IMG/VR virus record: IMGVR_UViG_3300049489_001135
Span: 1 to 55,003 of that record
Direction: 5' to 3' (one strand)
Source: a virus
Length of the DNA stretch: 55,003 nt
Position numbers and translations under genes: made by a program. The notes under the pieces were generated by a model, which was given only the letters and a program-made list of their open reading frames with translations, was not told the origin of the DNA and made no database searches. Positions 1 through 55,003 of this stretch are shown here, one piece after another; positions within the stretch are counted from its first letter, which is position 1; each line of letters starts with the position of its first letter.

Positions 1-153
1 GAGGGCGGCGTGGAAGCCTTGTTGAAAATCAGTTTCAGCAAGATTATATGGAATCCAATCTTCAGCATCAATTGCCTCTCCAGGATACTTCTTATCGGCA
101 TAATTCTCTGCCAACTCCTCACACTTCTCCTCAATCTCTTTGCGCGTGGTCAT
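1..153 (-). CDS. Partial small acidic protein, unknown function
   Basis: The gene starts at an ATG at 153 behind a clear AGGAG ribosome site and runs off the left edge, so only the first 51 codons are visible. The visible protein begins MTTRKEIEEKCEELAENYAD and ends in FHAAL; it is charged and probably helical. It overlaps the end of the 43-aa gene upstream. Small proteins of this kind are common in phage early or accessory clusters, but I do not recognise a family. If the molecule is circular and joined at this point, the next codon (from 55003) would be TAG, closing the frame at 51 aa. Confidence 0.55.
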   Translation of the reverse strand, partial: MTTRKEIEEKCEELAENYADKKYPGEAIDAEDWIPYNLAETDFQQGFHAAL

Positions 154-262
154 AGCACTCCTCATATTTTACAGACAAATAAAAAGCGAATCTCCAGAAT
201 CTAACCATCTTATAGGTATAGTTACCTGAATGTGATTCATAAAATACTAAAGCAAAGCTCAT
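131..262 (-). CDS. Small protein, 43 aa, unknown function
   Basis: The ATG at 262 follows an AGAGGAG ribosome site. The product is aromatic-rich (begins MSFALVFYESHSGNYTYKMV, with a WRFAFYLSV stretch) and shows no recognisable domain. It overlaps the following gene by 23 bases. The start region lies just after a copy of the ATGACCACGCGCA sequence that also starts the next gene, suggesting a small local duplication. Confidence 0.45.
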   Translation of the reverse strand: MSFALVFYESHSGNYTYKMVRFWRFAFYLSVKYEECYDHAQRD

Positions 263-284
263 CGCTCGACTCCTCTGCGCGTGG

Positions 285-380
285 TCATTTGCCTCTCCAT
301 TCCCACATGCACATACCAATGTATATGCCGCCAAATAGTGTTGCTATTATCATTAGCCATTGTACTAGCAACTCACTCAT
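285..380 (-). CDS. Single-span membrane peptide, 31 aa
   Basis: The ATG at 380 overlaps the stop of the upstream gene by 8 bases. The product (starts MSELLVQWLMIIATLFGGIY) has one hydrophobic segment over about residues 5-24 and a short charged tail, WEWRGK. Tight overlap with its neighbours supports it as a real translated gene, probably an inner-membrane peptide. No family is recognised. Confidence 0.4.
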   Translation of the reverse strand: MSELLVQWLMIIATLFGGIYIGMCMWEWRGK

Positions 381-606
381 CGCTCGGGCCTTTCTGGGTT
401 TTATTAAAAGGTATATGTTCAATTTTTATACATCCTGTTCCATAGGTGATTGCGTCTAATTGTGCTTTCATCATTTCGCTTAAAAATTTTGCATATACAT
501 ATTCATTTTTTGGTTCAACTTTTTTGCTTAAAAATACTAAAAATCTTGCTAATTGTTTTCTTAACTGAAACCATTTAGGATTTTTTGTTACCTCTATTTC
601 AAACAT
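373..606 (-). CDS. Conserved-looking small protein, 77 aa, unknown function
   Basis: I chose the ATG at 606 because a GGGAG ribosome site lies just upstream; a longer form from 618 would swallow that site. The product begins MFEIEVTKNPKWFQLRKQLA and is rich in Lys, Phe and Leu, without a recognisable motif. It forms an overlapping chain with the 31-aa gene that follows it on the minus strand. Confidence 0.55.
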   Translation of the reverse strand: MFEIEVTKNPKWFQLRKQLARFLVFLSKKVEPKNEYVYAKFLSEMMKAQLDAITYGTGCIKIEHIPFNKTQKGPSDE

Positions 607-646
607 AAAATCTCCCATCTGCTACAGTATATTGCAATTAAAGTGC

Positions 647-859
647 CTAGTCAATAGCACCAGAATGCCAATCACGAGGTTTTGGCTGTTCAAGATTTAA
701 GGGCATGCCTAAAGATTGTACATAATTTTCAAATGCAATTAAAGTGCAACTTATTGGAAATACGTGGCTGTCCAACGCGGTATTAGTGGTAGTTTTTACC
801 AAATATAAAGCATTATCATATATTTTTTGCAGAGCAATTTCATCTAGTTTTATATGCAT
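647..859 (-). CDS. Small protein, 70 aa, unknown function
   Basis: The ATG at 859 abuts the stop of the preceding nuclease-like gene, as expected in an operon. The product begins MHIKLDEIALQKIYDNALYL and appears mostly helical; there are no membrane segments or metal-binding motifs. No family is recognised. Confidence 0.55.
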   Translation of the reverse strand: MHIKLDEIALQKIYDNALYLVKTTTNTALDSHVFPISCTLIAFENYVQSLGMPLNLEQPKPRDWHSGAID

Positions 860-860
860 G

Positions 861-1322
861 TTATTTGCCTTTATTGGGCGTAGAGTGTAGCACGGAAACC
901 GGGGTCAACGCGGAGCGCGGTATTTTTCGACCCACAGTGGTCCATCTAGAGTTTTTAATTTCAACAAGCGACGGATTATTTACCAAAATATATGTCTGTA
1001 GTTCATACAGCAAATCGTGCACATTAAATACATAAGCTATGCCAGGATTTTGAAAGTAATATACAAACCACTCACAGCCGTCTTGTTCTGCTTTGTAAGG
1101 GCCGCCTAATTTGCCAGATTCTATATCGCCTAAATATTCGATAAAAAAATTACTAGTTTTTGAATGGTCATAGCGGTCGCATTTTATTTCTACAAGCTCT
1201 CCATTAGGTAGCACGGCATCAGCACCTTTGCCGTTTAACAACACTAATTCGGGCCACAATTTTTGCACGGCAGCTTCGCCAGATTTACCGGCTTCTAAAT
1301 CACGCTTAAAATTTGGTTTCAC
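861..1322 (-). CDS. PD-(D/E)XK nuclease-like protein
   Basis: This 153-aa protein has the spacing of a restriction-endonuclease-like core: Glu16 in a KSGEAAVQ helix, then GADAVLPNGELVEIK, giving Asp35 followed by Glu45-x-Lys47. That D...ExK arrangement is the catalytic signature of the PD-(D/E)XK fold, which binds Mg2+ and cuts DNA. Size and motif would suit a Holliday-junction resolvase, a nickase or a small DNA endonuclease. It overlaps the next gene by 4 bases in a minus-strand operon. The nuclease fold is an inference from the motif; the substrate is unknown, and RusA-like and RecE-like nucleases are also encoded here. Confidence 0.6.
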   Translation of the reverse strand: MKPNFKRDLEAGKSGEAAVQKLWPELVLLNGKGADAVLPNGELVEIKCDRYDHSKTSNFFIEYLGDIESGKLGGPYKAEQDGCEWFVYYFQNPGIAYVFNVHDLLYELQTYILVNNPSLVEIKNSRWTTVGRKIPRSALTPVSVLHSTPNKGK

Positions 1323-1552
1323 TTTTTTCTCCCTGGAGTGCTAGGCACATGCTCTATTGATAATATTAATCTGTAACAAAATAAATCTAATTCTAAAAAT
1401 ACTCCGCAAACGTGATAATAGTCTTTTTTACGCCGCACCAATGCTTTAAAAGTATTGCCATATATTCCAAGCCAGCGATTATTTTCTATACCGTCTTTAT
1501 AGCACAATGCCTCAAAAGATAGGCCATGTGAAAGATTAAGTTTATGATACAT
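1319..1552 (-). CDS. Small protein, 77 aa, unknown function
   Basis: The ATG at 1552 overlaps the TGA of the upstream gene (TGATG junction), which decides the start over the longer frame from 1576. The product begins MYHKLNLSHGLSFEALCYKD, contains a KALVRRKKDYYHVCGV segment and ends in a basic tail. It may be a small beta-rich protein. No family is recognised. Confidence 0.55.
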   Translation of the reverse strand: MYHKLNLSHGLSFEALCYKDGIENNRWLGIYGNTFKALVRRKKDYYHVCGVFLELDLFCYRLILSIEHVPSTPGRKK

Positions 1553-1833
1553 CAAAACTCTCCGATAACATGCCAATCAGAATTTTTTTCTACAACGCCT
1601 TCGCGCTCTACGTATCCTATGCGTCTAGCCGTGCCAGTATCAAGTCCAAGCAATCCTGAGTGGCCGCCCTCATATTCTTCGTAGTCATCTGTTGCAATAT
1701 AACGCACAAAAGGAATTAAGTTGGTTATTGCGACTAAATTCCAACCTTCGGAGCTAATACCTAGTTCATCAGTATATATGTTGTACATAATAAGCAGCGG
1801 CACATCTGGAGTATCTCTAATAAATATGCTCAT
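1552..1833 (-). CDS. Small acidic protein, 93 aa, unknown function
   Basis: The product begins MSIFIRDTPDVPLLIMYNIY and carries acidic stretches such as DDYEEYEGGH. It has no cysteine pairs or transmembrane segments. It is translationally coupled to the following gene through a TGATG overlap and sits one base downstream of a membrane-protein gene. Function unknown. Confidence 0.55.
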   Translation of the reverse strand: MSIFIRDTPDVPLLIMYNIYTDELGISSEGWNLVAITNLIPFVRYIATDDYEEYEGGHSGLLGLDTGTARRIGYVEREGVVEKNSDWHVIGEF

Positions 1834-1834
1834 A

Positions 1835-2029
1835 TTATCTGGCGTTCCTTTCTAAGCTTAGCTCTTGTAAGCAACGTATTGCTACAATAAAACTTTTGTC
1901 ATTAGCACGGTCCATGATTTTGTGAATCTTAAACATGCCATGTAGCGCAATGAATTGCAAGATAATTAGCACGGCTAGTCCCAATATGAGACAATTTTTA
2001 GCAGATTTAAAAAACTGTAGAATTTGCAT
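1835..2029 (-). CDS. Single-pass membrane protein, 64 aa
   Basis: The product has a positively charged N-terminus, a strong hydrophobic segment at about residues 14-31 (LILGLAVLIILQFIALHG) and a mixed-charge cytoplasmic or periplasmic tail. It follows the TolA-like gene by one base, so it is presumably made together with it, and the two may act together in the envelope. No family is recognised. Confidence 0.55.
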   Translation of the reverse strand: MQILQFFKSAKNCLILGLAVLIILQFIALHGMFKIHKIMDRANDKSFIVAIRCLQELSLERNAR

Positions 2030-2030
2030 A

Positions 2031-2576
2031 TCAATCCTTATGTTTAATAGTAAAGGTCCATTCTAACTCAAATAGACCGTTTTTGGAAATTAAATTTTTA
2101 GGTACTGGCAGCAAGTGGCAGGTCCAGAGAGTATCTATAGCAACTTGTTTAAGCTTTTGTGAACAATTATTTTGCACAGTTACAATGCTGATAATTGTGC
2201 CGTTTGGTAGTGCGTCTATATTTAGCACGGTGCTACAAGCTTTTACAGGAAGCCGGGCTCGGTCAATATTTGAGTGCCAGTTTGGGTCAATATGGGCATG
2301 TAGTCGTTCAATGAAATGCAGGGCCGTTAAGGTTGTGCCTAGGTCGCGTTTTTGTTTAAGGTAGTCGGGGCTACCTACTCGAGGGCCGCTTGCCGGATTT
2401 AAGTTTAGCTTCTTGCCAGCAGGTTTTTTGGTTTTCTTTTTGTCCCCGGTGCTATAATTTATTGCAATCGGCTGCAACTGTCTTGCATTCTTCCGCGTAC
2501 CAAAGCTATACAACGCAGCACCGTGTAGCAGCGAAGAAAAAAGAAGACAAAAAACCACGCGCCGATTAGTCGCCAA
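2031..2576 (-). CDS. TolA/TonB-like envelope protein
   Basis: This 181-aa protein has the layout of a TolA/TonB energy transducer: a short cytoplasmic N-terminus, one membrane segment (about residues 8-25), a basic KKKTKKPAGKK linker (46-56) and a compact C-terminal domain (about 85-181). The C-terminal domain resembles TolA domain III: an ERLHAHIDPNW helix, then Cys114, a strand-turn-strand with a PNG turn, and Cys138, close to the spacing of the disulfide-forming pair in Escherichia coli TolA, followed by a helix and LLPVPK, matching the TolA IPKPP region. TolA links inner and outer membranes and is a docking site for filamentous phages and group A colicins. In a phage it could mask or compete with host TolA to exclude other phages; that is inference. 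The linker is far shorter than in bacterial TolA. Confidence 0.6.
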   Translation of the reverse strand: MATNRRVVFCLLFSSLLHGAALYSFGTRKNARQLQPIAINYSTGDKKKTKKPAGKKLNLNPASGPRVGSPDYLKQKRDLGTTLTALHFIERLHAHIDPNWHSNIDRARLPVKACSTVLNIDALPNGTIISIVTVQNNCSQKLKQVAIDTLWTCHLLPVPKNLISKNGLFELEWTFTIKHKD

Positions 2577-2628
2577 CTACTACCCATAAAGCTATAATTA
2601 TTAAACAGATTACAAATACCATGCCTTA

Positions 2629-2657
2629 AGCATACTTTAGTTGCCTACTTCTTGCAA
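2629..2657 (-). promoter_or_regulatory. Promoter for the TolA-like minus operon
   Basis: On the minus strand a TTGCAA -35 box (2652-2657) is followed after 17 bases by a TATGCT -10 box (2629-2634). It lies about 50 bases upstream of the TolA-like gene start at 2576. The TTGCAA box and TATGCT -10 recur in other promoters of this phage (9793-9820 and 53225-53252), although this copy lacks the GTGCCA spacer element. Confidence 0.5.
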
Positions 2658-2659
2658 GC

Positions 2660-3370
2660 TTAATGACTGTCTTCTCGCATAAAATCTGGAAAGTTTTCTG
2701 ACCACCAGCCCGGGTCTAACCGTAGTCCATTGGGCAGCTCAACTGGCATACCGCGTACCATGGATTCGTCGGCCAATTGATGCTTAGTATAATCAGGATG
2801 TAGCATGCCGTTTGCATGTGACTTATTCCAAGCCAGCATGTCGTTCGATAGCTTTTGTATGTGGTAGTATAGCCAGTATAGGCTTTTTCGCAATTTATAT
2901 TTTTGCCGACACCCGGCATGAATCTCGCGATACGTTTTGCCCTCATTTAGCCGGGCCAATATATAGGCGTCCATTCTGCGGCTTTTAAATTGATAATGCG
3001 TAAGGTAATTTTGAAGCAGGCGAAAAAACTGGGCACGGCTTGGGCTCCAAGGTTTGCCTTTAGCCATACTACCTCGCAAGTGGTCTGAGTTCTGACCAAG
3101 GCCGGTTTTATGGTCTACCCATTCAATATCTTTGAAGCCCATTTTGGCTAATTTATCGTACCATTTTTTTTGCAATTTGGTAAATTTTGAAGGGTCGGTT
3201 TTTGTAGCAGCGGGGATGGGGAGGCCAGCGGCGCGAAGCTTTTTCTTGGTTATTTTTCTTTGCCGTTTTTTGGTATTCTTTGTTAGCCCGCCCTGCTTAT
3301 ATTGCTTATGGGGACCGTTTATATTTGAGGAAAATTTTTTGGTGGGGGGTGCCTTCTTTTTTTGTGCCAC
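2660..3370 (-). CDS. Basic DNA-binding-like protein, 236 aa
   Basis: The first 50 residues are very basic (several KKK and KKRQRK runs), as in proteins that bind nucleic acid. A later stretch, NEGKTYREIHAGCRQKYKLR (about 145-165), looks like a helix-turn-helix of the kind found in phage regulators and small terminases. It is the first minus-strand gene next to the divergent control region at 3371-3961, a natural place for a regulator. No family was recognised; the regulator role is inferred from position and charge. Confidence 0.55.
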   Translation of the reverse strand: MAQKKKAPPTKKFSSNINGPHKQYKQGGLTKNTKKRQRKITKKKLRAAGLPIPAATKTDPSKFTKLQKKWYDKLAKMGFKDIEWVDHKTGLGQNSDHLRGSMAKGKPWSPSRAQFFRLLQNYLTHYQFKSRRMDAYILARLNEGKTYREIHAGCRQKYKLRKSLYWLYYHIQKLSNDMLAWNKSHANGMLHPDYTKHQLADESMVRGMPVELPNGLRLDPGWWSENFPDFMREDSH

Positions 3371-3458
3371 TATTAGGTCCTTTTTTTAGACCCCCGGGGT
3401 ATCGAGGGCTTTATTAGCATTCTCCATGCCAAATTTTTGCGGGTTTTTTTTCTGGCCG

Positions 3459-3474
3459 TGCAATTTCCGTGCCA
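3459..3474. promoter_or_regulatory. TGGCACG-N4-TTGCA motif (minus) / GTGCCA element
   Basis: Read on the minus strand this is TGGCACGGAAATTGCA, an excellent match to the sigma-54 -24/-12 consensus, about 90 bases upstream of the minus gene starting at 3370. Read on the plus strand it is TGCAATTTCCGTGCCA, the same arrangement as the spacer of the phage promoters at 3582-3610 and 53225-53252. Which reading is functional is unresolved. Confidence 0.4.
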
Positions 3475-3490
3475 TATTAGGCAACCGGGG

Positions 3491-3506
3491 TGGCATATTT
3501 CTTGCA
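3491..3506. promoter_or_regulatory. TGGCAT-N5-TTGCA motif
   Basis: Plus strand TGGCATATTTCTTGCA keeps the GG-N10-GC spacing of a sigma-54 promoter. It is one of several such motifs packed in this control region. The flanks offer no convincing -10 box in the opposite orientation, so this copy may be a protein-binding site only. Confidence 0.35.
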
Positions 3507-3556
3507 TACATCTGCATAAAATAGGCCAAAAATCTCGCATACTTATTGCATTTTTA

Positions 3557-3572
3557 TGCAAAAAACATGCCA
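3557..3572. promoter_or_regulatory. TGGCATG-N4-TTGCA motif (minus) / CATGCCA element (plus)
   Basis: On the minus strand this reads TGGCATGTTTTTTGCA. On the plus strand it is TGCAAAAAACATGCCA followed by TATATA at 3577-3582, giving a TATGCA (3555-3560), 16-base spacer, TATATA arrangement that could promote plus-strand transcription. It sits about 20 bases from the divergent minus promoter, so the two may share a regulator. Confidence 0.35.
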
Positions 3573-3581
3573 CGCGTATAT

Positions 3582-3610
3582 ATTATAATCATTTGGCACG
3601 AATATTGCAA
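3582..3610 (-). promoter_or_regulatory. Minus promoter TTGCAA-N17-TATAAT with GTGCCA spacer
   Basis: On the minus strand a TTGCAA -35 box (3605-3610) is followed by a 17-base spacer and a perfect TATAAT -10 box (3582-3587). The spacer contains CGTGCCAAATGA. Very similar spacers occur at 24605-24632 (CATGCCATAAGA) and 53225-53252 (CGTGCCAACTGA). Transcription would start near 3575 and lead into the basic-protein gene ending its leader at 3370. Read on the plus strand, 3594-3609 is TGGCACG-N4-TTGCA, a sigma-54-like motif. Confidence 0.6.
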
Positions 3611-3810
3611 GACAATTTGCCTACTTTCTGCATATGATTTGCCATCGATTTGCTCATTCCACGGCACGCCACGAACGCAAAATGCAGGAAATAGGCAGGC
3701 AAATGGCCGAAAATCGGCAAAATCGCGCCGAGTTAACAGATTTTGGGTAGTTTGGGGCATTTTTCTGGCATTTTTTGGCAGAATGGGTGGCAGGGGGAAT
3801 GCAAGGTGGC

Positions 3811-3838
3811 TTGACGCTCTTTTTCACGTCTATATATA
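3811..3838 (+). promoter_or_regulatory. Plus early promoter TTGACG-N16-TATATA
   Basis: A TTGACG -35 box (3811-3816) and TATATA -10 box (3833-3838) are separated by 16 bases; an alternative TATAAA at 3835-3840 gives 18. This is a good vegetative-sigma promoter and lies upstream of the first plus-strand gene at 3962, leaving a leader of roughly 115 bases. Confidence 0.6.
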
Positions 3839-3961
3839 AATAAATTTTTGTAGCACATGGATTAAAATGAGACAAAAATATTTTTGCAAATTTGTTTAAG
3901 TTTTTTTTGCATGGTCCGATAAGTATGTATAAGCCAATTAAGGCAGAAACTAGGAGTAAAT

Positions 3962-4078
3962 ATGTTTCAAATATTATGTGGTATGGTTTGTAGTATAGTG
4001 GTAATAGCATTTATGTACTCTCAAGGCGATTTTGCCGAGCGAAAAAATCGCAAAATTTCTAGCCGAGATAATGAGTAA
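3962..4078 (+). CDS. Small membrane peptide, 38 aa
   Basis: The ATG follows an AGGAGTAAAT ribosome site and the gene ends 3 bases before the next start. The product begins MFQILCGMVCSIVVIAFMYS, a single hydrophobic span, and ends in a basic, charged tail (ERKNRKISSRDNE). It shares an 18-base leader (3943-3960) with genes at 21462 and 22975. Function unknown. Confidence 0.5.
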   Translation: MFQILCGMVCSIVVIAFMYSQGDFAERKNRKISSRDNE

Positions 4079-4081
4079 ATT

Positions 4082-4279
4082 ATGGACAATATTAAAAGTA
4101 TGTTCCAAAAATTTATAGCAGATTTAGAGCAAAGACTGAATGCAGACGATGCGCCGTGGGCACGTGGCTATTTTAGAGGGCAGATTGATGCTTATAAAGT
4201 AGCTTTAATGCTTATAGATACAGAAATTTTGCTTAAGTCTGTAGCAGAAAAATCCGAAGAGATTAATAACAAGGAGTAA
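4082..4279 (+). CDS. Small helical protein, 65 aa
   Basis: The start overlaps the spacing expected after the preceding stop and the product begins MDNIKSMFQKFIADLEQRLN. It looks like a helical bundle or coiled coil with an acidic C-terminus. It is the second gene of the plus-strand early operon. No family is recognised. Confidence 0.6.
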   Translation: MDNIKSMFQKFIADLEQRLNADDAPWARGYFRGQIDAYKVALMLIDTEILLKSVAEKSEEINNKE

Positions 4280-4282
4280 ATT

Positions 4283-4519
4283 ATGGTTTATAGAACTAAG
4301 TTTCAAGGTGAGCAGGTAGAAATTGAATATGGTATCGACTCATATGGTGAATTTTACGTTGAGGGAGCATGGTACGTGCCGAGTGAAGTACAATTGGATG
4401 CCTTAGAGCAGCACGAAATTGTAGCTCAATGTAAAGCAGGTATGATTGAAAAACTTGGGTGGCAATTTAGCACACCTGATGCTAAATCGGATGCTTATTA
4501 CAGCAAAAATAGGGAATAG
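4283..4519 (+). CDS. Small protein, 78 aa, unknown function
   Basis: An AAGGAGTAAATT ribosome site precedes the ATG. The product begins MVYRTKFQGEQVEIEYGIDS and appears to be a small alpha/beta protein, with alternating beta-like stretches. It lies in the compact early operon, 3 bases after the previous gene. No family recognised. Confidence 0.6.
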   Translation: MVYRTKFQGEQVEIEYGIDSYGEFYVEGAWYVPSEVQLDALEQHEIVAQCKAGMIEKLGWQFSTPDAKSDAYYSKNRE

Positions 4520-4521
4520 CC

Positions 4522-4674
4522 ATGAAAAAATATTTAGTAGCTAAATTAAGTGCTAAACAGGTGGAAACTATTAAACAACTTAAAGGCTTAATAGTCTCAA
4601 AAGGAGACAGCAATTTGATAGAAGTTTACTTGCCGACTAAACATGTTAAACTATTTGTAGTAAAGGGGAACTAA
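4522..4674 (+). CDS. Small basic protein, 50 aa
   Basis: This short gene fits exactly between its neighbours (2-base and 3-base gaps), which supports it. The product begins MKKYLVAKLSAKQVETIKQL, is lysine-rich and has no cysteine or membrane segment. Function unknown. Confidence 0.5.
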   Translation: MKKYLVAKLSAKQVETIKQLKGLIVSKGDSNLIEVYLPTKHVKLFVVKGN

Positions 4675-4677
4675 ATT

Positions 4678-4935
4678 ATGCGCAAAAGATTTTATTTAGA
4701 AATTCAAACTAGTGGTGATGAAGTTTCGGGCTTTGAAGACAGATATAATTGGTTAAATTATGATACTATTGTAGCCGAGGGGAATACGCTTGAAGAGTGT
4801 TTAGAAGATGCAACAGTATTCACCATGGACCAAGACGGCGGTGAGGGTCCTCAAATTGAGGGCGATGCAGATTGGGTGCAGGAATTAGTAGTAGATGCAT
4901 TTATAACTAAACTTTTAAAACAAAAGGTAGGCTAA
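4678..4935 (+). CDS. Small acidic protein, 85 aa
   Basis: A GGGGAAC ribosome site lies upstream of the ATG. The product starts MRKRFYLEIQTSGDEVSGFE and is strongly acidic in the middle (GNTLEECLEDATVFTMDQDGG). The fold and function are unknown; acidic proteins of this size in early phage operons are often inhibitors or DNA mimics, but nothing specific supports that here. Confidence 0.6.
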   Translation: MRKRFYLEIQTSGDEVSGFEDRYNWLNYDTIVAEGNTLEECLEDATVFTMDQDGGEGPQIEGDADWVQELVVDAFITKLLKQKVG

Positions 4936-4938
4936 TTT

Positions 4939-5421
4939 ATGGGTTACACACATTATTGGTCTTTTGAGGCACCTAAGCGTGGCACTGCGCAGGTAGTTGA
5001 AAAAAATTATCAGCGTGCTATAAAACAGTGCAATAAAATTATCAAGCATTATGCAGCGCAGCACGGTGGGCTATCTGGCTATTCAGCGCACGCCAAAGGC
5101 TACGGTGGATTGCATGTTAATGGTAGCCGTGAAAATGCCCATGAGGATTTTATCGTTCGGGAACATTTTTCTCAAAATGATACAGGCGATTTTTGTAAAA
5201 CCGCTCAAAAGCCTTACGATGTAGTAGTAGTAGCGTGCCTAATAGTATTAAAGCATTATTTGCCAGATAATATTCAGGTAGACAGCGATGGTGAAAAATC
5301 AGACTGGATTAATGGGCTAGAACTGGCACGTAAAGTATTAAAGCTAAAATCATTGCAAATACCTGTATCAATACGAGGCAATGCGTTGAAATTAGTTGGC
5401 TATATTTTTGAGGCGGTTTAA
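4939..5421 (+). CDS. MGYTHYW-family conserved phage protein
   Basis: The N-terminus MGYTHYWSFEAP is the hallmark of a widespread phage protein family of unknown function, and the body has the expected conserved parts: repeated tyrosines, a GYGGLHVNG turn and EDFIVREHF, followed by FCKTAQKPYDVVVVACLIVL. Length (160 aa) is normal for the family. It is cytoplasmic with no catalytic motif that I recognise. It sits just upstream of the DUF932-like and GP88-like genes. Confidence 0.7.
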   Translation: MGYTHYWSFEAPKRGTAQVVEKNYQRAIKQCNKIIKHYAAQHGGLSGYSAHAKGYGGLHVNGSRENAHEDFIVREHFSQNDTGDFCKTAQKPYDVVVVACLIVLKHYLPDNIQVDSDGEKSDWINGLELARKVLKLKSLQIPVSIRGNALKLVGYIFEAV

Positions 5422-5469
5422 TATTAACTTATAGGCATGCAATACCGTATGCCTAGAATGGGGGAAATT

Positions 5470-6276
5470 ATGAGTCAATTAGCAATAAAGAATCCAATTT
5501 TAGCAACTAATGCGGCGCCAACAATGAGCCAAAAGTATGGGTTTGTTAATTCTGCAGCAGTACTAGACGTGTTTAAAGCTCAAGGCTGGATTGAGTCTCA
5601 AACTATTTACTCAAAAGTGCTTAAAGCAGATAAAGCAGGGTTTCAAAAGCATATGGTATGGTTAAAAAATCCTAATTTGCCTTTAGTGCACGGTCTCAGT
5701 AAATCTAACCAAACTGAAGTGCAACTATGTTTAGTAAATAGTCACGACGGCACGTCTAGAATGAGCATTTTTCTAGGCTTAATGCGTGCAGCGTGCTTAA
5801 ATCAATTAATTGGTGGAACAATTTTTAAGTATTTCCATGCAGTGCATAGCCAAAATGTAGTTCAGCGATTGCCTCAAGGCATTGATTATGTAGTTCAAGG
5901 CATTCCAGAATTGATTGGTAGCATTCAAGATTTACAGCAAAAAACTTTAAACCTAGACCAAAGGATTGAATTAGCCTCTAAAGTGCTACCTTTACGCTTT
6001 GAAAATGTTAAAAATTTAATTGATTTTGATTTGCGTATTGTTGAGCAATCTTTAAGGACTCAAGACGACGCTCAAGATGCGTATACCGTGCTAAATAGAT
6101 TGCAAGAATATTTGATTAGAGGTGGTATTCCTTTTAGCTACATTAAGCACGTTAAAGATTTAAAGGGCAATATTATCGGTCAACAAACCGTAAATACTAG
6201 AACTAAAAAAATTGCATCAATTTCTAGGCAAATTGAGCTAAATCAGGCATTATTTAATGCAGTAAAGGTGGCTTAA
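5470..6276 (+). CDS. DUF932-like protein
   Basis: I place the start at the ATG at 5470, behind GGGGGAAATT, rather than at 5437. The 268-aa product contains VQLCLVNSHDGTSRMSIFLG followed by LMRAACLNQLIGG, matching the core of DUF932 proteins of phages and plasmids (typically NSHDGS...R...G..R..C.N). Members are common in mobile elements and their role is not established. The C-terminal half is helical, consistent with the family. It is followed 2 bases later by the GP88-like gene, and both are likely to be expressed early. Confidence 0.65.
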   Translation: MSQLAIKNPILATNAAPTMSQKYGFVNSAAVLDVFKAQGWIESQTIYSKVLKADKAGFQKHMVWLKNPNLPLVHGLSKSNQTEVQLCLVNSHDGTSRMSIFLGLMRAACLNQLIGGTIFKYFHAVHSQNVVQRLPQGIDYVVQGIPELIGSIQDLQQKTLNLDQRIELASKVLPLRFENVKNLIDFDLRIVEQSLRTQDDAQDAYTVLNRLQEYLIRGGIPFSYIKHVKDLKGNIIGQQTVNTRTKKIASISRQIELNQALFNAVKVA

Positions 6277-6278
6277 TT

Positions 6279-7100
6279 ATGAACACGTTAATCAAAAACC
6301 AAAAACGGCGTATTGAGGCACTTAGAAATTTTAGCACGTTGTCTGAAAAACAGCGTGCAAATTTGCTTAAAAAATTGCAATCAAACAATTTATTGACTCC
6401 AGATTTTGCAAATACTAAAACTGCAAAAAACATGGGCTTTGGTTATCTAAGCATGATTTTGCATTTAGCACCTAGCAATTTGAGTGGCTACAATACGTGC
6501 CCCGCTGCCAGTGCTGGCTGTAAAGCTGCATGCTTAAACACTGCAGGCCGTGGGCGCTTTGAGTCAATTCAACTAGCACGTATTCAAAAAACTTTATATT
6601 TTGTTAAAGCACGCGAAATTTTTATGCATCAATTGTTTAGCGAGTTGCAGGCATTGGAGCGCCGTGCTGCCAAAGCAGGTCTTAAGGCAGTGGTCCGATT
6701 AAATGGCACCAGTGATTTACCGTGGGAAAATTTGCGACTCGATGGGTTAAATGTGTTTGAAAAATTTCCTAACATTCAATTTTACGACTACACAAAGGTC
6801 CTTAAGCGCATAGAATATTTTGCAAAAAATCCAATTGCAAATTATGATTTAACGTTTAGCGCCGCAGAGGACAACGAGGCCAATTGGCGTGCTGCTTTAA
6901 GCCTTGGATTTAATGTAGCAATGGTATTCATTGCAATACCAGAACAATATTTTGGTATTAAGACAATAAACGGCGATGCGCATGATTTAAGATTTACAGA
7001 TTTAAAGGGCGGCTACATTGTGGCGCTCAAGGCCAAAGGTCAAGCGAAAAAAGATGTATCTGGCTTTGTTAAACATATTTATGCAATAAAGGCAGCCTAG
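6279..7100 (+). CDS. GP88-like family protein
   Basis: The 273-aa product has a cysteine-rich motif, CPAASAGCKAACLNTAGRGR (about residues 75-95), then a long helical region and RLNGTSDLPWE (about 141-151), and ends in a Gly-rich section. These match the 'gene product 88' family found in many phages and some plasmids, where the Cys motif could bind metal or an iron-sulfur cluster. The biochemical role is unknown. The gene pairs with the DUF932-like gene upstream, an association also seen in other phages by my recollection. Confidence 0.65.
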   Translation: MNTLIKNQKRRIEALRNFSTLSEKQRANLLKKLQSNNLLTPDFANTKTAKNMGFGYLSMILHLAPSNLSGYNTCPAASAGCKAACLNTAGRGRFESIQLARIQKTLYFVKAREIFMHQLFSELQALERRAAKAGLKAVVRLNGTSDLPWENLRLDGLNVFEKFPNIQFYDYTKVLKRIEYFAKNPIANYDLTFSAAEDNEANWRAALSLGFNVAMVFIAIPEQYFGIKTINGDAHDLRFTDLKGGYIVALKAKGQAKKDVSGFVKHIYAIKAA

Positions 7101-7101
7101 C

Positions 7102-7275
7102 ATGCAACAATATATCTTTATACATAGGCGCCTAGGCTATCGATTTGCAGTAGAGGCATTAAACTTTTATCATGCAGTAGACTTATTGCAGTCAATATTG
7201 GGTGCTGAAAAATATTGGATTGCAGACTATATTTGCCTATCTGGTGGTATAGAGGTGGGCTATAAAGCGGCCTAA
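7102..7275 (+). CDS. Small protein, 57 aa, unknown function
   Basis: The ATG lies directly after the TAG of the preceding gene, so the two are probably coupled. The product begins MQQYIFIHRRLGYRFAVEAL and is aromatic-rich. Its 3' end carries AGAGGTGGGC, which may act as ribosome site for the next gene. No family is recognised. Confidence 0.5.
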   Translation: MQQYIFIHRRLGYRFAVEALNFYHAVDLLQSILGAEKYWIADYICLSGGIEVGYKAA

Positions 7276-7297
7276 TTTAATCAAAAAAACTATTCTA

Positions 7298-7726
7298 GTG
7301 GCCGGATTGCTTAATTGTAGTCCGGTTTTTGGCATTTGCACGCCTACAGATTCAATGCTTAAAATTTTGCATAATGGTGCTACAAAGCACGGTATAGAGC
7401 CCTCATTAGTGGTTGCAATTGCTAATGTTGAGTCTTGCTTTGGCAAATATAAGCACAATAAACATTCGCATGATTTTGGTTTAATGCAGATTAACCGCAG
7501 AAATTTGGCATCTATTGGACTATCAGAGCATGAGGCATTGCACAATGATAGCAGAAATTTGCACGCGGCGTTGACCATGCTACAAAAATTGCAACGTCAA
7601 GGCTTAAGGCGTGGCGTGCCGTGGCAGTGTCGCTATAACATAGGCAACCAGACTTCGAATGCAGCTTTAAAAGCCTGCAATTCCTATTTAAGCAAATTAA
7701 AAAATGCTGGATGGAACGAACAATAA
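7298..7726 (+). CDS. Lytic transglycosylase-like protein (SLT/lysozyme fold), possible lipoprotein
   Basis: The protein shows the SLT goose-type lysozyme core: NVESCFGKY with the probable catalytic Glu45, then DFGLMQINRR (59-68), and helical repeats up to the C-terminus with two late cysteines. It would cleave peptidoglycan glycan strands in the periplasm. The start given is the GTG at 7298. The frame is open upstream to 7253 and reads IKKTILVAGLLNC across that point, a good lipoprotein signal with an LLNC lipobox, but no ATG, GTG or TTG lies upstream. The true start may be a rare codon. Homologues act in conjugation or phage entry; here it is an early gene, so peptidoglycan remodelling or lysis are both possible. 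Confidence 0.65.
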   Translation: MAGLLNCSPVFGICTPTDSMLKILHNGATKHGIEPSLVVAIANVESCFGKYKHNKHSHDFGLMQINRRNLASIGLSEHEALHNDSRNLHAALTMLQKLQRQGLRRGVPWQCRYNIGNQTSNAALKACNSYLSKLKNAGWNEQ

Positions 7727-8116
7727 AAAATTTGCACTTAACCTTAAGCCTTTAAATGCGAAAAATACTAAAGTGTAGACCTTAAACATACTTTGTGCAA
7801 TCTTTAGACAACGTACTGCAATAAAACGTTTTAAAGTTGGCCGTACTATTGCAATACATATCAGAGTAGTGCGCTTAAAAATGGCACGTAAAATTCTGAT
7901 GCGTATTATTTTGCAACATATATCAGGCTGGGAATTTTAAATTTGAAAATTGGTTTTTGAAAAATCGGTCTGGACTTTTGAAATTATATTTTGGAAACGA
8001 AAATGCAAATCAAAAATCGGAATTTAAAAATTTGGTCTGGACTTTTGAAATATTTTTTTGCAATTCAATTTCAGAAATTCTACAGTAATTACGCATATTT
8101 ACGAAAGGCGGCTGCT
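7727..8116. other. 390-bp gene-poor stretch with repeats
   Basis: No convincing gene was found here. The stretch is AT-rich, has an AAAACGTTTT palindrome at 7823-7832 and holds one copy of an 18-base direct repeat (second copy just downstream). An open frame continues upstream of the lipoprotein gene to a TTG at 7991, but the ribosome site and signal peptide favour the start at 8117. Confidence 0.45.
7967..8051 (+). repeat. 18-bp direct repeat pair
   Basis: GGTCTGGACTTTTGAAAT occurs at 7967-7984 and again at 8034-8051, offset by 67 bases, with AAAAATCGG shared before each copy though at different distances. Both copies lie in the leader of the metzincin-like lipoprotein gene. They could be regulatory or the trace of a small duplication. 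Confidence 0.6.
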
Positions 8117-8578
8117 ATGATAATGTCCACATTGCTCTGTCTCATGCTCACAAACTGCGCAGAAAAAATTCCTCGAACATTTCAAGTGCCCGATAGCGTA
8201 CTACCACATATTTTAGAGTTTGAATTGCAAGCGGCGTTGCACGGTAAGCCAATACATATTACTGATTTGATTGTAAAATTAAAGCCGGAGTTGAGCAATG
8301 ATGCTGCAGTTGGCATGTGCTATTATGGCACAAGTAAAGAGCCACCTGAAATACATTTTTTGCAGTGGTATTGGAATTTAGCAAATGATGCTCATAGAGA
8401 AAATTTAGTGTTTCACGAGTTAGGGCATTGTGTGCTGAATAGAGACCATGTTAATCGCATAAATTTAGATGGTGTGCCGGAAAGTATTATGAATTATTCT
8501 CTCATGGAGCCGTATCAATATGAGATGAATCGAGCTATTTTGTTGCAAGAATTGTTTAATGATGTTAATCTACATTAA
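8117..8578 (+). CDS. Metzincin-like zinc protease lipoprotein
   Basis: The ATG at 8117 has an AAAGGCGG ribosome site and gives a perfect lipoprotein signal peptide: MIMSTLLCLMLTNC, with Cys14 as lipidation site. The mature protein has HELGHCVLNRDH (His100-Glu101-His104, then Asp110), followed by SIMNYS with Met125. HExxH with a third Asp ligand ten residues on from the first His and a downstream Met-turn is the arrangement of metzincin metallopeptidases. It would be anchored in the outer membrane or periplasmic face. A phage-encoded envelope protease could alter surface receptors or process an envelope protein; the target is unknown. It is followed 19 bases later by a second lipoprotein gene. 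Confidence 0.65.
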   Translation: MIMSTLLCLMLTNCAEKIPRTFQVPDSVLPHILEFELQAALHGKPIHITDLIVKLKPELSNDAAVGMCYYGTSKEPPEIHFLQWYWNLANDAHRENLVFHELGHCVLNRDHVNRINLDGVPESIMNYSLMEPYQYEMNRAILLQELFNDVNLH

Positions 8579-8597
8579 GATTTAAAAAGGAGAATTT

Positions 8598-9128
8598 ATG
8601 CAAGAAACTATAGTGCGAATGCTAGGAATTATTTCAGTGGTTACTGTAGCATTAATTATGCTTATGCTACTTACTGCATGCGGTAGTAAGCCGAAAGTTA
8701 GTAACCAGGATGAACAAATTAAGCAGTTACAACGACAATTGCAGCAGCAAATAGTTTTGGGCCAGGAGCAGGCAGAGTTATTGCAGGAAATTTTAGCAGC
8801 GGATGCGGGGACGCAGGCACAGCTTGTTTATGTAACCCAAGCGCTAAATGTTGTTCAAGGAAACGTGAACTCATTGCTTCTTCAGGTAGCTGAATTGCAA
8901 GATTATAGTAACATTGTTGAAATGATAGACCCTTGTGGTGATAATATTAACAAGATTGATGAAGTCTTGTTGGCATTAAGCAGTGGCGAAATTTTGGCTA
9001 GCTTTTCAGACAATGCTAATGGCTTGAATACTAGATTTGGTTTGTTAAAAGCTGGTAATTATGTTACAACTGATGGGACAAATTGTCATTTTCAAGTGCT
9101 GTCTAATGGCAATGTGGTTTGGAACTAA
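8598..9128 (+). CDS. Lipoprotein with coiled coil, 176 aa
   Basis: A TAAAAAGGAG ribosome site precedes the ATG. The N-terminus has a hydrophobic signal ending in LLTAC, a lipobox (Cys28), followed by a glutamine-rich coiled coil (about residues 38-110) and a small globular C-terminus with two cysteines. It is predicted to be outer-membrane or periplasm anchored. It could be a spanin-like or superinfection-exclusion lipoprotein, but the coiled coil plus lipobox alone cannot decide. It is probably co-expressed with the protease lipoprotein. Confidence 0.55.
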   Translation: MQETIVRMLGIISVVTVALIMLMLLTACGSKPKVSNQDEQIKQLQRQLQQQIVLGQEQAELLQEILAADAGTQAQLVYVTQALNVVQGNVNSLLLQVAELQDYSNIVEMIDPCGDNINKIDEVLLALSSGEILASFSDNANGLNTRFGLLKAGNYVTTDGTNCHFQVLSNGNVVWN

Positions 9129-9137
9129 GGAGTAAAT

Positions 9138-9371
9138 ATGAATGCAAAAGAAGCAAATAATTTGGCAAAACAAGGTGATTTTGGAAATCAATTACTTAGT
9201 GCTATTAGCGACATTAAAGAAGCTGCTAAAGAAGGTTCGTTTAGGGTGCTATTAAATTCTAATTCATATACAAGTGAGGCACTACGTTTAGAACTAATTA
9301 AATTAGGGTATTTTGTAAGATTTGGTTCAGATAATACTTTGATTGTAAGTTGGGCAGATGTTAAGGATTAA
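9138..9371 (+). CDS. Small protein, 77 aa, unknown function
   Basis: An AAGGAGTAAAT ribosome site precedes the ATG. The product begins MNAKEANNLAKQGDFGNQLL and reads as a helix followed by a beta-rich segment (SYTSEALRLELIKLGYFVRF). It overlaps the end of the opposite-strand M15 peptidase gene by 11 bases. Function unknown. Confidence 0.55.
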   Translation: MNAKEANNLAKQGDFGNQLLSAISDIKEAAKEGSFRVLLNSNSYTSEALRLELIKLGYFVRFGSDNTLIVSWADVKD

Positions 9372-9777
9372 ATTGTCGTTTTCGGCAATTGGGACGTTTA
9401 ATGGTAGGCCGATTGTTTGTGTCTATATGTGACCAATTTTTCGTAGCGGTAGGTTGTTCTTGCCACAAATTAAGCTTTTCAAGTAAGTCTTGTTGAGGGT
9501 CTAAAGAAAGCCACGCATCAATAGCACCATCAGGGTCAGCAAAATCACAAGCTTTGCACACCATATGAGCGGATTTTTTAGCACCATTTGCGGCTGCATT
9601 TTGGGCCGGGCTTCTATACCCGCTAGAAACTTTAAAAGGCTTGCCACCAGCTTTTAGATACGCAGTCTCAAGGTCAAATAACGCTGCATGTAAGGCTTTA
9701 AGATTGGCCTTTTGGTCTGCAGGTAATTCATCATATTTTATACGCCCCATGAGGATAGCGTCTATTGTCAAGGCCAT
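9361..9777 (-). CDS. M15-type peptidase, probable endolysin
   Basis: With the ATG at 9777 the protein is 138 aa and starts MALTIDAILMGR, as is usual for the phage M15A peptidase family. The zinc-site motifs are present: SSGYRSPAQN (51-60), SAHMVCKACDFAD with His71 and Asp78, and WSHID with His117. These enzymes cut peptide crosslinks in peptidoglycan (DD- or LD-carboxypeptidase or endopeptidase activity). No signal peptide is visible, so release would need a holin. It is the only minus-strand gene in a long plus block, implying separate timing. A longer TTG start at 9798 is possible but overlaps the divergent promoter. Confidence 0.75.
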   Translation of the reverse strand: MALTIDAILMGRIKYDELPADQKANLKALHAALFDLETAYLKAGGKPFKVSSGYRSPAQNAAANGAKKSAHMVCKACDFADPDGAIDAWLSLDPQQDLLEKLNLWQEQPTATKNWSHIDTNNRPTIKRPNCRKRQFNP

Positions 9778-9792
9778 GGTATGGCTATTTGT

Positions 9793-9820
9793 TTGCAATT
9801 TTTGTAGCTTATGATATGCT
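9793..9820 (+). promoter_or_regulatory. Plus promoter TTGCAA-N16-TATGCT
   Basis: TTGCAA (9793-9798) and TATGCT (9815-9820) are separated by 16 bases, with a spacer ending in ATGA. It closely resembles the promoter at 53225-53252, also TTGCAA...TGATATGCT. Transcription would start at or near 9827, the A of the next ATG, so the first message may be leaderless. Confidence 0.55.
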
Positions 9821-9826
9821 GGTGAT

Positions 9827-9997
9827 ATGAGTAATATTAGGCAGATAAATGTAGCACGCGAATTAAAACGGCAGAAAAAACGTCGCGAATTTACGCGCAG
9901 GATTTTTTGGTGGTTAATTGCTTTTGCTATTGCATTTTTTGCTGCTAAACACGTTGCAAATACAAATCAAAATAGTTCAACAATTACAAGTAGTTAG
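9827..9997 (+). CDS. Small basic membrane protein, 56 aa
   Basis: The product begins MSNIRQINVARELKRQKKRR, a highly basic N-terminus, followed by one hydrophobic segment at about residues 26-42 (IFWWLIAFAIAFFAA) and a Ser/Thr tail. It should be an inner-membrane protein with the basic end inside the cell. There is no strong ribosome site, consistent with a leaderless message from the promoter at 9793-9820. Function unknown. Confidence 0.5.
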   Translation: MSNIRQINVARELKRQKKRREFTRRIFWWLIAFAIAFFAAKHVANTNQNSSTITSS

Positions 9998-10005
9998 GAG
10001 ATGCC

Positions 10006-10782
10006 GTGCCAAATGATTTACTAAACACAGACCCAGAATATGGACTACCACACTATTTAGGAAAAAATGGTGTTTATGATGGCGGAGACTGTTGTGCAAA
10101 TACATTTAGTGTAAATTATGCTAATGTAGTTACTTATGGAGAAGAATTGTTTCCAGCAGCATTTTTTCTGTTGACTACTGCAGATGGTTGGCCAGTTCGT
10201 AGCCCGGATTCTAGTAAGTGGTATGGGCGGCGTAAAAGATGCTCTCGGGACCAACTTACGCCATATTTATGCTATGCTGCTATTACAGATGATAAATATT
10301 TTTATAGTTTGCTAGGAGCTATGACAAAACATGCTTTCTGCCTTGCTAATAACTCCATACGAAATTTTGTATATGAAGATGAGCAAGAACACTTGCAAAA
10401 AAGCACACCAGACGTGAAGTGGCGCCCAAAATGGAAGCTTCCCGATTTACTCGGACCTGATATTTGGCAGATTTGGGCACGCGGATTAATACTTAGAAAT
10501 AAGGCATGGAATATTTTACGGCCCATAGTTTGGCTTGGTGATTTACAAAATTTTTTGGCAGTGTTGCCATACGTTTTTAAGCCGAGAGTAGGCATAACCG
10601 ATGAGAGAAATTTGGCATTAAAAGTTCATTTTGCAGCCAATTTTGCACCCACAATATTATCCAAATATACCTACAAATTGTACCAAAGCACAAAGCCGCA
10701 GGAAGCATTTACAAAATTTTGGACGCAGCCAGGAGAGCCCGCAGTTCACATTTTTATGAACAGGCTTTATAGCAAGGATTAG
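10006..10782 (+). CDS. Conserved phage protein of unknown function, 258 aa
   Basis: The start is a GTG behind TTAGGAGATGCC. The product opens NDLLNTDPEYGLPHYLGKNG and YDGGDCCANT, a pattern I have seen in phage hypothetical proteins. It is unusually rich in tryptophan, with aromatic stretches such as WQIWARGLILRNKAWNILRP. No catalytic motif, signal peptide or clear membrane span was found. Confidence 0.6.
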   Translation: MPNDLLNTDPEYGLPHYLGKNGVYDGGDCCANTFSVNYANVVTYGEELFPAAFFLLTTADGWPVRSPDSSKWYGRRKRCSRDQLTPYLCYAAITDDKYFYSLLGAMTKHAFCLANNSIRNFVYEDEQEHLQKSTPDVKWRPKWKLPDLLGPDIWQIWARGLILRNKAWNILRPIVWLGDLQNFLAVLPYVFKPRVGITDERNLALKVHFAANFAPTILSKYTYKLYQSTKPQEAFTKFWTQPGEPAVHIFMNRLYSKD

Positions 10783-10870
10783 CAACGATTTTAAAAAGCC
10801 GAGTGATTACAGATGGTTAGACAATACCGGGCTTAAAATAGCACCAAAACAGAGAAAAAGGACCAAAAAA

Positions 10871-11098
10871 TTGACGACCAAAATTTTAATATCAGACCTT
10901 GAGCAGGCTATAAAGTATCTTAAAACTCGTTCTACGGCCTATACAGTGCACGTAAAGTGCGAGGACGTGGAAATGACTATTAGCACGGTGGACGCAGCAG
11001 GGCAAGCATTGCAGATTCGCCTGTTTGATGCAGATAAAAGCCAATCTAAGGCTAAAGTAGTGGTAACTGAGACTTTAGATTCTTTATGCAAGAAGTAG
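10871..11098 (+). CDS. Small protein, 75 aa, unknown function
   Basis: The frame begins at a TTG behind AAAAAGGACC. The product begins MTTKILISDLEQAIKYLKTR, a helix followed by beta-like VHVKCEDVEMTISTVDAAGQ. It might be a small regulator or an alpha/beta domain. No family recognised. Confidence 0.5.
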   Translation: MTTKILISDLEQAIKYLKTRSTAYTVHVKCEDVEMTISTVDAAGQALQIRLFDADKSQSKAKVVVTETLDSLCKK

Positions 11099-11104
11099 GA
11101 TAAC

Positions 11105-11338
11105 TTGGGCAAAGTAGTGTTTCTTTCTGAGACAAAATTGCAAATAAGATTGCGTTGTTTGGCTTGCGGCCTTATCATGAGAAAGCAGGCTGTAAGCAGG
11201 TATCATTGGTGCAGGTGTGATAGATGTAGCAGTGAGTACGTTACGACTTGTTTGCAGTTGAAAGTAATTGATGGGCAGAGGGTATTAGCAGCTAATCCAA
11301 AAGGGAAACTTTCGATAGCGCGGTTTGAAAAAGCCTAA
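11105..11338 (+). CDS. Zinc-ribbon protein, 77 aa
   Basis: The product has a CLACG motif near residue 18 and WCRCDRCSSEY around 35-45, giving CxxC and CxCxxC groups that fit a zinc ribbon. The start is a TTG six bases after the previous stop. Zinc ribbons usually bind nucleic acid or protein, so a regulator role is plausible, but the target is unknown. Confidence 0.55.
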   Translation: MGKVVFLSETKLQIRLRCLACGLIMRKQAVSRYHWCRCDRCSSEYVTTCLQLKVIDGQRVLAANPKGKLSIARFEKA

Positions 11339-11385
11339 TGATTGCAAGTAGTTAGCTATGGCCGGGCTTAAAAAAGGAGAAAAAT

Positions 11386-11637
11386 ATGTTAATATCAGCT
11401 TTATTCGTCGGTCTCTGCCTAGGATTTAGTGCCTACCACCTGTTTGTTGCTCGCTATATTTTGCAACAAGGTATGTCAATTGGTATGCAATACGCTGCTA
11501 AAGATTTGCTAGAATTTATGCATTCTTTAGAATCTAATGATAAAGCGTATTTAGAAGACTTGATGCAAAATTTTAGCTATAATCGCAAACTGCGTGAATC
11601 GTTGGCCAGAGTTAGGCAAAGTAAAGGCAAGGAGTAG
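11386..11637 (+). CDS. Membrane protein with cytoplasmic helix, 83 aa
   Basis: A strong AAAAGGAG ribosome site precedes the ATG. The N-terminus MLISALFVGLCLGFSAYHLF forms one membrane span, and the remainder is a charged helix (EDLMQNFSYNRKLRESLARV). It is followed two bases later by the next gene. Function unknown. Confidence 0.55.
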   Translation: MLISALFVGLCLGFSAYHLFVARYILQQGMSIGMQYAAKDLLEFMHSLESNDKAYLEDLMQNFSYNRKLRESLARVRQSKGKE

Positions 11638-11639
11638 GT

Positions 11640-11891
11640 ATGCATTATGCTGTAACATGTTGGGTGACTTTTGCAGTAATTTGGCAAGGTAAACCTAATA
11701 CTGCAAATTATGAGCTTAAGGGTTATGAAGTAAAAGAAATAAACTCTTCTTATAGCTTGGTAGATTTTACGGCAGCTATGAAGGCTACTGGTTTGCAGTA
11801 TACCGGCAATACTGTGCGACCAATAAACATGACACTTTGTAAATACACAAATCCTGAAAATATAAAGTTTTTTAATTCTAGAGGCAAATAG
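11640..11891 (+). CDS. Small protein, 83 aa, unknown function
   Basis: The ATG follows GGAGTAGGT, overlapping the preceding stop region. The product begins MHYAVTCWVTFAVIWQGKPN and looks beta-rich; it has no membrane span long enough to call. It is the last gene before the 727-bp gene-free region. Confidence 0.5.
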   Translation: MHYAVTCWVTFAVIWQGKPNTANYELKGYEVKEINSSYSLVDFTAAMKATGLQYTGNTVRPINMTLCKYTNPENIKFFNSRGK

Positions 11892-11892
11892 A

Positions 11893-11908
11893 CTACTAAA
11901 TTTAGTAG
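11893..11908. repeat. 16-bp perfect palindrome
   Basis: CTACTAAATTTAGTAG is a perfect palindrome located directly after the stop at 11891. It could be a dimeric repressor operator or a weak terminator; no T-run follows, so terminator function is unlikely. Confidence 0.55.
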
Positions 11909-11922
11909 ACCTTGCTAGCAAA

Positions 11923-11972
11923 CAGTAACTCATTTTAGCCATTTTTGGCAAATTGTACATTATAAGTTACTG
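11923..11972. repeat. 8-bp inverted repeat, 34-bp loop
   Basis: CAGTAACT (11923-11930) is matched by AGTTACTG (11965-11972). The half-sites may be a binding site of a dimeric protein or a long hairpin in the region ahead of the replication genes. Confidence 0.4.
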
Positions 11973-12157
11973 TTTTGGCGGTGTTTTTGCCTATTTTCGG
12001 CAGGAAGTGGGCTTTTTTGTGCCGTTTTCTAGCAGTATTACTGCGTTGGCGGCAAATTTTGAGCACCAAATTCCTGCGTAAGTAATTACCTTAGCAAATT
12101 TTGTACATACTTCTTGCCTGATTCCGCACAAAGTAGCTCGGAAACTTTGTTTAAAGC

Positions 12158-12185
12158 TTGACAAGCAGGCTAACGTATGTATATA
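12158..12185 (+). promoter_or_regulatory. Promoter TTGACA-N16-TATATA
   Basis: The consensus TTGACA (12158-12163) is followed by TATATA (12180-12185) after 16 bases; a TATAGT at 18 bases is an alternative. It is the strongest promoter-like signal in the gene-free region and would start a transcript near 12192. Confidence 0.6.
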
Positions 12186-12191
12186 GTATGA

Positions 12192-12354
12192 TATGGCTCT
12201 GCTAAGGAGAAGGCAGAGGTGTAACTAAGAATAAGACATAAAAAAAACTTATGGCTGGTATAAATCGCTAAGTATCAGTACCCTGGTAAACACCAGCAAA
12301 GTTCACTACTTACAAAGGCGCTAAAAAAAACATAAAAACTTTTCATATGTTTTT
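12192..12354 (+). ncRNA. Candidate small RNA, about 160 nt
   Basis: The transcript from the promoter at 12158-12185 has no convincing gene (only an 11-codon frame). It can fold into a 6-bp hairpin CTCTGC/GCAGAG (12197-12218) whose loop carries AAGGAG, a ribosome-site-like sequence; a CTGGT/ACCAG hairpin with AAAC loop (12283-12296); and an AT-rich 9-bp hairpin AAAAACATA/TATGTTTTT (12326-12354) that resembles a terminator. Position before repeat pairs and the helicase gene suggests an RNA that controls or primes replication. The family is unknown. Confidence 0.45.
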
Positions 12355-12390
12355 CCAGCCAAAAAATACTTGTACCCCCCTGTTTCGCAT

Positions 12391-12424
12391 AGTTTTGCTT
12401 ATACTTCCATAAGTTTTGCTTATA
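12391..12424. repeat. Direct repeat AGTTTTGCTTATA, 21-bp offset
   Basis: Two identical 13-base copies lie at 12391-12403 and 12412-12424, offset by 21 bases, which is two helical turns. They resemble iterons placed on one face of the DNA. Confidence 0.6.
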
Positions 12425-12480
12425 GTAGAGCTTGATTCTTTAAAATATTTAATATTTCACATTCCAATTTTGAATACCAT

Positions 12481-12536
12481 AAATAGGGTAATACCAACCA
12501 CAATTAGGGTAATATAGACCTTTTATTGCCCTATTT
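12481..12536. repeat. Direct repeat TAGGGTAATA and inverted AAATAGGG/CCCTATTT
   Basis: TAGGGTAATA occurs at 12484-12493 and 12505-12514, again offset by 21 bases. In addition AAATAGGG at 12481-12488 is the inverted match of CCCTATTT at 12529-12536. Equal 21-bp spacing with the preceding repeat pair suggests protein binding sites in phase. Confidence 0.55.
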
Positions 12537-12581
12537 AGGCAAAAAGTTATAGCAACTGGGGAAAATAAAAAAAGAATTTGC

Positions 12582-12608
12582 TTGCCTATTTCCTGCCTCT
12601 AATATACT
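12582..12608 (+). promoter_or_regulatory. Probable promoter of the replication operon
   Basis: TTGCCT (12582-12587) and TATACT (12603-12608) are separated by a short 15-base spacer containing CTGCC; an alternative -35 is TTGCTT at 12578. The layout (TTGC, TGCC in the spacer, TATACT) resembles the TTGCAA/GTGCCA promoters. The first gene starts 10 bases after the -10 box, leaving almost no leader. Confidence 0.4.
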
Positions 12609-12618
12609 CTTAAAGCAT

Positions 12619-14139
12619 ATGAAAACTGGATTTCCTTTCTACTATGTAGGCGAATTGGCCGCATATTATGACGCTAGACGTGGCGGCAAGCTTATGCAAT
12701 TAGCTGCAGCTGCTAAACGTTTATCTCAATATATGCCGGACGAATATGGGACCGACTTATCTGCCAGGATTGCACTGGAACAAGCAGCCTTAGTGCCGAT
12801 AACCATGGCTCAAGTTTCTGAGTTAAAGCGCAAAACTTCTGGCGAGCTAGACTGGCAGCAAGTATATGAAGAAATGCAAAGTATGTTTCCTTTTTATAGC
12901 CATTTAAATGCAAACGGTGAGCGCCAAATTTATTTTGCAAATGCACTAAATGAATTAACACCAGTATCTTATAAAGATGATGACTCACTGATTAACAGCA
13001 TTATGTATAACAAAGAAATTTGGACTAATATTAGCAAGTTTTACACAAACACAGAGCTACTAGCTGGACATCGTTCAAAAGTAGACCTACGTACATTTTT
13101 AATTCGTATTATTAAATGCCATTTGTTGCTCGATAGAGAACATTGTATATTTGAACAACCGAAGCGTTTTTCTTGGAAGCCCGAAGAATTGGCATTTAAA
13201 AAGTTTGACCCAAGCGTGCTAAAAGATGGCCCTACTCCTACCTGGGATGAATTTTTAAATCGACTTGATTATCCAGAAGTATTTAAGGCATGGGTTTGGT
13301 CCGTTTTTGACCCAGATAATAACATTAGACAAGTTATGTGGTTAACTGGCTCTGGAAATGATGGAAAATCTGCTATTCAAAAAGCATTACTAGAAATTTT
13401 TGGGCGAGATAACTCTGCGGCCTGCCAAAAAGGCGATGAATTTGCTAAATGGTTTGGTAAAAAAGTGTACGGTAAAGGATTTGTAACGTACGCTGACTGC
13501 GACAATATTCACCTACTAAACTCTCAGGCTATTAAGCAGTTGACCGGCGGCGATATTACCAGCATTGAAGCTAAAGGAGTTGACAGCTTTAGTGCAGAGA
13601 TTTATGCAAAGCTGCTTATTAGCTCCAACATGCCACCAAGAATTAACCCAGAACTTGAGGCACATACTAGCCGACTAATTCGCCTAAAAGTGGCACCCAT
13701 TGCTGCAGGGCAACCTAAAGATGAGCAATTTAAAACTAGATTGATTGCTGAAGGGTATGCGTTTTTGTGCAAATGCCGCGAAGCCTACGACAAGTATATT
13801 AATAATGGTCAAGATGCGCTCATATTGCCAGAAGAACTGACTAAGGGCATTATCGATGAGTGTGCTAATGAAACTTACTATTTACTGCTTGAATTTGTCG
13901 ATAAATACATTGAGTTTGGAGAAAATTACTATTGCAAACCTTCTGCATTATCTCCAAAACTAAAAGAATTTTTAACCTTAGAAAATTATATAGCAGCAGA
14001 TAAAGCACGTTATTTTATGAGCGATTTTGATGCTAAACTTGGACTTAAAGGCGTAAAGCTTTCTAGAGTTGAAGTTGGTAGAAACAAATTTACTGCCTAT
14101 GTAGGCTTTAGATTTAAAGATTCAAAGGACTCTTTATGA
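12619..14139 (+). CDS. SF3/D5-like replicative helicase
   Basis: The 506-aa protein has superfamily 3 helicase motifs: Walker A GSGNDGKS near residue 244, Walker B-like FVTYADCDN near 290, and motif C LLISSNMPP near 332, together with HTSRLIRLKV further on. The N-terminal 220 residues look like the D5-type domain that often precedes such ATPases in phages and plasmids. These ring helicases unwind DNA at the fork. The gene overlaps the AEP primase gene by 4 bases, so the two would be made in equal amounts and probably form a primase-helicase complex. It is the first gene of the replication module. Confidence 0.8.
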   Translation: MKTGFPFYYVGELAAYYDARRGGKLMQLAAAAKRLSQYMPDEYGTDLSARIALEQAALVPITMAQVSELKRKTSGELDWQQVYEEMQSMFPFYSHLNANGERQIYFANALNELTPVSYKDDDSLINSIMYNKEIWTNISKFYTNTELLAGHRSKVDLRTFLIRIIKCHLLLDREHCIFEQPKRFSWKPEELAFKKFDPSVLKDGPTPTWDEFLNRLDYPEVFKAWVWSVFDPDNNIRQVMWLTGSGNDGKSAIQKALLEIFGRDNSAACQKGDEFAKWFGKKVYGKGFVTYADCDNIHLLNSQAIKQLTGGDITSIEAKGVDSFSAEIYAKLLISSNMPPRINPELEAHTSRLIRLKVAPIAAGQPKDEQFKTRLIAEGYAFLCKCREAYDKYINNGQDALILPEELTKGIIDECANETYYLLLEFVDKYIEFGENYYCKPSALSPKLKEFLTLENYIAADKARYFMSDFDAKLGLKGVKLSRVEVGRNKFTAYVGFRFKDSKDSL

Positions 14140-14903
14140 CACGAGATAAGTTTTTTAGCACGCTATTTGAACCTGGAGAACTTACTTGCTACGCGCATAA
14201 TATTTATGAAACGGAATTATATGAATTTCCTATAGATGAAGATGTGTTTTTTAGCATTAATCCTATGCATACTAAGCGCCTTGATTCTAATGTTACGTGC
14301 TATAGAAACATTCTTTTAGAACTAGATAATATGCCACTTGAACAGCAAATAGCGTATATACAGCAAAAATTGCCTGTAACTTCTATAGTATACAGTGGCG
14401 GTAAAAGCTATCATTTTATTATATCACTAGCAGACCCTTGTAACACCAAAGAAGAATACGACAATTTAGTAGCGCGAATTCATGCTTACATTCCTGAAAT
14501 TGATAAGGCAACTAAAAATCCTTCGCGTTTTTCCCGCATCCCCGGTGCTACACGCCCAGACACTCAAAAAACTCAAGAACTGATATTTTTAGGCACCAAA
14601 GTAACCAAATTTGAGCTATATAACGTGCTACCTGAAGTAAAACAATCTAAGCCCCAGAGTGTGCAACCTGAAGGCTTTTTTAGCTCGCTAATTGTAGACG
14701 CAATGTTTAAACCTGACTCTGTAATGCAGAAAGTCGGTTTAAGCGGTCGCAATCAATTTTTCTTTTGGCTAGGACAACGGCTGAAAGAAGGAAATGCAAA
14801 CACAGAACAAAAGCTAAAAATCATTGAACAAACTTATAACAATTTAAAAAATAAAGCTGATTTTAAGTTGACAGAAGCAAAACAAGCTGCGAGGATTAAA
14901 TAA
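14136..14903 (+). CDS. AEP-type primase (PrimPol family)
   Basis: The 255-aa protein carries the three hallmarks of archaeo-eukaryotic primases: an acidic metal-binding motif NILLELDN (about 58-65, Glu-x-Asp), SGGKSYHF with the Ser-x-His motif (about 87-94), and EIDKATKNPSRFSRIPG (about 120-137), where Asp and Arg complete the site. It would synthesise primers for the PolA polymerase encoded downstream. It overlaps the helicase gene by 4 bases and the coiled-coil gene by 1. AEP plus SF3 helicase is a known combination in phages and plasmids. No zinc-binding domain is visible. Confidence 0.72.
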   Translation: MTRDKFFSTLFEPGELTCYAHNIYETELYEFPIDEDVFFSINPMHTKRLDSNVTCYRNILLELDNMPLEQQIAYIQQKLPVTSIVYSGGKSYHFIISLADPCNTKEEYDNLVARIHAYIPEIDKATKNPSRFSRIPGATRPDTQKTQELIFLGTKVTKFELYNVLPEVKQSKPQSVQPEGFFSSLIVDAMFKPDSVMQKVGLSGRNQFFFWLGQRLKEGNANTEQKLKIIEQTYNNLKNKADFKLTEAKQAARIK

Positions 14904-15172
14904 TGCCAAATAGAACAATATGCTCAATTATTGAAGAATGCCGAAGCTGCACAAAAACTGGAAATTATTCCTACTTGCCTGGCCTACTTGAAGAAATTCA
15001 AAGTGCCGCTAACCGCATGGAAGCAGCTCTTTGGGACCAAAAAGATTTAGAGCGCTTACGAGAAAAACGTAAAGAACTTGAGGCAGAAATTAAACAACTT
15101 AAAAAAGAAAAACAGGTATTAGCACCAGACGAAGATGAGCCTAAGATTGTAGGGCCTTTTGACACTTTCTAA
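14903..15172 (+). CDS. Coiled-coil protein, 89 aa
   Basis: The gene overlaps the primase stop by one base. It begins with a CRSCTKTGNY segment and continues into a long charged coiled coil (LERLREKRKELEAEIKQLKK, about 48-68). It might act as an accessory subunit of the primase-helicase or nuclease; this rests only on position. Confidence 0.55.
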   Translation: MPNRTICSIIEECRSCTKTGNYSYLPGLLEEIQSAANRMEAALWDQKDLERLREKRKELEAEIKQLKKEKQVLAPDEDEPKIVGPFDTF

Positions 15173-15956
15173 GGGCATAAATATTTGTAGCAACGCAGCA
15201 TACCATGCTGATAGAGAATATCTTAGTAGTTCTAAGCTAAAAACTATTCTTGAAAGCGTTGAAAAGTTTAAAACAGAATTAGACAATCCTTCCCCCGCTG
15301 CTACAGGTGCCCACCTAGATTTAGGCACATACGTCCATTCTTTATTGCTAGAACCTGAATTAGTAGCTACAGAATATGCAGTATTTCCTGGCTTTCGTCG
15401 TGCAGGAAAAGATTTTGAGATATTTAAAGCACAAAATTCTGGCAAAAATATTATTAGTTTATCTATGCAAAATACTGGGCAACGCTTAGCAGCAAGTACT
15501 AAGGCGTGCCCTGCGGCACTTGACTTGCTAAAAGGTGGACAAGCAGAGTTATCTATAGCAGATGAAGTATATGGGGTAAAGTGTAAGGCACGGTTTGATT
15601 ATATTAATGTCGATAGAAGTTTTTTGCTTGATGTAAAGACCAGTAGAGACAGTGCAGGTAAAGAATACTTTAAAGATACAATTAAGCAATATAAATATGA
15701 CCTTTCTGCTGCACTTTACTTGCAAATTGCTGAGCAATATTATGGTAAAAAATTTGATTTCTATTGGTTGGTCATTAGTAAAAGTGAGATAGAAACCAGA
15801 GTTTACAAAGCATCTGAGCGCACTTTGAAGCAAGGACATGACATGGTAAAGCAAGCTCTAGAAAAATATAGGTTGTGTGTTGAGACTGGTATTTGGCTTG
15901 ATACTGTAGCAGAAAAGAAAGAAAAAGAAATACAAAACGAAATCGAGGAAATTTAA
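15159..15956 (+). CDS. RecE-like PD-(D/E)XK exonuclease
   Basis: The 265-aa product has the conserved parts of the exonuclease VIII/RecE-type nuclease family: GAHLDLGTYVHSLLLEP (His in the first helix), KCKARFDYI, and FLLDVKTSRD with Asp-x-Lys, followed by QYKYDLSAALYL. Members resect double-stranded DNA ends for annealing by a partner. The start is TTG at 15159, inside the end of the preceding gene, with AGGGCC as ribosome site. No RecT/Bet-like annealase was recognised, so the partner may be the SSB-like protein or a host factor. Confidence 0.72.
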   Translation: MTLSKGINICSNAAYHADREYLSSSKLKTILESVEKFKTELDNPSPAATGAHLDLGTYVHSLLLEPELVATEYAVFPGFRRAGKDFEIFKAQNSGKNIISLSMQNTGQRLAASTKACPAALDLLKGGQAELSIADEVYGVKCKARFDYINVDRSFLLDVKTSRDSAGKEYFKDTIKQYKYDLSAALYLQIAEQYYGKKFDFYWLVISKSEIETRVYKASERTLKQGHDMVKQALEKYRLCVETGIWLDTVAEKKEKEIQNEIEEI

Positions 15957-15957
15957 T

Positions 15958-16155
15958 ATGCTAATTAAATTATTTTTTAAAAATCTAATTGAAATATTTA
16001 TTTTTTTAGTAATAGTTGGGATAATTGTTACACCAATAGTTGGATTAATTATTTTTTGTATGGAATCATTAGGTTGGCAGTATGCAATACTTGTTGGATT
16101 TTTTAGTTTTACAATATTAGGTACTTTTTATGATTATTTAACTAATGGAGTATAA
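15958..16155 (+). CDS. Two-span membrane protein, 65 aa
   Basis: The product has two hydrophobic segments, IFIFLVIVGIIVTPIVGLII and YAILVGFFSFTILGTFY, and few charged residues. It abuts the nuclease gene and is probably an inner-membrane protein. Function unknown. Confidence 0.55.
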   Translation: MLIKLFFKNLIEIFIFLVIVGIIVTPIVGLIIFCMESLGWQYAILVGFFSFTILGTFYDYLTNGV

Positions 16156-16156
16156 C

Positions 16157-16393
16157 ATGAAATTACACACTTTTTACATGCACAAAGATGCCATGGACAT
16201 TTGTTTATACACAAATAAGATTTCCGACTTGGGCAATAAATTACTGCTACATGTTGCATGGTATAATCTGGGGTATAATGGCTTTCCTTGGCTTATTCAA
16301 GAAGAATATATAACCTTAAAAAATACAGAAAATTGGGTTGACATATCTGATAAATTTATGCATACTAGACTTAAATCAGGATTACCACAATAG
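16157..16393 (+). CDS. Small protein, 78 aa, unknown function
   Basis: I chose the ATG at 16157 over 16145 because GGAG sits at the right distance before it. The product begins MKLHTFYMHKDAMDICLYTN and has aromatic-rich, beta-like segments (GFPWLIQEEYITL). No family is recognised. Confidence 0.55.
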   Translation: MKLHTFYMHKDAMDICLYTNKISDLGNKLLLHVAWYNLGYNGFPWLIQEEYITLKNTENWVDISDKFMHTRLKSGLPQ

Positions 16394-16400
16394 GAGATAT

Positions 16401-16931
16401 ATGAGCGGCAAAAAATTTGACCAAGAAAAACCAGATATGAGTTTACTAAGCCCATTTGCTTTAGAAGAAATTGCTAAAGTAATGACATATGGTAAACAAA
16501 AATATGGTGCCAATAATTGGCGGTCAGGTTTAGCGTTTTCTCGGCTTATTGCTGCTGTATTACGGCATGTAAATGCATACCAAAAAGGTGAAATGGTTGA
16601 CCCTGAGACAGGCCTATCTCATCTTGCTCATGCAAGTTGCGGTCTTTTTATGATGTTAGAATTTGAAGCAACGTGTCCAGCATTAAATGACCTTTATCAT
16701 TGCAATAAAAATGGTATTAGAGAAATGTATGAAGAACAATTAGAAGAAATGGAAAAAGGTATTAAAAATATTATGAATGAATTAAGTGTTCCAAAAATTG
16801 TTGTAGAATCTGAGCAACTAGAACTACCAATAGACCCTTGGCCAAATGTAGAATTTACAGAGCAAGACAGTATGCCTAAATGTCCAGTAGTTGACACTTA
16901 TAAACAATATACACCAAAGATGCAGCCATGA
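16401..16931 (+). CDS. dATP/dGTP pyrophosphohydrolase-like (MazG/MazZ-type)
   Basis: With the ATG at 16401 (AGGAG site) the protein is 176 aa. Its first 100 residues contain KKFDQEKPDMSLLSPFALEE, GKQKYGANNWRSG and LRHVNAYQKGEMVDPETGLS, then HLAHASCGLFMMLE, the pattern of the phage dATP/dGTP diphosphohydrolase N-terminal domain (all-alpha NTP-PPase, related to MazZ). Such enzymes hydrolyse dNTPs to dNMPs. MazZ supplies dGMP for 2-aminoadenine synthesis in Z-genome phages, but no purZ or datZ is present in this window, so a nucleotide-pool role is more likely. The C-terminal 75 residues are unassigned. Confidence 0.7.
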   Translation: MSGKKFDQEKPDMSLLSPFALEEIAKVMTYGKQKYGANNWRSGLAFSRLIAAVLRHVNAYQKGEMVDPETGLSHLAHASCGLFMMLEFEATCPALNDLYHCNKNGIREMYEEQLEEMEKGIKNIMNELSVPKIVVESEQLELPIDPWPNVEFTEQDSMPKCPVVDTYKQYTPKMQP

Positions 16932-17140
16932 AACGTTCAGAAATGGTAGATAAAGTGATAGAGTTTTTAAACCTTTGTTTTGAGGGCGAAGGTAATCAAG
17001 GCAGACAATATACAGCATCTGCACTTGTAAGTTTATTTGAAAAAGAAGGCATGTTGCCGCCATTCAGCCAAAAAGTTTATCAAAAAAATTGTAAAATTTT
17101 ACAAGAGCCACATGGCAATAGTTGGGATGAGGAAGCATGA
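16928..17140 (+). CDS. Small protein, 70 aa, unknown function
   Basis: The ATG overlaps the preceding stop by 4 bases (ATGA) and the gene overlaps the next ATG the same way. The product begins MKRSEMVDKVIEFLNLCFEG and seems helical and charged. It sits between the nucleotide hydrolase and the HAD phosphatase genes. Function unknown. Confidence 0.55.
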   Translation: MKRSEMVDKVIEFLNLCFEGEGNQGRQYTASALVSLFEKEGMLPPFSQKVYQKNCKILQEPHGNSWDEEA

Positions 17141-17496
17141 ATGTTGTAAAAAATGAAATGACTTTTTTTGTAGATATCGACGAAACTTTAGTAAAATGGT
17201 CTCGCAATGAAAGGGGTGCTATGACTATAATTGACCCAAATGATGGTGTTCAAAATAGAGTAGTGCCTCACTGGCCGCACATTAAAATTCTAAAAAACAA
17301 AAAAACTCGAGGTGCTCATGTTGTTGTTTGGTCTGCTGGTGGTTATGCTTGGGCTGAAGCTGTGGTTACTGCCTTGGGTTTACAAAATTATGTCGACCAA
17401 ATTATGACTAAACCTAGTTCTTATATGGACGATAAGATAGCAACAGAGTTCATGGGAGAAAGAATTTATTTGCCAATTGATAGCAATTATAGGTGA
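17137..17496 (+). CDS. HAD-superfamily phosphatase
   Basis: The protein has the HAD nucleophile motif FFVDIDETLV (Asp13 and Asp15), motif II VVVWSAGG, and motif III/IV around MTKPSSYMDDK. This arrangement matches the small phage HAD phosphatases and the phosphatase half of polynucleotide kinase-phosphatase. It would remove phosphate from a small molecule or a DNA/RNA end. At 119 aa it lacks a large cap domain. It lies between nucleotide-metabolism and replication genes. Confidence 0.68.
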   Translation: MNVVKNEMTFFVDIDETLVKWSRNERGAMTIIDPNDGVQNRVVPHWPHIKILKNKKTRGAHVVVWSAGGYAWAEAVVTALGLQNYVDQIMTKPSSYMDDKIATEFMGERIYLPIDSNYR

Positions 17497-17499
17497 TTT

Positions 17500-17844
17500 A
17501 TGTGCACTGCGCGATTTGATATTAATACAGGCATAAAAGAATATACCGTTGAACAAATTAATTTACATATTAAATATGGATATAAATTTGAAAGTTGGGA
17601 AATATCTAATGCATTTTATGTATTATTTAACGGAACTTTAACCAACTGTAATGAAAAAATTTTAGCAAGTACTATGATAAATAAACTAGAAAATTTGCTA
17701 AGTACATTGGAATTTAATAGTATTGATTTTAAAAAAATGATTGATAAAGACGATGAACTGGCTTATATAGCAGCTCATACTTTCTTAAAAGCTTGTTTAA
17801 ATACAGCTAAAAAACATCCAAGTACTTTTTTATATATTTATTGA
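17500..17844 (+). CDS. Unknown protein, 114 aa
   Basis: The product begins MCTARFDINTGIKEYTVEQI and is helical and rich in Lys, Leu and Asn. It is the last gene before the promoter of the SSB-like gene. No family or motif was recognised. Confidence 0.5.
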   Translation: MCTARFDINTGIKEYTVEQINLHIKYGYKFESWEISNAFYVLFNGTLTNCNEKILASTMINKLENLLSTLEFNSIDFKKMIDKDDELAYIAAHTFLKACLNTAKKHPSTFLYIY

Positions 17845-17869
17845 CAAACTATATAACTTATTATATGCT
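17841..17869 (+). promoter_or_regulatory. Promoter TTGACA-N17-TATGCT
   Basis: TTGACA (17841-17846), a 17-base spacer and TATGCT (17864-17869) make an excellent vegetative promoter. It overlaps the stop of the previous gene and serves the SSB-like gene at 17925, allowing high expression separate from the operon upstream. Confidence 0.65.
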
Positions 17870-17924
17870 TAAACCACTGCAATAAAGCAGTCAAAAAGAC
17901 ATGGGCATAGCCCTAGGAGAAAAT

Positions 17925-18338
17925 ATGCAGCAAAATACAGAAACCAAATTTGAGAGCACCACTAAGTCACAAAGCACTGCTGGAAATGGCAAATTACTTA
18001 TTGTGCGCGGCGGTCAAATTTTAAGCAAAAATGCCGCAGGTGAACAAATCAAGAGCCCGCTACTTACTGGCGAAGAAAATGCTTTAACTGGCATTTACGA
18101 AGGCTCTGTGCCAAATAAGTTTGATGAGACAAAATCAGACCAAAAAATTCGCATGGAAGATGGAACTCTAGTTATTTTGTCTGAAACTGCCAATTTAAAG
18201 CGTGGTTTTGCTAATGTAACGGAAGGCGAGTTGGTTCGCGTAGTGTACGGTGGCAAGCGTAAAATGACTAAAGGCGCTAATGCTGGAAAGTCTGTCCATG
18301 ATTTTGACGTTCAAAGAGCCGTAAACGTAGAAGATTAA
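17925..18338 (+). CDS. Putative single-stranded DNA-binding protein
   Basis: I chose the ATG at 17925, which follows TAGGAGAAA. The 137-aa product has a disordered Ser/Thr/Gln N-terminus, then a beta-rich body: IVRGGQILS, LTGIYEGSVPNKF, GTLVILSETANLKRGFANVT and ELVRVVYGGKR, ending in FDVQRAVNVED. The strands and the final acidic stretch resemble phage OB-fold ssDNA-binding proteins. It has its own strong promoter and terminator, as expected for a protein needed in large amounts, and it lies directly upstream of the DNA polymerase. The SSB role is inferred from fold pattern and position. Confidence 0.55.
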   Translation: MQQNTETKFESTTKSQSTAGNGKLLIVRGGQILSKNAAGEQIKSPLLTGEENALTGIYEGSVPNKFDETKSDQKIRMEDGTLVILSETANLKRGFANVTEGELVRVVYGGKRKMTKGANAGKSVHDFDVQRAVNVED

Positions 18339-18362
18339 TAGCCAACCTAGTGTACCAATATG

Positions 18363-18394
18363 AGCCATCTTTAGAAATAAAGGTGGCTTTTTTT
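18363..18394 (+). terminator. Rho-independent terminator after the SSB-like gene
   Basis: A 10-bp stem (AGCCATCTTT with AAAGGTGGCT, one G-U pair), loop AGAAAT, is followed by a run of seven T. It lies 24 bases after the SSB-like stop and just before the polymerase gene, so it would reduce read-through into it. Confidence 0.8.
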
Positions 18395-18417
18395 ATTTAA
18401 TGTGGTAGGCTTAAAGC

Positions 18418-20637
18418 ATGATTATAAAAAACCAGTTTCAATTACATGCTTTGTTGCAGTTTATTGATAATAATGATATTTTAGCCTACGATATTGAAAC
18501 TACAGGATTGTCAACTCGCAAAGATAGCATTATTGGCTACGCAATTGCAAACGACAAGCAAGGTTTTTATGTGCCAGTTAAAGCCTGGAATAAAGCTACT
18601 GAAACGCTAGACAACTGTGGCATTTCCCTTGACTCCCATTTCTTGGTGCTACAAAAATTAGCAACTAAAAAACTTTTAGCCTTTAACGCGGCTTTCGATT
18701 TGCCGTTTACGAAAAACAATTTAGGCGTAGATTTACTGCCTAGCCTATATGCCGACGTTATGCTTATGAGTCATACCGCCGACGAAAACCGCAAAAGCTA
18801 TGCATTAAAAGAAATTGCTGCCGATATGTATGGCAAGCAAGCAAAAGATGAACAAGCCGATATGCTTGCAAGTATTAAGGCTAATGGTGGTACGGCAAAA
18901 GAATATTTTAAAGCTGACTTAGAGCCTATGGCTATTTATGCCGTGAAAGATGCTGTGCTTACTGCAAAACTTTATTATGATTTACTGCCGTTACTTGAGC
19001 AAGATGGGCTAGTTGATTTCTTTTTTGAGCAAGAAGTTATGCCGTTATATCGTGAAGTAACCATACCCATGGAGCAGACTGGCATTGCACTTGACTTGCC
19101 TTATATGCGCAGCACGCTAGAAGAAATTACAGTAGATATTGAAAAACTTGAGGCACGTATCCAAGCTGCAATTGCGCCGCACTTGGGCATTTTTGAGCAG
19201 TGGTTTTTGAGGAAAGATTTTCCCTATACACGCAGTGGAGCGTTTCTGCAAATGGCTATTACGTACTATAAGGGAGATTTGCCTAAAACAACTAGTGGTG
19301 CATATAGTGTAGCAGCAAAAAACATAGAAAACATGGCACCTGGACTATTGCGTGAATTTTTACTTGGTAATGCTGAATTGCCCGAAAAAGATATTGTAGC
19401 AATTCAACGCCAATTGTGGGCAGCGGAAAATCGCAAGTACATGTTTAATCTAAACAGCAGGCATCACCTTAAGAAACTATTTTTTGATACGCTAGGTGAA
19501 AAAACTATTAACCGCACACCTACTGGCCAAAATCAAGCAGACGAAGAGTTTGTGTCTTCTATGACTGGCAAATATGAGTGGACTAAAGATTTATTAGTAT
19601 ACTATAAACTTGTTAAGCTAAAAGGCACATATATTGAGCGATTTTTAGAGGAGCAGGAAAACGGTCGATTCTACCCCCGATTCTTGCAGCATAGAACTGT
19701 GTCGGGCCGCATGTCTGGCGATTTCCAGCAGTTACCTAGGCCCGTAGAAGATGCAGATGAAAATGATTTAGTAGCACGCTATACAAATCGCATTAGAAAT
19801 TTTTTTATTGCCGATGAAGGTTCGGTGCTAATTGACGCCGACTATGAGTCATTAGAGCCGCACATTTTTGCTCACGTTAGCAACGACGAATCAATTAAAA
19901 ATATTTTCCGCAAAGGGCTGGATTTTTATTCAGAAATTGCTATTAAGACCGAATCTATTCAAGATATGTCTGCTGATAAAAAAGCACCGAATTATCTTGG
20001 CAAACTAGACAAGCCGCGCAGACAAACGGCTAAAGCCTACGCTCTAGGCATTGCATATGGTCTGACCGGATATAAGCTTCAATATGAGCTAAACATACCA
20101 CTACCGCAGGCAGAAAAGCTTGTTAAAGGATATTTGGATGCGTTTCCAAGCCTGCATGCGGCCATGAAACAATCGCACATGCAGTGTTTAGAGCAGGGGT
20201 ATGTAAAAACCCAGGCAGGTCGCATTCGTCGTTTCCCTCGTGCTATAGAAATTTACCAAAAATATGGCAAGGTAATTTTAGACGATTTAGAATTATGGAA
20301 AGCCTTGCACGACAGTCCAGGACTTTATGAGCGTGCTAAAGTTGAGCGTAGAGAGCTAAAGAACTATCTTAATAACGCATTTAACGTGCAGATTCAAGGG
20401 CTGGCTAGCAGTGTTGTGAATAAAGCATCTATCTTGCTTGCAAAAGCATTTAAGCATCAAAATATTCTAGCAATCATTGTAGCAAATGTGCACGATGAGC
20501 TACTTGTAAGTTGTAAGGCAGAATTTGCTACTCAAGCAGCCGAAATTATGCAACAAATCATGGAACATAATCCAGAAATTTCAATTCCTTTAAAAGCCGT
20601 GCCGAATATCGGCCAACGTTATGGAGAGATAAAATAA
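18418..20637 (+). CDS. polA: Family A DNA polymerase with 3'-5' exonuclease
   Basis: The 739-aa protein has a DEDDy proofreading domain: DIETTG (Asp25), NAAFD (Asp93) and YAVKD (Tyr173, Asp177). The polymerase domain has motif A LIDADYESLEPHIFAH (about 472-487), motif B RRQTAKAYALGIAYG (about 534-548) and motif C NVHDELL (about 690). In motif B the residue equivalent to E. coli Phe762 is Leu. Residue 762 variation (Phe, Tyr, Leu) is a known feature of viral PolA proteins, and Leu762 has been linked to phages with a less strictly lytic lifestyle. It replicates the phage genome with the SF3 helicase and AEP primase encoded upstream. Confidence 0.92.
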   Translation: MIIKNQFQLHALLQFIDNNDILAYDIETTGLSTRKDSIIGYAIANDKQGFYVPVKAWNKATETLDNCGISLDSHFLVLQKLATKKLLAFNAAFDLPFTKNNLGVDLLPSLYADVMLMSHTADENRKSYALKEIAADMYGKQAKDEQADMLASIKANGGTAKEYFKADLEPMAIYAVKDAVLTAKLYYDLLPLLEQDGLVDFFFEQEVMPLYREVTIPMEQTGIALDLPYMRSTLEEITVDIEKLEARIQAAIAPHLGIFEQWFLRKDFPYTRSGAFLQMAITYYKGDLPKTTSGAYSVAAKNIENMAPGLLREFLLGNAELPEKDIVAIQRQLWAAENRKYMFNLNSRHHLKKLFFDTLGEKTINRTPTGQNQADEEFVSSMTGKYEWTKDLLVYYKLVKLKGTYIERFLEEQENGRFYPRFLQHRTVSGRMSGDFQQLPRPVEDADENDLVARYTNRIRNFFIADEGSVLIDADYESLEPHIFAHVSNDESIKNIFRKGLDFYSEIAIKTESIQDMSADKKAPNYLGKLDKPRRQTAKAYALGIAYGLTGYKLQYELNIPLPQAEKLVKGYLDAFPSLHAAMKQSHMQCLEQGYVKTQAGRIRRFPRAIEIYQKYGKVILDDLELWKALHDSPGLYERAKVERRELKNYLNNAFNVQIQGLASSVVNKASILLAKAFKHQNILAIIVANVHDELLVSCKAEFATQAAEIMQQIMEHNPEISIPLKAVPNIGQRYGEIK

Positions 20638-21026
20638 TGGGCACAGAATATCGTGGATTTGAAAAATTACTTACAAATGGTATTCCAATTGAGCAAAAAG
20701 AAAGGTTATTAAATATGCAAGACACCATACACATACAGGGCTACAAAGCCAAAATTATTAGCCGAAATTATCAAAATGGCCAAGTAACTTTTGAGTTTGA
20801 CCACGCAGTGCCGCCGGGCTATACTGTAGTAAATATTATGACCTTTGAGCAGCTAGAAAAAGTACGTGACCCAGATTTGATAGCAGGTTATTGGGGCGGG
20901 ATGGATTTTGGTGGTGATATTAATAGTCCTTTACGCTGTACTTGTGGTAATGATTCTTTAGCAGCGGGAAACAAAGGAAAACATAGCACTTGGTGTGATA
21001 AATATAGCAAATGGAGTGACCAATGA
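20637..21026 (+). CDS. Unknown protein with C-terminal cysteine motif, 129 aa
   Basis: The start overlaps the polymerase stop by one base. The product begins MGTEYRGFEKLLTNGIPIEQ and has a C-terminal CTCGND and HSTWCDKY pattern, possibly a small metal-binding knuckle. The rest resembles an alpha/beta domain. It overlaps the next gene by 4 bases. Function unknown. Confidence 0.55.
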   Translation: MGTEYRGFEKLLTNGIPIEQKERLLNMQDTIHIQGYKAKIISRNYQNGQVTFEFDHAVPPGYTVVNIMTFEQLEKVRDPDLIAGYWGGMDFGGDINSPLRCTCGNDSLAAGNKGKHSTWCDKYSKWSDQ

Positions 21027-21430
21027 ATTTTAAATCATTATTTTTCCCCGCATTAGCTGCTATAGTTGCAGGCCTACTAGTGCACTACTTCCTGCCCAGA
21101 ATCGAGACTAAAACCGTGACACAGACGCGAACAGTTGTACAAACAGACGTGCGTACAATAACTAAAATTGTAGAGCGTCCTGATGGCACTAAAGAAACTA
21201 CTATAGATAGCACGGACCGTAGTACCAAAAATGCATCAAAATCAAAAGTAAGCACAAAATATAGCACCAAAAATTGGCATATATCAGCCGCATATTTAAC
21301 AGATTTTACTGCAAAAGAAGTGCCAGTGTATCAAATTGAAGCGCAAATGAGAATTTTAGGCCCTTTTTACGCAGGTGCTTTACTTTCTTCCGAGCACAAA
21401 GTAGGATTAGTTATTGGATTAGAATTTTAA
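21023..21430 (+). CDS. Membrane-anchored periplasmic protein, 135 aa
   Basis: The N-terminus MNFKSLFFPALAAIVAGLLV is a membrane anchor. It is followed by a Thr/Val-rich repeat-like stretch (KTVTQTRTVVQTDVRTITKI) and a Ser/Thr/Lys linker, then a beta-rich C-terminus ending in VGLVIGLEF. Similar small proteins occur in many phages without known role; the layout would also suit an inner-membrane spanin subunit, though that is speculative. Confidence 0.55.
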   Translation: MNFKSLFFPALAAIVAGLLVHYFLPRIETKTVTQTRTVVQTDVRTITKIVERPDGTKETTIDSTDRSTKNASKSKVSTKYSTKNWHISAAYLTDFTAKEVPVYQIEAQMRILGPFYAGALLSSEHKVGLVIGLEF

Positions 21431-21461
21431 TGCCTAATAAGACAGAAAGTAGGAGTAAAAT

Positions 21462-21826
21462 ATGAAATTAGATGCAAGTGAAATTGAAATAAATGGGGTA
21501 AAATATGTGCCAAAATCTTCACAAGATGCGCAAGTTATGGCAAAAAATACTGATGGTTTAAGTTATGTAATTATTCGGAGCCAATCAGCAGGCGTATTTG
21601 CGGGGTATCTAAGCAAAAGAACTGGCGACGAAGCAGTATTATTAGAAAGCCGACGAATTTTTTATTGGACTGGCGCAGCAACTTTGTCACAATTAGCTAT
21701 TGATGGAACTTCTATTCCAACAAAATGTCAATTTCCAGAAGCAATTTCAAGCCATACAATATTGCAAGTTATTGAAGTAATTCCTGTAACAGAAAAAGCA
21801 AAAAAATCTATTGAGAGTGTAAAAGT

Positions 21827-21839
<13 letters not shown>
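21462..21839 (+). CDS. DUF6948-like protein
   Basis: The product begins MKLDASEIEINGVKYVPKSS and has AGVFAGYLSKR, RRIFYWTGAATLSQLAIDGT and SHTILQVIEVIPVTEKA, which match the pattern I associate with the phage DUF6948 domain. Function is unknown. It has the same leader as the genes at 3962 and 22975 (an 18-base block with AGGAG). Its last codons overlap the start of the GX-repeat frame at 21827. Confidence 0.55.
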
Positions 21840-22156
<317 letters not shown>

Positions 22157-22161
22157 AATAT

Positions 22162-22190
22162 TTGACAAATAGGCTACAACAAGATAGTAT
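22162..22190 (+). promoter_or_regulatory. Promoter TTGACA-N17-TAGTAT
   Basis: TTGACA (22162-22167) and TAGTAT (22185-22190) with a 17-base spacer form a good promoter directly after the GX repeat. It serves the small genes from 22218 onward, isolating them from any transcription trouble in the repeat. Confidence 0.6.
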
Positions 22191-22217
22191 AAATTAAGTA
22201 CAAAATTTGGAGTAACT

Positions 22218-22403
22218 GTGGCATATAAATTTATAAAAACAATTGACCCGAAAAATAAGCATAGTTTAGCAAACATTGTATTTGAATTGCCAGAAAATGA
22301 CTATGATTTAACAAAATTGCTAGAAGAATTTCGATGCTTTTTAGCAGCTTGTAGTTTTTCTGTGCCTGGAACCATTGAATATATTGAGCAGGAGGAGGAT
22401 TAA
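22218..22403 (+). CDS. Small protein, 61 aa
   Basis: The start is GTG behind TTGGAGTAACT. The product begins MAYKFIKTIDPKNKHSLANI and has FELPENDYDL and a helical C-terminus. No family is recognised. Its stop overlaps the next ATG region. Confidence 0.5.
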   Translation: MAYKFIKTIDPKNKHSLANIVFELPENDYDLTKLLEEFRCFLAACSFSVPGTIEYIEQEED

Positions 22404-22463
22404 ATGCCTATTGCAGCAAATTTATTAGCAATATTATACAAGAAAAAACGGAGCAAAAAATAG
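22404..22463 (+). CDS. Very short peptide, 19 aa
   Basis: A 19-codon frame (MPIAANLLAILYKKKRSKK) follows GGAGGAGGATTAA and fits between its neighbours. It has a hydrophobic front and a basic tail. The end shares the ACGGAGCAAAAAAT ribosome-site block with the 22465 gene's end. It may be a real micro-protein or only a translational coupling element. Confidence 0.3.
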   Translation: MPIAANLLAILYKKKRSKK

Positions 22464-22464
22464 T

Positions 22465-22656
22465 ATGGAAATTTTAGGAATAGGTTGTATTTTTATTGTT
22501 GGAATAGCGCTGTTTTTAATGTTAATGTGTATAATTGGAACATTGATTGATAATCATGAAAAAACAAAAACATTGTGGAACGATAGTTCAATTGTTTGGC
22601 AAAAACTTAATCAACTAGAACATAAAACTAATAAGCAAAAACGGAGCAAAAAATGA
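22465..22656 (+). CDS. Single-span membrane protein, 63 aa
   Basis: The ATG follows an ACGGAGCAAAAAA ribosome site. The protein starts with about 25 hydrophobic residues (IGCIFIVGIALFLMLMCIIG) and continues as a charged cytoplasmic or periplasmic helix. It overlaps the next gene by 4 bases. Function unknown. Confidence 0.5.
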   Translation: MEILGIGCIFIVGIALFLMLMCIIGTLIDNHEKTKTLWNDSSIVWQKLNQLEHKTNKQKRSKK

Positions 22657-22862
22657 TAGTACGAATATACTCTAAGCATGCCGTACTTGATGAAGCAACC
22701 ACGAACTATACCGATGTTTATGGCAGCGAATATACTATAAGCAATAATGTATTGCAAATTTTAAGGCCTACTGATGAGCGCGGAACGTTGCATGTACCGT
22801 TAAATAATATAGGTGCTTTTTTGGTGCTAGATGAAACAAAATTTGGAGCAGAACATGGATGA
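22653..22862 (+). CDS. Small beta-rich protein, 69 aa
   Basis: The start uses the duplicated ACGGAGCAAAAA ribosome-site block. The product begins MIVRIYSKHAVLDEATTNYT and is beta-rich with LQILRPTDERGTLHVPLNNI, which could be a small barrel. No family is recognised. Confidence 0.5.
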   Translation: MIVRIYSKHAVLDEATTNYTDVYGSEYTISNNVLQILRPTDERGTLHVPLNNIGAFLVLDETKFGAEHG

Positions 22863-22929
22863 TAAAATAGTATTAATTATCGTTTGGAGCGGTTTAATTG
22901 GTTATTGTATTGGCAAAATAATTTTTTAA
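22855..22929 (+). CDS. Membrane peptide, 24 aa
   Basis: A 24-codon frame starts at ATG 22855 behind TTTGGAGCAGAAC and overlaps the end of the previous gene by 8 bases. The product is MDDK followed by a hydrophobic segment (IVLIIVWSGLIGYCIGKIIF), a typical single-span mini-protein. Overlap and ribosome site support it, but the evidence is modest. Confidence 0.35.
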   Translation: MDDKIVLIIVWSGLIGYCIGKIIF

Positions 22930-22952
22930 TATGGTATATTATATGCCATATT
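22928..22952. promoter_or_regulatory. 25-bp dyad, candidate operator
   Basis: The sequence is an inverted repeat with arms AATATGG and CCATATT and only one mismatched pair inside the arms. It lies directly upstream of the gene at 22975 and overlaps likely -10 sequences (TATATT, TATTAT). Similar ATATGGCATAT half-sites occur at 37475-37495 on the minus strand. A dimeric regulator could bind it. Confidence 0.45.
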
Positions 22953-22974
22953 ATGCAGAAAATAGGAGCAAAGT

Positions 22975-23334
22975 ATGAAGTTAAAAATTCAACGCATGTC
23001 AGGCCTACCTGCTGACCCAGAAGATGCTCGCAAATTTGATGAAGAATTTCGTGTAGGGTATGTAGCAGCGGAAACCAAAAATGCAAAATCAACAAACGAA
23101 AATGGCACTATAAATTTAATGTCAGTAGATATGCTTTCTATGCAAGCTGATGTACAAGTGCTTGAGGAAAGTTTGCGTGAAAAATACAAGATACAAGGTG
23201 AATGTGATTTTCCTGTAAATGCAGAAGCATGGCAGGCGCTTATTAAACAATATGGCTCGGCACTTATGCTTGCACCATCAAGAGCAAATCCAGAAGAGTT
23301 AATTTTGGTAGTTATGGATGTGCCACTTGATTAA
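22975..23334 (+). CDS. Unknown protein, 119 aa
   Basis: The ATG follows the shared leader block with AGGAG. The product begins MKLKIQRMSGLPADPEDARK and has an acidic helical body (DVQVLEESLREKYKIQGECD) and a hydrophobic C-terminus. It follows a dyad operator candidate. No family is recognised. Confidence 0.5.
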   Translation: MKLKIQRMSGLPADPEDARKFDEEFRVGYVAAETKNAKSTNENGTINLMSVDMLSMQADVQVLEESLREKYKIQGECDFPVNAEAWQALIKQYGSALMLAPSRANPEELILVVMDVPLD

Positions 23335-23605
23335 CGATATTGCAATATGGGCGTTATCATTAGCAGTAATTATATTGGCCATTAATTTAATATTACTAAA
23401 AAAACAATTAAACATAATATACAAAGATTTTCATGATAAAATTAAATATATAGAACAAAAAATTCAACAATTAGAATATGAATCAAGTTCTATGCGTTCA
23501 AGAGTCCAAAGAGATGCACAATATACAACAGATGTATACATTATGATAAAAAAGCAAAAACAAATTATTGCAGAACTATGCGATTTTGTGTATAAAGATA
23601 ATTAG
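23318..23605 (+). CDS. Membrane-anchored coiled-coil protein, 95 aa
   Basis: The product has a membrane span at about residues 8-27 (IAIWALSLAVIILAINLILL) followed by a long coiled coil of lysine- and glutamine-rich helix. It overlaps the preceding gene by 17 bases. The pattern resembles an inner-membrane spanin or a tail-anchored protein; the role is undetermined. Confidence 0.5.
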   Translation: MCHLINDIAIWALSLAVIILAINLILLKKQLNIIYKDFHDKIKYIEQKIQQLEYESSSMRSRVQRDAQYTTDVYIMIKKQKQIIAELCDFVYKDN

Positions 23606-23951
23606 TAGCAAATTTGGCGGCCAGTAGCCAAAACAAAGCTGGACGATTATTGCACATCGTAGGTGCAACTGAGGACCGCCGTTCCAAGACACAGAAACGG
23701 TACGTGTAGCGGCGTGGAATAGCTGCCTAGCCTGACCACTTAAATGTGAGGGCTTTCAAGGCTGGAGACACGCACTTATACCAAAGATTTGCCTACGGGT
23801 ACTGAATGCAATGGCAAAAGCCAGAGTCACGACTGGCCTACACGTTTTTTCTTGCAAGTATTTTCTGCCTGAAGCTGACAGGCTTAAAAAGATGAGATTA
23901 TACTGGTGGTTCCGCAGTATAAAGGCGTCTTGGAGTTTTTTAAAGGATTTT
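23606..23951 (+). ncRNA. Candidate structured RNA
   Basis: This 346-base stretch has no convincing gene until 23952 and folds extensively. GGCGG (23616-20) pairs with CCGCC (23676-80). Inside are CCAG/CTGG and ACGAT/ATCGT; the ACGAT hairpin's loop TTGCAC (23650-55) pairs with GTGCAA (23663-68) downstream, a pseudoknot-like arrangement. Then follow CCGTT/AACGG, GCGGC/GCTGC, AGCCT/AGGCT, a GCCAG/CTGGC hairpin with a T-run at 23845-23850, GCCTG/CAGGC (23867-83) and an 8-bp TTATACTG/CAGTATAA hairpin (23898-23922). I could not match it to group I introns, RNase P, tmRNA or common riboswitches. An open frame from 23811 exists but is not preferred. Confidence 0.5.
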
Positions 23952-24128
23952 ATGAACATTAGACCTAAAAGAAAACGCGGCTATTATAGGGCATTAAAAA
24001 GACAAGAGCCTTGGGCTTTAAGAGAAAAAATGATGAAAGATTGTATGAATGCCTTAAACAAAACACTGTATACTGATGCAATAAGATACACTATGACAGG
24101 TATTTCTGAAACGATTCAATCCAAATAG
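23952..24128 (+). CDS. Small basic protein, 58 aa
   Basis: The ATG at 23952 follows TAAAGGATTT. The product begins MNIRPKRKRGYYRALKRQEP and is strongly basic, as in nucleic-acid-binding peptides. A longer frame from 23811 would run through the structured RNA and is less likely. The 3' end overlaps the opposite-strand RusA-like gene by 38 bases. Confidence 0.45.
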   Translation: MNIRPKRKRGYYRALKRQEPWALREKMMKDCMNALNKTLYTDAIRYTMTGISETIQSK

Positions 24129-24561
24129 TTACACAAATTTCGTATTTTTCTTCGCTGCTACATCGTTTTGCACTATTTAAGCTTATAAGGTACTTGTCAT
24201 CAGCATTTAAATTGGGGCAACCATATGGAAAACTTTGCACATGATACTTAGGCAAAAATATCAAATCTGTCAAAATTTTTTCTACGTTTGTTATGTCAAA
24301 CATTTTGCTACTAATTAGTCCCCTTTGGTTGCAAAATATCTGCCTTGGATATTTACATACTATCTGCATCCGATACACATGCTTTTCGGCATCAAAATTT
24401 GCACGCAAATCAGCTAAAGCCGTCTGAGCGTCTGGCTTAGATAACTCAAATAGCGCAGAAGATTCCCACTCACGATAGGCAGCGGTTTTGCGACTATGGT
24501 CTTTATAATACATTGCATTTACTGAGAAAGGTTTAAGGGCCAGTTTAAAATTTCGTCTCAA
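24091..24561 (-). CDS. rusA: RusA-like Holliday-junction resolvase
   Basis: The 156-aa protein begins KLALKPFSVNAMYYKDHSRK and contains FDITNVEKILTDLI (Asp89, Asn92, Lys95, Asp99), the DxxNxxKxxxD core of RusA, with a further Asp pair NADDKYL near 118. RusA dimers cut four-way junctions in recombining or branched phage DNA. The start is TTG at 24561. The gene lies at the end of the late minus operon next to a promoter of the TTGCAA type. The similarity to RusA is by motif; the overall sequence is divergent. Confidence 0.7.
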   Translation of the reverse strand: MRRNFKLALKPFSVNAMYYKDHSRKTAAYREWESSALFELSKPDAQTALADLRANFDAEKHVYRMQIVCKYPRQIFCNQRGLISSKMFDITNVEKILTDLIFLPKYHVQSFPYGCPNLNADDKYLISLNSAKRCSSEEKYEICVTIWIESFQKYLS

Positions 24562-24604
24562 ACGGCCCCCAGAAGTAGCGTTGCACTACTATTGCGCAAC
24601 TATA

Positions 24605-24632
24605 AGTATATCTTATGGCATGGTTATTGCAA
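24605..24632 (-). promoter_or_regulatory. Minus promoter TTGCAA-N16-TATACT with ATGCCA spacer
   Basis: On the minus strand TTGCAA (24627-24632) and TATACT (24605-24610) are 16 bases apart, with CATGCCATAAGA in the spacer. It lies about 45 bases upstream of the RusA-like start. The spacer matches those at 3582-3610 and 53225-53252. Read on the plus strand, TGGCATGGTTATTGCA is a sigma-54-like motif, but plus transcription would run antisense into the late genes. Confidence 0.55.
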
Positions 24633-24887
24633 GACTTTTTTGCGTTTTTTGGTCTTTTTTCTTGCATTTTTCTTCCGTGCCACACTTTTAGGCATAGATT
24701 TAGCCTGAAAATCTGGGTATAAGGCTCGCTTTACCACTAAAAGTATATCATCGTCAACGTGATTGTCTGTGCTTTTAGAAACTTTTTCTAGGCCCAATAT
24801 AAGTACGTCTTTTAGCAAACGTTCGGTCACTAGGCTTACTAGCAAATGTTGTAGCGCGGTCCGTAGCAGCGAAAACATAAAAATCAT
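24624..24887 (-). CDS. Basic-tailed protein, 87 aa
   Basis: The N-terminal half is hydrophobic and helical (MIFMFSLLRTALQHLLVSLV) and the last 20 residues are a run of Lys/Arg (ARKKNARKKTKKRKK). It is coupled to the preceding gene by a 4-base overlap. It might bind DNA or anionic lipid; no family is recognised. Confidence 0.5.
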   Translation of the reverse strand: MIFMFSLLRTALQHLLVSLVTERLLKDVLILGLEKVSKSTDNHVDDDILLVVKRALYPDFQAKSMPKSVARKKNARKKTKKRKKVLQ

Positions 24888-25696
24888 TTTTTGCCTTTTG
24901 CTAAGTTAGCTTCTTGCATACGCTTAAGTACTTCTGCAGCACTTTGCCGATTAGTGGCAGGTTTAATACCACGTGGCACAATTTCACTAGCACCTTGTAT
25001 AATTTTAGCACCAGGAATATTAACTGCCATGGTTTTATCTATAGTTGGAGGGTTAATAAGTGGCACGATTTCTTTTCCACCTTTTAGCACTCTAGTAGCA
25101 TCTGACTGCACTGGCACTCTAGCACCTGCCAATATAGTTCTTTCAATAGGTATATTTCTTGTAACAGTGTTATCTAGTCCCGCAAGTGCTTTATTTACAT
25201 TTTGTGCACTAGCCTTGCCTACCGCATTTAAAGTGCTAATGTCTCCAGTTGCTAAAATACTTGATGCAATAGACTTAGCAATTGCTTGAGATTCAGGGTT
25301 TATTAGCGGCTTTAAATATTTTAATTTTGGACTTGGAAAAGCAATGTCTGCTGCATATCCTATGTCTTTAGCAAGTCCCTCATTTTGCATACTTTCTGGC
25401 AATTTTTTATTCAATCTTACGCCAATATCTGCAAAACTTTCTGCATTACCAGCACCTCCAGACAATATATCAGCAGCTTTTGTTGCATATTCTTGAGGCT
25501 TATTAAGCACCGTAAGTACTGGCATGGCTTTTTGCAATGATGGTGCTGCACGCTCGATTATAGGTGCTGCGTAAGTTGCAGCTTTTTTGCCTAATAATTC
25601 AAACATGCTTTTTTCTTGCTTAGATTCAGGCTTTTTAGCAGCGCTTTGTAGCACGTCAAGAGCTTTTTTTGTTAAATCAGCCACTATTTCCCCCAA
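24884..25696 (-). CDS. Unknown late protein, 270 aa
   Basis: The product starts MGEIVADLTKKALDVLQSAA and is Ala/Pro/Lys-rich and mostly helical, without a signal peptide. It sits between lysis-type genes and the RusA-like gene at the end of the late operon. It could be an internal virion protein or a holin-related protein; nothing specific decides. Confidence 0.5.
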   Translation of the reverse strand: MGEIVADLTKKALDVLQSAAKKPESKQEKSMFELLGKKAATYAAPIIERAAPSLQKAMPVLTVLNKPQEYATKAADILSGGAGNAESFADIGVRLNKKLPESMQNEGLAKDIGYAADIAFPSPKLKYLKPLINPESQAIAKSIASSILATGDISTLNAVGKASAQNVNKALAGLDNTVTRNIPIERTILAGARVPVQSDATRVLKGGKEIVPLINPPTIDKTMAVNIPGAKIIQGASEIVPRGIKPATNRQSAAEVLKRMQEANLAKGKK

Positions 25697-25929
25697 ATCC
25701 AGGCCAGCGAGCTAATAAATGCACCAACCGCTCCAAAAAATGCAAGCAATTTTGTAGCACCACGAACCTGCTCAACATGTTTAACAATGGGCACCAATTC
25801 ATCTTCAATTTGATTCGTACGTGCTATGTGAAATTCTAATTCACTATTATATTTGCCAAGTCGCACATCAATGCTAGCCAATTTTTCGTCAATTTTATCT
25901 AGTTTATCTAATATTCTAGAGTCATCCAT
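25684..25929 (-). CDS. Holin candidate, 81 aa
   Basis: The protein has an N-terminal coiled coil (DSRILDKLDKIDEKLASIDV) and one C-terminal hydrophobic segment (ATKLLAFFGAVGAFISSLAW), the layout of class III-like or coiled-coil holins. It overlaps the NlpC/P60-like gene by 8 bases. Holins form membrane lesions that release endolysins. The assignment rests on topology and neighbourhood. Confidence 0.45.
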   Translation of the reverse strand: MDDSRILDKLDKIDEKLASIDVRLGKYNSELEFHIARTNQIEDELVPIVKHVEQVRGATKLLAFFGAVGAFISSLAWIWGK

Positions 25930-26407
25930 TGGCTTTCCTTTGTAATAAATCTTGCAATATTTGTACAGGAGATTTCATGCCGTAGTATTGGCCAGTTAAC
26001 GCTCCAAGCACTTCACAACAAAAATATTTTTTAGTACTTTCTAGTTTGTTTTTGGCAGGTAGTGTAGCACCAAAATACGAAAGAAAAATTCGAAACGCAA
26101 GATAAAATACACCTAAATAGTCGTACTTTTTACCGACCATTTGTCTAAATTTATTAGCAATTATTTGGTATTCCGTGCTCTTAAGAGGAACTCTAGCAAC
26201 TTCTGAATGCAATTTTGACCATTTTTCGTAACTAAGTACTGTAACTCCACTGTGTCCAGTAGATTCATGGACCCATCTTTTGTTTACTAAAAGTGCAACA
26301 TGACTTGTTAATGGTTGATTTTTTGCCATATGCTTGGTCCCATGTGCTATTATTTTAGCGCCAATTTTTGAACTATAGCTAAATAAAGCATCAACAGTAA
26401 CTATCAT
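25922..26407 (-). CDS. Permuted NlpC/P60 (YebB/YiiX-like) hydrolase
   Basis: The 161-aa protein has a His in LTSHVALLV (His36) and a Cys pair in KKYFCCEVLGAL (Cys130/131). His before Cys is the circularly permuted papain-like order found in YebB/YiiX/LRAT-type proteins, which include peptidoglycan amidases or peptidases. There is no signal peptide, so it would be released through a holin or packed in the virion. The assignment is by motif order; activity is unproven. Confidence 0.5.
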   Translation of the reverse strand: MIVTVDALFSYSSKIGAKIIAHGTKHMAKNQPLTSHVALLVNKRWVHESTGHSGVTVLSYEKWSKLHSEVARVPLKSTEYQIIANKFRQMVGKKYDYLGVFYLAFRIFLSYFGATLPAKNKLESTKKYFCCEVLGALTGQYYGMKSPVQILQDLLQRKANG

Positions 26408-26775
26408 AATTTAGCCGCTAATATCCAAAGACTATCTAACTGCGCAGAAGTCCATCCTAGCATTGCGCCCATCTGAGAAACTAAATCTCTATTACGTTGA
26501 AAAGCTATAGAGTATTCCCATTCAATTCTAGCCAACGATTTAGTAGGTTCTGGCAAAGAATTTAAGGCATCCTCTATTTGTTGTAGATTTACTCCCATTA
26601 GTATTAAAGCTTGTCTAATTTGTCTAGGAGTTACATCTGGTAAACTTGACTGCTCTATAGTAGATTTTTCTTCTTGCACTATTTCTGCAGAAAATTGTTG
26701 AGCAAATAAAATTGCATCTTGTTCTTGCAAAAACTCAGTTTTAGTATTTTCATGTGTTACAGTATATACAATCAT
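26404..26775 (-). CDS. Tail-associated chaperone-like protein, 123 aa
   Basis: The product starts MIVYTVTHENTKTEFLQEQD, and its body contains TPRQIRQALILMGVNLQQIEDALNSLPEPTKSLARIEWEYS, a pattern seen in proteins downstream of phage tail fibres (fibre-assembly or XkdW-type). It overlaps the next gene by 4 bases and follows the tail fibre genes. A fibre-assembly or structural role is inferred from position. Confidence 0.5.
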   Translation of the reverse strand: MIVYTVTHENTKTEFLQEQDAILFAQQFSAEIVQEEKSTIEQSSLPDVTPRQIRQALILMGVNLQQIEDALNSLPEPTKSLARIEWEYSIAFQRNRDLVSQMGAMLGWTSAQLDSLWILAAKL

Positions 26776-26776
26776 A

Positions 26777-28087
26777 TTATCCTCTAGGAGCGGTAAATGT
26801 AATGTTTAAATCGCCCCAATCTACAAAAGCTTGCTGAGCACTAACTCCAGCAGTCTTTAGAATTTTCCAACCAAATCCAAACAATTGAGCACCAGTTGGA
26901 ATATTAGTAGCATGAGAACCAACTAAAACTCCATCAATATAAAATTGAGCCAAAGTAGCATCTTCATTAACATATACTGCAAATATTTGAGGATTATTTA
27001 CTAACACTGGACTAGATGTTGTAGTAGTTGTTTGCACATTTGCTGCACTGGTGACAATTTCCCAATTTACATTTACACCATTTCCTAAAAATCTAAAATA
27101 AACACCGTCAATATGTTGTTGTGTAGCACCGGTATTATCTAGGAATCCAAAAGTAAATTCAAAAGGGTCCGGTACAGTTCCAGCACTTGGCAGCCATAAT
27201 CTACTGGAACAATTCATAATACTATATCCAGCAGCAAAAGAAGTTAAGCCAGTAGAAACTGTAGAACGTCCTGTTGTAGTGGTTCCGGTAGACATTTGCA
27301 TTACGCCTAAAGCTTTTAACGTATTATTTATTCCAGTACTAACTATAGTAGAAGCTGCTCCTGCACCGCTATTTCCAACAGAAAATCCATAAGAACCAGA
27401 AGTTACCGCAGCACCTGTAAAATCATCTTTAAATGCAACAGATAAATCAGGATTATATGGAGGAAGTACTCCTGGAGTAATAGTAGTGATTCTGCCACGA
27501 GAATCTACAGTAACATTAGCGGAATTGTATGTGCCAGCAGTTACTCCTGTTGTAGATAAGCTAAGTGCAGGATTATTAGCGACACCATTCCCATCTGCCA
27601 CTAAAATATCAGAATTTCCTGTAATACTTCTAGTAGCAACAGTGCCTGCACCTGTTCTTGAAATTAAACCAGTTGTTCCAAGCCCAGCCAAAGCTGTTAA
27701 ATCAGAATCTAATGGCTGCTTAACATCTAATTGTGCTTGTATGTTTGAAGATACTCCAGATAATCTACTAAGTTCAGTAGTAGTAATAGCACTAGTGGCA
27801 ATTTTTCCAAAACCGTTTGAAATAACGGCAACATCTGTTGGTAAATTTGCACTGACAATAGTTGTAGCTGCACCAGTTATTGTTGCTTGCTTTTCGCTAT
27901 CAAGTTCGTTAATAGCACCTTGAACATCTGTAGCAGAAATATTTCCGGCAGGGGTATTAGACACAATTCCTGCAGAATAATCTCCAGCTTGAGACACCAC
28001 TATGCCGGTACGACCGTTGAAGCTATCTACACCGGCTCCACCACCGCCGCCAGACGTTACTGGAAGCTTAATATATTGGCTTGCCAC
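26777..28087 (-). CDS. Tail fibre/lectin-like protein, 436 aa
   Basis: The N-terminal third carries the repeated fibre pattern also seen in the 595-aa fibre (LSTTGVTAGTYNSANVTVDS and QADLDVKQPLDSDLT), and the C-terminal 220 residues are beta-rich with alternating aromatic and Gly/Ser stretches that suggest a jelly-roll binding domain (DNTGATQQHIDGVYFRFLGN). It would form part of the host-recognition fibre. Only two bases separate it from the next gene. Confidence 0.65.
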   Translation of the reverse strand: MASQYIKLPVTSGGGGGAGVDSFNGRTGIVVSQAGDYSAGIVSNTPAGNISATDVQGAINELDSEKQATITGAATTIVSANLPTDVAVISNGFGKIATSAITTTELSRLSGVSSNIQAQLDVKQPLDSDLTALAGLGTTGLISRTGAGTVATRSITGNSDILVADGNGVANNPALSLSTTGVTAGTYNSANVTVDSRGRITTITPGVLPPYNPDLSVAFKDDFTGAAVTSGSYGFSVGNSGAGAASTIVSTGINNTLKALGVMQMSTGTTTTGRSTVSTGLTSFAAGYSIMNCSSRLWLPSAGTVPDPFEFTFGFLDNTGATQQHIDGVYFRFLGNGVNVNWEIVTSAANVQTTTTTSSPVLVNNPQIFAVYVNEDATLAQFYIDGVLVGSHATNIPTGAQLFGFGWKILKTAGVSAQQAFVDWGDLNITFTAPRG

Positions 28088-28089
28088 GA

Positions 28090-28467
28090 CTAAACTCCCT
28101 TAACGTAACTGCGAGCAACAGTTAAAGTGCCTGAACCGCTAGTTTGTGTCCATACTACTCGTACCCAATTGTGTCCGGCATTTTGCACATCCCACATTAC
28201 GTTACCTGCTGCTGAGACTGTAAAAGCACTGTCAGCAATATCTGTCCAATTCATTAATCCAGCATCTTGAGCAGATTGAGTAGGAGCATTAATATCTCCA
28301 CGGTCGTTACTAGCTTGAAGTTTAAAATTTCCACCTGGAGTTCCAGTAAATACAAGTTGAATACTATAATTTACTATATGACCTAGCCAAATAGGATTTA
28401 AGGTTTGATTTGTAGATAAATCCAAAGGTCCTGAATCATCTAGCAAGTTTTCATTATTTACACGCAT
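28090..28467 (-). CDS. Small beta-sandwich tail protein, 125 aa
   Basis: The product starts MRVNNENLLDDSGPLDLSTN and is rich in beta-forming and Gly residues, ending SGSGTLTVARSYVKGV. The end matches that of the 117-aa protein at 31781-32134 (SGTGTIVARLTSKTVG), so the two are probably paralogues. A role in tail or fibre assembly is inferred from location. Confidence 0.55.
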   Translation of the reverse strand: MRVNNENLLDDSGPLDLSTNQTLNPIWLGHIVNYSIQLVFTGTPGGNFKLQASNDRGDINAPTQSAQDAGLMNWTDIADSAFTVSAAGNVMWDVQNAGHNWVRVVWTQTSGSGTLTVARSYVKGV

Positions 28468-28520
28468 ATTTTTCTCCTTCTTTCCATCTTTCTTTTCGTG
28501 CTACAAATTATTGCAAAAAA

Positions 28521-29981
28521 TTACCAACTAATACGAACATATCCTGGGCCACCGGCTCCACTTGTAAAACCAGTTCTATTACCGCCTCCGGCATTAGCAC
28601 CAGTACCTCCGCCTCCACCACCACCAGAACCTCGCGAACCTTCTTGCCCACAATTTACAGAAGTTGGTGTGGAAATAGTAGTATATCCACCAGCTACTCC
28701 AACGCCTCCGGCTCCACCGATATTAATACTAGCACCACCACCGCCGCCATTGCCGCCGCGAAATCCAGTGGTTCCTAGGCCTCCATTGCTTGCTATAGAA
28801 GTTTGTCCTGTACCGCTTAATGAAGTTGGTCCACCACCAATATTACTTCCAGAGCCAGCACTTCCATTTCCACCACGTGAAGCAATAGGTGCTGCAATAT
28901 CTTGATTATTACCAGCTATGCCCACGCCTCCAGCACCGCCACCATTTAAACCCGTAAAACATACTCCACCAGCCCCGCCGTCAGCACCTGGAAATCTATA
29001 GGTTCCAGATAGACAAGAAATTTCTGTTTGGCCACCGCCACCACCTGAAGGAGCAGTAGCTCCACTTACAAATTGTCCTAAAGCACGAGAACCGCCATCA
29101 CCAAGAGTTACAGAAATAGTTTCACCAGGAGTTACAGAAATATTTGTGCTTATTACTGTGGCACCACAACCTCCAGCACCACCGCCTCCACCATGAACTG
29201 CAGCGCCAGTAGTCGGAACACCACCACCACCGCCGCCACCACCTCCGCCACCACAGCCAGTAACGGCAATAGTGGTAATATCTGCAGGCACTACAAAAGT
29301 TTTAGCTTCTGGAGTTGCTGACCAATCTTGACCAGAAAAACTTGTGAGCACTATATTTTGAAACCAAGTAGTATTTTTATTAACTGTTCCTTCATTTACA
29401 ATAGCTGCAAAATTATTTAAATCACCAAAAGTAGTAGTGCCTGTAGCACGGACCGGAGGACCAGAAACTCCAACCAAATATACTCCATTTTCACTATCTA
29501 CTGCTTGGTCTTTTAATAAAACTAAATCACCAACTACTAAAGTTACACTATCAATTGCATTTGAACCATTCGCAAATACATTTGTTAATGGAATATTTAC
29601 ACCAATTGATGCTACACTTACTTGATAATAGCTTTTAAAGTAAAACTCTTGGGTGCGATTATTGCCAGAAAGTTGTACCCATTGAGAGCCGTCATATATC
29701 CACAAACCTTCGGCCCTGCTAGTACCATCTGCGTAAAATACTTTACCAGTAGCAGGAGTTGGGTCTGAAGCTTGTGGCAAAAACGTTAAGTCATTTACAG
29801 TACTTAAAGCCCCAGAAGTTTGAACTTGTTGCCAAGCACCGCCCTGATAAACCCAAGGACCTGCTATTCTAGGTGTACCATCGGAGAAGAAAAAGTCTCC
29901 TTCAGCAGGATTAACTGGGTCTACACTTTGCGGAGTATACCTAATACGCTTTGCACTGGGACTTTGACCTGAAAATGACAT
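28521..29981 (-). CDS. Glycine-rich tail adhesin, 486 aa
   Basis: The N-terminus has two copies of a module of the form PxSDPxPAxGxxFYxDGTxRxxGxWxYxGxxW (about residues 15-100). The C-terminal 250 residues are dominated by Gly runs interrupted by short Val, Ser and Asn stretches, ending in GPGYVRISW. This Gly-rich architecture is similar to phage adhesins with polyglycine-II-type folds, where variable loops bind receptors. It is a good candidate for the receptor-binding protein. The ribosome site and start are typical for the operon. Confidence 0.65.
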   Translation of the reverse strand: MSFSGQSPSAKRIRYTPQSVDPVNPAEGDFFFSDGTPRIAGPWVYQGGAWQQVQTSGALSTVNDLTFLPQASDPTPATGKVFYADGTSRAEGLWIYDGSQWVQLSGNNRTQEFYFKSYYQVSVASIGVNIPLTNVFANGSNAIDSVTLVVGDLVLLKDQAVDSENGVYLVGVSGPPVRATGTTTFGDLNNFAAIVNEGTVNKNTTWFQNIVLTSFSGQDWSATPEAKTFVVPADITTIAVTGCGGGGGGGGGGGVPTTGAAVHGGGGGAGGCGATVISTNISVTPGETISVTLGDGGSRALGQFVSGATAPSGGGGGQTEISCLSGTYRFPGADGGAGGVCFTGLNGGGAGGVGIAGNNQDIAAPIASRGGNGSAGSGSNIGGGPTSLSGTGQTSIASNGGLGTTGFRGGNGGGGGASINIGGAGGVGVAGGYTTISTPTSVNCGQEGSRGSGGGGGGGTGANAGGGNRTGFTSGAGGPGYVRISW

Positions 29982-29991
29982 ATTTTAATCC

Positions 29992-31779
29992 TTAAACTGA
30001 AGTTATAACTTCCCAAGTAGTGCCGTTGTAAACTTTTAACTTGCTAATAGACGTATCATAAAATACCATACCAGCAAATGGTGTGCTAGGGTCAGAAGCA
30101 TTAGCTGGCATTTGTAATCCAGCATCTGTCTGTCCTGCAAAAGTTAAATTTCCAACGCCATCGGTCATAATTGGAGCACCTAAAGAACCATCGGCGCTTG
30201 GTAGTGTCCAAGTTGTACTAGCACCTAGTCCAGTAGGAGCAGTAAGTCCAGAATATTGGCCTCCATTGGAATATATTTTTAATAAGGCCGGAGTAGTATC
30301 TGGACCTTGTCTAAATTCAAATTCTCCAACATTTGAATAAAAATTCATAGTTGATAAACTTTGAACTAATAATAGATTTCCTTGGACTCTTGTAATTGCA
30401 GGAGAAAAATTTCCTAATATTACATCATCAGACGAATCAATTTTTGCAATTCCAATATTTGCATTATCTGCAGCATTTCTTCCAAGTAAAAATTGGTCAT
30501 TAGGTAATGTAGCAACTGCAGGAGCCGACCAAGAACCAGAACCACTATTATCTATAGAAGTCCATACATGACCTACAATACCTTCTGTACCATCTTGTAG
30601 TTTTATATTACCAGCACTGCCAGAACCGCTTGCTTGTCCTACTTTAACTATTGTATCACCAGAAATACCATCCACTACGCTTCCAGAACCAATAGTTACT
30701 GCACCACTTGGACCAGAACCTGCAGAAATATCACCAGAAGTAAGAGATGCAAGTCCAGAACCAGCAGCTTGGTCATTATTACTAGATTTTAAAGTTAAAT
30801 TTCCGGTAGCAGCGCCACTGCCTGCTCCACCAGTTCTAATAAGTAAATCTTGACTTGCTCCAGCACCATTATCTTCAGTAACAACAGATGCAGGACTAGC
30901 AGTATCAAATACAATTCTAGGAGTAGTTGAAGTAATTCTGATTAAATTTCCAGCGAGAGTTAAAGAGCTACTTCCTGCATTTACATTTGCAGAGTATAAT
31001 TCAGAAAATCTAAATGAACTAGTTCCTAAACTATATGTATAATCAGTATCTGGAACAATATTAGCATCAACTGGAGTAGCCCAAGTAATGCCTCCTCCGC
31101 CTGCAGGTTGCCAACTTAAAATTCCATCGCCAGCAACATCTGTTAATACATCTCCAGCAGCGCCATAGGCATCTGGTAACGTAAATACAACAGTTCCAGC
31201 CATAGAATCTGGAGCTTTCAGTGCCACAGAATTTGCAGTATTTCCATCATATAAAGAAACTTGAGCACCAATTGTGTTGGAAGTATCTCCATACACATCT
31301 ACAAGTCCATTTAAAGGAGTTAATCCTATACCATTTAATCCAACAATATCTACATAATCTCCGCCAATATTTGTATTAATAGTGCTATCACCAATCTGAA
31401 CAGAATCATCACTACCGGCCCGAATTAAATCTATACTAGCATTATCAGCTAAATTTCTACCTAAAAGTGCAACACCATTTTTTAAAACAAGTGTTTTTGT
31501 AGCAGCCATATTTAGGTCTTGATTTACGTTTGTAGTAATCAAGTTGCTCATAGCAGTATTAGCCCCAGAACTAGAGCCATTTGCTGCAGCAGTAAGTCTA
31601 CCTTGTGCATCTACTGTAATATTAGCAGATGTATAACTGCCAGGTGTTACTGCAGTATTTGCTAGGGATAACGTGCCTGTAGTAGTAATTGGACCGCCAG
31701 TTAATCCTGTACCAGAACCTACAGAAGTAACTGTTCCAGAACTGCCACTAGACACTGGAGGAAAAGTAAAAGTTGCCAT
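29992..31779 (-). CDS. Tail fibre protein, 595 aa
   Basis: The protein starts with a repeated fibre motif (TSVGSGTGLTGGPITTTGTL, ANITVDAQGRLTAAANG), continues with beta-rich repeats and ends with SDPSTPFAGMVFYDTSISKL, a module shared with the Gly-rich adhesin. These motifs are typical of trimeric phage fibres. It is probably the main shaft between the tail hub and adhesins. Confidence 0.68.
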   Translation of the reverse strand: MATFTFPPVSSGSSGTVTSVGSGTGLTGGPITTTGTLSLANTAVTPGSYTSANITVDAQGRLTAAANGSSSGANTAMSNLITTNVNQDLNMAATKTLVLKNGVALLGRNLADNASIDLIRAGSDDSVQIGDSTINTNIGGDYVDIVGLNGIGLTPLNGLVDVYGDTSNTIGAQVSLYDGNTANSVALKAPDSMAGTVVFTLPDAYGAAGDVLTDVAGDGILSWQPAGGGGITWATPVDANIVPDTDYTYSLGTSSFRFSELYSANVNAGSSSLTLAGNLIRITSTTPRIVFDTASPASVVTEDNGAGASQDLLIRTGGAGSGAATGNLTLKSSNNDQAAGSGLASLTSGDISAGSGPSGAVTIGSGSVVDGISGDTIVKVGQASGSGSAGNIKLQDGTEGIVGHVWTSIDNSGSGSWSAPAVATLPNDQFLLGRNAADNANIGIAKIDSSDDVILGNFSPAITRVQGNLLLVQSLSTMNFYSNVGEFEFRQGPDTTPALLKIYSNGGQYSGLTAPTGLGASTTWTLPSADGSLGAPIMTDGVGNLTFAGQTDAGLQMPANASDPSTPFAGMVFYDTSISKLKVYNGTTWEVITSV

Positions 31780-31780
31780 A

Positions 31781-32134
31781 TTAAGCTCCTACTGTCTTGC
31801 TAGTAAGTCTAGCAACTATTGTACCTGTACCGCTTGTATAACCATATTGTAAGCGTATTGAGGACATTGGAAGTAATTCAAATATTAAAATATGACTGCC
31901 AGAATTTCCTGTAATATTTATGGGAGCACCAAAATCTACAACATACCAATCATCGTTATCGCCATTTTGAGCTTCTACAATTACTTCACCTACAGGACTA
32001 GAGCCTGACCAAGTAATGTGAATACTAGCGTTATCTTGGTTAATTACTGAAGTAGTATTGCTTACAATTGGAGCAGACATATCTCCATTGTTTTCAAACA
32101 TGTTATAGGATTTTAGTACGTTTTTTCTTCCCAC
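31781..32134 (-). CDS. Small beta-sandwich tail protein, 117 aa
   Basis: The start is GTG behind AAAAGGAGATATTC. The C-terminal SGTGTIVARLTSKTVG is similar to the end of the 125-aa protein at 28090-28467, indicating duplication. It would be a small structural protein in the fibre cluster. Function unknown. Confidence 0.55.
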   Translation of the reverse strand: MGRKNVLKSYNMFENNGDMSAPIVSNTTSVINQDNASIHITWSGSSPVGEVIVEAQNGDNDDWYVVDFGAPINITGNSGSHILIFELLPMSSIRLQYGYTSGTGTIVARLTSKTVGA

Positions 32135-32191
32135 GAATATCTCCTTTTGGGCTAAGGCTTTTGGCCTCGATAGGGTCTCTATTGCTATATG

Positions 32192-34507
32192 TTAGGACCT
32201 GTTGGCCACTTTTTGGGTTTCTGTCTGCATACGAGCAGCACTGTTTAAATTTTGAAGTCCAGTTTGAGAGCCCATGCGAAATGCACCTTGCTGGGCTTCT
32301 ACCTGCATAGGGTCATTTTGAGGCATAAAATTAGCCTGTAAACCTGCAATATTTGTAGGTTCTAGCGATAAATCAGTAGGTACGTCTAGCAAAATCCCTA
32401 GCTGCACTTTCTTATTGTATGGAATTTTCTCATCTTCGGTCGTCACTTTATCAATAATTTCTTGTCTTAGCTGCTCATACATTGCAGGATATACTGCCTT
32501 AAGAGCTTCCACATGTTCTCGCGTCAAAGTGCCTCGTTCCATATCATCAAATACGCTTAAAGGATGTTCTACGGCCTGCATGTAGCGTTCAAATTTAGCA
32601 ATTTCCATGCTTGATGGCTGATATTCTCGAGCAAAAACATTTGGCTGGCTTGGGTCTTTTGGCAACTTGTTTTCCAAAAATTTTGTAGCATTAATTAGCA
32701 CAGTATGGGTTTGATTGGAAATTTCAGGAGCTGCCTGTGCTATGCGTGCCGTAGATTTAGCTAAATGGTCAACCATTAGTTGCTCATCATTAGCAAGTGC
32801 TTCTAAGTTTTTGGCAGTGTTTGTAAATGCCTCCTGCTTGCTCTTGGGCGCTTCTCTAGTCTCATAATTTACGGCATAACCAGAATTTATTAAAGTGCGC
32901 AAACTAAGTTGCTTAGTAGGCTTTTTTGCCTTGGACACAAAATTATTTACAGAAGACTTTAGAGCATTGTTAAAAGATGTAGTTTGTGCTTGTATATCAG
33001 CTAATACTGCCGCTGCACGCCTAGCATCTGATTTTAGCAATTGTTTTAAACCAATGGCCGCTGCACCAAGTGGAGTGCTACCGGCCATGGCACCAATAGC
33101 AGTGCCTTTCACAACATCAGATAAACTTACAGCGCTGCTTTGGTTAATTTTTTTAGGCAAATATTTTTCAACAGTAGATGCCATGCTATAGGTTTTGTTG
33201 GCAGATTTTAAATCTGCAGCCATTTTTGCTACAGCTTCATCAGCACTATTGGATGCAATTTTATTAGCAGTATCATCTACAATACCACGCAATTCAGAGC
33301 GCAAAGTATTTGCAACATTTGCTTTAAAACTTTCAGCAGCTCCTCCACCTTTAAATTTTATACCTGCATATGTTTTTCTTAGATTATCTAATTCTAGCAA
33401 TCCAACAGGCCCAGCATCTGCATGGCCAACAAGCTTATTCAAATCTTTCTGAAACGCTTTTAACACATCTAATTCGGCTTTAGCGGAGCCTGGTGCTGCT
33501 TCAAATTTTGCTGCAAAATCATCTAGCCTACTTTGCAATTTAGTGGCAACTTCTACCCTTGAAGGCAATGTTTCTGGCAACACTTGGCCTGTAGATTCTA
33601 ATGTTTCAATAATATTGCCAATTTGTTTACCAGCCTGCTCTTTTACTAAAGTATTTTTAGCAAGCCTATCTTCTGCAGTTTGCAGCACGCCTAAGTCAAG
33701 TTTATTTACTAAATAATCAGGCAAATCTTGTTGAAAAGTTGGATGATATTTTGCTTCTTTTAGCGCCTTAGCAGGAGTAAGGCCAATAAGCTCGCTTGCT
33801 GCTAGCTCAGGGTCTACAATATTTTTTGCACCAGATGCCAGCTTATTAGTCAGTGGAGCAATGCCTTTTTTAGCTAGTGGCACTGTAGCTTTAGCACCAC
33901 CATATGCACCGCCCATTAGGCCACCTAATAAGGCACCAGCTCCGGCACCCGCTACTAAATTTTCTGCATTTAAATCTGCACGGCCTAAAGCACTTTCACT
34001 AATCACATTTCCTACACCGTAAATAGCACCTTCAGTGCCTATGGCAGTAGCTTTTTTGACTATTTCTTTAGCAGCTTGGGAACGAATTTTGCCGCTTACT
34101 AATTTTTCTAAACTTTGAGCAGTTAAAGCACCGGCTGCTTCTGTAGCACGTAATGGTGCAGAAACTCCTTTAGCAAGCGCAGAAGTGCCACCTGATACTA
34201 ATGCCGGACCAATAACCCCTAAAGCTGTTCCTGCCCCCGCTGCTATAGAAGACCGCTCTCTAGTTTCTCTAAGTCTCTCAGGAGATACGCCAAAAGTATT
34301 AACAAGTGCTTGGTCCGATAATCCTAATGTTGCAGCAGACAATGCAGAGCCTGCAGCAGCCTCTAGCGCAGAATCTCCATACTTAACATCTTTAGCAATC
34401 TCTGCGTCTAAAATATTCTCGTCTAATAGCTCAACAGTATCGCCAGACTCTATGGCGCTAGCATCAGAAACAATATCATCAAATATATTTGTAGAGTCAT
34501 CAGCCAT
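32192..34507 (-). CDS. Large internal virion protein, 771 aa
   Basis: The protein is helical, Ala- and Leu-rich, with a Gly-rich hydrophobic patch (NLVAGAGAGALLGGLMGGAY) and long coiled-coil stretches. It is one of three adjacent large proteins (with 34509 and 36109) in the place where podoviruses encode ejection proteins that build the periplasmic tunnel. Assignment is by location, length and composition; enzymatic motifs were not seen. Confidence 0.6.
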   Translation of the reverse strand: MADDSTNIFDDIVSDASAIESGDTVELLDENILDAEIAKDVKYGDSALEAAAGSALSAATLGLSDQALVNTFGVSPERLRETRERSSIAAGAGTALGVIGPALVSGGTSALAKGVSAPLRATEAAGALTAQSLEKLVSGKIRSQAAKEIVKKATAIGTEGAIYGVGNVISESALGRADLNAENLVAGAGAGALLGGLMGGAYGGAKATVPLAKKGIAPLTNKLASGAKNIVDPELAASELIGLTPAKALKEAKYHPTFQQDLPDYLVNKLDLGVLQTAEDRLAKNTLVKEQAGKQIGNIIETLESTGQVLPETLPSRVEVATKLQSRLDDFAAKFEAAPGSAKAELDVLKAFQKDLNKLVGHADAGPVGLLELDNLRKTYAGIKFKGGGAAESFKANVANTLRSELRGIVDDTANKIASNSADEAVAKMAADLKSANKTYSMASTVEKYLPKKINQSSAVSLSDVVKGTAIGAMAGSTPLGAAAIGLKQLLKSDARRAAAVLADIQAQTTSFNNALKSSVNNFVSKAKKPTKQLSLRTLINSGYAVNYETREAPKSKQEAFTNTAKNLEALANDEQLMVDHLAKSTARIAQAAPEISNQTHTVLINATKFLENKLPKDPSQPNVFAREYQPSSMEIAKFERYMQAVEHPLSVFDDMERGTLTREHVEALKAVYPAMYEQLRQEIIDKVTTEDEKIPYNKKVQLGILLDVPTDLSLEPTNIAGLQANFMPQNDPMQVEAQQGAFRMGSQTGLQNLNSAARMQTETQKVANRS

Positions 34508-34508
34508 A

Positions 34509-36107
34509 TTATTTACCTTGCGTTAAGTTATAAAGACGTTCAATTTCTTCTACTGATTTTCCAGTTTCCTGTGCTTTTTTCTGAAAATATACTTCCTTAG
34601 AAAGCAAACGACCATCATTAGTTTTGATAAAAGTTTCAGGCCACACTTGAGCTTTAATATTTGAATTATCCGCTACTCGCTGTAATTCTGCACGCAAATC
34701 GTGAATAATAAAATTCATTTTAGCAGCTTGCACTGGAGGTAAATTGAATATTCCAAATTCCCCAATGGCTTTATCTAAAGCTTTTCGTTCAGTGTCACTA
34801 AGCGCACCTGGACCAGTATATGGCAAGCGAAGCGCACCAACAATAGCAGTGCGCATAGTTTCACCAGCGGCGCGGTCTTTTAATGCTGCCATGACTCCTT
34901 TTTCTCCTAAAGTGCGCAACAACCCTTTTTCAACCAAAGCCTTATATGGCTCTAATTTATTCATAGCAGCAGTTATAGACGCTTGTGATTCTTGAAACTT
35001 TTGAGCAGCGCTAGGATTAATAGCCTTATATGTTTTTCCACGAACTTGTACTAGACTTTTTTGCTCAGTTTCATTCATATTTTGAGCAAGCTGGGGGTCA
35101 ATAGCTTCGCCACGATATGCAGCCGCTAAAGCAGACTTTCCAGCATTTTTTTCAAATATTTCTTGTGCCTTTAAAGCTTGAGCACTTTCAATTTTAGCTC
35201 GCTCGACAGCCATTTCTTCTTGCTTTGCTTGAATCATTTGTTGTTGATATTGGTCTTGTGAACGTGCCTTTAGATTATCAAGTTTAGCATTAGAAATGTC
35301 TATTAGTTGCTTTTTTAGTGCTAGTTTGCCATCAGCCGTTAATTTATCTTTTTCTGCCTGTAAAGCTACTTGCCTATCAATAAAATCCATAACTGGATTA
35401 GATTTAGCACCAGTAAGCCCCTGAGACACAGCGCCGATAAATAGCGCAATAGATGCGCCTAATTTATTCTCAAAAGAATTACCTTGTAATACTTCTGGTA
35501 GGCTTTGAAAACGAACTGAATTATCTTGCTTACCAATTTCAGCTTGAATTTGTCTTTCTCTTTCTGCCAACTCATCTTGTTGTTTTATCAATGCAGCTTG
35601 AATTTCTGATTGAGCCATTTTAGTGGCTTCATGTTCTGCAACTGCATTTTGTACTGGTTTTATAATTTCTTCCGCTGCTACAGCTCTTTGCTCTTGAGTA
35701 GGTTGAATACTTGCTACAGGTTGTTCTACAACCGCCTCAACAGGCTGTGCTATTGCCTGCGCATTAACAACAGGCTGTTGGTCTACAACAGTTTCAGTAG
35801 GTATGCCATATTCTTCTTGAGCAAATTTTCTAATGTCTAAAGGATTAGGAATATTTTGTGCAGTTCTAGCGGCACCAATCATTTCAGAAGTAGGTTGATA
35901 TGGCACGTATGCCGGAGCAACTTGTGTAGCGGCTAGAGATTCAGGAGGATTTGGTTGTAAGCTTTCAGGCACTGTTTGCTCGACAATTGGCAATGCAACT
36001 TGGTCTTCTGCGGCCAATTCATTTGCAGTTTGTTGGTCAATTTCTCCAGACTGTAGTGCATTATTAATGTTTAAAATACGCTGTGCAGTTTCTTGGTCAG
36101 TTGCCAT
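34509..36107 (-). CDS. Internal virion protein, 532 aa
   Basis: The sequence is Gln- and Ala-rich with a disordered N-terminus (repeats such as PVEAVVEQPVASIQPTQEQR) and a long helical C-terminal region. It is separated by one base from each of its neighbours. It probably is an ejection or internal-core protein like its neighbours. No enzymatic motif was found. Confidence 0.55.
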   Translation of the reverse strand: MATDQETAQRILNINNALQSGEIDQQTANELAAEDQVALPIVEQTVPESLQPNPPESLAATQVAPAYVPYQPTSEMIGAARTAQNIPNPLDIRKFAQEEYGIPTETVVDQQPVVNAQAIAQPVEAVVEQPVASIQPTQEQRAVAAEEIIKPVQNAVAEHEATKMAQSEIQAALIKQQDELAERERQIQAEIGKQDNSVRFQSLPEVLQGNSFENKLGASIALFIGAVSQGLTGAKSNPVMDFIDRQVALQAEKDKLTADGKLALKKQLIDISNAKLDNLKARSQDQYQQQMIQAKQEEMAVERAKIESAQALKAQEIFEKNAGKSALAAAYRGEAIDPQLAQNMNETEQKSLVQVRGKTYKAINPSAAQKFQESQASITAAMNKLEPYKALVEKGLLRTLGEKGVMAALKDRAAGETMRTAIVGALRLPYTGPGALSDTERKALDKAIGEFGIFNLPPVQAAKMNFIIHDLRAELQRVADNSNIKAQVWPETFIKTNDGRLLSKEVYFQKKAQETGKSVEEIERLYNLTQGK

Positions 36108-36108
36108 A

Positions 36109-37116
36109 TTACACCTTTTTTCTAGCTTGCTTAGAAATTACTTCTTGCATGTCTAATTTTTTAGCAGATTTTTTTATAGCCTCTTGTTCTAAAATTTGAG
36201 CAACAAATCTTTTTGCTTTTTCGGGACTAGTTGCTACACTACGTGGAATAACTATCTCGCCTGGAGATAGCATGTGAGGTACTTTATCATTGGCAACAGA
36301 ATCTCCAGATTTTTCTGCTGTACCTTGTACTATTCCACCTTGGGCTTTAAATTTTAATTCTGGTCCAGTAGACCCAACTTGTGTGCCAGTTGTTGTTGGT
36401 TTTGAACCATAATATGAGCTTGCCAATTGTCCAGCAGCAGACAATAATGAACCTTCCATTTGTCTTTGATTTTGCACATTTCTAGAAGCAATATCTGCAT
36501 TTAAAGCATCAGCTTGAGCTTGTAACTGTGCCTGTTGAATTCTAGCACCAGTTTTAAATCCATAGCCGCTTTGTAAATTTTGGTTTATGCTTTGTCCTAA
36601 AACATTGCTTTGATTTAGCACAGCATTTTGTGCAGCTTGTTGTTCAGCAAGTCTAGCAGTTGCAGCGTCTTGTGCTAAGTTACGTCCAGCTTCTCCTTGT
36701 TGCTGCAATAATTGGCGCTGAGTAGTGCCAACATTTCTGCCACGCATTGCAGATGCTGCTGCAAGCTGTTGTGATAAATTTCTATTAGTAGCGCTTCTAA
36801 GTTGTGCTTCTGCCAAACTAGGGCCACGTCCCATAGCACGCTCAGATAATGCTTTAGCTACATCGGCAGCTTGCAAATTACCCTGCTGGGCAGTCATCAA
36901 ATCTCGTTGTTGAGTAGCAAGATTTGCGTAAGTATCGCCTTGCTTAATTACTCCGCCTAGATTTGGAGCACTAATTTTCTTTTCCTTAAGTGGGTCTACT
37001 GCATTTCCAATTGCTCCTCCAATTGCACCGCCTGCGGCCGCACCGGCTGGTCCCCCAAAAAAACCTCCTACGGCTGTACCAACTGCTGGTAATATTGACC
37101 TCGCTACACCACCCAT
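36109..37116 (-). CDS. Internal virion protein with Gly-rich N-terminus, 335 aa
   Basis: The N-terminus is a hydrophobic Gly/Ala-rich segment (MGGVARSILPAVGTAVGGFF) followed by an Ala/Gln-rich coiled region. Near the C-terminus lies GIVQGTAEKSGDSVANDKVP with HMLSPGEIVIPRS, a motif common in phage tail or internal virion proteins. It likely forms part of the ejection complex. The gene lies between the GNAT-like gene and the larger internal proteins. Confidence 0.55.
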   Translation of the reverse strand: MGGVARSILPAVGTAVGGFFGGPAGAAAGGAIGGAIGNAVDPLKEKKISAPNLGGVIKQGDTYANLATQQRDLMTAQQGNLQAADVAKALSERAMGRGPSLAEAQLRSATNRNLSQQLAAASAMRGRNVGTTQRQLLQQQGEAGRNLAQDAATARLAEQQAAQNAVLNQSNVLGQSINQNLQSGYGFKTGARIQQAQLQAQADALNADIASRNVQNQRQMEGSLLSAAGQLASSYYGSKPTTTGTQVGSTGPELKFKAQGGIVQGTAEKSGDSVANDKVPHMLSPGEIVIPRSVATSPEKAKRFVAQILEQEAIKKSAKKLDMQEVISKQARKKV

Positions 37117-37119
37117 AAA

Positions 37120-37467
37120 CTATACCTCTTTTTGGCTTAAATCTTTAGTTAAATAAATCATATCTTTATCACAACTTTCTAATTGAAATCCGCCTGCCAA
37201 AATTGCTTTTAGGCTTATGGTAGAACCGTTTGCGGGCGGAGAGCAACTTGTAACCAGTTTTAATTTCCCCGCTGCTATAGCAACTTGCTCAATATGCTTT
37301 AACATGCTCCAAGCTTGCCCAGTCATTCTTTTTTCAGGCACCACATACATATCTTGCAAGTAAATACTTTCTGGAAAAATTTTCAATACTACAAATCCGT
37401 GAGGAAACTCTACTAACTCAGCATTTTCTCGCTCTTTTAAGTAATCTTTATACATGGTTAGCTCCAA
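37120..37467 (-). CDS. GNAT-like acetyltransferase, 115 aa
   Basis: The product has the strand-turn-helix core of GNAT folds: FVVLKIFPESIYLQDMYVVP then KRMTGQAWSMLKHIEQVAIA, where the basic turn would bind acetyl-CoA. Similar short GNAT proteins are found in the structural gene cluster of some podoviruses. A substrate is not evident. It lies between the tail-hub gene and the internal protein genes. Confidence 0.5.
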   Translation of the reverse strand: MELTMYKDYLKERENAELVEFPHGFVVLKIFPESIYLQDMYVVPEKRMTGQAWSMLKHIEQVAIAAGKLKLVTSCSPPANGSTISLKAILAGGFQLESCDKDMIYLTKDLSQKEV

Positions 37468-37487
37468 TATGCAATAAATATGCCATA

Positions 37488-40400
37488 TTATTCTAACCCA
37501 TATTTAGCAGCATTGTCAATTTTAAACAAGCCTGTTTTGCCACCGACTAATAGCGTCATGGCACTTAGCGACAATCCTTCACCTGCTGCAGATTGTTCAT
37601 CCTCAACAAGTATGCGTAAGGCTTGGCATTTTTGAAATTTAAAGTCGAATCGGGCTTGATATGGCTTTCCAGCGCCGCCGTAAGGCACGGTTGCAGGTAG
37701 TCCATAGGGGCTATAGCCACCATAAGGCGTTGCATCAATTATGCGGTCAGTTGGCACTATAGACTTAGTTTGAGCATAAGCTTCAATGTAATTAAATGCT
37801 GCAGAAATTTTTAAAGTATGAGCAGACTTATAATCACCAAGTATCATAAGCTGATATACTCGCTGCGCTCCTTGAAGAGCAGACATATTTAGCCAGCCTG
37901 TTTCTAACTGCAACTTAATTGGAGAACCATTGTCACCATAGGACGTAGGATTTTCTTTGAATAATTCCCTAGACGTTCGTAAATAATAATACTGATTATC
38001 TACAACTTCAGCGTCCATAGCACGATGATTATCAAAAGTAGCCCATAATTTAAGAAAATAATTATATACTAAACAATCGCCATCAGAAGTTGTAAATCTA
38101 ATTTGATTAAAATCAGAAATTACTTTAGCACTGGTAATTGTCAGTCCATTGTAAGCTTCTACAGGTGCTCCAATATATTCTAGGCTTAAATCTCTGCCTA
38201 GCAAGTAAATGCCCTTAGTAGACTTAAAAAATATTCCAATATTTGTAAATACAACAGACTTAGGGTCTGTACAACCAACATCACTACTGACAAGTTCAGG
38301 GTCAGTAAATAAATTTTGAGCACCAGTATTTGTTGGCCCCGCACCGCTAAAAAATTGAATACCTTTTTCTTGGAATATAATAATTTTATCGTCCATGGCA
38401 GATAGGGCTGTAATTAGACCGGGCTCTGGGTCAATATTTACTACTAAATCATCATTAAATTCTACAGGAAAGCCTTCCAGCCTAATTTTACTATATTGCA
38501 CCAAAGACGCTTCTTTATTTGCAACAATTAAACGTCCAGACGTTGTGTGTACAGTCATAACTGTTGTAGCTGGTGCTGCAGTGTTGTCTAGCACACCGCC
38601 ATTTGTATATAAAGGCTGTCTTGAAATAAGCTCTGTATCAGATATAGTGTCTGTAACTGTGATGTAATCTACAGATTTATTATTAAAATTTGGAGCATTT
38701 ATATTTGTAACAATATAATAAATATTGCCGTTATCTTCTGTGCGATAAAGTTCAATGATTACATTTTCCTTAGAAGTAAGCCTTAAAGTTGGCACGTCCA
38801 CTTTATAAGAAGTTACAAACGCGCCATTTTCTAAACTAGTGGCTAAACCATCGCCTTCGCCACCGTCTGCTAAATTTTGAGCGCCGCCACCTGTAGCACG
38901 TAAATCAGGACTTAAAGTACTTGCATCTGTTACAGTAACACTTTTGCCAGTAACTGCTCCATATGTTAATAATTGAGCAAGCTCTGCAGTAGTTAAATTT
39001 ACAGGTATTGCACCATTATTTACACCATTATTTGGAGTAATAGTTAAGGTAATGTTTGTAGCAGTGCCAGTATATACAGCTAAAATTGTATTAGTTGGAT
39101 TTGCTGCTGCAGCAGCGACCTGTAAAGTAAACTTTACGCCATTTTTTGTAGTACCAGGAGTACGACTGTAAACCACTACAGGCACAGTAGTTGCCAATGA
39201 ACCACTTGGTGCAACACCTGAACCGGATGCTAATGTAGCAGAAAAAGACCCAGCAACTATATTGCTCGCAGAACCGCCAGTAGCAGTCCAATCTCTAAGC
39301 AAAAAGTTTGTATCAGTTAATGTAATTGATTTGCCAATAACTGTGCCAGAATTTATTAATTCAGCCAATTCTGCAGTAGTTAAAGTCACTGGCACAGCAC
39401 TATTATTTGTACCATCATTTGGCGTAATGGTAAGTACTGCCGCAGATAGTGTTCCAGACATAGCAGCTAAAATTGTATTAGTAGGATTAGCAGCCGGTGC
39501 ATTTATTGTAACAGTAAGCGAGTATCCGTTTGCATATGCTCCTGCATAAGAGTAGCCAACAGAAATACTTGAATCAGTGGCTAATGTACCAGTTGGTAAA
39601 GACGAACTGGCAAATGCAACTGTTAAGTCAGTAGTTGTAGCACTTCTATGCTCCTGGCCAACATTATCAGTCCAGCGATAAAGCGCCTTGTAGCCATAAT
39701 TCCCCGGTGCTAAAGACCCTTGCACAGAAGTGTCCTGTGTAATAGTTTTTAAAGTCTCAGGAAATACATTAAATCCATGCTCAACAACGCTATCACCGTC
39801 ATACATTTGTAGCAATCCGCCACTTATATGCAGATTTTGTGCAAAGAAAGCCGTCTCATAGGGAGATTCAAAATCAAAATCTAATGTAGTAGCAGTGACA
39901 CCTAGCAGTCCATAGAATGTACCATTTTCGCTAATAAGCTTATTTTTATATTGCGAAGTAATTATAACTTTATTTTCATCATAAGTCATAGTTTGAGGCA
40001 ACACACCAGTAGTTGTATGCACACCACCAACACCCTGCGACCATTTTGCCACCACAGTTGCATCAGAATCTGCCACAAAATACGTTGATTGCAAAGTGCT
40101 TACAAATATTAGCGGCACGTAGACAGTCTCATTATGTGCAAATATTTTAGAGCTAAGGCCGACAGAGCGCATAAATACGCCATTATTAGTAGCGCTTCCT
40201 GCTACAGTAATTGTAGAATTTTTTATATAATAATTAGTAGTTTCTGCAGCCGATACTTGATAATATAGTGAATAAACACCAGAAGCCGTTTGAATGCTAC
40301 TTAATGCAGTCACACCTGCAACCGACTCAACTAAAGTATTGCCTAAAATAGCGCCAGTTAAATTAAGAGGAAAAATACAATAAGAAACATTTGAGCCATT

Positions 40401-41237
40401 AGAGTAGCTAATAACCGTACGAAATGAGCTATCAATATAGGCATCTAAAGCATGAGAAGCGCTGGCACCAGTTACACCAACAATGCTGGAAGCTACACCA
40501 GCAGAGTCTATGCCAAAAACTTGTAGATTAGCCCCAACTTGAGTGCTATTATAAGCAATAATAATTTTACCTGGACCGCTGATTATATCCAATTTTGGTG
40601 CCGCAGTGTTTACGTTACTTGCAAGTAAAGTGGCAGAACTAAGCGCAGTAGGGGTTAAAATATTAAAACGTTTATAGTACAAATTAGCACCAGAAACATA
40701 AACAATATATACAAAATTTTGTATAGAAGCTACTTGAGCAATTTCTGCACCAGTTGCTACAACATCATCACTTACTAGTAAACTTTTAGTGGCAATATCT
40801 TGCACAGAATATCTAATATCATTTGAAATAGTATTATGATAAGTATGTACGTTTAAATTTTCAACAGTTAATAGGTCTAAGTTATCGTGGTTGTACGAGT
40901 TATTTAGCACTGGAGTTGTAAAAGGATATACATTGTATATATCGCCTTTTTGTTCAAATTTCTGTAAACTATCTGAAAATGAAAATAAACTACTTGGATT
41001 AAAAACTATAAGCTCATTATTATACTTTGAAAGTGCTTTAGCATCTTCTAATCGCTCACCAGTAGTTAAATATAAAAGTAGTGAGTCATAGCCGTTGCGC
41101 TTTCGGGCACTTAGCACAGTCTCAAATACAACGTTAACAGCGCGACGAAGTTTGCCCTCAATCTGTTGCTTAACATCTACTTTAGTATCAATACCTTGGC
41201 CAAAAGATATTGGTATAATTTGTTTATTTAAAGCCAA
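37488..41237 (-). CDS. Long tail-hub/stabilisation protein, 1249 aa
   Basis: The N-terminus (PISFGQGIDTKVDVKQQIEG and LRRAVNVVFETVLSARKRNG) and the region LVQYSKIRLEGFPVEFNDDL to GPTNTGAQNLF resemble the tail beta-propeller proteins (gp10-like stabilisation or tail tubular B) of podoviruses. Between about residues 546 and 800 lie two tandem copies of a domain with NPTNTILA and TLTTAELAELI-like elements, an insertion not usual in the family. It should form the tail nozzle/hub below the adaptor. It is more than 500 aa longer than typical members. Confidence 0.7.
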   Translation of the reverse strand: MALNKQIIPISFGQGIDTKVDVKQQIEGKLRRAVNVVFETVLSARKRNGYDSLLLYLTTGERLEDAKALSKYNNELIVFNPSSLFSFSDSLQKFEQKGDIYNVYPFTTPVLNNSYNHDNLDLLTVENLNVHTYHNTISNDIRYSVQDIATKSLLVSDDVVATGAEIAQVASIQNFVYIVYVSGANLYYKRFNILTPTALSSATLLASNVNTAAPKLDIISGPGKIIIAYNSTQVGANLQVFGIDSAGVASSIVGVTGASASHALDAYIDSSFRTVISYSNGSNVSYCIFPLNLTGAILGNTLVESVAGVTALSSIQTASGVYSLYYQVSAAETTNYYIKNSTITVAGSATNNGVFMRSVGLSSKIFAHNETVYVPLIFVSTLQSTYFVADSDATVVAKWSQGVGGVHTTTGVLPQTMTYDENKVIITSQYKNKLISENGTFYGLLGVTATTLDFDFESPYETAFFAQNLHISGGLLQMYDGDSVVEHGFNVFPETLKTITQDTSVQGSLAPGNYGYKALYRWTDNVGQEHRSATTTDLTVAFASSSLPTGTLATDSSISVGYSYAGAYANGYSLTVTINAPAANPTNTILAAMSGTLSAAVLTITPNDGTNNSAVPVTLTTAELAELINSGTVIGKSITLTDTNFLLRDWTATGGSASNIVAGSFSATLASGSGVAPSGSLATTVPVVVYSRTPGTTKNGVKFTLQVAAAAANPTNTILAVYTGTATNITLTITPNNGVNNGAIPVNLTTAELAQLLTYGAVTGKSVTVTDASTLSPDLRATGGGAQNLADGGEGDGLATSLENGAFVTSYKVDVPTLRLTSKENVIIELYRTEDNGNIYYIVTNINAPNFNNKSVDYITVTDTISDTELISRQPLYTNGGVLDNTAAPATTVMTVHTTSGRLIVANKEASLVQYSKIRLEGFPVEFNDDLVVNIDPEPGLITALSAMDDKIIIFQEKGIQFFSGAGPTNTGAQNLFTDPELVSSDVGCTDPKSVVFTNIGIFFKSTKGIYLLGRDLSLEYIGAPVEAYNGLTITSAKVISDFNQIRFTTSDGDCLVYNYFLKLWATFDNHRAMDAEVVDNQYYYLRTSRELFKENPTSYGDNGSPIKLQLETGWLNMSALQGAQRVYQLMILGDYKSAHTLKISAAFNYIEAYAQTKSIVPTDRIIDATPYGGYSPYGLPATVPYGGAGKPYQARFDFKFQKCQALRILVEDEQSAAGEGLSLSAMTLLVGGKTGLFKIDNAAKYGLE

Positions 41238-41247
41238 GTTTTCCTCG

Positions 41248-41904
41248 TTAAATTATGCTCCACCCATCGGCCCCATTGGAAGTGTACATACGTGCCACTC
41301 CATCAGAGTTTAAGGTGTCATTTGCATTTCCATCAATTTCATCGGAGCCATCTGGATTTACAGTAGCAGGAAAAGATTCACTAGAATTTGTTGCATCTTT
41401 TATAATATAAAATCGGCCAGGAATTACTGCAGAAGCTGGAGGCAATGTAATAATTCTAGACACAGAGCAGTCTAAATTAATAATCACATAGGGGTCTGCA
41501 GGATTAATTGTTAAATTTGATGCAACATTATTAAACTGAAAATTATCAGAACTAGTTGGCACGGTAATAATACTAGAGCCGTCTGTAATTTGAACAGCGA
41601 TTCCTGAACCAGTTGTGTAATATAAATTGCCATCTACCGTATAAATACTTGATGCATTTGAAGCACCGACTAATGTGCTGGACTGAGTTTGAAATTTAGT
41701 GCTTTTTAAATTAAAGGCACTATTAAACTGAAAATCAAGGTCAGAACTTAAATTCAAACCACTAGGAGTAATTGCAACACCTTTGCCGGAAGAATGGTCG
41801 TGTGCATCAATAGTCTGAAAAGCAGCATTTACTTCATTTGCCCAAGTAGGACCTAAAGTTACAGTTACAGTTGGCAAAGTTAAATTCATATTAGCAGTTG
41901 ACAT
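41248..41904 (-). CDS. Structural/fibre-like protein, 218 aa
   Basis: The product begins MSTANMNLTLPTVTVTLGPT and is beta-rich (WANEVNAAFQTIDAHDHSSG, then SSDLDFQFNSAFNLKSTKFQ). The HDHSSGKG motif is typical of phage fibre N-termini. It sits between the tail hub and the head-completion genes and may be a tail fibre adaptor. Confidence 0.6.
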   Translation of the reverse strand: MSTANMNLTLPTVTVTLGPTWANEVNAAFQTIDAHDHSSGKGVAITPSGLNLSSDLDFQFNSAFNLKSTKFQTQSSTLVGASNASSIYTVDGNLYYTTGSGIAVQITDGSSIITVPTSSDNFQFNNVASNLTINPADPYVIINLDCSVSRIITLPPASAVIPGRFYIIKDATNSSESFPATVNPDGSDEIDGNANDTLNSDGVARMYTSNGADGWSII

Positions 41905-41905
41905 A

Positions 41906-42217
41906 TTAAAACACCCATAAATTAACAGTTACATTAGCATTACAATTTAATGCTAAAAATTTAGATTTAAACACATTCGCGTCTTGACTATCCCAAACGT
42001 CCACATTAGAATTTTTACCAACCACTATCCAGCCCTTTAATGGCCGCCCAAGTTTATGTTCAATATTGTTTACGGTCCCCGCTGCTAAAGGTATTGGCCC
42101 TAAAAATACACCATTTACTATTAAATTTTTACTAACATTTTGAGCCCAGTTTTCAACATTATCTTGCAATTTAGCTAGGCTTGCAATATCAGTACTAATT
42201 TTCTTTAAATCCTTCAA
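41906..42217 (-). CDS. Small structural protein, 103 aa
   Basis: The product begins MKDLKKISTDIASLAKLQDN and has a helical N-terminus and a beta-rich C-terminus (GRPLKGWIVVGKNSNVDVWD). The gene is placed between the head-tail adaptor and the fibre-like protein. Function unknown; a minor tail or head-completion protein is likely. Confidence 0.55.
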   Translation of the reverse strand: MKDLKKISTDIASLAKLQDNVENWAQNVSKNLIVNGVFLGPIPLAAGTVNNIEHKLGRPLKGWIVVGKNSNVDVWDSQDANVFKSKFLALNCNANVTVNLWVF

Positions 42218-42219
42218 AA

Positions 42220-42924
42220 CTACCGCCTAAAGCCATAAAGATACGGATTTTCATCATATATGTCTGTAACACTTTCAGGCTCATTTGCATCACGATTGTC
42301 AGCCATTGCTTCAATACGCTGCTTTAATGCCTGTTTTTGCGCCATAAGGACAGACACATCATCTTCTTGTTTTTGCATCATTTTAATAGCACAATCGACA
42401 ATAACATATTCTACAAAGTTATTTACATCTTCAAATACATCTGTATCATTTACTAAAGTTTGTGCAACAGGATAATACCAAATTCTAAAGCTACTATTGG
42501 ACTCAGGAAATCTATTAAACCTAATATTGCTCCCTACCAGTCTATACTCTATGTAAGGTAAACCAAGCAAATTAAAAGCATAGGCAGTACTGTTATCAAT
42601 TCTACGATTGAAATTAAATCGTTTTACAGTACTCCAGTCTTGAGTGCCCCGCTTAATGTCTACACCACGAAGTTTATAAAACTTAGGCGCTCCAGAATAA
42701 TTACTGCCATCAGGAAGCGGATATTCTAATAAAGTAGCATCTCCTTGAAACACTACTTCATTCATGTAATATTCTTCACAATATGCGGCAACTAATAGGT
42801 CATGCAATTCGGCAAGGGATGCATTAACATAGTTGGTCAACTCGCTATCAGAAACGAATTGACTTTCAACCATGTCAGCACGTTGTCTTGATTGAAGACG
42901 AATATCAGCTAGAGTAATGGCCAT
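42220..42924 (-). CDS. Head-tail adaptor protein, 234 aa
   Basis: The protein has the layout of podovirus adaptor or gp6/tail-tubular-A-type proteins: a helical N-terminus MAITLADIRLQSRQRADMVE, LTNYVNASLAELHDLLVAAY, and later FRIWYYPVAQTLVNDTDVFE and a helical C-terminus. It connects the portal with the tail. Position between the portal/capsid cluster and tail hub supports the call. Confidence 0.68.
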   Translation of the reverse strand: MAITLADIRLQSRQRADMVESQFVSDSELTNYVNASLAELHDLLVAAYCEEYYMNEVVFQGDATLLEYPLPDGSNYSGAPKFYKLRGVDIKRGTQDWSTVKRFNFNRRIDNSTAYAFNLLGLPYIEYRLVGSNIRFNRFPESNSSFRIWYYPVAQTLVNDTDVFEDVNNFVEYVIVDCAIKMMQKQEDDVSVLMAQKQALKQRIEAMADNRDANEPESVTDIYDENPYLYGFRR

Positions 42925-42944
42925 AATAGGCTCCTATTTGGTAA

Positions 42945-43202
42945 TTACTCGGCCTGCGATTCAGCAGACTCTTCTTCAGCTTCGTATTCGTCCATGCACA
43001 TGCTTACAAAACTTTTCATGGCAGACATCAAAGCTGCAGCATCTTTAGATTCGACCGCAGCTAAAATTTCTTCAGCCGCAGCTTGGTGTCCAGCAGATGT
43101 GTCAACCATGTCTCCCATTTCGTTTTTAGCTGCTTTTTTCATACTGCCATCTATTGAGGCAATAATAAGTCCAGCAGCTTTTTTCTTATCGTCCATAAAC
43201 AT
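42945..43202 (-). CDS. Small acidic protein, 85 aa
   Basis: The product begins MFMDDKKKAAGLIIASIDGS and is Ala-, Glu- and Met-rich; it appears helical. It sits between the adaptor gene and the 123-aa gene in the structural cluster. Role unknown. Confidence 0.5.
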   Translation of the reverse strand: MFMDDKKKAAGLIIASIDGSMKKAAKNEMGDMVDTSAGHQAAAEEILAAVESKDAAALMSAMKSFVSMCMDEYEAEEESAESQAE

Positions 43203-43207
43203 AAAAG

Positions 43208-43579
43208 TTATTTTGCACTAGAGTTTTTAAGCTGCAAAGCTACGCGCAAAACCGAGCCATTAGATGGGTCAGTTTCTACTGCTCCAGCTACTGTTCTAAA
43301 AGTTATAGTTTTAGCAGATGTATTAACAGCTTGAGCTGCAATTTGTGCACTTAAATCCTGAGCGGCTGCAGATTGAATGCTTACATGAGCGTCCATAAGT
43401 CTAATGTATTGGTCTTGCAAAGTTAATACGTATAAACCGGCAGAAGTACGACTAATTGAAGCCACTCCAAGAGGTTGCACTAAAGTAGGTGCACCAGAAG
43501 CGCCGATTGAGATTTCAGCGTAAATTTCTTTTACTTCTTTAGCAAGAGCTTGTTTTCTGTTAAAATTGCGATTTGCCAT
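43208..43579 (-). CDS. Small structural protein, 123 aa
   Basis: The product starts MANRNFNRKQALAKEVKEIY and then beta-rich segments (SIGASGAPTLVQPLGVASIS, FRTVAGAVETDPSNGSVLRV), the composition of small head or tail decoration proteins. It follows a short AAAGGACAT ribosome site and lies directly beyond the endonuclease cassette. No family was recognised. Confidence 0.55.
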   Translation of the reverse strand: MANRNFNRKQALAKEVKEIYAEISIGASGAPTLVQPLGVASISRTSAGLYVLTLQDQYIRLMDAHVSIQSAAAQDLSAQIAAQAVNTSAKTITFRTVAGAVETDPSNGSVLRVALQLKNSSAK

Positions 43580-43583
43580 TGTA

Positions 43584-43678
43584 TGTCCTTTAGTCCATTT
43601 TTAGTCTCGGGCCAGCTTAATTGCTGCCGGAGCATGGGACGATACAATACTCAATTGTTAGCCTTCCATGTCCTTTAG
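43584..43678. repeat. Duplicated ATGTCCTTTAGT flanking a cassette
   Basis: ATGTCCTTTAGT occurs at 43584-43595 and 43667-43678. The first copy is the ribosome-site region of the 123-aa gene and the second lies within the end of the pseudogene. The duplication suggests that the zinc-finger/endonuclease segment inserted by copying the target sequence. Confidence 0.45.
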
Positions 43679-43927
43679 TACAGATTTATACCCAAATTTT
43701 ACATATACGCGACAATCAAATCCAAAAATTCCATAGTTTATAGGAGCATTTAAAAAGTCTTTTAATTGCAATTTACGGCCTAGTTGCTGTTCTATACAAG
43801 TAATACATATACATTTTTTACGCTCCTGTTCAGTAGTAAGCTTATTTCATAAATTGAATTTTAACATATATGGCTCATTAGAACCATTACATCTATAACA
43901 ATTACTTCCGTACCAAGATTTTTTCAT
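43658..43927 (-). pseudogene. Zinc-finger gene with in-frame TGA
   Basis: From an ATG at 43927 the frame encodes SNCYRCNGSNEPYM and, after an in-frame TGA at 43847-43849 (codon 27), continues without a stop for 62 codons: TEQERKKCICITCIEQQLGR and KDFLNAPINYGIF. The two CxxC pairs on either side of the TGA form a zinc-finger unit, so a single protein was probably coded. It is most likely a pseudogene, although TGA read-through is possible. It overlaps the GIY-YIG stop by 4 bases. Confidence 0.55.
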
Positions 43928-44580
43928 TTTTGCTCCATGATATTATCTATTACTATAAAAACATAGCCCGCAGTATGTGTACGCTTGCCATTTACAACAT
44001 CTCGAACCGATTCTCTTCTTAGGTTAAAATGCTTTGCAGCTCTAGATATAGAATTAAACTCTAGTCCACTTTTCAGTTCTTTAATCTTTTTTGAATTAGT
44101 AGCCTGTAGTGATTTCCTAATTTTATCTTCTTCTGTATATACTGGCCTAGATGGTTTTTCTAGTTTAGCTAATCGCATAAGATTAAGCGTTTCCTCTGAA
44201 AAACAGCCCTTTCTGCCTTTATTCCAAGGTTCGATATGAGTCGTACTGCGCATAATTTTCATGCGTTCGCCAGATATTTTTCTTTGTTCTGCAGTATTTG
44301 TACCATATCCTGGTTTTTTATTTAGCCCAATATCGTATGCTTTTAAAGTTTTAATATAATACATTTCAGCATCTCTAGATTCCTGATAAGTAGCAACTTC
44401 AACCAAAATCTCCCAAATCCAATCTTCCATTTTAGTAGTTTGCAAAAATGTTTGAAAAGCCTTTTGCTTTTTATCAGTAAGGCCCCAATGTTGACCAATT
44501 CTAATTTCTAATTTTTGACTAGTCTGTCCAATATAGAACTTTCCAGATGGTTTATGAGTAGCTTTATAAACAATAAACAT
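43924..44580 (-). CDS. GIY-YIG homing-type endonuclease
   Basis: The 218-aa protein has VYKATHKPSGKFYIGQT (GIY-YIG core), a conserved Arg and a Glu in DAEMYYIKTL, then a NUMOD-type segment (WNKGRKGCFSEETLNLMRLA) and a C-terminal HTH-like NUMOD1 part (SISRAAKHFNLRRESVRDVV). These are the modules of free-standing phage homing endonucleases, which cut DNA of related phages to spread. It has its own promoter and lies directly after the capsid gene terminator, so it is a self-contained mobile cassette. Confidence 0.85.
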   Translation of the reverse strand: MFIVYKATHKPSGKFYIGQTSQKLEIRIGQHWGLTDKKQKAFQTFLQTTKMEDWIWEILVEVATYQESRDAEMYYIKTLKAYDIGLNKKPGYGTNTAEQRKISGERMKIMRSTTHIEPWNKGRKGCFSEETLNLMRLAKLEKPSRPVYTEEDKIRKSLQATNSKKIKELKSGLEFNSISRAAKHFNLRRESVRDVVNGKRTHTAGYVFIVIDNIMEQK

Positions 44581-44607
44581 ACTATTATGCTCCTATGTGT
44601 TAATTAA

Positions 44608-44636
44608 AGAATACATGAGCCAGGATATAATGTCAA
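44608..44636 (-). promoter_or_regulatory. Promoter of the endonuclease cassette
   Basis: On the minus strand TTGACA (44631-44636) and TATTCT (44608-44613) are separated by 17 bases. It lies between the capsid terminator and the endonuclease start at 44580, giving the cassette independent early-type transcription. Confidence 0.65.
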
Positions 44637-44637
44637 T

Positions 44638-44666
44638 AAAAAAAGCCCCGGATTTTAACCCGAGGC
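44638..44666 (-). terminator. Rho-independent terminator after the major capsid gene
   Basis: On the minus strand GCCTCGG pairs with CCGGGGC (a G-U pair in that strand only; the plus strand would have a mismatch), followed by seven T residues. It lies 31 bases after the capsid stop, so capsid mRNA ends here and downstream genes need other promoters or read-through. Confidence 0.8.
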
Positions 44667-44696
44667 TCTATAAGCTAACTAGTTGATAATACTAGT

Positions 44697-45902
44697 CTAG
44701 CTCAAACGTAGATTACAGTTCCAACCTGGCGCTCGACTTCCAACCTGCGCATAATAGCCCACGCGTACAGTAACCGCATCTGCATCTGAAGCGCGTAACA
44801 TCTTAAGACCATCGGTATCGATGATTTGAGGTGCACGGCCCAAGCTATACAATTTCCAAACGTTCATCTGTAACAAGAAGCAACGGTCAGAAGGACAGTT
44901 TTGGTCAGCAATAACTTTGATTGGTCCACGAGGTCCGTTTACAAGCATTCCACGGAAACCGATTTCAGCATTAGCTCTAAGGTCAACGTATTGAACTTTA
45001 GAACCAAGAGCTTTTTCAAGGTCAGCGTATTTGCTGTAAGACATGAAAGCGTGGTCAGGTTTTCCACCTTCGCGAGCAACGCGTGAAGCAGCACTGATAA
45101 GAGCTTCTTCGATTGGTAAATCAGAACCATCAAAGCGAACGCCAGCAAGGCGAGTAACGTCTGAAGTTCTGTCAACACCAAAAAATGGAGCATTTGTTGG
45201 AGCGCTATTTGGCAACCAAGCTTGAAGTCCAGAAAGACCCAAGTCATAGTTTCCTTGAACAAAGATGTAATCATTAGCAGCAACACCAGCACCACCAGCA
45301 ATGGCAGTCATGGGCTCAACTGTAAGAACACCGTTGTCACGGTCTACGGCTTGTACTTGAACTCGGCCAGACTTAACTGTACCACCACCGTCTGCGGTAG
45401 AGAATACAAGTTGTTGTCCAACTTCAAAGTTAGTAACATCATCTGGAACGGTCAATTGGATAGAAGTACCAGTAGTTGCAGATTCATTTTGTCCAATAGA
45501 ACCAGAACCGCTGCGATACATTTGGATTGCAAGCATACGTGCAGAAGAGTGGATTGCTCCATCGATTTCTGTAGTAGCAGCTTCCATAAACGCATTAGCA
45601 TTACCAATAGAAGCTTTAAGAGTTTCGTTATCGATAGAAGCAATACTATATGCTCTTACACGAGTAAGTACGAAATCTTTTAACTTGCTAGAAGTTTGGT
45701 TAGCTTGTGCAGTTTGGAAAATAGAAGAAACACCCTGGGGGTCTCCATAGATGATTGGAATTGGTAAGTTTTTACCACCAAAATCAGTCATTTTTGGCAT
45801 AAGAGCCAATAGAGGGTTATCTTGATATGTCATATTTTCGACGCGGTCTGCAGTGTAATGCTGCTTAAGTGCTGCGTCAAATGAGCTTAAATCTAAAGCC
45901 AT
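44697..45902 (-). CDS. Major capsid protein
   Basis: The 401-aa protein has the layout of HK97-fold capsid proteins of podoviruses: N-terminal FDAALKQHYTADRVENMTYQ, a DFVLTRVRAYSIASIDNETL stretch, a beta-rich centre with an inserted Gly-rich loop (TGTSIQLTVPDDVTNFEVGQ) and C-terminal ASRVAREGGKPDHAFMSYSK and PIKVIADQNCPSD. It follows the scaffold-like gene and is flanked by a terminator, as expected for the most abundant protein. A GCCTA/TAGGC hairpin lies just upstream of its ribosome site (about 45922-45934). Confidence 0.85.
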   Translation of the reverse strand: MALDLSSFDAALKQHYTADRVENMTYQDNPLLALMPKMTDFGGKNLPIPIIYGDPQGVSSIFQTAQANQTSSKLKDFVLTRVRAYSIASIDNETLKASIGNANAFMEAATTEIDGAIHSSARMLAIQMYRSGSGSIGQNESATTGTSIQLTVPDDVTNFEVGQQLVFSTADGGGTVKSGRVQVQAVDRDNGVLTVEPMTAIAGGAGVAANDYIFVQGNYDLGLSGLQAWLPNSAPTNAPFFGVDRTSDVTRLAGVRFDGSDLPIEEALISAASRVAREGGKPDHAFMSYSKYADLEKALGSKVQYVDLRANAEIGFRGMLVNGPRGPIKVIADQNCPSDRCFLLQMNVWKLYSLGRAPQIIDTDGLKMLRASDADAVTVRVGYYAQVGSRAPGWNCNLRLS

Positions 45903-45967
45903 TTTTTAATCCTTTTTTGTGCCTATTTTAGGCAAGTTTAGTTAAAGTTAAGTTATAAATTATGCCG

Positions 45968-46927
45968 TTAAGAATTCCATTTAAGCAGCTTTGCAGCTTC
46001 TCGTTTGGACTCTTCATCTGTTAACGTCCTGCTACCTTTTGTTGGCACTTCGGCGGCTAAAGTGTTGGTTAAGGTTGTAGATTCTGGCGCCTTAACACTT
46101 GGTTCGACTTTTGTAGCGGGAGGCTCGAACATGCCTTTTGTCTTGTTTAAATTACGGTATTTTTCAATTCTAGCTTTTTCTTGGTCAAGCAAGTACTTCT
46201 CGACCATATCACATGCTTCTTTGTTAGAAAGTATGATGCCTTTGCCAGTTTCTTCATCAATTGTGGCCTCACAATGTTGCTCAATAACTTCATATACTAA
46301 TTCCATGGCATCATTTGCACGAATTAGCTCATAGTCTGGGGTATTATTGGCAAAATCAGTTAGTTGCTGTTTATAAGCATTTAATGCAGCTTCTATTTGA
46401 GCCTGTTGTTCGGCCTGCTCTTTTTGAGCAAGTTTATCTTCCATTGCTTTAACTTTGGCCTCCATCTTGGCCTCAATTTCTGCAGCAATTTGTTCAGGAG
46501 ATTTTTTGCCATCATTTAAAGCAAGTTCAGCAACGGACTCTAAAGAAATTTTATCTTCGGTCATGTATTTGTATGGGTTTTTTCTAAATTCTTCTCGGCT
46601 AATATATTTTGATTCGTCTTTTGTTGCATTTTCTATAGCAGCTAATCTCTCTTCTAGTTCTTTAGCGCGCTGAGCCAAAGCCTTTTCTTGAGCCTTTAAT
46701 GCTTTTTCCTGCCGAGAAAGTGCTGCAAACTTAGCAGCTACCCTAGCCTCTTCAACAGTTTTAGGAGTTTCTTCTACAATTTTAGCAGGTTCTTGGACCG
46801 TTTCTTGGCCTGATGCTACATTCTGTGCAAGTTGTTCTACAACATTTTGCGCTGTAGTTTCTGCAACTAATGTAGCAGCAGGGGATTCTGTAGCCGCAGG
46901 TGCGCCACTATCTGTAGTAATAGACAT
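45968..46927 (-). CDS. Scaffolding-like protein, 319 aa
   Basis: The protein is highly charged and helical, with a Ala/Gln/Glu-rich N-terminus and long coiled coil (RQEKALKAQEKALAQRAKEL) and a C-terminal charged segment. Such proteins between portal and major capsid genes act as internal scaffolds that guide capsid assembly. No protease domain was seen within it. Confidence 0.65.
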   Translation of the reverse strand: MSITTDSGAPAATESPAATLVAETTAQNVVEQLAQNVASGQETVQEPAKIVEETPKTVEEARVAAKFAALSRQEKALKAQEKALAQRAKELEERLAAIENATKDESKYISREEFRKNPYKYMTEDKISLESVAELALNDGKKSPEQIAAEIEAKMEAKVKAMEDKLAQKEQAEQQAQIEAALNAYKQQLTDFANNTPDYELIRANDAMELVYEVIEQHCEATIDEETGKGIILSNKEACDMVEKYLLDQEKARIEKYRNLNKTKGMFEPPATKVEPSVKAPESTTLTNTLAAEVPTKGSRTLTDEESKREAAKLLKWNS

Positions 46928-46986
46928 AAAAATACCTCACTTTTTTAAGCAGACTTAATTGCCTGCTAAGCCCAAAATGGGCAAAA

Positions 46987-48849
46987 CTATTCTGGTAATA
47001 TAGGCTGAACTGGCGTGGCTTGTTCAGCGTTTGGTCCGGCTAGGTTAGCTGGCACCAAGTATTGTTCTTCTTGCCCGACTTGAGGCAATGCCGGTGCGTT
47101 TGGCTGTGCACTGGCAGTTGCAGCTTTTTGCAACAATGCTGCGGCATCTTCAATCCATCTGCGAAACAGTTCTAATTTTTCATCTGGTGCACCTTGACTG
47201 CGGTACATAAGATAAGCTTGTTGCATTTTTGTAATGCCCATTTGCAAGTTTTGATAAGGCTCGGGAGTTTGATAATTTCCTTCATCAATAATCATTTCAA
47301 TGGAGCGCTCAATGTCTTCAACGCCTGCGTTGTTAAAATTATAATACTGTTGCAAATCAGGGAAATTAAGCAATTTCATGCCGTCTTCTTTGCCAATAAA
47401 TCCTGCAGCAAGTAATTCTTGTATGTCCTGTAATCGGCCAGCAGGCGTGCTTGAAAGACTAGACGTTGGAAATACTTGCATAATATATTGGTCATCTTCC
47501 ATGCTTACATCTTTCCACTTTATTGTTCGTAAAAAGTGGTTGTCTTTAGCACGGATTTTATAATCTGGGTCATCTTCAGCAAGGTCTTTTACTAAGTCAA
47601 TCATGATTTTAGCAGCGAGCATGAATGTTTGCTCATAGCGCTTAGCAACTTCCATAAAACGTTCAGATTCTATGTCGTTAAATTCGCGCAAAGCTTTGCC
47701 AGAATCAAGGCCAGAAGGCTTTTGCGCATTAGCTGCTAATTGAGAAACACCAGCAATCTCATAGGCGCGTGCATATAATCTGTCTAAATGGTTAAAAAGT
47801 TCTGGAGGAATATTTGCCAGTGGTCCATGAGTAGGCGGTTGGCCAACATACTTTACAATACCGCCAATTTTATTATTCAAGTGCGCCGAAACAATGTTTG
47901 AAGAAGCTTCTACAAAGATTTTAGGCACAGAAACTAGGTGCATGCTTACTTGTATTGTACGAAGTATTTTATTAATTTCAAGCTGTAGGCCAGTCAATTG
48001 TTCAGCAAGCCCTTGTCCCCAAAATCCTAAAGGCCGTTCGCACCAACGGTGTAGCACGAAAGGAAAATAATCTTTATTATACTCTTCTTCAAATAATGTA
48101 GCAGTTTCTATGCAGATAGTATGTCTACCGTCTTTAGCTTTTTTACCGCTTGGTAAATGCCAGGATTCTACAACAAGTACCATGTTTGATTTTTTATCAT
48201 AAGTATTAGAAGCCCAACTTGAGCTACTTTCAGAGCCTAGTGCGCTGATTTGTTCTGCAAATTTTGGAAAAGCAGATTTTAGCACGTCTACATTAATAAA
48301 CTTTTTCTGGTGCATGCTGCGTGGCTCGCCATAAATACTTTCTGAATCGTCAACAACTAGCTCGCCAATAAAAATGCGCTCGGCTTTTACTTCACCGTCT
48401 TGCTTGTATATTTTAATAGCCCCGGTGCCATTAATGCAGCTATCTTTAAAAGCTTGGGCAGATTTTGCATAATATTTACATGCGTCAAATTGGCCTTCAA
48501 TAAATTGGGTCAATTTCATTGCACGGCGCTGCATAGTAAAATCGCCACCATCAGTCAAGAAAGATGGTTTAGGCATGTTTTTGGTAATTTTTGAAGTAAC
48601 GGTATCAACCATGCTCTGTATAATATTCCAAGTTACACGTTGCTGGCCAAGGTCAGTGCTTTCTGTGCGTAAGGTATTATAGGTGCGCAAAGCATACGGC
48701 TCTAAATTGCCATATAATCGCATATTACGATAGTTAGAAGAATCTATGTAGGATTGGTCGGCATCTAGCCGCTTTACAATAGCAAATACGGAGGCTGCAA
48801 TATCTGCTTTATCTTGTCTCCACCAATAGTAATCTTTGTTTTGGTACAT
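46987..48849 (-). CDS. Portal protein
   Basis: The 620-aa protein has podovirus portal features: DYYWWRQDKADIAASVFAIV, WNIIQSMVDTVTSKITKNMP, the RWCERPLGFWGQGLAEQLTG stem-loop region, GVSQLAANAQKPSGLDSGKA and a C-terminal coiled region, in positions typical of the family. It forms the dodecameric ring at the head vertex and docks terminase. It lies downstream of terminase and upstream of scaffold. Confidence 0.85.
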   Translation of the reverse strand: MYQNKDYYWWRQDKADIAASVFAIVKRLDADQSYIDSSNYRNMRLYGNLEPYALRTYNTLRTESTDLGQQRVTWNIIQSMVDTVTSKITKNMPKPSFLTDGGDFTMQRRAMKLTQFIEGQFDACKYYAKSAQAFKDSCINGTGAIKIYKQDGEVKAERIFIGELVVDDSESIYGEPRSMHQKKFINVDVLKSAFPKFAEQISALGSESSSSWASNTYDKKSNMVLVVESWHLPSGKKAKDGRHTICIETATLFEEEYNKDYFPFVLHRWCERPLGFWGQGLAEQLTGLQLEINKILRTIQVSMHLVSVPKIFVEASSNIVSAHLNNKIGGIVKYVGQPPTHGPLANIPPELFNHLDRLYARAYEIAGVSQLAANAQKPSGLDSGKALREFNDIESERFMEVAKRYEQTFMLAAKIMIDLVKDLAEDDPDYKIRAKDNHFLRTIKWKDVSMEDDQYIMQVFPTSSLSSTPAGRLQDIQELLAAGFIGKEDGMKLLNFPDLQQYYNFNNAGVEDIERSIEMIIDEGNYQTPEPYQNLQMGITKMQQAYLMYRSQGAPDEKLELFRRWIEDAAALLQKAATASAQPNAPALPQVGQEEQYLVPANLAGPNAEQATPVQPILPE

Positions 48850-48857
48850 TTATAAGC

Positions 48858-49151
48858 CTAAAATGTGGACAGGTATAAGTCTGGGTCTTCGTCGGAAAAC
48901 GGCAGAGTGTCTGTCATAGTTAGAGAGGTGTCCTTGGCTTCATTACCCAGTGTTGGCGAATTCGGTACATTATTGCTATTAGTTAGCACGGTTTCGCCGT
49001 TTTGTATCTTATTGGCGTACAATTGTACTAATTCGTAATCAGATAATTCTATTTCTATGTCAGCGATTTTAATGCGTTTTAGGCCATTTTCTTTAGCAAT
49101 TTGAATAACTTCTGTCAGTATTTCTAGGTTGTCCTGCACGCGTGACTCCAT
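48858..49151 (-). CDS. Small protein, 97 aa
   Basis: The product begins MESRVQDNLEILTEVIQIAK and is acidic, with a helical front and a disordered C-terminus (DTLPFSDEDPDLYLSTF). It lies between terminase and portal genes with short gaps on both sides. Function unknown; head-assembly help is a plausible role. Confidence 0.55.
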   Translation of the reverse strand: MESRVQDNLEILTEVIQIAKENGLKRIKIADIEIELSDYELVQLYANKIQNGETVLTNSNNVPNSPTLGNEAKDTSLTMTDTLPFSDEDPDLYLSTF

Positions 49152-49172
49152 ATGATATAGTTATATGTTATA

Positions 49173-50621
49173 TTAAAATTCATCATCTGTTACGCCAATA
49201 TCGTCAAAATCAGCTACATCGGTAAATTCTGACATGCCAGATTTTCGTTGTTCAAACTTTTCCATTTCTTTTTGCTCTAACATGTCCATGTACTTATCAG
49301 TATTTATTGCTATTTTTTCTGCAGGAGATTGCTTAAAGTAGTGGCGACATTCACGCCAAGCGTATAGCACGGAATCTCCAACGTCGGTATGGTAAACGTC
49401 CGAAATTTTTGGCCGGGCTGGGTCATCGTAGTTCCATTGCACGAGATTACAATCTTCAGCAAAGCGACTGTTTGGCATTGCTTTAAATTTACCGCTGCGT
49501 AAATCATCGTTTAGCATGGCAATAAACTCAAATTTTCTAGCCTTGTCTGCGGCATCAATTGGCAACTGATGCCGGATACGTATCTCTTCTTGAATTTTTT
49601 TACCCAGTGCTCCAGCATCCATTACCATTTTTACTGGCTTATACTTGCTCTGTAATGCCTTAATTTGTGTAACTAAACCAGTAATGTCCTGCTTAGTGGT
49701 AATCAATTCTTCTACCAAGTAAACTTCGCCGGTAAAGTGGCTGTAACCTAGCACGGCTATGGCATCTGCGTCCTTATAGCCAATATCTATGCCAAATATG
49801 TAGGTAAGATTTTCTGGTATGCTAAAGGTAGTGTTTAGCACCGCGTCAAATTTAAAAACAAGACTGTCTAAATCTTTAATCCATTGGCCAAAATATTCTC
49901 GCTGAATACTTGCATCATTTGTAGTCAAACCACGGCGTGCTGCTAGTTCCTTGATAATATCCAGCGGTTCTTTGCCAGATTTAAGCTTAATATGCGGATT
50001 TTGTTGCATGGTCCAGTGATGATGGCTCCACTCAGGATTGTGTGATGCATCATAGAAATATCCGGCAGGAATTGGGCCAGGTGTGCCAATAAGTATTAGC
50101 TCACCATAGTAATCGGTTAAAGCAGGCTCAATAATGTCCTCAACTAGGTCTTTAATATAAGCACGGAAGGCTTGGGATTCATCTATATACACCTTGCGAA
50201 ATGAAAGTCCACGAAATTTTTCGGCTTCGCCTGCATCTTTAGCACCAGATACGTAGATAATGTTACCATTTGGCATGTGCAGTGATAAATCTGAGTTATC
50301 AGGATGCCCTTGCAAAGCATATTCTTTATTTATCTTTAAAATTTCTCGCCAAATAATACGTTTAGCATTTATTCGACTAAGTGTGATATAGGCTACATCA
50401 CCTTTTTTAGTCATGGCCGTGTTCATTAAATCTGCAGCACATGCTAGTGTTTTTCCGCTTCTGCGGGAGCAAACTGCAGTTTTAAATCTAGCTGGGTCAT
50501 TAATGAATGCAATTTGCTTGTCAAAACAGAAATCTTCAATAGTAAAGCTACGAGCCAAGGACTTAGCCTTAGCTCGCTTTGCAATTTCCTGCTTTAAAAT
50601 ATCAGACCTAATGCGACTCAA
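49173..50621 (-). CDS. terL: Terminase large subunit
   Basis: The 482-aa protein has Walker A CSRRSGKTLA (Lys57), Walker B KVYIDES (Asp147, Glu148), motif C GELILIGTPGP, and an RNase H-like nuclease with GIDIGYKDADAIAVLG (about 273-288), VMDAGALG and a C-terminal HTDVGDSVLYAW. It packages DNA into the head and cuts concatemers. The start is TTG at 50621 behind CGGGGAACAT. The nuclease acidic residues all appear present. Confidence 0.9.
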   Translation of the reverse strand: MSRIRSDILKQEIAKRAKAKSLARSFTIEDFCFDKQIAFINDPARFKTAVCSRRSGKTLACAADLMNTAMTKKGDVAYITLSRINAKRIIWREILKINKEYALQGHPDNSDLSLHMPNGNIIYVSGAKDAGEAEKFRGLSFRKVYIDESQAFRAYIKDLVEDIIEPALTDYYGELILIGTPGPIPAGYFYDASHNPEWSHHHWTMQQNPHIKLKSGKEPLDIIKELAARRGLTTNDASIQREYFGQWIKDLDSLVFKFDAVLNTTFSIPENLTYIFGIDIGYKDADAIAVLGYSHFTGEVYLVEELITTKQDITGLVTQIKALQSKYKPVKMVMDAGALGKKIQEEIRIRHQLPIDAADKARKFEFIAMLNDDLRSGKFKAMPNSRFAEDCNLVQWNYDDPARPKISDVYHTDVGDSVLYAWRECRHYFKQSPAEKIAINTDKYMDMLEQKEMEKFEQRKSGMSEFTDVADFDDIGVTDDEF

Positions 50622-50650
50622 ATGTTCCCCGATTTTAGTTGCTACAAAAA

Positions 50651-50929
50651 CTAGCGAACAGAATCACCAGGATTTCTGTCTTTAATTTTACCACGGTTTA
50701 ATTCACTACCAACAGCCTCTATAGGCCGTGCATAAGCAATATTGGTGCAAAATACAATAATTTCATCTTTTTCGGTCTTTACCTTAACAGCATTCATTTC
50801 TGGATAATATTCTAGTTCTAAACCTTGTAGTCCCAGTTCCTTAGATTCAGTAAAGAACTGATGATTTTTATTTTGAAATACTACATACTGATAAGTGTGA
50901 ATAGCCTTTAATTTAATTGTTTTAGACAT
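50651..50929 (-). CDS. Small protein, 92 aa
   Basis: The product begins MSKTIKLKAIHTYQYVVFQN and is mainly beta-strand-rich, ending in a charged tail. It lies between the periplasmic ClpP-like and terminase genes. No family recognised. Confidence 0.5.
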   Translation of the reverse strand: MSKTIKLKAIHTYQYVVFQNKNHQFFTESKELGLQGLELEYYPEMNAVKVKTEKDEIIVFCTNIAYARPIEAVGSELNRGKIKDRNPGDSVR

Positions 50930-50932
50930 GAT

Positions 50933-51679
50933 TTACTCCGATTTCTTGCCGATAGAAGGCAGTTTATATTGAACTCTTGCATCACTAACACCAACTGGAG
51001 CCCGAAATAGTGGGCAGCCAGAAAACTTAAATGTAATAGCACCAAACATTGATTGCATGGATACGGTATTCATTTTCATAATAAGCTCTTGAGAGCAAAC
51101 AATGTCTACAATGTTATCGGCAGCCCGAAAGCGAATAGAATCTTCTGCGTCCAACCATAATTCTTTGCTTACCAAACCTTTATAGTCAGATAATTGCATT
51201 TGCATACGCTTAGCATTTGCCACTTCAAGGCTAAGTACTCGGCGTTTTACATAATACAGTGTTGTCTCAAGAGAACCTACTTCTACAGTGCCTTCAAGGC
51301 CAGCATACGCTTGGTGAAACATTAAAGTGCCGTTTTCTGTAACAAGACGCCTGCCTGGTAATTGTTCTACTATTGCAGAAGCCATGCTGGCTGCAAAAAT
51401 GCTGACAGTATGTAAATTAGGAATTAATTTAGCAAATTGAATAAACATAAAGCCTGCTTCAATAGAGCCGCCCGGAGAATCTAGCACCAAATACAGTGGA
51501 TAGTTTTTTGTGCCGCGTTTTAGCACCAGTTTAGCAAGTTCAAGCTGCGCAGTTATAGCACTACGCCCAGAAACTTCGCCACGATACACAACAGTATTAT
51601 TGCTGTTTAATTGTACTTGTTCTGTAGCAGCAAAACTACTCAGCGGCAACAGCAGGGCTAGTGTTAGTAACATTTTCAT
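50933..51679 (-). CDS. Periplasmic ClpP-like serine protease
   Basis: The protein begins with a signal peptide (MKMLLTLALLLPLSSFAATE, cleavage near 17-18) and continues as a ClpP-fold with a complete triad: VSIFAASMAS (Ser98), TLMFHQAYAG (His122) and SKELWLDAED (Asp177). DSPGGSIEAGFMFIQ is the usual ClpP strand. It is predicted to act in the periplasm, where ClpP normally is not found. It lies directly after a second, cytoplasmic ClpP-fold gene. It may process an envelope or virion protein; target unknown. Confidence 0.65.
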   Translation of the reverse strand: MKMLLTLALLLPLSSFAATEQVQLNSNNTVVYRGEVSGRSAITAQLELAKLVLKRGTKNYPLYLVLDSPGGSIEAGFMFIQFAKLIPNLHTVSIFAASMASAIVEQLPGRRLVTENGTLMFHQAYAGLEGTVEVGSLETTLYYVKRRVLSLEVANAKRMQMQLSDYKGLVSKELWLDAEDSIRFRAADNIVDIVCSQELIMKMNTVSMQSMFGAITFKFSGCPLFRAPVGVSDARVQYKLPSIGKKSE

Positions 51680-51848
51680 TTGTATTCCTATTCTGGCCGT
51701 TAAGCCGGTTAATTTCTTCTACTAAAACTTTTTTCTCAATCAATAGGCCGCCTATGGCCCGAATTAAATCATTTTTGCTCATACTTTTTAAGTTCTTTTT
51801 AACTTCTGAAAAGTATTGTTGCATTTGTTTTGCATCTTGTTCGGTCAC
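51636..51848 (-). CDS. Small coiled-coil protein, 70 aa
   Basis: The protein begins MTEQDAKQMQQYFSEVKKNL and is predicted coiled coil (KKNLKSMSKNDLIRAIGGLL, IEKKVLVEEINRL). It lies between the two ClpP-fold genes and overlaps the second by 44 bases, so it could be an adaptor or partner of one of them; that is inferred from position. Confidence 0.45.
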   Translation of the reverse strand: MTEQDAKQMQQYFSEVKKNLKSMSKNDLIRAIGGLLIEKKVLVEEINRLNGQNRNTNENVTNTSPAVAAE

Positions 51849-51856
51849 GTAGTCTC

Positions 51857-52333
51857 CTATATTAGTTCGGTTGCTAAATTAAGTTTAAGTGCTTCTTCAG
51901 GCGATAAGTAAGTTTCGGCAGCATGTAATTTAAGCCAGGTTTTAGCATCGGTTCCAGTGTATTCTTGTAATAGTTCGCACCAAAACTCTTCGCTTTTTTC
52001 CATGTCTTTTGCAAATTTTCTTATTTCAGTACTTTTTCCTTTAGTTTTATCAGAACTTTCATGAACGAGCATAACCGCCGCTTTAGAAAGTCTGCGCACA
52101 TTGCCAGCAGCAAATACAATAACAGCCGTAGAATGTACAGCACCAAAACCATACGTATGAACATCCCTTCCAGATGCCTTAATAAAGCCTGCAATTGCGC
52201 GACCAACATGCTCATCTCCACCGTCCGAGTTTATAATAACATTAATAGGACTTTCAGTTTGTTTAGTAAATTTTTTTACAAAATATTGAAACATTGCATC
52301 GTCAATGTTACCAGAAATGATAATATTACTCAT
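51857..52333 (-). CDS. Cytoplasmic ClpP-fold protein
   Basis: With the ATG at 52333 (AAAGG site, overlap with the GNAT-like gene by 8 bases) the protein is 158 aa. It contains VIINSDGGDEHVGRAIAGFI, GAVHSTAVIVFAAG (Ser68) and MLVHESSD (His91); the third residue of the triad appears to be Glu instead of Asp in AAETYLSPEEA. ClpP-fold proteins near phage terminase or portal genes are often prohead proteases. No signal peptide is visible, so it differs in location from its neighbour. Confidence 0.6.
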   Translation of the reverse strand: MSNIIISGNIDDAMFQYFVKKFTKQTESPINVIINSDGGDEHVGRAIAGFIKASGRDVHTYGFGAVHSTAVIVFAAGNVRRLSKAAVMLVHESSDKTKGKSTEIRKFAKDMEKSEEFWCELLQEYTGTDAKTWLKLHAAETYLSPEEALKLNLATELI

Positions 52334-52805
52334 CTTGAACCTTTGGCTTGCTAAGTTCATACGCATAATAGCTTAGATATGGGTTATATACCATTTTGTA
52401 CTTTTTCTCTAGTGGCTCACTGGTGAATGTTCTGTGCGTGTAAAATAATGGTGTTTCTTTGGTAATACTTAATGCTTCAAGTAGCATTTTGGCGACACCA
52501 AATTTTCGGTAAATTTCTTTTACATATATAAAGTGAATTACTGGCACGTCTTCTACAGATTCGTGAGCAATGTAGCCATAAATTTGAGAAATGTCTTGGG
52601 CGTTGCAGGCAATAATAATTTCGGCCTGCTTACAAAGACCCTCTAGCACTTTGTGATGTTGTGCAAAATAAACTGGGTTATCACAGCCGCGAGTATTTTG
52701 ACTATGTCTATAGCAGCGAAGCCAAGAATTAAATACAAAGGGAACGTCTACTTCAGTGGCGGGTCGAAGTCTTACTTGATTCTTCAGGTCCGTTTTTTCG
52801 CTCAT
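52326..52805 (-). CDS. GNAT-like acetyltransferase, 159 aa
   Basis: The protein has the GNAT pattern: RLRPATEVDVPFVFNSWLRC, EVDVPFVFN, IACNAQDISQIYGYIAHESV and VKEIYRKFGVAKMLLEAL, where the basic FGVAKML loop would bind acetyl-CoA. It begins behind AAAAAGGAGCAAAG. Phage GNAT proteins can modify host or virion components; the substrate is not known. It is the second GNAT in the late region. Confidence 0.6.
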   Translation of the reverse strand: MSEKTDLKNQVRLRPATEVDVPFVFNSWLRCYRHSQNTRGCDNPVYFAQHHKVLEGLCKQAEIIIACNAQDISQIYGYIAHESVEDVPVIHFIYVKEIYRKFGVAKMLLEALSITKETPLFYTHRTFTSEPLEKKYKMVYNPYLSYYAYELSKPKVQDE

Positions 52806-53022
52806 CTTTGCTCCTTTTTGCGTCCCAGTATGTGCTGATTTCTACAACTAGTACAGCACCTTCAAATTCTGGGTCTGGTTTTACAATCACGTTATATGGC
52901 AAACTAAGTCTTTTGGCAATGCTTCGATTTTCTACTACAGTTTCTACTAGCATATAGTCTAGTAAGGCATGTACTTCGTGGGCACTGTCTAAATTAATTG
53001 TTGCCTTTTTCGGCTTGGACAT
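52753..53022 (-). CDS. Small protein, 89 aa
   Basis: The product begins MSKPKKATINLDSAHEVHAL and contains a beta-rich centre (YNVIVKPDPEFEGAVLVVEI) and a charged tail. It overlaps the preceding gene and the GNAT-like gene. Function unknown. Confidence 0.5.
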   Translation of the reverse strand: MSKPKKATINLDSAHEVHALLDYMLVETVVENRSIAKRLSLPYNVIVKPDPEFEGAVLVVEISTYWDAKRSKDERKNGPEESSKTSTRH

Positions 53023-53206
53023 TTGCAGCCTTTAGTTGGGTTTCCATTTTCTTGATTTCCGGTGCTATAGAAGCCAGCGCTTTAATTTGCGCTTCAATTT
53101 CTCTAACTTGAGAATCAATATCATTTTTTTGAGTAGTTAAAGCACCAAGTTGTACACATAAATTGGTATATTTTTGGTCAATAAGCTTTTGTGCGTCCAT
53201 TTTCAC
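52994..53206 (-). CDS. Coiled-coil protein, 70 aa
   Basis: An AAAGGAGTGAAA ribosome site precedes the ATG, about 12 bases after the predicted transcription start of the promoter at 53225-53252. The product is a single coiled coil (begins MKMDAQKLIDQKYTNLCVQL). It may be an adaptor or chaperone protein at the start of this late block. Confidence 0.55.
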   Translation of the reverse strand: MKMDAQKLIDQKYTNLCVQLGALTTQKNDIDSQVREIEAQIKALASIAPEIKKMETQLKAANVQAEKGNN

Positions 53207-53224
53207 TCCTTTAAGCCTTTTAGT

Positions 53225-53252
53225 AGCATATCAGTTGGCACGAAAATTGCAA
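53225..53252 (-). promoter_or_regulatory. Minus late promoter TTGCAA-N16-TATGCT with GTGCCA spacer
   Basis: On the minus strand TTGCAA (53247-53252) and TATGCT (53225-53230) are 16 bases apart with CGTGCCAACTGA in the spacer. It is directly upstream of the gene starting at 53206 and would head the structural operon. The reverse strand reads TGGCACGAAAATTGCA, an excellent sigma-54-like motif, but that orientation would transcribe antisense to the gene at 53295-53525. Confidence 0.6.
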
Positions 53253-53294
53253 GGTTTTTTTGCATATTTTAAAACTTTTTATAAGCCTTTGATA

Positions 53295-53525
53295 TTACAA
53301 GAATATTAGCTGAATAAAGTCTACTGGCTGCCTTAGGTCTTCAAAATACTCTCTGGCACATTGCTCCATGATTTGGCGCTCTTGTAAGCCTCGAAACTGC
53401 CTAATACCGTACTCATCAAAGTTGTAATATTTTTCACAGTTATCACTGAATATAAGCCCAAATTCTAGGCGGTTATCGCGCTCAAATGTTGCGTATACTA
53501 GCACTCTAACCGGCTCAATAATCAT
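53295..53525 (-). CDS. Small protein, 76 aa
   Basis: The product begins MIIEPVRVLVYATFERDNRL and looks beta-rich with an acidic helical C-terminus (RQIMEQCAREYFEDLRQPVD). It overlaps the preceding gene by 4 bases. Function unknown. Confidence 0.5.
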   Translation of the reverse strand: MIIEPVRVLVYATFERDNRLEFGLIFSDNCEKYYNFDEYGIRQFRGLQERQIMEQCAREYFEDLRQPVDFIQLIFL

Positions 53526-53848
53526 GGTTTTTCGGATTTTTTTTGCAGCAAAGTTTGAGCTAGCTGAGCAAGTTCTTCATCAGACAAATTGCTAAAATCA
53601 TCTGCCTTAGAACGTTCGCGGCTTTCCTTAGACAGTTCCACCAATGCTTTAATATATCCTTGCAATACGCGGGCTTCAGCCAGGCCTAAAGTATTACCGG
53701 CAGCAATAGCTTTGTTGGATTTTGCAGCAATTTGCGTAAGCTGGTTTTGTATGATTCTAAGTGCATCCCCTATTAGGGTTTCTGCCTCTGGTACTACTAG
53801 CACACTATTTGGTTTAATTACTAATCGTCGTGGAGAATCGGATGACAT
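53522..53848 (-). CDS. Terminase small-subunit-like protein, 108 aa
   Basis: The protein is helical with DALRIIQNQLTQIAAKSNKA, GYIKALVELSKESRERSKAD and a C-terminal NLSDEELAQLAQTLL. The final motif occurs in several phage small-terminase or packaging-associated proteins. It lies upstream of the terminase block in the late region. The assignment is tentative. Confidence 0.4.
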   Translation of the reverse strand: MSSDSPRRLVIKPNSVLVVPEAETLIGDALRIIQNQLTQIAAKSNKAIAAGNTLGLAEARVLQGYIKALVELSKESRERSKADDFSNLSDEELAQLAQTLLQKKSEKP

Positions 53849-53904
53849 GTCTGCTCCTAGTATGCCGAAGTGGGCATATTATTAGCAGGTGTTAGATTCT
53901 AGGC

Positions 53905-54072
53905 CTAAAAATTTTTAAAAACGTAGGCAAGTTTTCTGCGTAAAATTTGAAGCTTAGACTCTGCACGTTTTTCTTCAAAACTTACGCCAGATAGTGCAGC
54001 TTTAAAACTTTGTAAAGCCATTAAAGTTTGTTGTTTTTTAAGTTGTGAATCATTGTACGTAATTTTATCCAT
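53905..54072 (-). CDS. Small basic protein, 55 aa
   Basis: An AGGAGCAAGTC ribosome site precedes the ATG at 54072. The product begins MDKITYNDSQLKKQQTLMAL and is lysine-rich, forming a long helix (KRAESKLQILRRKLAYVFKN). It lies behind a good minus promoter at 54113-54141. Function unknown. Confidence 0.5.
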   Translation of the reverse strand: MDKITYNDSQLKKQQTLMALQSFKAALSGVSFEEKRAESKLQILRRKLAYVFKNF

Positions 54073-54112
54073 GACTTGCTCCTAAAATATACCCTAAAGT
54101 ACTTAAAATATT

Positions 54113-54141
54113 ATTATGCCCGATAATACTTAAATTGTAAA
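54113..54141 (-). promoter_or_regulatory. Minus promoter TTTACA-N17-CATAAT
   Basis: On the minus strand TTTACA (54136-54141) and CATAAT (54113-54118) are separated by 17 bases. It lies upstream of the 55-aa gene and beside the end of the gene at 54143-54436, so it could begin the late minus transcript. Confidence 0.5.
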
Positions 54142-54142
54142 T

Positions 54143-54436
54143 CTATTTGTTATTCAAAACCTCTTCGATTTGCTCGAGTATTTCTTTAATTCTATTAGCA
54201 CCGTTTTCTTTTAATCTTTTTGATTGGTGTTCTATAGGTACATTAAAATCAATAATTTCTTTAGCCCAATAGTTTTGTTGTTTTTGTGAAGTTTTAAGAG
54301 CATTCACCGCCAACTCAAGCGCCCTCGTTAGTTTGTCGAGGTCTGTGAGATTTAATGCGATTGACGTTTCGCCGTAAGCCTTGTCGTAAGAAATACGAGT
54401 CCTCACCTCAGCAATGTACGCGGTGATTGGGGTCAT
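54143..54436 (-). CDS. Unknown protein, 97 aa
   Basis: The ATG at 54436 overlaps the stop of the upstream gene by 4 bases; a longer GTG start at 54448 is less likely. The product begins MTPITAYIAEVRTRISYDKA and is helical with acidic stretches. Function unknown. The genes here and at the left edge seem to form one small block that is cut by the window ends. Confidence 0.55.
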   Translation of the reverse strand: MTPITAYIAEVRTRISYDKAYGETSIALNLTDLDKLTRALELAVNALKTSQKQQNYWAKEIIDFNVPIEHQSKRLKENGANRIKEILEQIEEVLNNK

Positions 54437-54579
54437 TTGCGTCTCCACTTATCTGAAATGAATTTCTTACGCTCTAACCAAAACAGAATTCTCTCAAGAA
54501 TAAATGCCCCTACAATAACTAATAGACTTAGCCCCACTATACCAAAAAATAAAACATCTCTAGCAGTATAGATAAACAT
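54433..54579 (-). CDS. Membrane protein, 48 aa
   Basis: The ATG at 54579 overlaps the upstream stop (TGATG) and its own stop overlaps the next ATG. The product has a membrane segment (DVLFFGIVGLSLLVIVGAFI) followed by a basic tail. It was not long enough to be an obvious gene but its overlaps support it. Function unknown. Confidence 0.5.
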   Translation of the reverse strand: MFIYTARDVLFFGIVGLSLLVIVGAFILERILFWLERKKFISDKWRRK

Positions 54580-55003
54580 CACTTCATCCCCTTTGCTTGC
54601 TCGAGAGCGTCACAATGTACGCACGTTATTGTTGAGTTTTTACTACAGCAGCAAGATTCTTTAATGTGGTCTATAAGGTGCCAATTCTTTGCTCTTAACA
54701 GCTTTACTTCTTCAAGTTCTGCCATTTTTCTTAGCCGTTGATTTTTCTTTTCTGTTCTGTCCAACGCCTCCTCGTAGACCTTGAGCTTGGCATTGAGCGC
54801 ACGAATCTCAGCCCGAGCACTCATTAGCTCAGAAAAGTCGTTTAGGAGTTTTTTGTTCTCAGCCTTAAGTTGGTCGCGCTGTTGTTTCATTGAATAAAAA
54901 TCTTCGGCTAAATACCAATACTGTCTATTCTCACAATCAACTCGGTCAAAGTCCCAAATTTTTGGTGGCGCATAAGGCTTTGTTCTAATCTTTTCGGTTG
55001 CTA
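54579..55003 (-). CDS. Partial coiled-coil protein with Cys-rich end
   Basis: The frame is open to the right edge, so the N-terminus is missing. Visible residues begin ATEKIRTKPYAPPKIWDFDR, continue into a long coiled coil (LKAENKKLLNDFSELMSARA) and end with CCCSKNSTITCVHCDALEQA, four to six cysteines that might bind zinc. The first Met at 54890 is unlikely to be the true start, since the frame stays open for another 37 codons. Function unknown. Confidence 0.55.
   Translation of the reverse strand, partial: ATEKIRTKPYAPPKIWDFDRVDCENRQYWYLAEDFYSMKQQRDQLKAENKKLLNDFSELMSARAEIRALNAKLKVYEEALDRTEKKNQRLRKMAELEEVKLLRAKNWHLIDHIKESCCCSKNSTITCVHCDALEQAKGMK

What the first reader, a model, noticed from the sequence alone, without database searches (positions are those of the whole stretch)
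2031..2576. Phage-encoded protein with the look of TolA domain III
Seen: one membrane span, a Lys-rich linker, and a C-terminal domain with two cysteines (114 and 138) at close to the TolA spacing, a PNG turn and an LLPVPK end. Known: TolA domain III binds filamentous phage g3p and colicins. Inferred: a phage copy could act as decoy against other phages or change the Tol system at lysis. The linker is much shorter than the roughly 250-residue helix of host TolA, so it might be a dominant-negative.
Basis: partly seen in the sequence, partly recalled or inferred. Interest (0 to 1): 0.68.

Follow-up and report, generated by a model that had tools for sequence, protein, structure and literature searches.

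The report
Phage-encoded miniature TolA-like envelope protein
A phage from an uncultured sample carries a small, very divergent copy of the business end of TolA, a protein bacteria use to keep their outer membrane intact and that some toxins and phages exploit to enter; it probably lets the phage interfere with that system, though this is untested.

Summary
The minus-strand ORF 2031-2576 (181 aa, TTG start) has one N-terminal membrane segment (residues 7-25), a basic linker, and a C-terminal domain (about 86-181) that is a divergent TolA domain III. A profile from 30 gammaproteobacterial TolA proteins, chosen without this protein, ranks it first of 6,047 sequences (15.7 bits; best shuffle 6.9). 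A TonB profile does not find it. HHalign agrees (TolA 73%, TonB 7%). A model built on a TolA alignment has pLDDT 78, and its 25 best PDB matches are all TolA- or TonB-type C-terminal domains. It passes no curated family cut-off.

The anchor is less certain: it has the Ser-x3-His of the TolA/TonB membrane helix, but a TolA membrane-helix profile does not support it, and the linker charge sits badly with a periplasmic orientation.

The gene lies in a variable part of the late gene cluster; 15 related contigs show no relative. Phage-borne TolA III is not unprecedented: enterobacterial prophages (phrog_5772, unannotated) and many plasmids carry it as lipoproteins. The membrane-anchored form in an unrelated phage is a new variant.

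Most likely it competes for the host's TolA partners and disturbs Tol-Pal; direction and benefit are inferred.

The parts
2031..2576 (-). tolA-like gene, 181 aa, TTG start (GTG at codon 7 possible), TGA stop
   Evidence: best and only stop-free of six frames by the phage's own codon usage, though below core genes and like its conserved neighbour 2660-3370
2502..2558 (-). predicted membrane segment, residues 7-25, with S14-x3-H18
   Evidence: Kyte-Doolittle 1.82; motif in 29 of 29 TolA and 8 of 137 control N-terminal segments; TolA membrane-helix profile gives -0.7 bits
2322..2498 (-). basic linker, residues 27-85
   Evidence: 14 K/R, 3 D/E
2034..2321 (-). TolA domain III-like domain, residues 86-181, predicted alpha-beta-beta-alpha-beta
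   Evidence: Profile 15.7 bits vs best shuffle 6.9; HHalign 73%; model pLDDT 78, pTM 0.68; PDB matches 1-25 all TolA/TonB type
2163..2237 (-). stretch C114 to C138 enclosing the PNG turn (2199-2207)
   Evidence: Sequence; alignment to TolA
2097..2114 (-). LLPVPK (155-160), counterpart of the SPLPVPxD motif of gammaproteobacterial TolA
   Evidence: Alignments
1835..2029 (-). 64-aa single-span protein, start 1 nt after the tolA-like stop with AAGGA upstream; probably translationally coupled, role unknown
   Evidence: Sequence TAAGGATTGATATG and hydrophobic segment 13-31; no family match
2660..3370 (-). 236-aa gene upstream, conserved in 6 of 7 related contigs and near the terminase module in several; marks one side of the variable region
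   Evidence: tblastn synteny

Best explanation
The gene encodes a miniature TolA: an N-terminal membrane anchor (or uncleaved signal), a short basic linker, and a TolA domain III fold meant to sit in the periplasm. Made from the late gene cluster, it would offer the host's TolA partners (TolB's N-terminal strand, and TolQ-TolR if the Ser/His of the anchor is functional) a second domain III. Strand augmentation on the phage copy would divert them from host TolA, so Pal is no longer mobilised properly and the outer membrane weakens late in infection. Entry of Tol-dependent bacteriocins or filamentous phages would be blocked as a by-product or as the main benefit. Shown here: domain homology, predicted fold, hydrophobic segment, accessory position in the late cluster. 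Inferred: periplasmic orientation, partners, interference rather than support, and benefit to the phage.
For: TolA profile, HHalign and pairwise Z. The only NCBIfam match for the whole protein is tolA_full at its domain III end (E 0.079), and the only Pfam match for the C-terminal piece is TonB_C (E 0.13). Fold search returns only TolA/TonB C-terminal domains with confidence. A search of 369 genomes with the phage domain hit TolA genes: two hits lie inside TolA genes found independently (vs 49), and further ones encode TolA on reading. The gene sits in a variable stretch between a conserved gene and the terminase module. Precedent: in Escherichia phage mEp460_ev081 two tandem TolA III lipoprotein genes stand directly before the holin-lysozyme-Rz cassette, so TolA III genes in late or lysis regions occur elsewhere. 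Literature: blocking TolA-TolB strand addition gives a full tol phenotype with leaky outer membrane (PMC4339652); sequestering TolA with phage pIII lowers colicin A sensitivity and phage uptake (PMC10424213).
Against: No binding partner or phenotype is shown. The linker is strongly basic on the side that should be periplasmic, against the positive-inside rule. The anchor does not score as a TolA membrane helix; only S and H of the SHLS motif are in place (L becomes F25, S becomes N29). The phage's recognisable lysis genes (SLT 7298-7726, M15 peptidase 9361-9798) are not adjacent. No relative is known, so there is no conservation evidence of function.
Confidence: 0.42

Rival explanations
1. A decoy that guards the infected cell: the phage TolA III binds Tol-dependent bacteriocins or filamentous phage coat proteins and keeps them from host TolA, without harming the Tol system.
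For: TolA III is the known target of g3p and colicins A and N; the gene is accessory; lipoprotein TolA III genes occur on many plasmid records and in prophages, where exclusion functions are common.
Against: The domain is about 11-23% identical to known TolA III, so recognition by the same ligands is doubtful. Exclusion is expected early or in a prophage, whereas this gene lies with late genes.
Confidence: 0.2
2. A working mini-TolA that couples to host TolQ-TolR and keeps the envelope intact or alters Tol output during infection.
For: S14-x3-H18 matches the essential part of the SHLS motif (H22 of TolA needed for TolQ binding, PMC12965293); shortened TolA keeps partial function; ExbBD can also work with TolA.
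Against: Membrane-helix profile not met; motif chance about 6% in controls; domain II missing; basic linker.
Confidence: 0.13
3. A lysis accessory: together with the coupled 64-aa membrane protein it acts at the outer-membrane step in the manner of a spanin pair, using the TolA fold as a bridge.
For: Tight coupling of the two membrane-protein genes; no clear spanin found elsewhere (only weak Rz-like matches for 8598-9128).
Against: Neither protein matches a spanin family; lysis genes lie 5-7 kb away on other transcripts; the 64-aa protein has no lipobox.
Confidence: 0.12
4. A TonB-type transducer that energises an outer-membrane transporter with ExbB-ExbD during infection.
For: TonB_C is the only Pfam match for the isolated domain (E 0.13); TolA and TonB C-terminal domains share the fold.
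Against: A TonB profile built here does not find it (1.1 bits; HHalign 7%); no proline-rich spacer; LLPVP is the TolA form.
Confidence: 0.06
5. No selected function: a chance or decaying open frame, or a captured host fragment on its way out.
For: Weak codon bias (-0.026 against a minimum of 0.093 in core genes); no homologue found in relatives.
Against: The conserved neighbour 2660-3370 scores the same (-0.009); 181 codons without a stop, tight packing, and a complete recognisable fold with the motif residues.
Confidence: 0.07

Closest known systems
TolA domain III (TIGR02794; PF06519), gammaproteobacterial type with SPLPVP
   Same: Residues aligned over the whole domain: W100, PNG turn, LPVP, first cysteine; predicted fold
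   Different: About 11-23% identity, below every curated cut-off; no helical domain II; not in a tolQRAB-pal cluster; phage-borne
phrog_5772 / Escherichia phage mEp460_ev081 'TolA protein' and its tandem copy
   Same: Phage-borne, short protein made mostly of a TolA III domain, placed in the late region
   Different: Those are lipoproteins close to E. coli TolA (60% identity over the domain); this one has a membrane anchor without lipobox, and a profile of enteric TolA does not detect it
Plasmid-borne TolA III lipoproteins of Enterobacteriaceae (example L114)
   Same: Mobile TolA III domain on a short anchor
   Different: Lipobox anchor, enteric sequence type, plasmid context
TonB C-terminal domain (PF03544)
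   Same: Same overall fold, and an N-terminal anchor with S-x3-H followed by GA as in E. coli TonB (TonB anchor from memory)
   Different: TonB profile not matched; no proline-rich spacer

Membership tests
TolA | C-terminal domain III detectable by a TolA profile | tested here: met
   15.7 bits, E 0.0038 in 6,047 sequences, best shuffle 6.9; HHalign 73%, E 3e-5
TolA | Passes the curated cut-off of TIGR02794 or PF06519 | tested here: not met
   TIGR02794 12.2 bits against 59.45; PF06519 no match
TolA | alpha-beta-beta-alpha-beta domain III fold | tested here: met
   Model pLDDT 78, all 25 best PDB matches TolA/TonB type; caveat: alignment rows were enteric TolA, and the single-sequence model has low confidence (35) with a similar order of elements
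TolA | Membrane helix with SHLS motif contacting TolQ | tested here: inconclusive
   S14 and H18 in place, L and S not; profile -0.7 bits; H-anchored matrix exceeds 98.7% of shuffles
TolA | Long helical domain II | tested here: not met
   Residues 27-85 only, basic, without a long predicted helix
TolA | Encoded beside tolQ, tolR, tolB, pal | tested here: not met
   Phage gene neighbourhood
TolA | Binds TolB and TolQ-TolR | not testable with these tools
   Needs experiment
phrog_5772 phage TolA III lipoproteins | Match to the PHROG profile | tested here: not met
   No PHROG match at E up to 1, while E. coli TolA and the mobile copies match
phrog_5772 phage TolA III lipoproteins | Lipoprotein signal peptide | tested here: not met
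   No lipobox in residues 1-30 (sequence)
TonB | TonB C-terminal profile | tested here: not met
   1.1 bits with a profile of TonB loci; PF03544 E 0.13, below cut-off
Spanins | Match to spanin families | tested here: not met
   No match for the gene or its 64-aa neighbour

The most novel reading that the evidence does not exclude
A lytic phage makes a membrane-anchored mini-TolA that docks on the host TolQ-TolR motor and TolB and shuts Tol-Pal down on schedule, so that force transduction to the outer membrane is a host process phages target directly; enterobacterial prophages do the same with lipoprotein TolA III proteins placed just before their lysis cassettes.
Probability: 0.2. Interest if true: 0.8.

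Novelty: new variant of a known kind. Interest (0 to 1): 0.5.

Why it matters
Tol-Pal is known as an entry route for filamentous phages and bacteriocins. If tailed phages also carry copies of its central partner-binding domain, the system is a target during infection as well. Together with the unannotated TolA III lipoproteins of enterobacterial prophages (phrog_5772), the case gives a testable set: does a mobile TolA III protect against Tol-dependent invaders, weaken the outer membrane for lysis, or both? It also shows that such copies escape Pfam and PHROG searches.

Tried and rejected
Direct homologue searches found nothing: viral contigs, genome contigs, annotated phages by tblastn, 15 contigs sharing its terminase, and viral contigs with a TolA-profile query (14 pattern matches, none confirmed). 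A mixed alignment led by the phage domain was too divergent to search with. The single-sequence structure model is too poor to use by itself. The claim that the anchor is a TolA membrane helix was tested and not supported, so coupling to TolQ-TolR is kept as a possibility only. TonB membership rejected. Circularity of the contig was tested by reading across its ends: the open frame does not gain an upstream start, so closure is not shown. Host: the capsid protein was not found in 398 genomes of the phylum nor in annotated phages, so the host is unknown; a Gram-negative host is assumed. Literature searches found no paper on a phage-encoded TolA, within an open-access library only.

Full report
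Setting. The window is a 55,003-base viral record with tailed-phage genes: terminase (49173-50621), portal (46987-48849), a capsid protein (44697-45902), DNA polymerase, helicase/primase and lysis enzymes; several of these names are read from sequence features and conserved order, not from a database match. Fifteen other viral contigs share its terminase at 47-63% identity. GC content is 38.5% and no terminal repeat was found.

The gene. The finding is complement(2031..2576): 181 aa, TTG start immediately after an in-frame TAG, TGA stop. It is the best and only stop-free of the six frames by the phage's own codon usage. Its score (-0.026) is below core genes (minimum 0.093) but close to that of the conserved neighbour 2660-3370 (-0.009), so the whole stretch is atypical rather than non-coding. 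A 64-aa single-span protein gene starts one base after its stop, with AAGGA upstream.

Anatomy. Residues 7-25 form one hydrophobic segment. Residues 27-85 are a basic linker (14 K/R, 3 D/E). The rest is the C-terminal domain, with C114, PNG 124-126, C138, C153 and LLPVPK 155-160.

Is the domain TolA III? No curated model passes its cut-off. But the only NCBIfam match for the whole protein is tolA_full, at its domain III end (residues 90-161 to 282-346 of 362, E 0.079), and the only Pfam match for the C-terminal piece is TonB_C (E 0.13). I collected 30 diverse gammaproteobacterial TolA proteins with TIGR02794, independently of the phage protein. Their domain III profile ranks the phage protein first of 6,047 sequences (5,000 shuffles of it plus ORFs of this and related phages) with 15.7 bits, E 0.0038, against 6.9 for the best shuffle. 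Adding three TolA found with the phage protein itself raises this to 18.9 bits, which is partly circular. HHalign gives 73% probability, E 3e-5 for TolA and 7%, E 0.005 for TonB. Pairwise Z-scores reach 9 for TolA chosen without it. A profile of TonB proteins gives 1.1 bits and a profile of enteric TolA 0.3 bits, so it resembles the SPLPVP type of TolA specifically.

A search of 369 gammaproteobacterial genomes with the phage domain gave hits in 29 genomes, about the number expected by chance at that threshold, but they are not random: two lie inside TolA genes found independently (G046, G075), and the three hits L121, L124 and L129 (the last is the G046 one) read as TolA.

Fold. Folded alone, the confidence is too low (pLDDT 35), although the order of elements is helix, two strands, helix, strands. 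With 25 enteric and prophage TolA III rows, the domain folds with pLDDT 78 and pTM 0.68 as alpha-beta-beta-alpha-beta. The 25 best PDB matches are all TolA- or TonB-type C-terminal domains, and no predicted viral protein matches well. The alignment helps to impose the fold, so this is consistent support, not independent proof.

Anchor. All 29 TolA membrane segments aligned have [SAT]-x3-H; so does this protein (S14, H18), but so do 8 of 137 control segments. A TolA membrane-helix profile gives -0.7 bits; a matrix anchored on the histidine exceeds 98.7% of shuffles. Of the SHLS motif (S18, H22, L29, S33 in E. coli TolA; PMC8928145) only S and H are in place. H22 is the residue whose loss breaks TolQ binding (PMC12965293). 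The hydrophobic stretch ends early after the histidine and is followed by a basic linker, which disfavours but does not exclude a periplasmic C-terminus. Coupling to the motor is therefore open, and cleavage to a soluble periplasmic form is also possible.

Place in the genome. The 236-aa gene upstream has relatives in six of seven related contigs, lying in the same orientation before the acetyltransferase-ClpP-terminase module in several of them. In the window the TolA-like gene and several small genes stand between these two markers, if the contig ends are neighbours. In relatives the interval holds nothing, or other genes. It is thus a variable, accessory stretch of the late cluster. Closure of the contig could not be shown. 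That the cluster is expressed late is inferred from its structural genes.

Precedents. Phage-borne TolA III exists. PHROG phrog_5772 (function unknown) matches E. coli TolA 333-421 and two short TolA III proteins of a Klebsiella genome. Escherichia phage mEp460_ev081 carries a gene annotated 'TolA protein'. It encodes a lipoprotein plus TolA III, and the next gene, annotated hypothetical, is a second TolA III lipoprotein (PF06519, E 1e-14); both stand directly before an S21-type holin, lysozyme and Rz genes. Forty viral contigs hold relatives, and 1,299 plasmid records hold the domain, though some large records in that collection look like chromosomes carrying ordinary tolA. The window protein is not a member of that family by profile and has no lipobox.

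Mechanism. The most economical reading is that the phage protein offers TolA's partners a second domain III. Blocking TolA-TolB strand addition by point mutation gives a full tol phenotype with outer-membrane leakage (PMC4339652), and sequestration of TolA by phage pIII lowers colicin A sensitivity and phage uptake (PMC10424213). So competition could weaken the envelope late in infection, shut out Tol-dependent invaders, or both. A supporting rather than interfering role cannot be excluded.

Verdict. Observation confirmed; TolA III identity supported at the level of a divergent homologue; function inferred. New variant of a known kind.

Noticed in passing
L116:5833-6261 and L116:6412-6807 (Escherichia phage mEp460_ev081): Two tandem TolA III lipoprotein genes directly before an S21-type holin, lysozyme and Rz/Rz1 cassette; the second is annotated only as hypothetical but matches PF06519 at E 1e-14.
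   Followed up: partly
L114:1393-1764 and L115:1423-1887 (Klebsiella genome): A TolA III lipoprotein on a small contig, followed by a short TonB-like reading frame, and a TolA III protein with an ordinary signal peptide in what looks like a prophage: further ways of delivering the same domain.
   Followed up: partly
window 50933-51679 (-): A ClpP-fold protease with an apparent N-terminal signal peptide; relatives L004:8991-9671 and L012:7820-8608 also begin with signal-like segments, so an exported ClpP-like protein may be conserved in this phage group. A second ClpP-like gene lies at 51857-52366.
   Followed up: no
L012:8849-11335: The terminase of this related phage is 828 aa and seems to hold an intein-like insertion after its ATP-binding region.
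   Followed up: no
window 43924-44580 (-): A GIY-YIG-like homing endonuclease next to the capsid gene, absent from the same place in most relatives.
   Followed up: no
window 21728-22276: A long repetitive stretch (Ala/Gly/Val repeats on the minus strand, over and beyond the end of the plus-strand gene 21462-21839), probably a tandem repeat.
   Followed up: no
window 16338-16931 (+): dATP/dGTP diphosphohydrolase-type protein (PF18909, E 2e-30), suggesting altered nucleotide pools or modified DNA.
   Followed up: no

What the first reader, a model, noticed from the sequence alone, without database searches (positions are those of the whole stretch)
3582..53252. A phage promoter family whose reverse strand is a near-perfect sigma-54 site
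Seen: TTGCAA, 4 bases, CRTGCCA, then 4-5 bases and a TATAAT-type box occurs at 3582-3610, 24605-24632 and 53225-53252, all on the minus strand. A looser copy (TTGCAA, N16, TATGCT) is at 9793-9820 plus. The opposite strand of the first part reads TGGCAYG-N4-TTGCA, with GG-N10-GC spacing as in sigma-54 promoters. At 24605 and 53225 only the TTGCAA-first orientation points at an adjacent gene. The conserved spacer suggests a phage activator or altered sigma factor, or a switch where two sigma factors face opposite ways.
Basis: partly seen in the sequence, partly recalled or inferred. Interest (0 to 1): 0.72.

Follow-up and report, generated by a model that had tools for sequence, protein, structure and literature searches.

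The report
Phage arrays of sigma-54-type sites
This bacterial virus carries a dense cluster of DNA sites that match the recognition sequence of the bacterial transcription factor sigma-54, and a paired form of the same site recurs in many unrelated phages but hardly at all in bacterial genomes, which hints at an unrecognised way for phages to capture or exploit a host factor.

Summary
The three minus-strand copies of TTGCAA-N4-CRTGCCA with a -10 box are real and beyond chance, but they are the edge of something larger. At about 3427-3803 the window has a non-coding array of TGCA/TGCC/GGCA half-sites roughly 11 bp apart. It holds sigma-54-type -24/-12 sites (TGGCAYR-N4-TTGCA) in both orientations, including two head-to-head pairs of 38 bp. 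Relatives keep such arrays beside, or inside the open frame of, one HTH-protein gene. Carriers include cultured Pseudomonas aeruginosa Pakpunavirus phages, where natural variation inside the pair falls only at positions the sigma-54 consensus leaves free. The phage records tested encode no RpoN. Best reading: binding sites for host sigma-54 RNA polymerase that mostly do not serve as promoters; in this window some copies also overlie sigma-70-type late promoters and could block them. Against it: dyads in other phages are not enriched at sigma-70-type promoters, so the function is open. A phage-encoded binder of the same specificity is the main rival. No binding has been measured.

The parts
3427..3803 (.). 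non-coding array of KGCM half-sites (TGCA, TGCC, GGCA, GGCC) spaced about 11 bp
   Evidence: In 3400-3820, 28 KGCM against 8.4 expected from the window average; 12 pairs exactly 11 bp apart against 0.5 in 500 shuffles; 19 pairs at 10-12 bp against a mean of 1.5 and a maximum of 6; phase kept near 22, 33, 44 and 54 bp. Chains of 7, 3, 5, 4 and 5.
3491..3528 (.). head-to-head pair 1 of sigma-54-type sites
   Evidence: offset 22, two mismatches in all
3535..3572 (.). head-to-head pair 2 of sigma-54-type sites
   Evidence: offset 22, one mismatch in all
3459..3474 (-). exact TGGCAYRN4TTGCW site in the array
3582..3610 (-). sigma-70-type promoter TTGCAA-N17-TATAAT inside the array; its -35 and spacer overlie an exact sigma-54-type site (3594-3609 plus)
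24605..24632 (-). sigma-70-type promoter TTGCAA-N16-TATACT over an exact sigma-54-type site (24616-24631 plus), 44 bp before gene 24091-24561
53225..53252 (-). sigma-70-type promoter TTGCAA-N16-TATGCT over an exact sigma-54-type site (53236-53251 plus), 19 bp before gene 52994-53206, which has an AAAGGAG ribosome site
2629..2657 (-). promoter-like relative TTGCAAGAAGTAGGCAACTAAAGTATGCT in the gap before gene 2031-2576
9793..9820 (+). promoter-like TTGCAA-N16-TATGCT without the CRTGCCA part; not a motif member
37470..37485 (-). exact sigma-54-type site at the gap between genes 37488-41237 and 37120-37467; here the sigma-54 direction does point to a gene start
2660..3370 (-). gene of a 236-aa protein with a predicted HTH core (residues about 108-185), first gene past the array on the late strand; candidate DNA-binding protein or small terminase subunit
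   Evidence: kept in relatives; only weak HTH family matches; model with pLDDT about 90 over the core
49173..50621 (-). large terminase subunit, used to find relatives
   Evidence: phrog_2, E 1.1e-39; relatives

Best explanation
The motif is a binding site with the sequence specificity of host sigma-54 (RpoN), laid out in phage genomes as clusters and head-to-head pairs rather than as promoters. Shown: the sequence, its clustering, its pairing, its recurrence across phages. Inferred: host sigma-54 RNA polymerase binds and forms its usual closed, inactive complex. Proposed use (least certain): the sites soak up this scarce holoenzyme. In this window three copies also cover the -35 region and spacer of sigma-70-type late promoters, so on the infecting genome a bound complex could hold these promoters shut, and replication of the phage would later outnumber the sigma-54 supply and free them, a copy-number timer for late genes.
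For: (1) The site matches the sigma-54 consensus (TGGCAC-N5-7-TTGCT as given in PMC12316311, passage seen; the wider TGGCAYRN4TTGCW form is recalled). At a position that my searches did not fix, the base after TTGC, sites in the 123 dyad loci have 593 A, 117 T, 11 G, 7 C; without the 338 sites that end in A by construction, 372 of 390 are A or T. (3) The 123 loci fall into 31 groups without a shared nearby gene at E < 1e-10, three of them the bacterial hits, with GC from 0.32 to 0.62, which favours a binder common to many hosts. (4) In 38 chosen carrier records exact sites number 272, against 1 for the reversed control; at least 76 are there by construction. (5) In 5 of 5 Pakpunavirus sequences compared the pair is kept, and its six variable positions all lie at Y, R or N positions. 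(6) Known precedent: sigma-54 represses sigma-70 promoters whose sites overlap its own, and the GC at -12 is repressive (PMC4551910, passages); RpoN binding can be silent or suppressive (PMC7657599, passages).
Against: No binding, transcription or host-range data. The window's host is unknown: a terminase scan of genome contigs found no relative. Head-to-head pairs, 10 in 4 of 12 family records at an 18-22 bp offset, suit a symmetric protein better than RNA polymerase, which could not fill both halves. In the window the phasing runs beyond the sigma-54 pairs, which the sigma-54 reading does not explain. Overlap with sigma-70-type promoters is not general, so the late-gene timer can at best hold for this lineage. 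Several complete relatives have no array (G006, G014, G018, G019). Groups rest on short flanks, and at E < 1e-4 only 20 remain.
Confidence: 0.45

Rival explanations
1. A phage-encoded DNA-binding protein recognises the site as a symmetric dimer or tetramer, and the arrays are its operators; in the window it would regulate the late promoters. The HTH protein of gene 2660-3370 is the local candidate.
For: Head-to-head dyads and ~11-bp phasing; the HTH gene adjoins or contains the array in WIN, G010, G007, G002, G016 and G015; a copy in G010 at 3123 lies between homologues of the genes that flank the window's 53236 copy.
Against: This HTH family was found in 0 of 38 other dyad-bearing records (the tool warns that an empty answer without a positive control shows little), in none of the ORFs near the dyads, and not in Pakpunavirus Ab02. 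It is present in array-less relatives too. One specificity kept over phages without shared nearby genes is unusual for a phage regulator. The sigma-54 match would be coincidence.
Confidence: 0.3
2. The array is a replication origin or a packaging (pac/cos-type) site bound by a phage initiator or small terminase subunit.
For: It lies at the early/late divergence beside the first late gene; in G015 it is inside the open frame of the HTH gene; 57 of 123 dyad loci fall in the family that contains the window's large terminase, at a median of 1.4 kb; in Pakpunavirus Ab02 six of ten non-redundant sites lie in the 1,165-bp terminal repeat; a C-run plus A/T-run element lies nearby in several relatives.
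Against: The 57 loci belong largely to one group of related phages. In Ab02 the pair itself lies at 80.96 kb, far from both ends and from the terminase. Single window copies at 24616 and 53236 sit in late promoters. No shared terminase or initiator was found among carrier groups.
Confidence: 0.15
3. As first proposed: a family of phage promoters with a conserved spacer read by a phage activator or altered sigma factor, or two opposed productive promoters.
For: Three window copies with -10 boxes at 16-17 bp, plus promoter-like copies in relatives at L032 2845 and G010 3123 and a weaker one at L037 7025, all read towards late genes.
Against: Most clustered copies have no good -10 box; no promoter enrichment at dyads elsewhere; no RpoN DNA-binding domain in 16 family records and none over the cut-off in 38 others; no activator domain in the 16 and two partial matches over the cut-off in the 38, from a model that also rings in all 14 control genomes.
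Confidence: 0.08
4. Chance or composition.
For: Short AT-rich motifs do recur; many hits with 3 mismatches are chance.
Against: Controls.
Confidence: 0.01

Closest known systems
sigma-54 (RpoN) -24/-12 promoter elements
   Same: TGGCAYR-N4-TTGCW consensus and GG-N10-GC spacing
   Different: clustered and head-to-head; most copies do not point at a gene within promoter distance; pairs almost absent from the bacterial and archaeal genome collection
sigma-54 repressive sites overlapping sigma-70 promoters (E. coli; PMC4551910, passages seen)
   Same: in the window the sites cover the -35 and spacer of sigma-70-type promoters
   Different: in a phage, together with a large array; repression not tested here
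Host-regulator sites in phage promoters: CtrA sites and 'lytic deferment' in Alphaproteobacteria phages, Spo0A sites in phi29 (PMC9437464, passages seen)
   Same: a host regulator's recognition sites concentrated in phage genomes, in unrelated phages
   Different: here a sigma factor's sites, as dyads and arrays, mostly not at promoters
Iteron or operator arrays of phages and plasmids (recalled)
   Same: tandem 25-26-bp copies in G002 and G016 and phased half-sites
   Different: one specificity kept over phages without shared nearby genes
Repeated 41-nt sigma-70 promoters of PAK_P1-like phages (PMC4309531, passages seen)
   Same: repeated regulatory elements in the same phage genus
   Different: a different motif; that paper's text has no occurrence of 'RpoN' or 'palindrom' and its one 'sigma' is sigma-70

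Membership tests
sigma-54 promoter | -24/-12 consensus with GG-N10-GC spacing | tested here: met
   7 exact sites in the window, 0 in the reversed control; profile in relatives
sigma-54 promoter | site reads towards a gene start | tested here: not met
   not at 24616 or 53236 nor at most copies; exceptions: window 37470, G007 46/57200, L036 7923, G003 42220
sigma-54 promoter | needs an AAA+ activator | tested here: inconclusive
   no Sigma54_activat in 16 family records; two partial matches over the cut-off in 38 others; a host activator could serve
sigma-54 promoter | host has RpoN | not testable with these tools
   window host unknown; P. aeruginosa, the Pakpunavirus host, has RpoN (title and abstract of PMC5626770 in the listing)
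sigma-70-type promoter family | -35 and -10 hexamers 16-18 bp apart before a gene | tested here: met
   at 3582, 24605 and 53225
sigma-70-type promoter family | the conserved motif as such is part of a promoter | tested here: not met
   most array copies lack a good -10 box; no enrichment at dyads of other phages
phage operator of the HTH protein | the protein occurs wherever the site occurs | tested here: inconclusive
   0 of 38 carriers (no positive control in that call) and not in Ab02; next to the array in six family records
host-regulator sites in phages (CtrA/Spo0A type) | host protein binds the sites in vitro | not testable with these tools
   needs a gel shift
packaging site | lies at genome ends or in the small terminase gene | tested here: inconclusive
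   sites in the Ab02 terminal repeat and in the G015 open frame, but also elsewhere; ends of the window record unknown

The most novel reading that the evidence does not exclude
Many unrelated phages carry a gene-independent, phage-specific DNA device: head-to-head pairs and arrays of locked sigma-54 sites that sequester the host's sigma-54 RNA polymerase, reprogramming the host or, as in this window, timing late genes by counting phage genome copies.
Probability: 0.3. Interest if true: 0.92.

Novelty: new variant of a known kind. Interest (0 to 1): 0.8.

Why it matters
Few host regulators are known to have their binding sites collected by phages. If host sigma-54 is the binder, this is a widespread phage strategy aimed at an alternative sigma factor, testable at once in cultured P. 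aeruginosa phages (PAK_P1, PaoP5, Ab02 and kin). If a phage protein is the binder, then one DNA specificity, identical to that of sigma-54, has been kept across phages with no shared nearby genes, which would be just as surprising. Nine text searches of the open library listed no paper describing such sites in phages; only the top rows of each listing were seen.

Tried and rejected
Rejected: chance (controls). Rejected: the site as a sigma-54 promoter for window genes at 24616 and 53236. Rejected as a general rule: occlusion of sigma-70 promoters. Weakened: the HTH protein as the common binder.

Led nowhere: DNA search of window 1-25000 in cultured phages (no match); relatives by the HTH protein or the DNA polymerase alone; the 28-bp promoter form in viral contigs; Rfam; structure of the HTH protein alone (mean pLDDT 42). 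The model from 17 rows is confident only in the HTH core, and its fold searches gave no clear match (weak rows such as Sap1 and TEAD4 DNA-binding domains, Z about 4). A TGAGAC motif near arrays was not convincing. No gene family separates array-bearing from array-less complete genomes: two families are in 4 of 4 array genomes but also in one array-less genome. The terminase tree puts arrays in several branches, at least 3 changes of the label, but many rows are fragments, so 'no array' is unsure. A cultured relative of the L172 group was not found by megablast.

Bias to note: the profile was made from hits to the motif itself; that rests on loci chosen for exact dyads, so only the positions and sites named in the report are independent. 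One search uses a crude gene finder. The groups use loci of 1.4-14 kb.
Full report
What was claimed and what is there. The three copies are exact, on the minus strand, and carry -10-type boxes at 16-17 bp. The record has 3 exact copies and 0 of the reversed pattern. The fourth, at 9793, is only promoter-like. The genes fall into a plus-strand block with primase and DNA polymerase (about 4-24 kb) and a minus-strand block with terminase, portal and head protein. All three copies read into the minus-strand block.

The array. The copy at 3594 lies in a stretch of about 590 bp between the annotated genes (3371-3961). Within 3400-3820 the four-base core KGCM occurs 28 times against 8.4 expected, and 12 pairs are exactly 11 bp apart against 0.5 in 500 dinucleotide shuffles; phase is kept at about 22, 33, 44 and 54 bp. 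Read as TGGCAYR-N4-TTGCA, it has two head-to-head pairs, 3491-3528 and 3535-3572. Seven exact TGGCAYRN4TTGCW sites occur in the window: four in the array, and 24616, 53236 and 37470; the reversed control has none.

Relatives. No close relative was found among cultured phages (terminase identities about 25-27% in the rows shown, DNA polymerase up to 38.5%). The large terminase found 15 relatives, and its alignment found 362, of which 80 loci were kept, some repeated. The motif forms clusters in several: four tandem-or-paired copies and more in G010, three tandem 25-bp copies in G002, a tandem 26-bp series in G016, and clusters in G015, L036 and L038. Head-to-head pairs number 10 in 4 of 12 records (window 2, G015 2, G016 3, G010 3), against 1 in 60 shuffled sequences. 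G006, G014, G018, G019 and G009 have no cluster, and G003 has only weak copies. The array adjoins the gene of an HTH protein (window 2660-3370) in the window, G010, G007, G002 and G016, and lies inside its open frame in G015, where the frame's start is uncertain.

Promoter use. Promoter-like copies occur in relatives too: L032 2845 and, more weakly, L037 7025 just past the terminase gene, and G010 3123 between homologues of the genes that flank the window's 53236 copy. But of the 30 clustered copies listed most have poor -10 boxes, and some solitary copies read towards genes in the sigma-54 direction instead (G007 46 and 57200, L036 7923, G003 42220). The motif is therefore a binding site that is sometimes laid over a promoter, not a promoter element.

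Other phages. One of those three is a 4.3-kb MAG contig with a second, near-perfect pair beside the first, one is a near-perfect palindrome, and one is isolated. The divergent arrangement, of the same composition, gave 20 and the reversed control 0 (CpG-rich, so a lenient control). There are 169 pairs, 141 distinct. By shared ORFs near the pairs the 123 loci form 31 groups at E < 1e-10, the largest of 78, three being the bacterial loci; at E < 1e-4 there are 20. Contigs reach 480 kb, and GC runs from 0.32 to 0.62 among single-locus groups. In 38 carrier records that I chose there are 272 exact sites against 1 for the reversed control, at least 76 of the 272 being there by choice of the records. 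In the rows listed, most sites of a record lie close together.

Cultured carriers. One carrier is Pseudomonas phage vB_PaeM_C2-10_Ab02, genus Pakpunavirus. It has 10 non-redundant sites with at most one mismatch: six in its 1,165-bp terminal repeat, one at 3395, and three at 80808-80993 in a gap before ORF143. In Ab02, PaoP5, 20Sep418, HJ01 and PAK_P1 the pair is kept in 5 of 5, and its six variable positions are all Y, R or N positions; by my own arithmetic a random draw of six among 34 would do so in about 0.2% of cases if the two gap positions count as free. Papers on this genus: in the passages returned, PMC3652863 and PMC5377924 have no occurrence of 'RpoN', and PMC4309531 describes repeated sigma-70 promoters only. 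PMC5377924 reports that chemotaxis, two-component and nitrogen-metabolism pathways were slightly repressed in PaP1 infection (passage), which would fit sigma-54 titration but proves nothing.

Who binds. The site matches the sigma-54 consensus in sequence and spacing, and at the base after TTGC, which many of the sites were not selected for, 372 of 390 are A or T. No RpoN DNA-binding domain is found in 16 family records or over the cut-off in 38 others (one match below it); activator domains: 0 of 16, and 4 of 38 at E <= 0.01, two over the cut-off and partial. The HTH family is absent from the 38 (with the tool's own caution) and from Ab02. A binder shared by many hosts is the simplest account, and host sigma-54 is the known protein of that specificity. 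Against it stand the dyad symmetry, the longer phasing in the window, and the lack of data on binding.

How it might work. Sigma-54 polymerase binds without opening DNA until an activator acts. PMC4551910 (passages) shows repression of sigma-70 promoters by overlapping sigma-54 sites and calls the GC at -12 repressive. In the window such sites cover three late promoters and fill an array, so one infecting genome could be held silent and many copies would escape. This timer is my inference. The general role in other phages cannot be promoter blocking, since promoters are not enriched at the pairs; titration of sigma-54 is then the plainest guess.

Verdict. Observation confirmed; interpretation partly right. 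The finding deserves attention as a phage-wide element; its mechanism is open.

Noticed in passing
window 3324-3356 (minus); L028 1053-1135; L031 1325; L038 475; L047 392: A C-run followed by an A/T run (like CACCCCCCACCAAAAAATTTT) lies near the array in several array-bearing phages; in the window it falls inside the 5' end of the HTH gene. Function unknown. The window copy was read by eye; the regular expression did not list it.
   Followed up: partly
window 16338-16931 plus: Protein with the N-terminal dATP/dGTP diphosphohydrolase domain PF18909 (E 2.2e-30), of interest for modified-base metabolism; homologues occur in relatives.
   Followed up: no
window 21843-22172 plus: Open frame of 109 aa made almost wholly of A, P and T repeats.
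   Followed up: no
window 50933-51679 and 51857-52366 minus: Two neighbouring protease-like proteins; the second matches head maturation proteases, while the first looks ClpP-like by eye only.
   Followed up: no
window 43924-44580 minus: Homing-endonuclease-like gene in the head-gene block (phrog_314).
   Followed up: no
window 9361-9777 minus: Endolysin/peptidase-like gene (phrog_894) on the minus strand inside the plus-strand early block.
   Followed up: no
window 11892-12618: A 727-bp stretch without a listed gene between the early genes; no Rfam match.
   Followed up: no
L022 3298-3922: A long array of 15-bp repeats in relative G003, possibly a low-complexity gene.
   Followed up: no
G006 upstream of 7351 (L025): An array-less relative whose HTH gene has a plain promoter CTTGACA...GCGCCAAA...TATAAT, resembling the window's promoter with a standard -35.
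   Followed up: no
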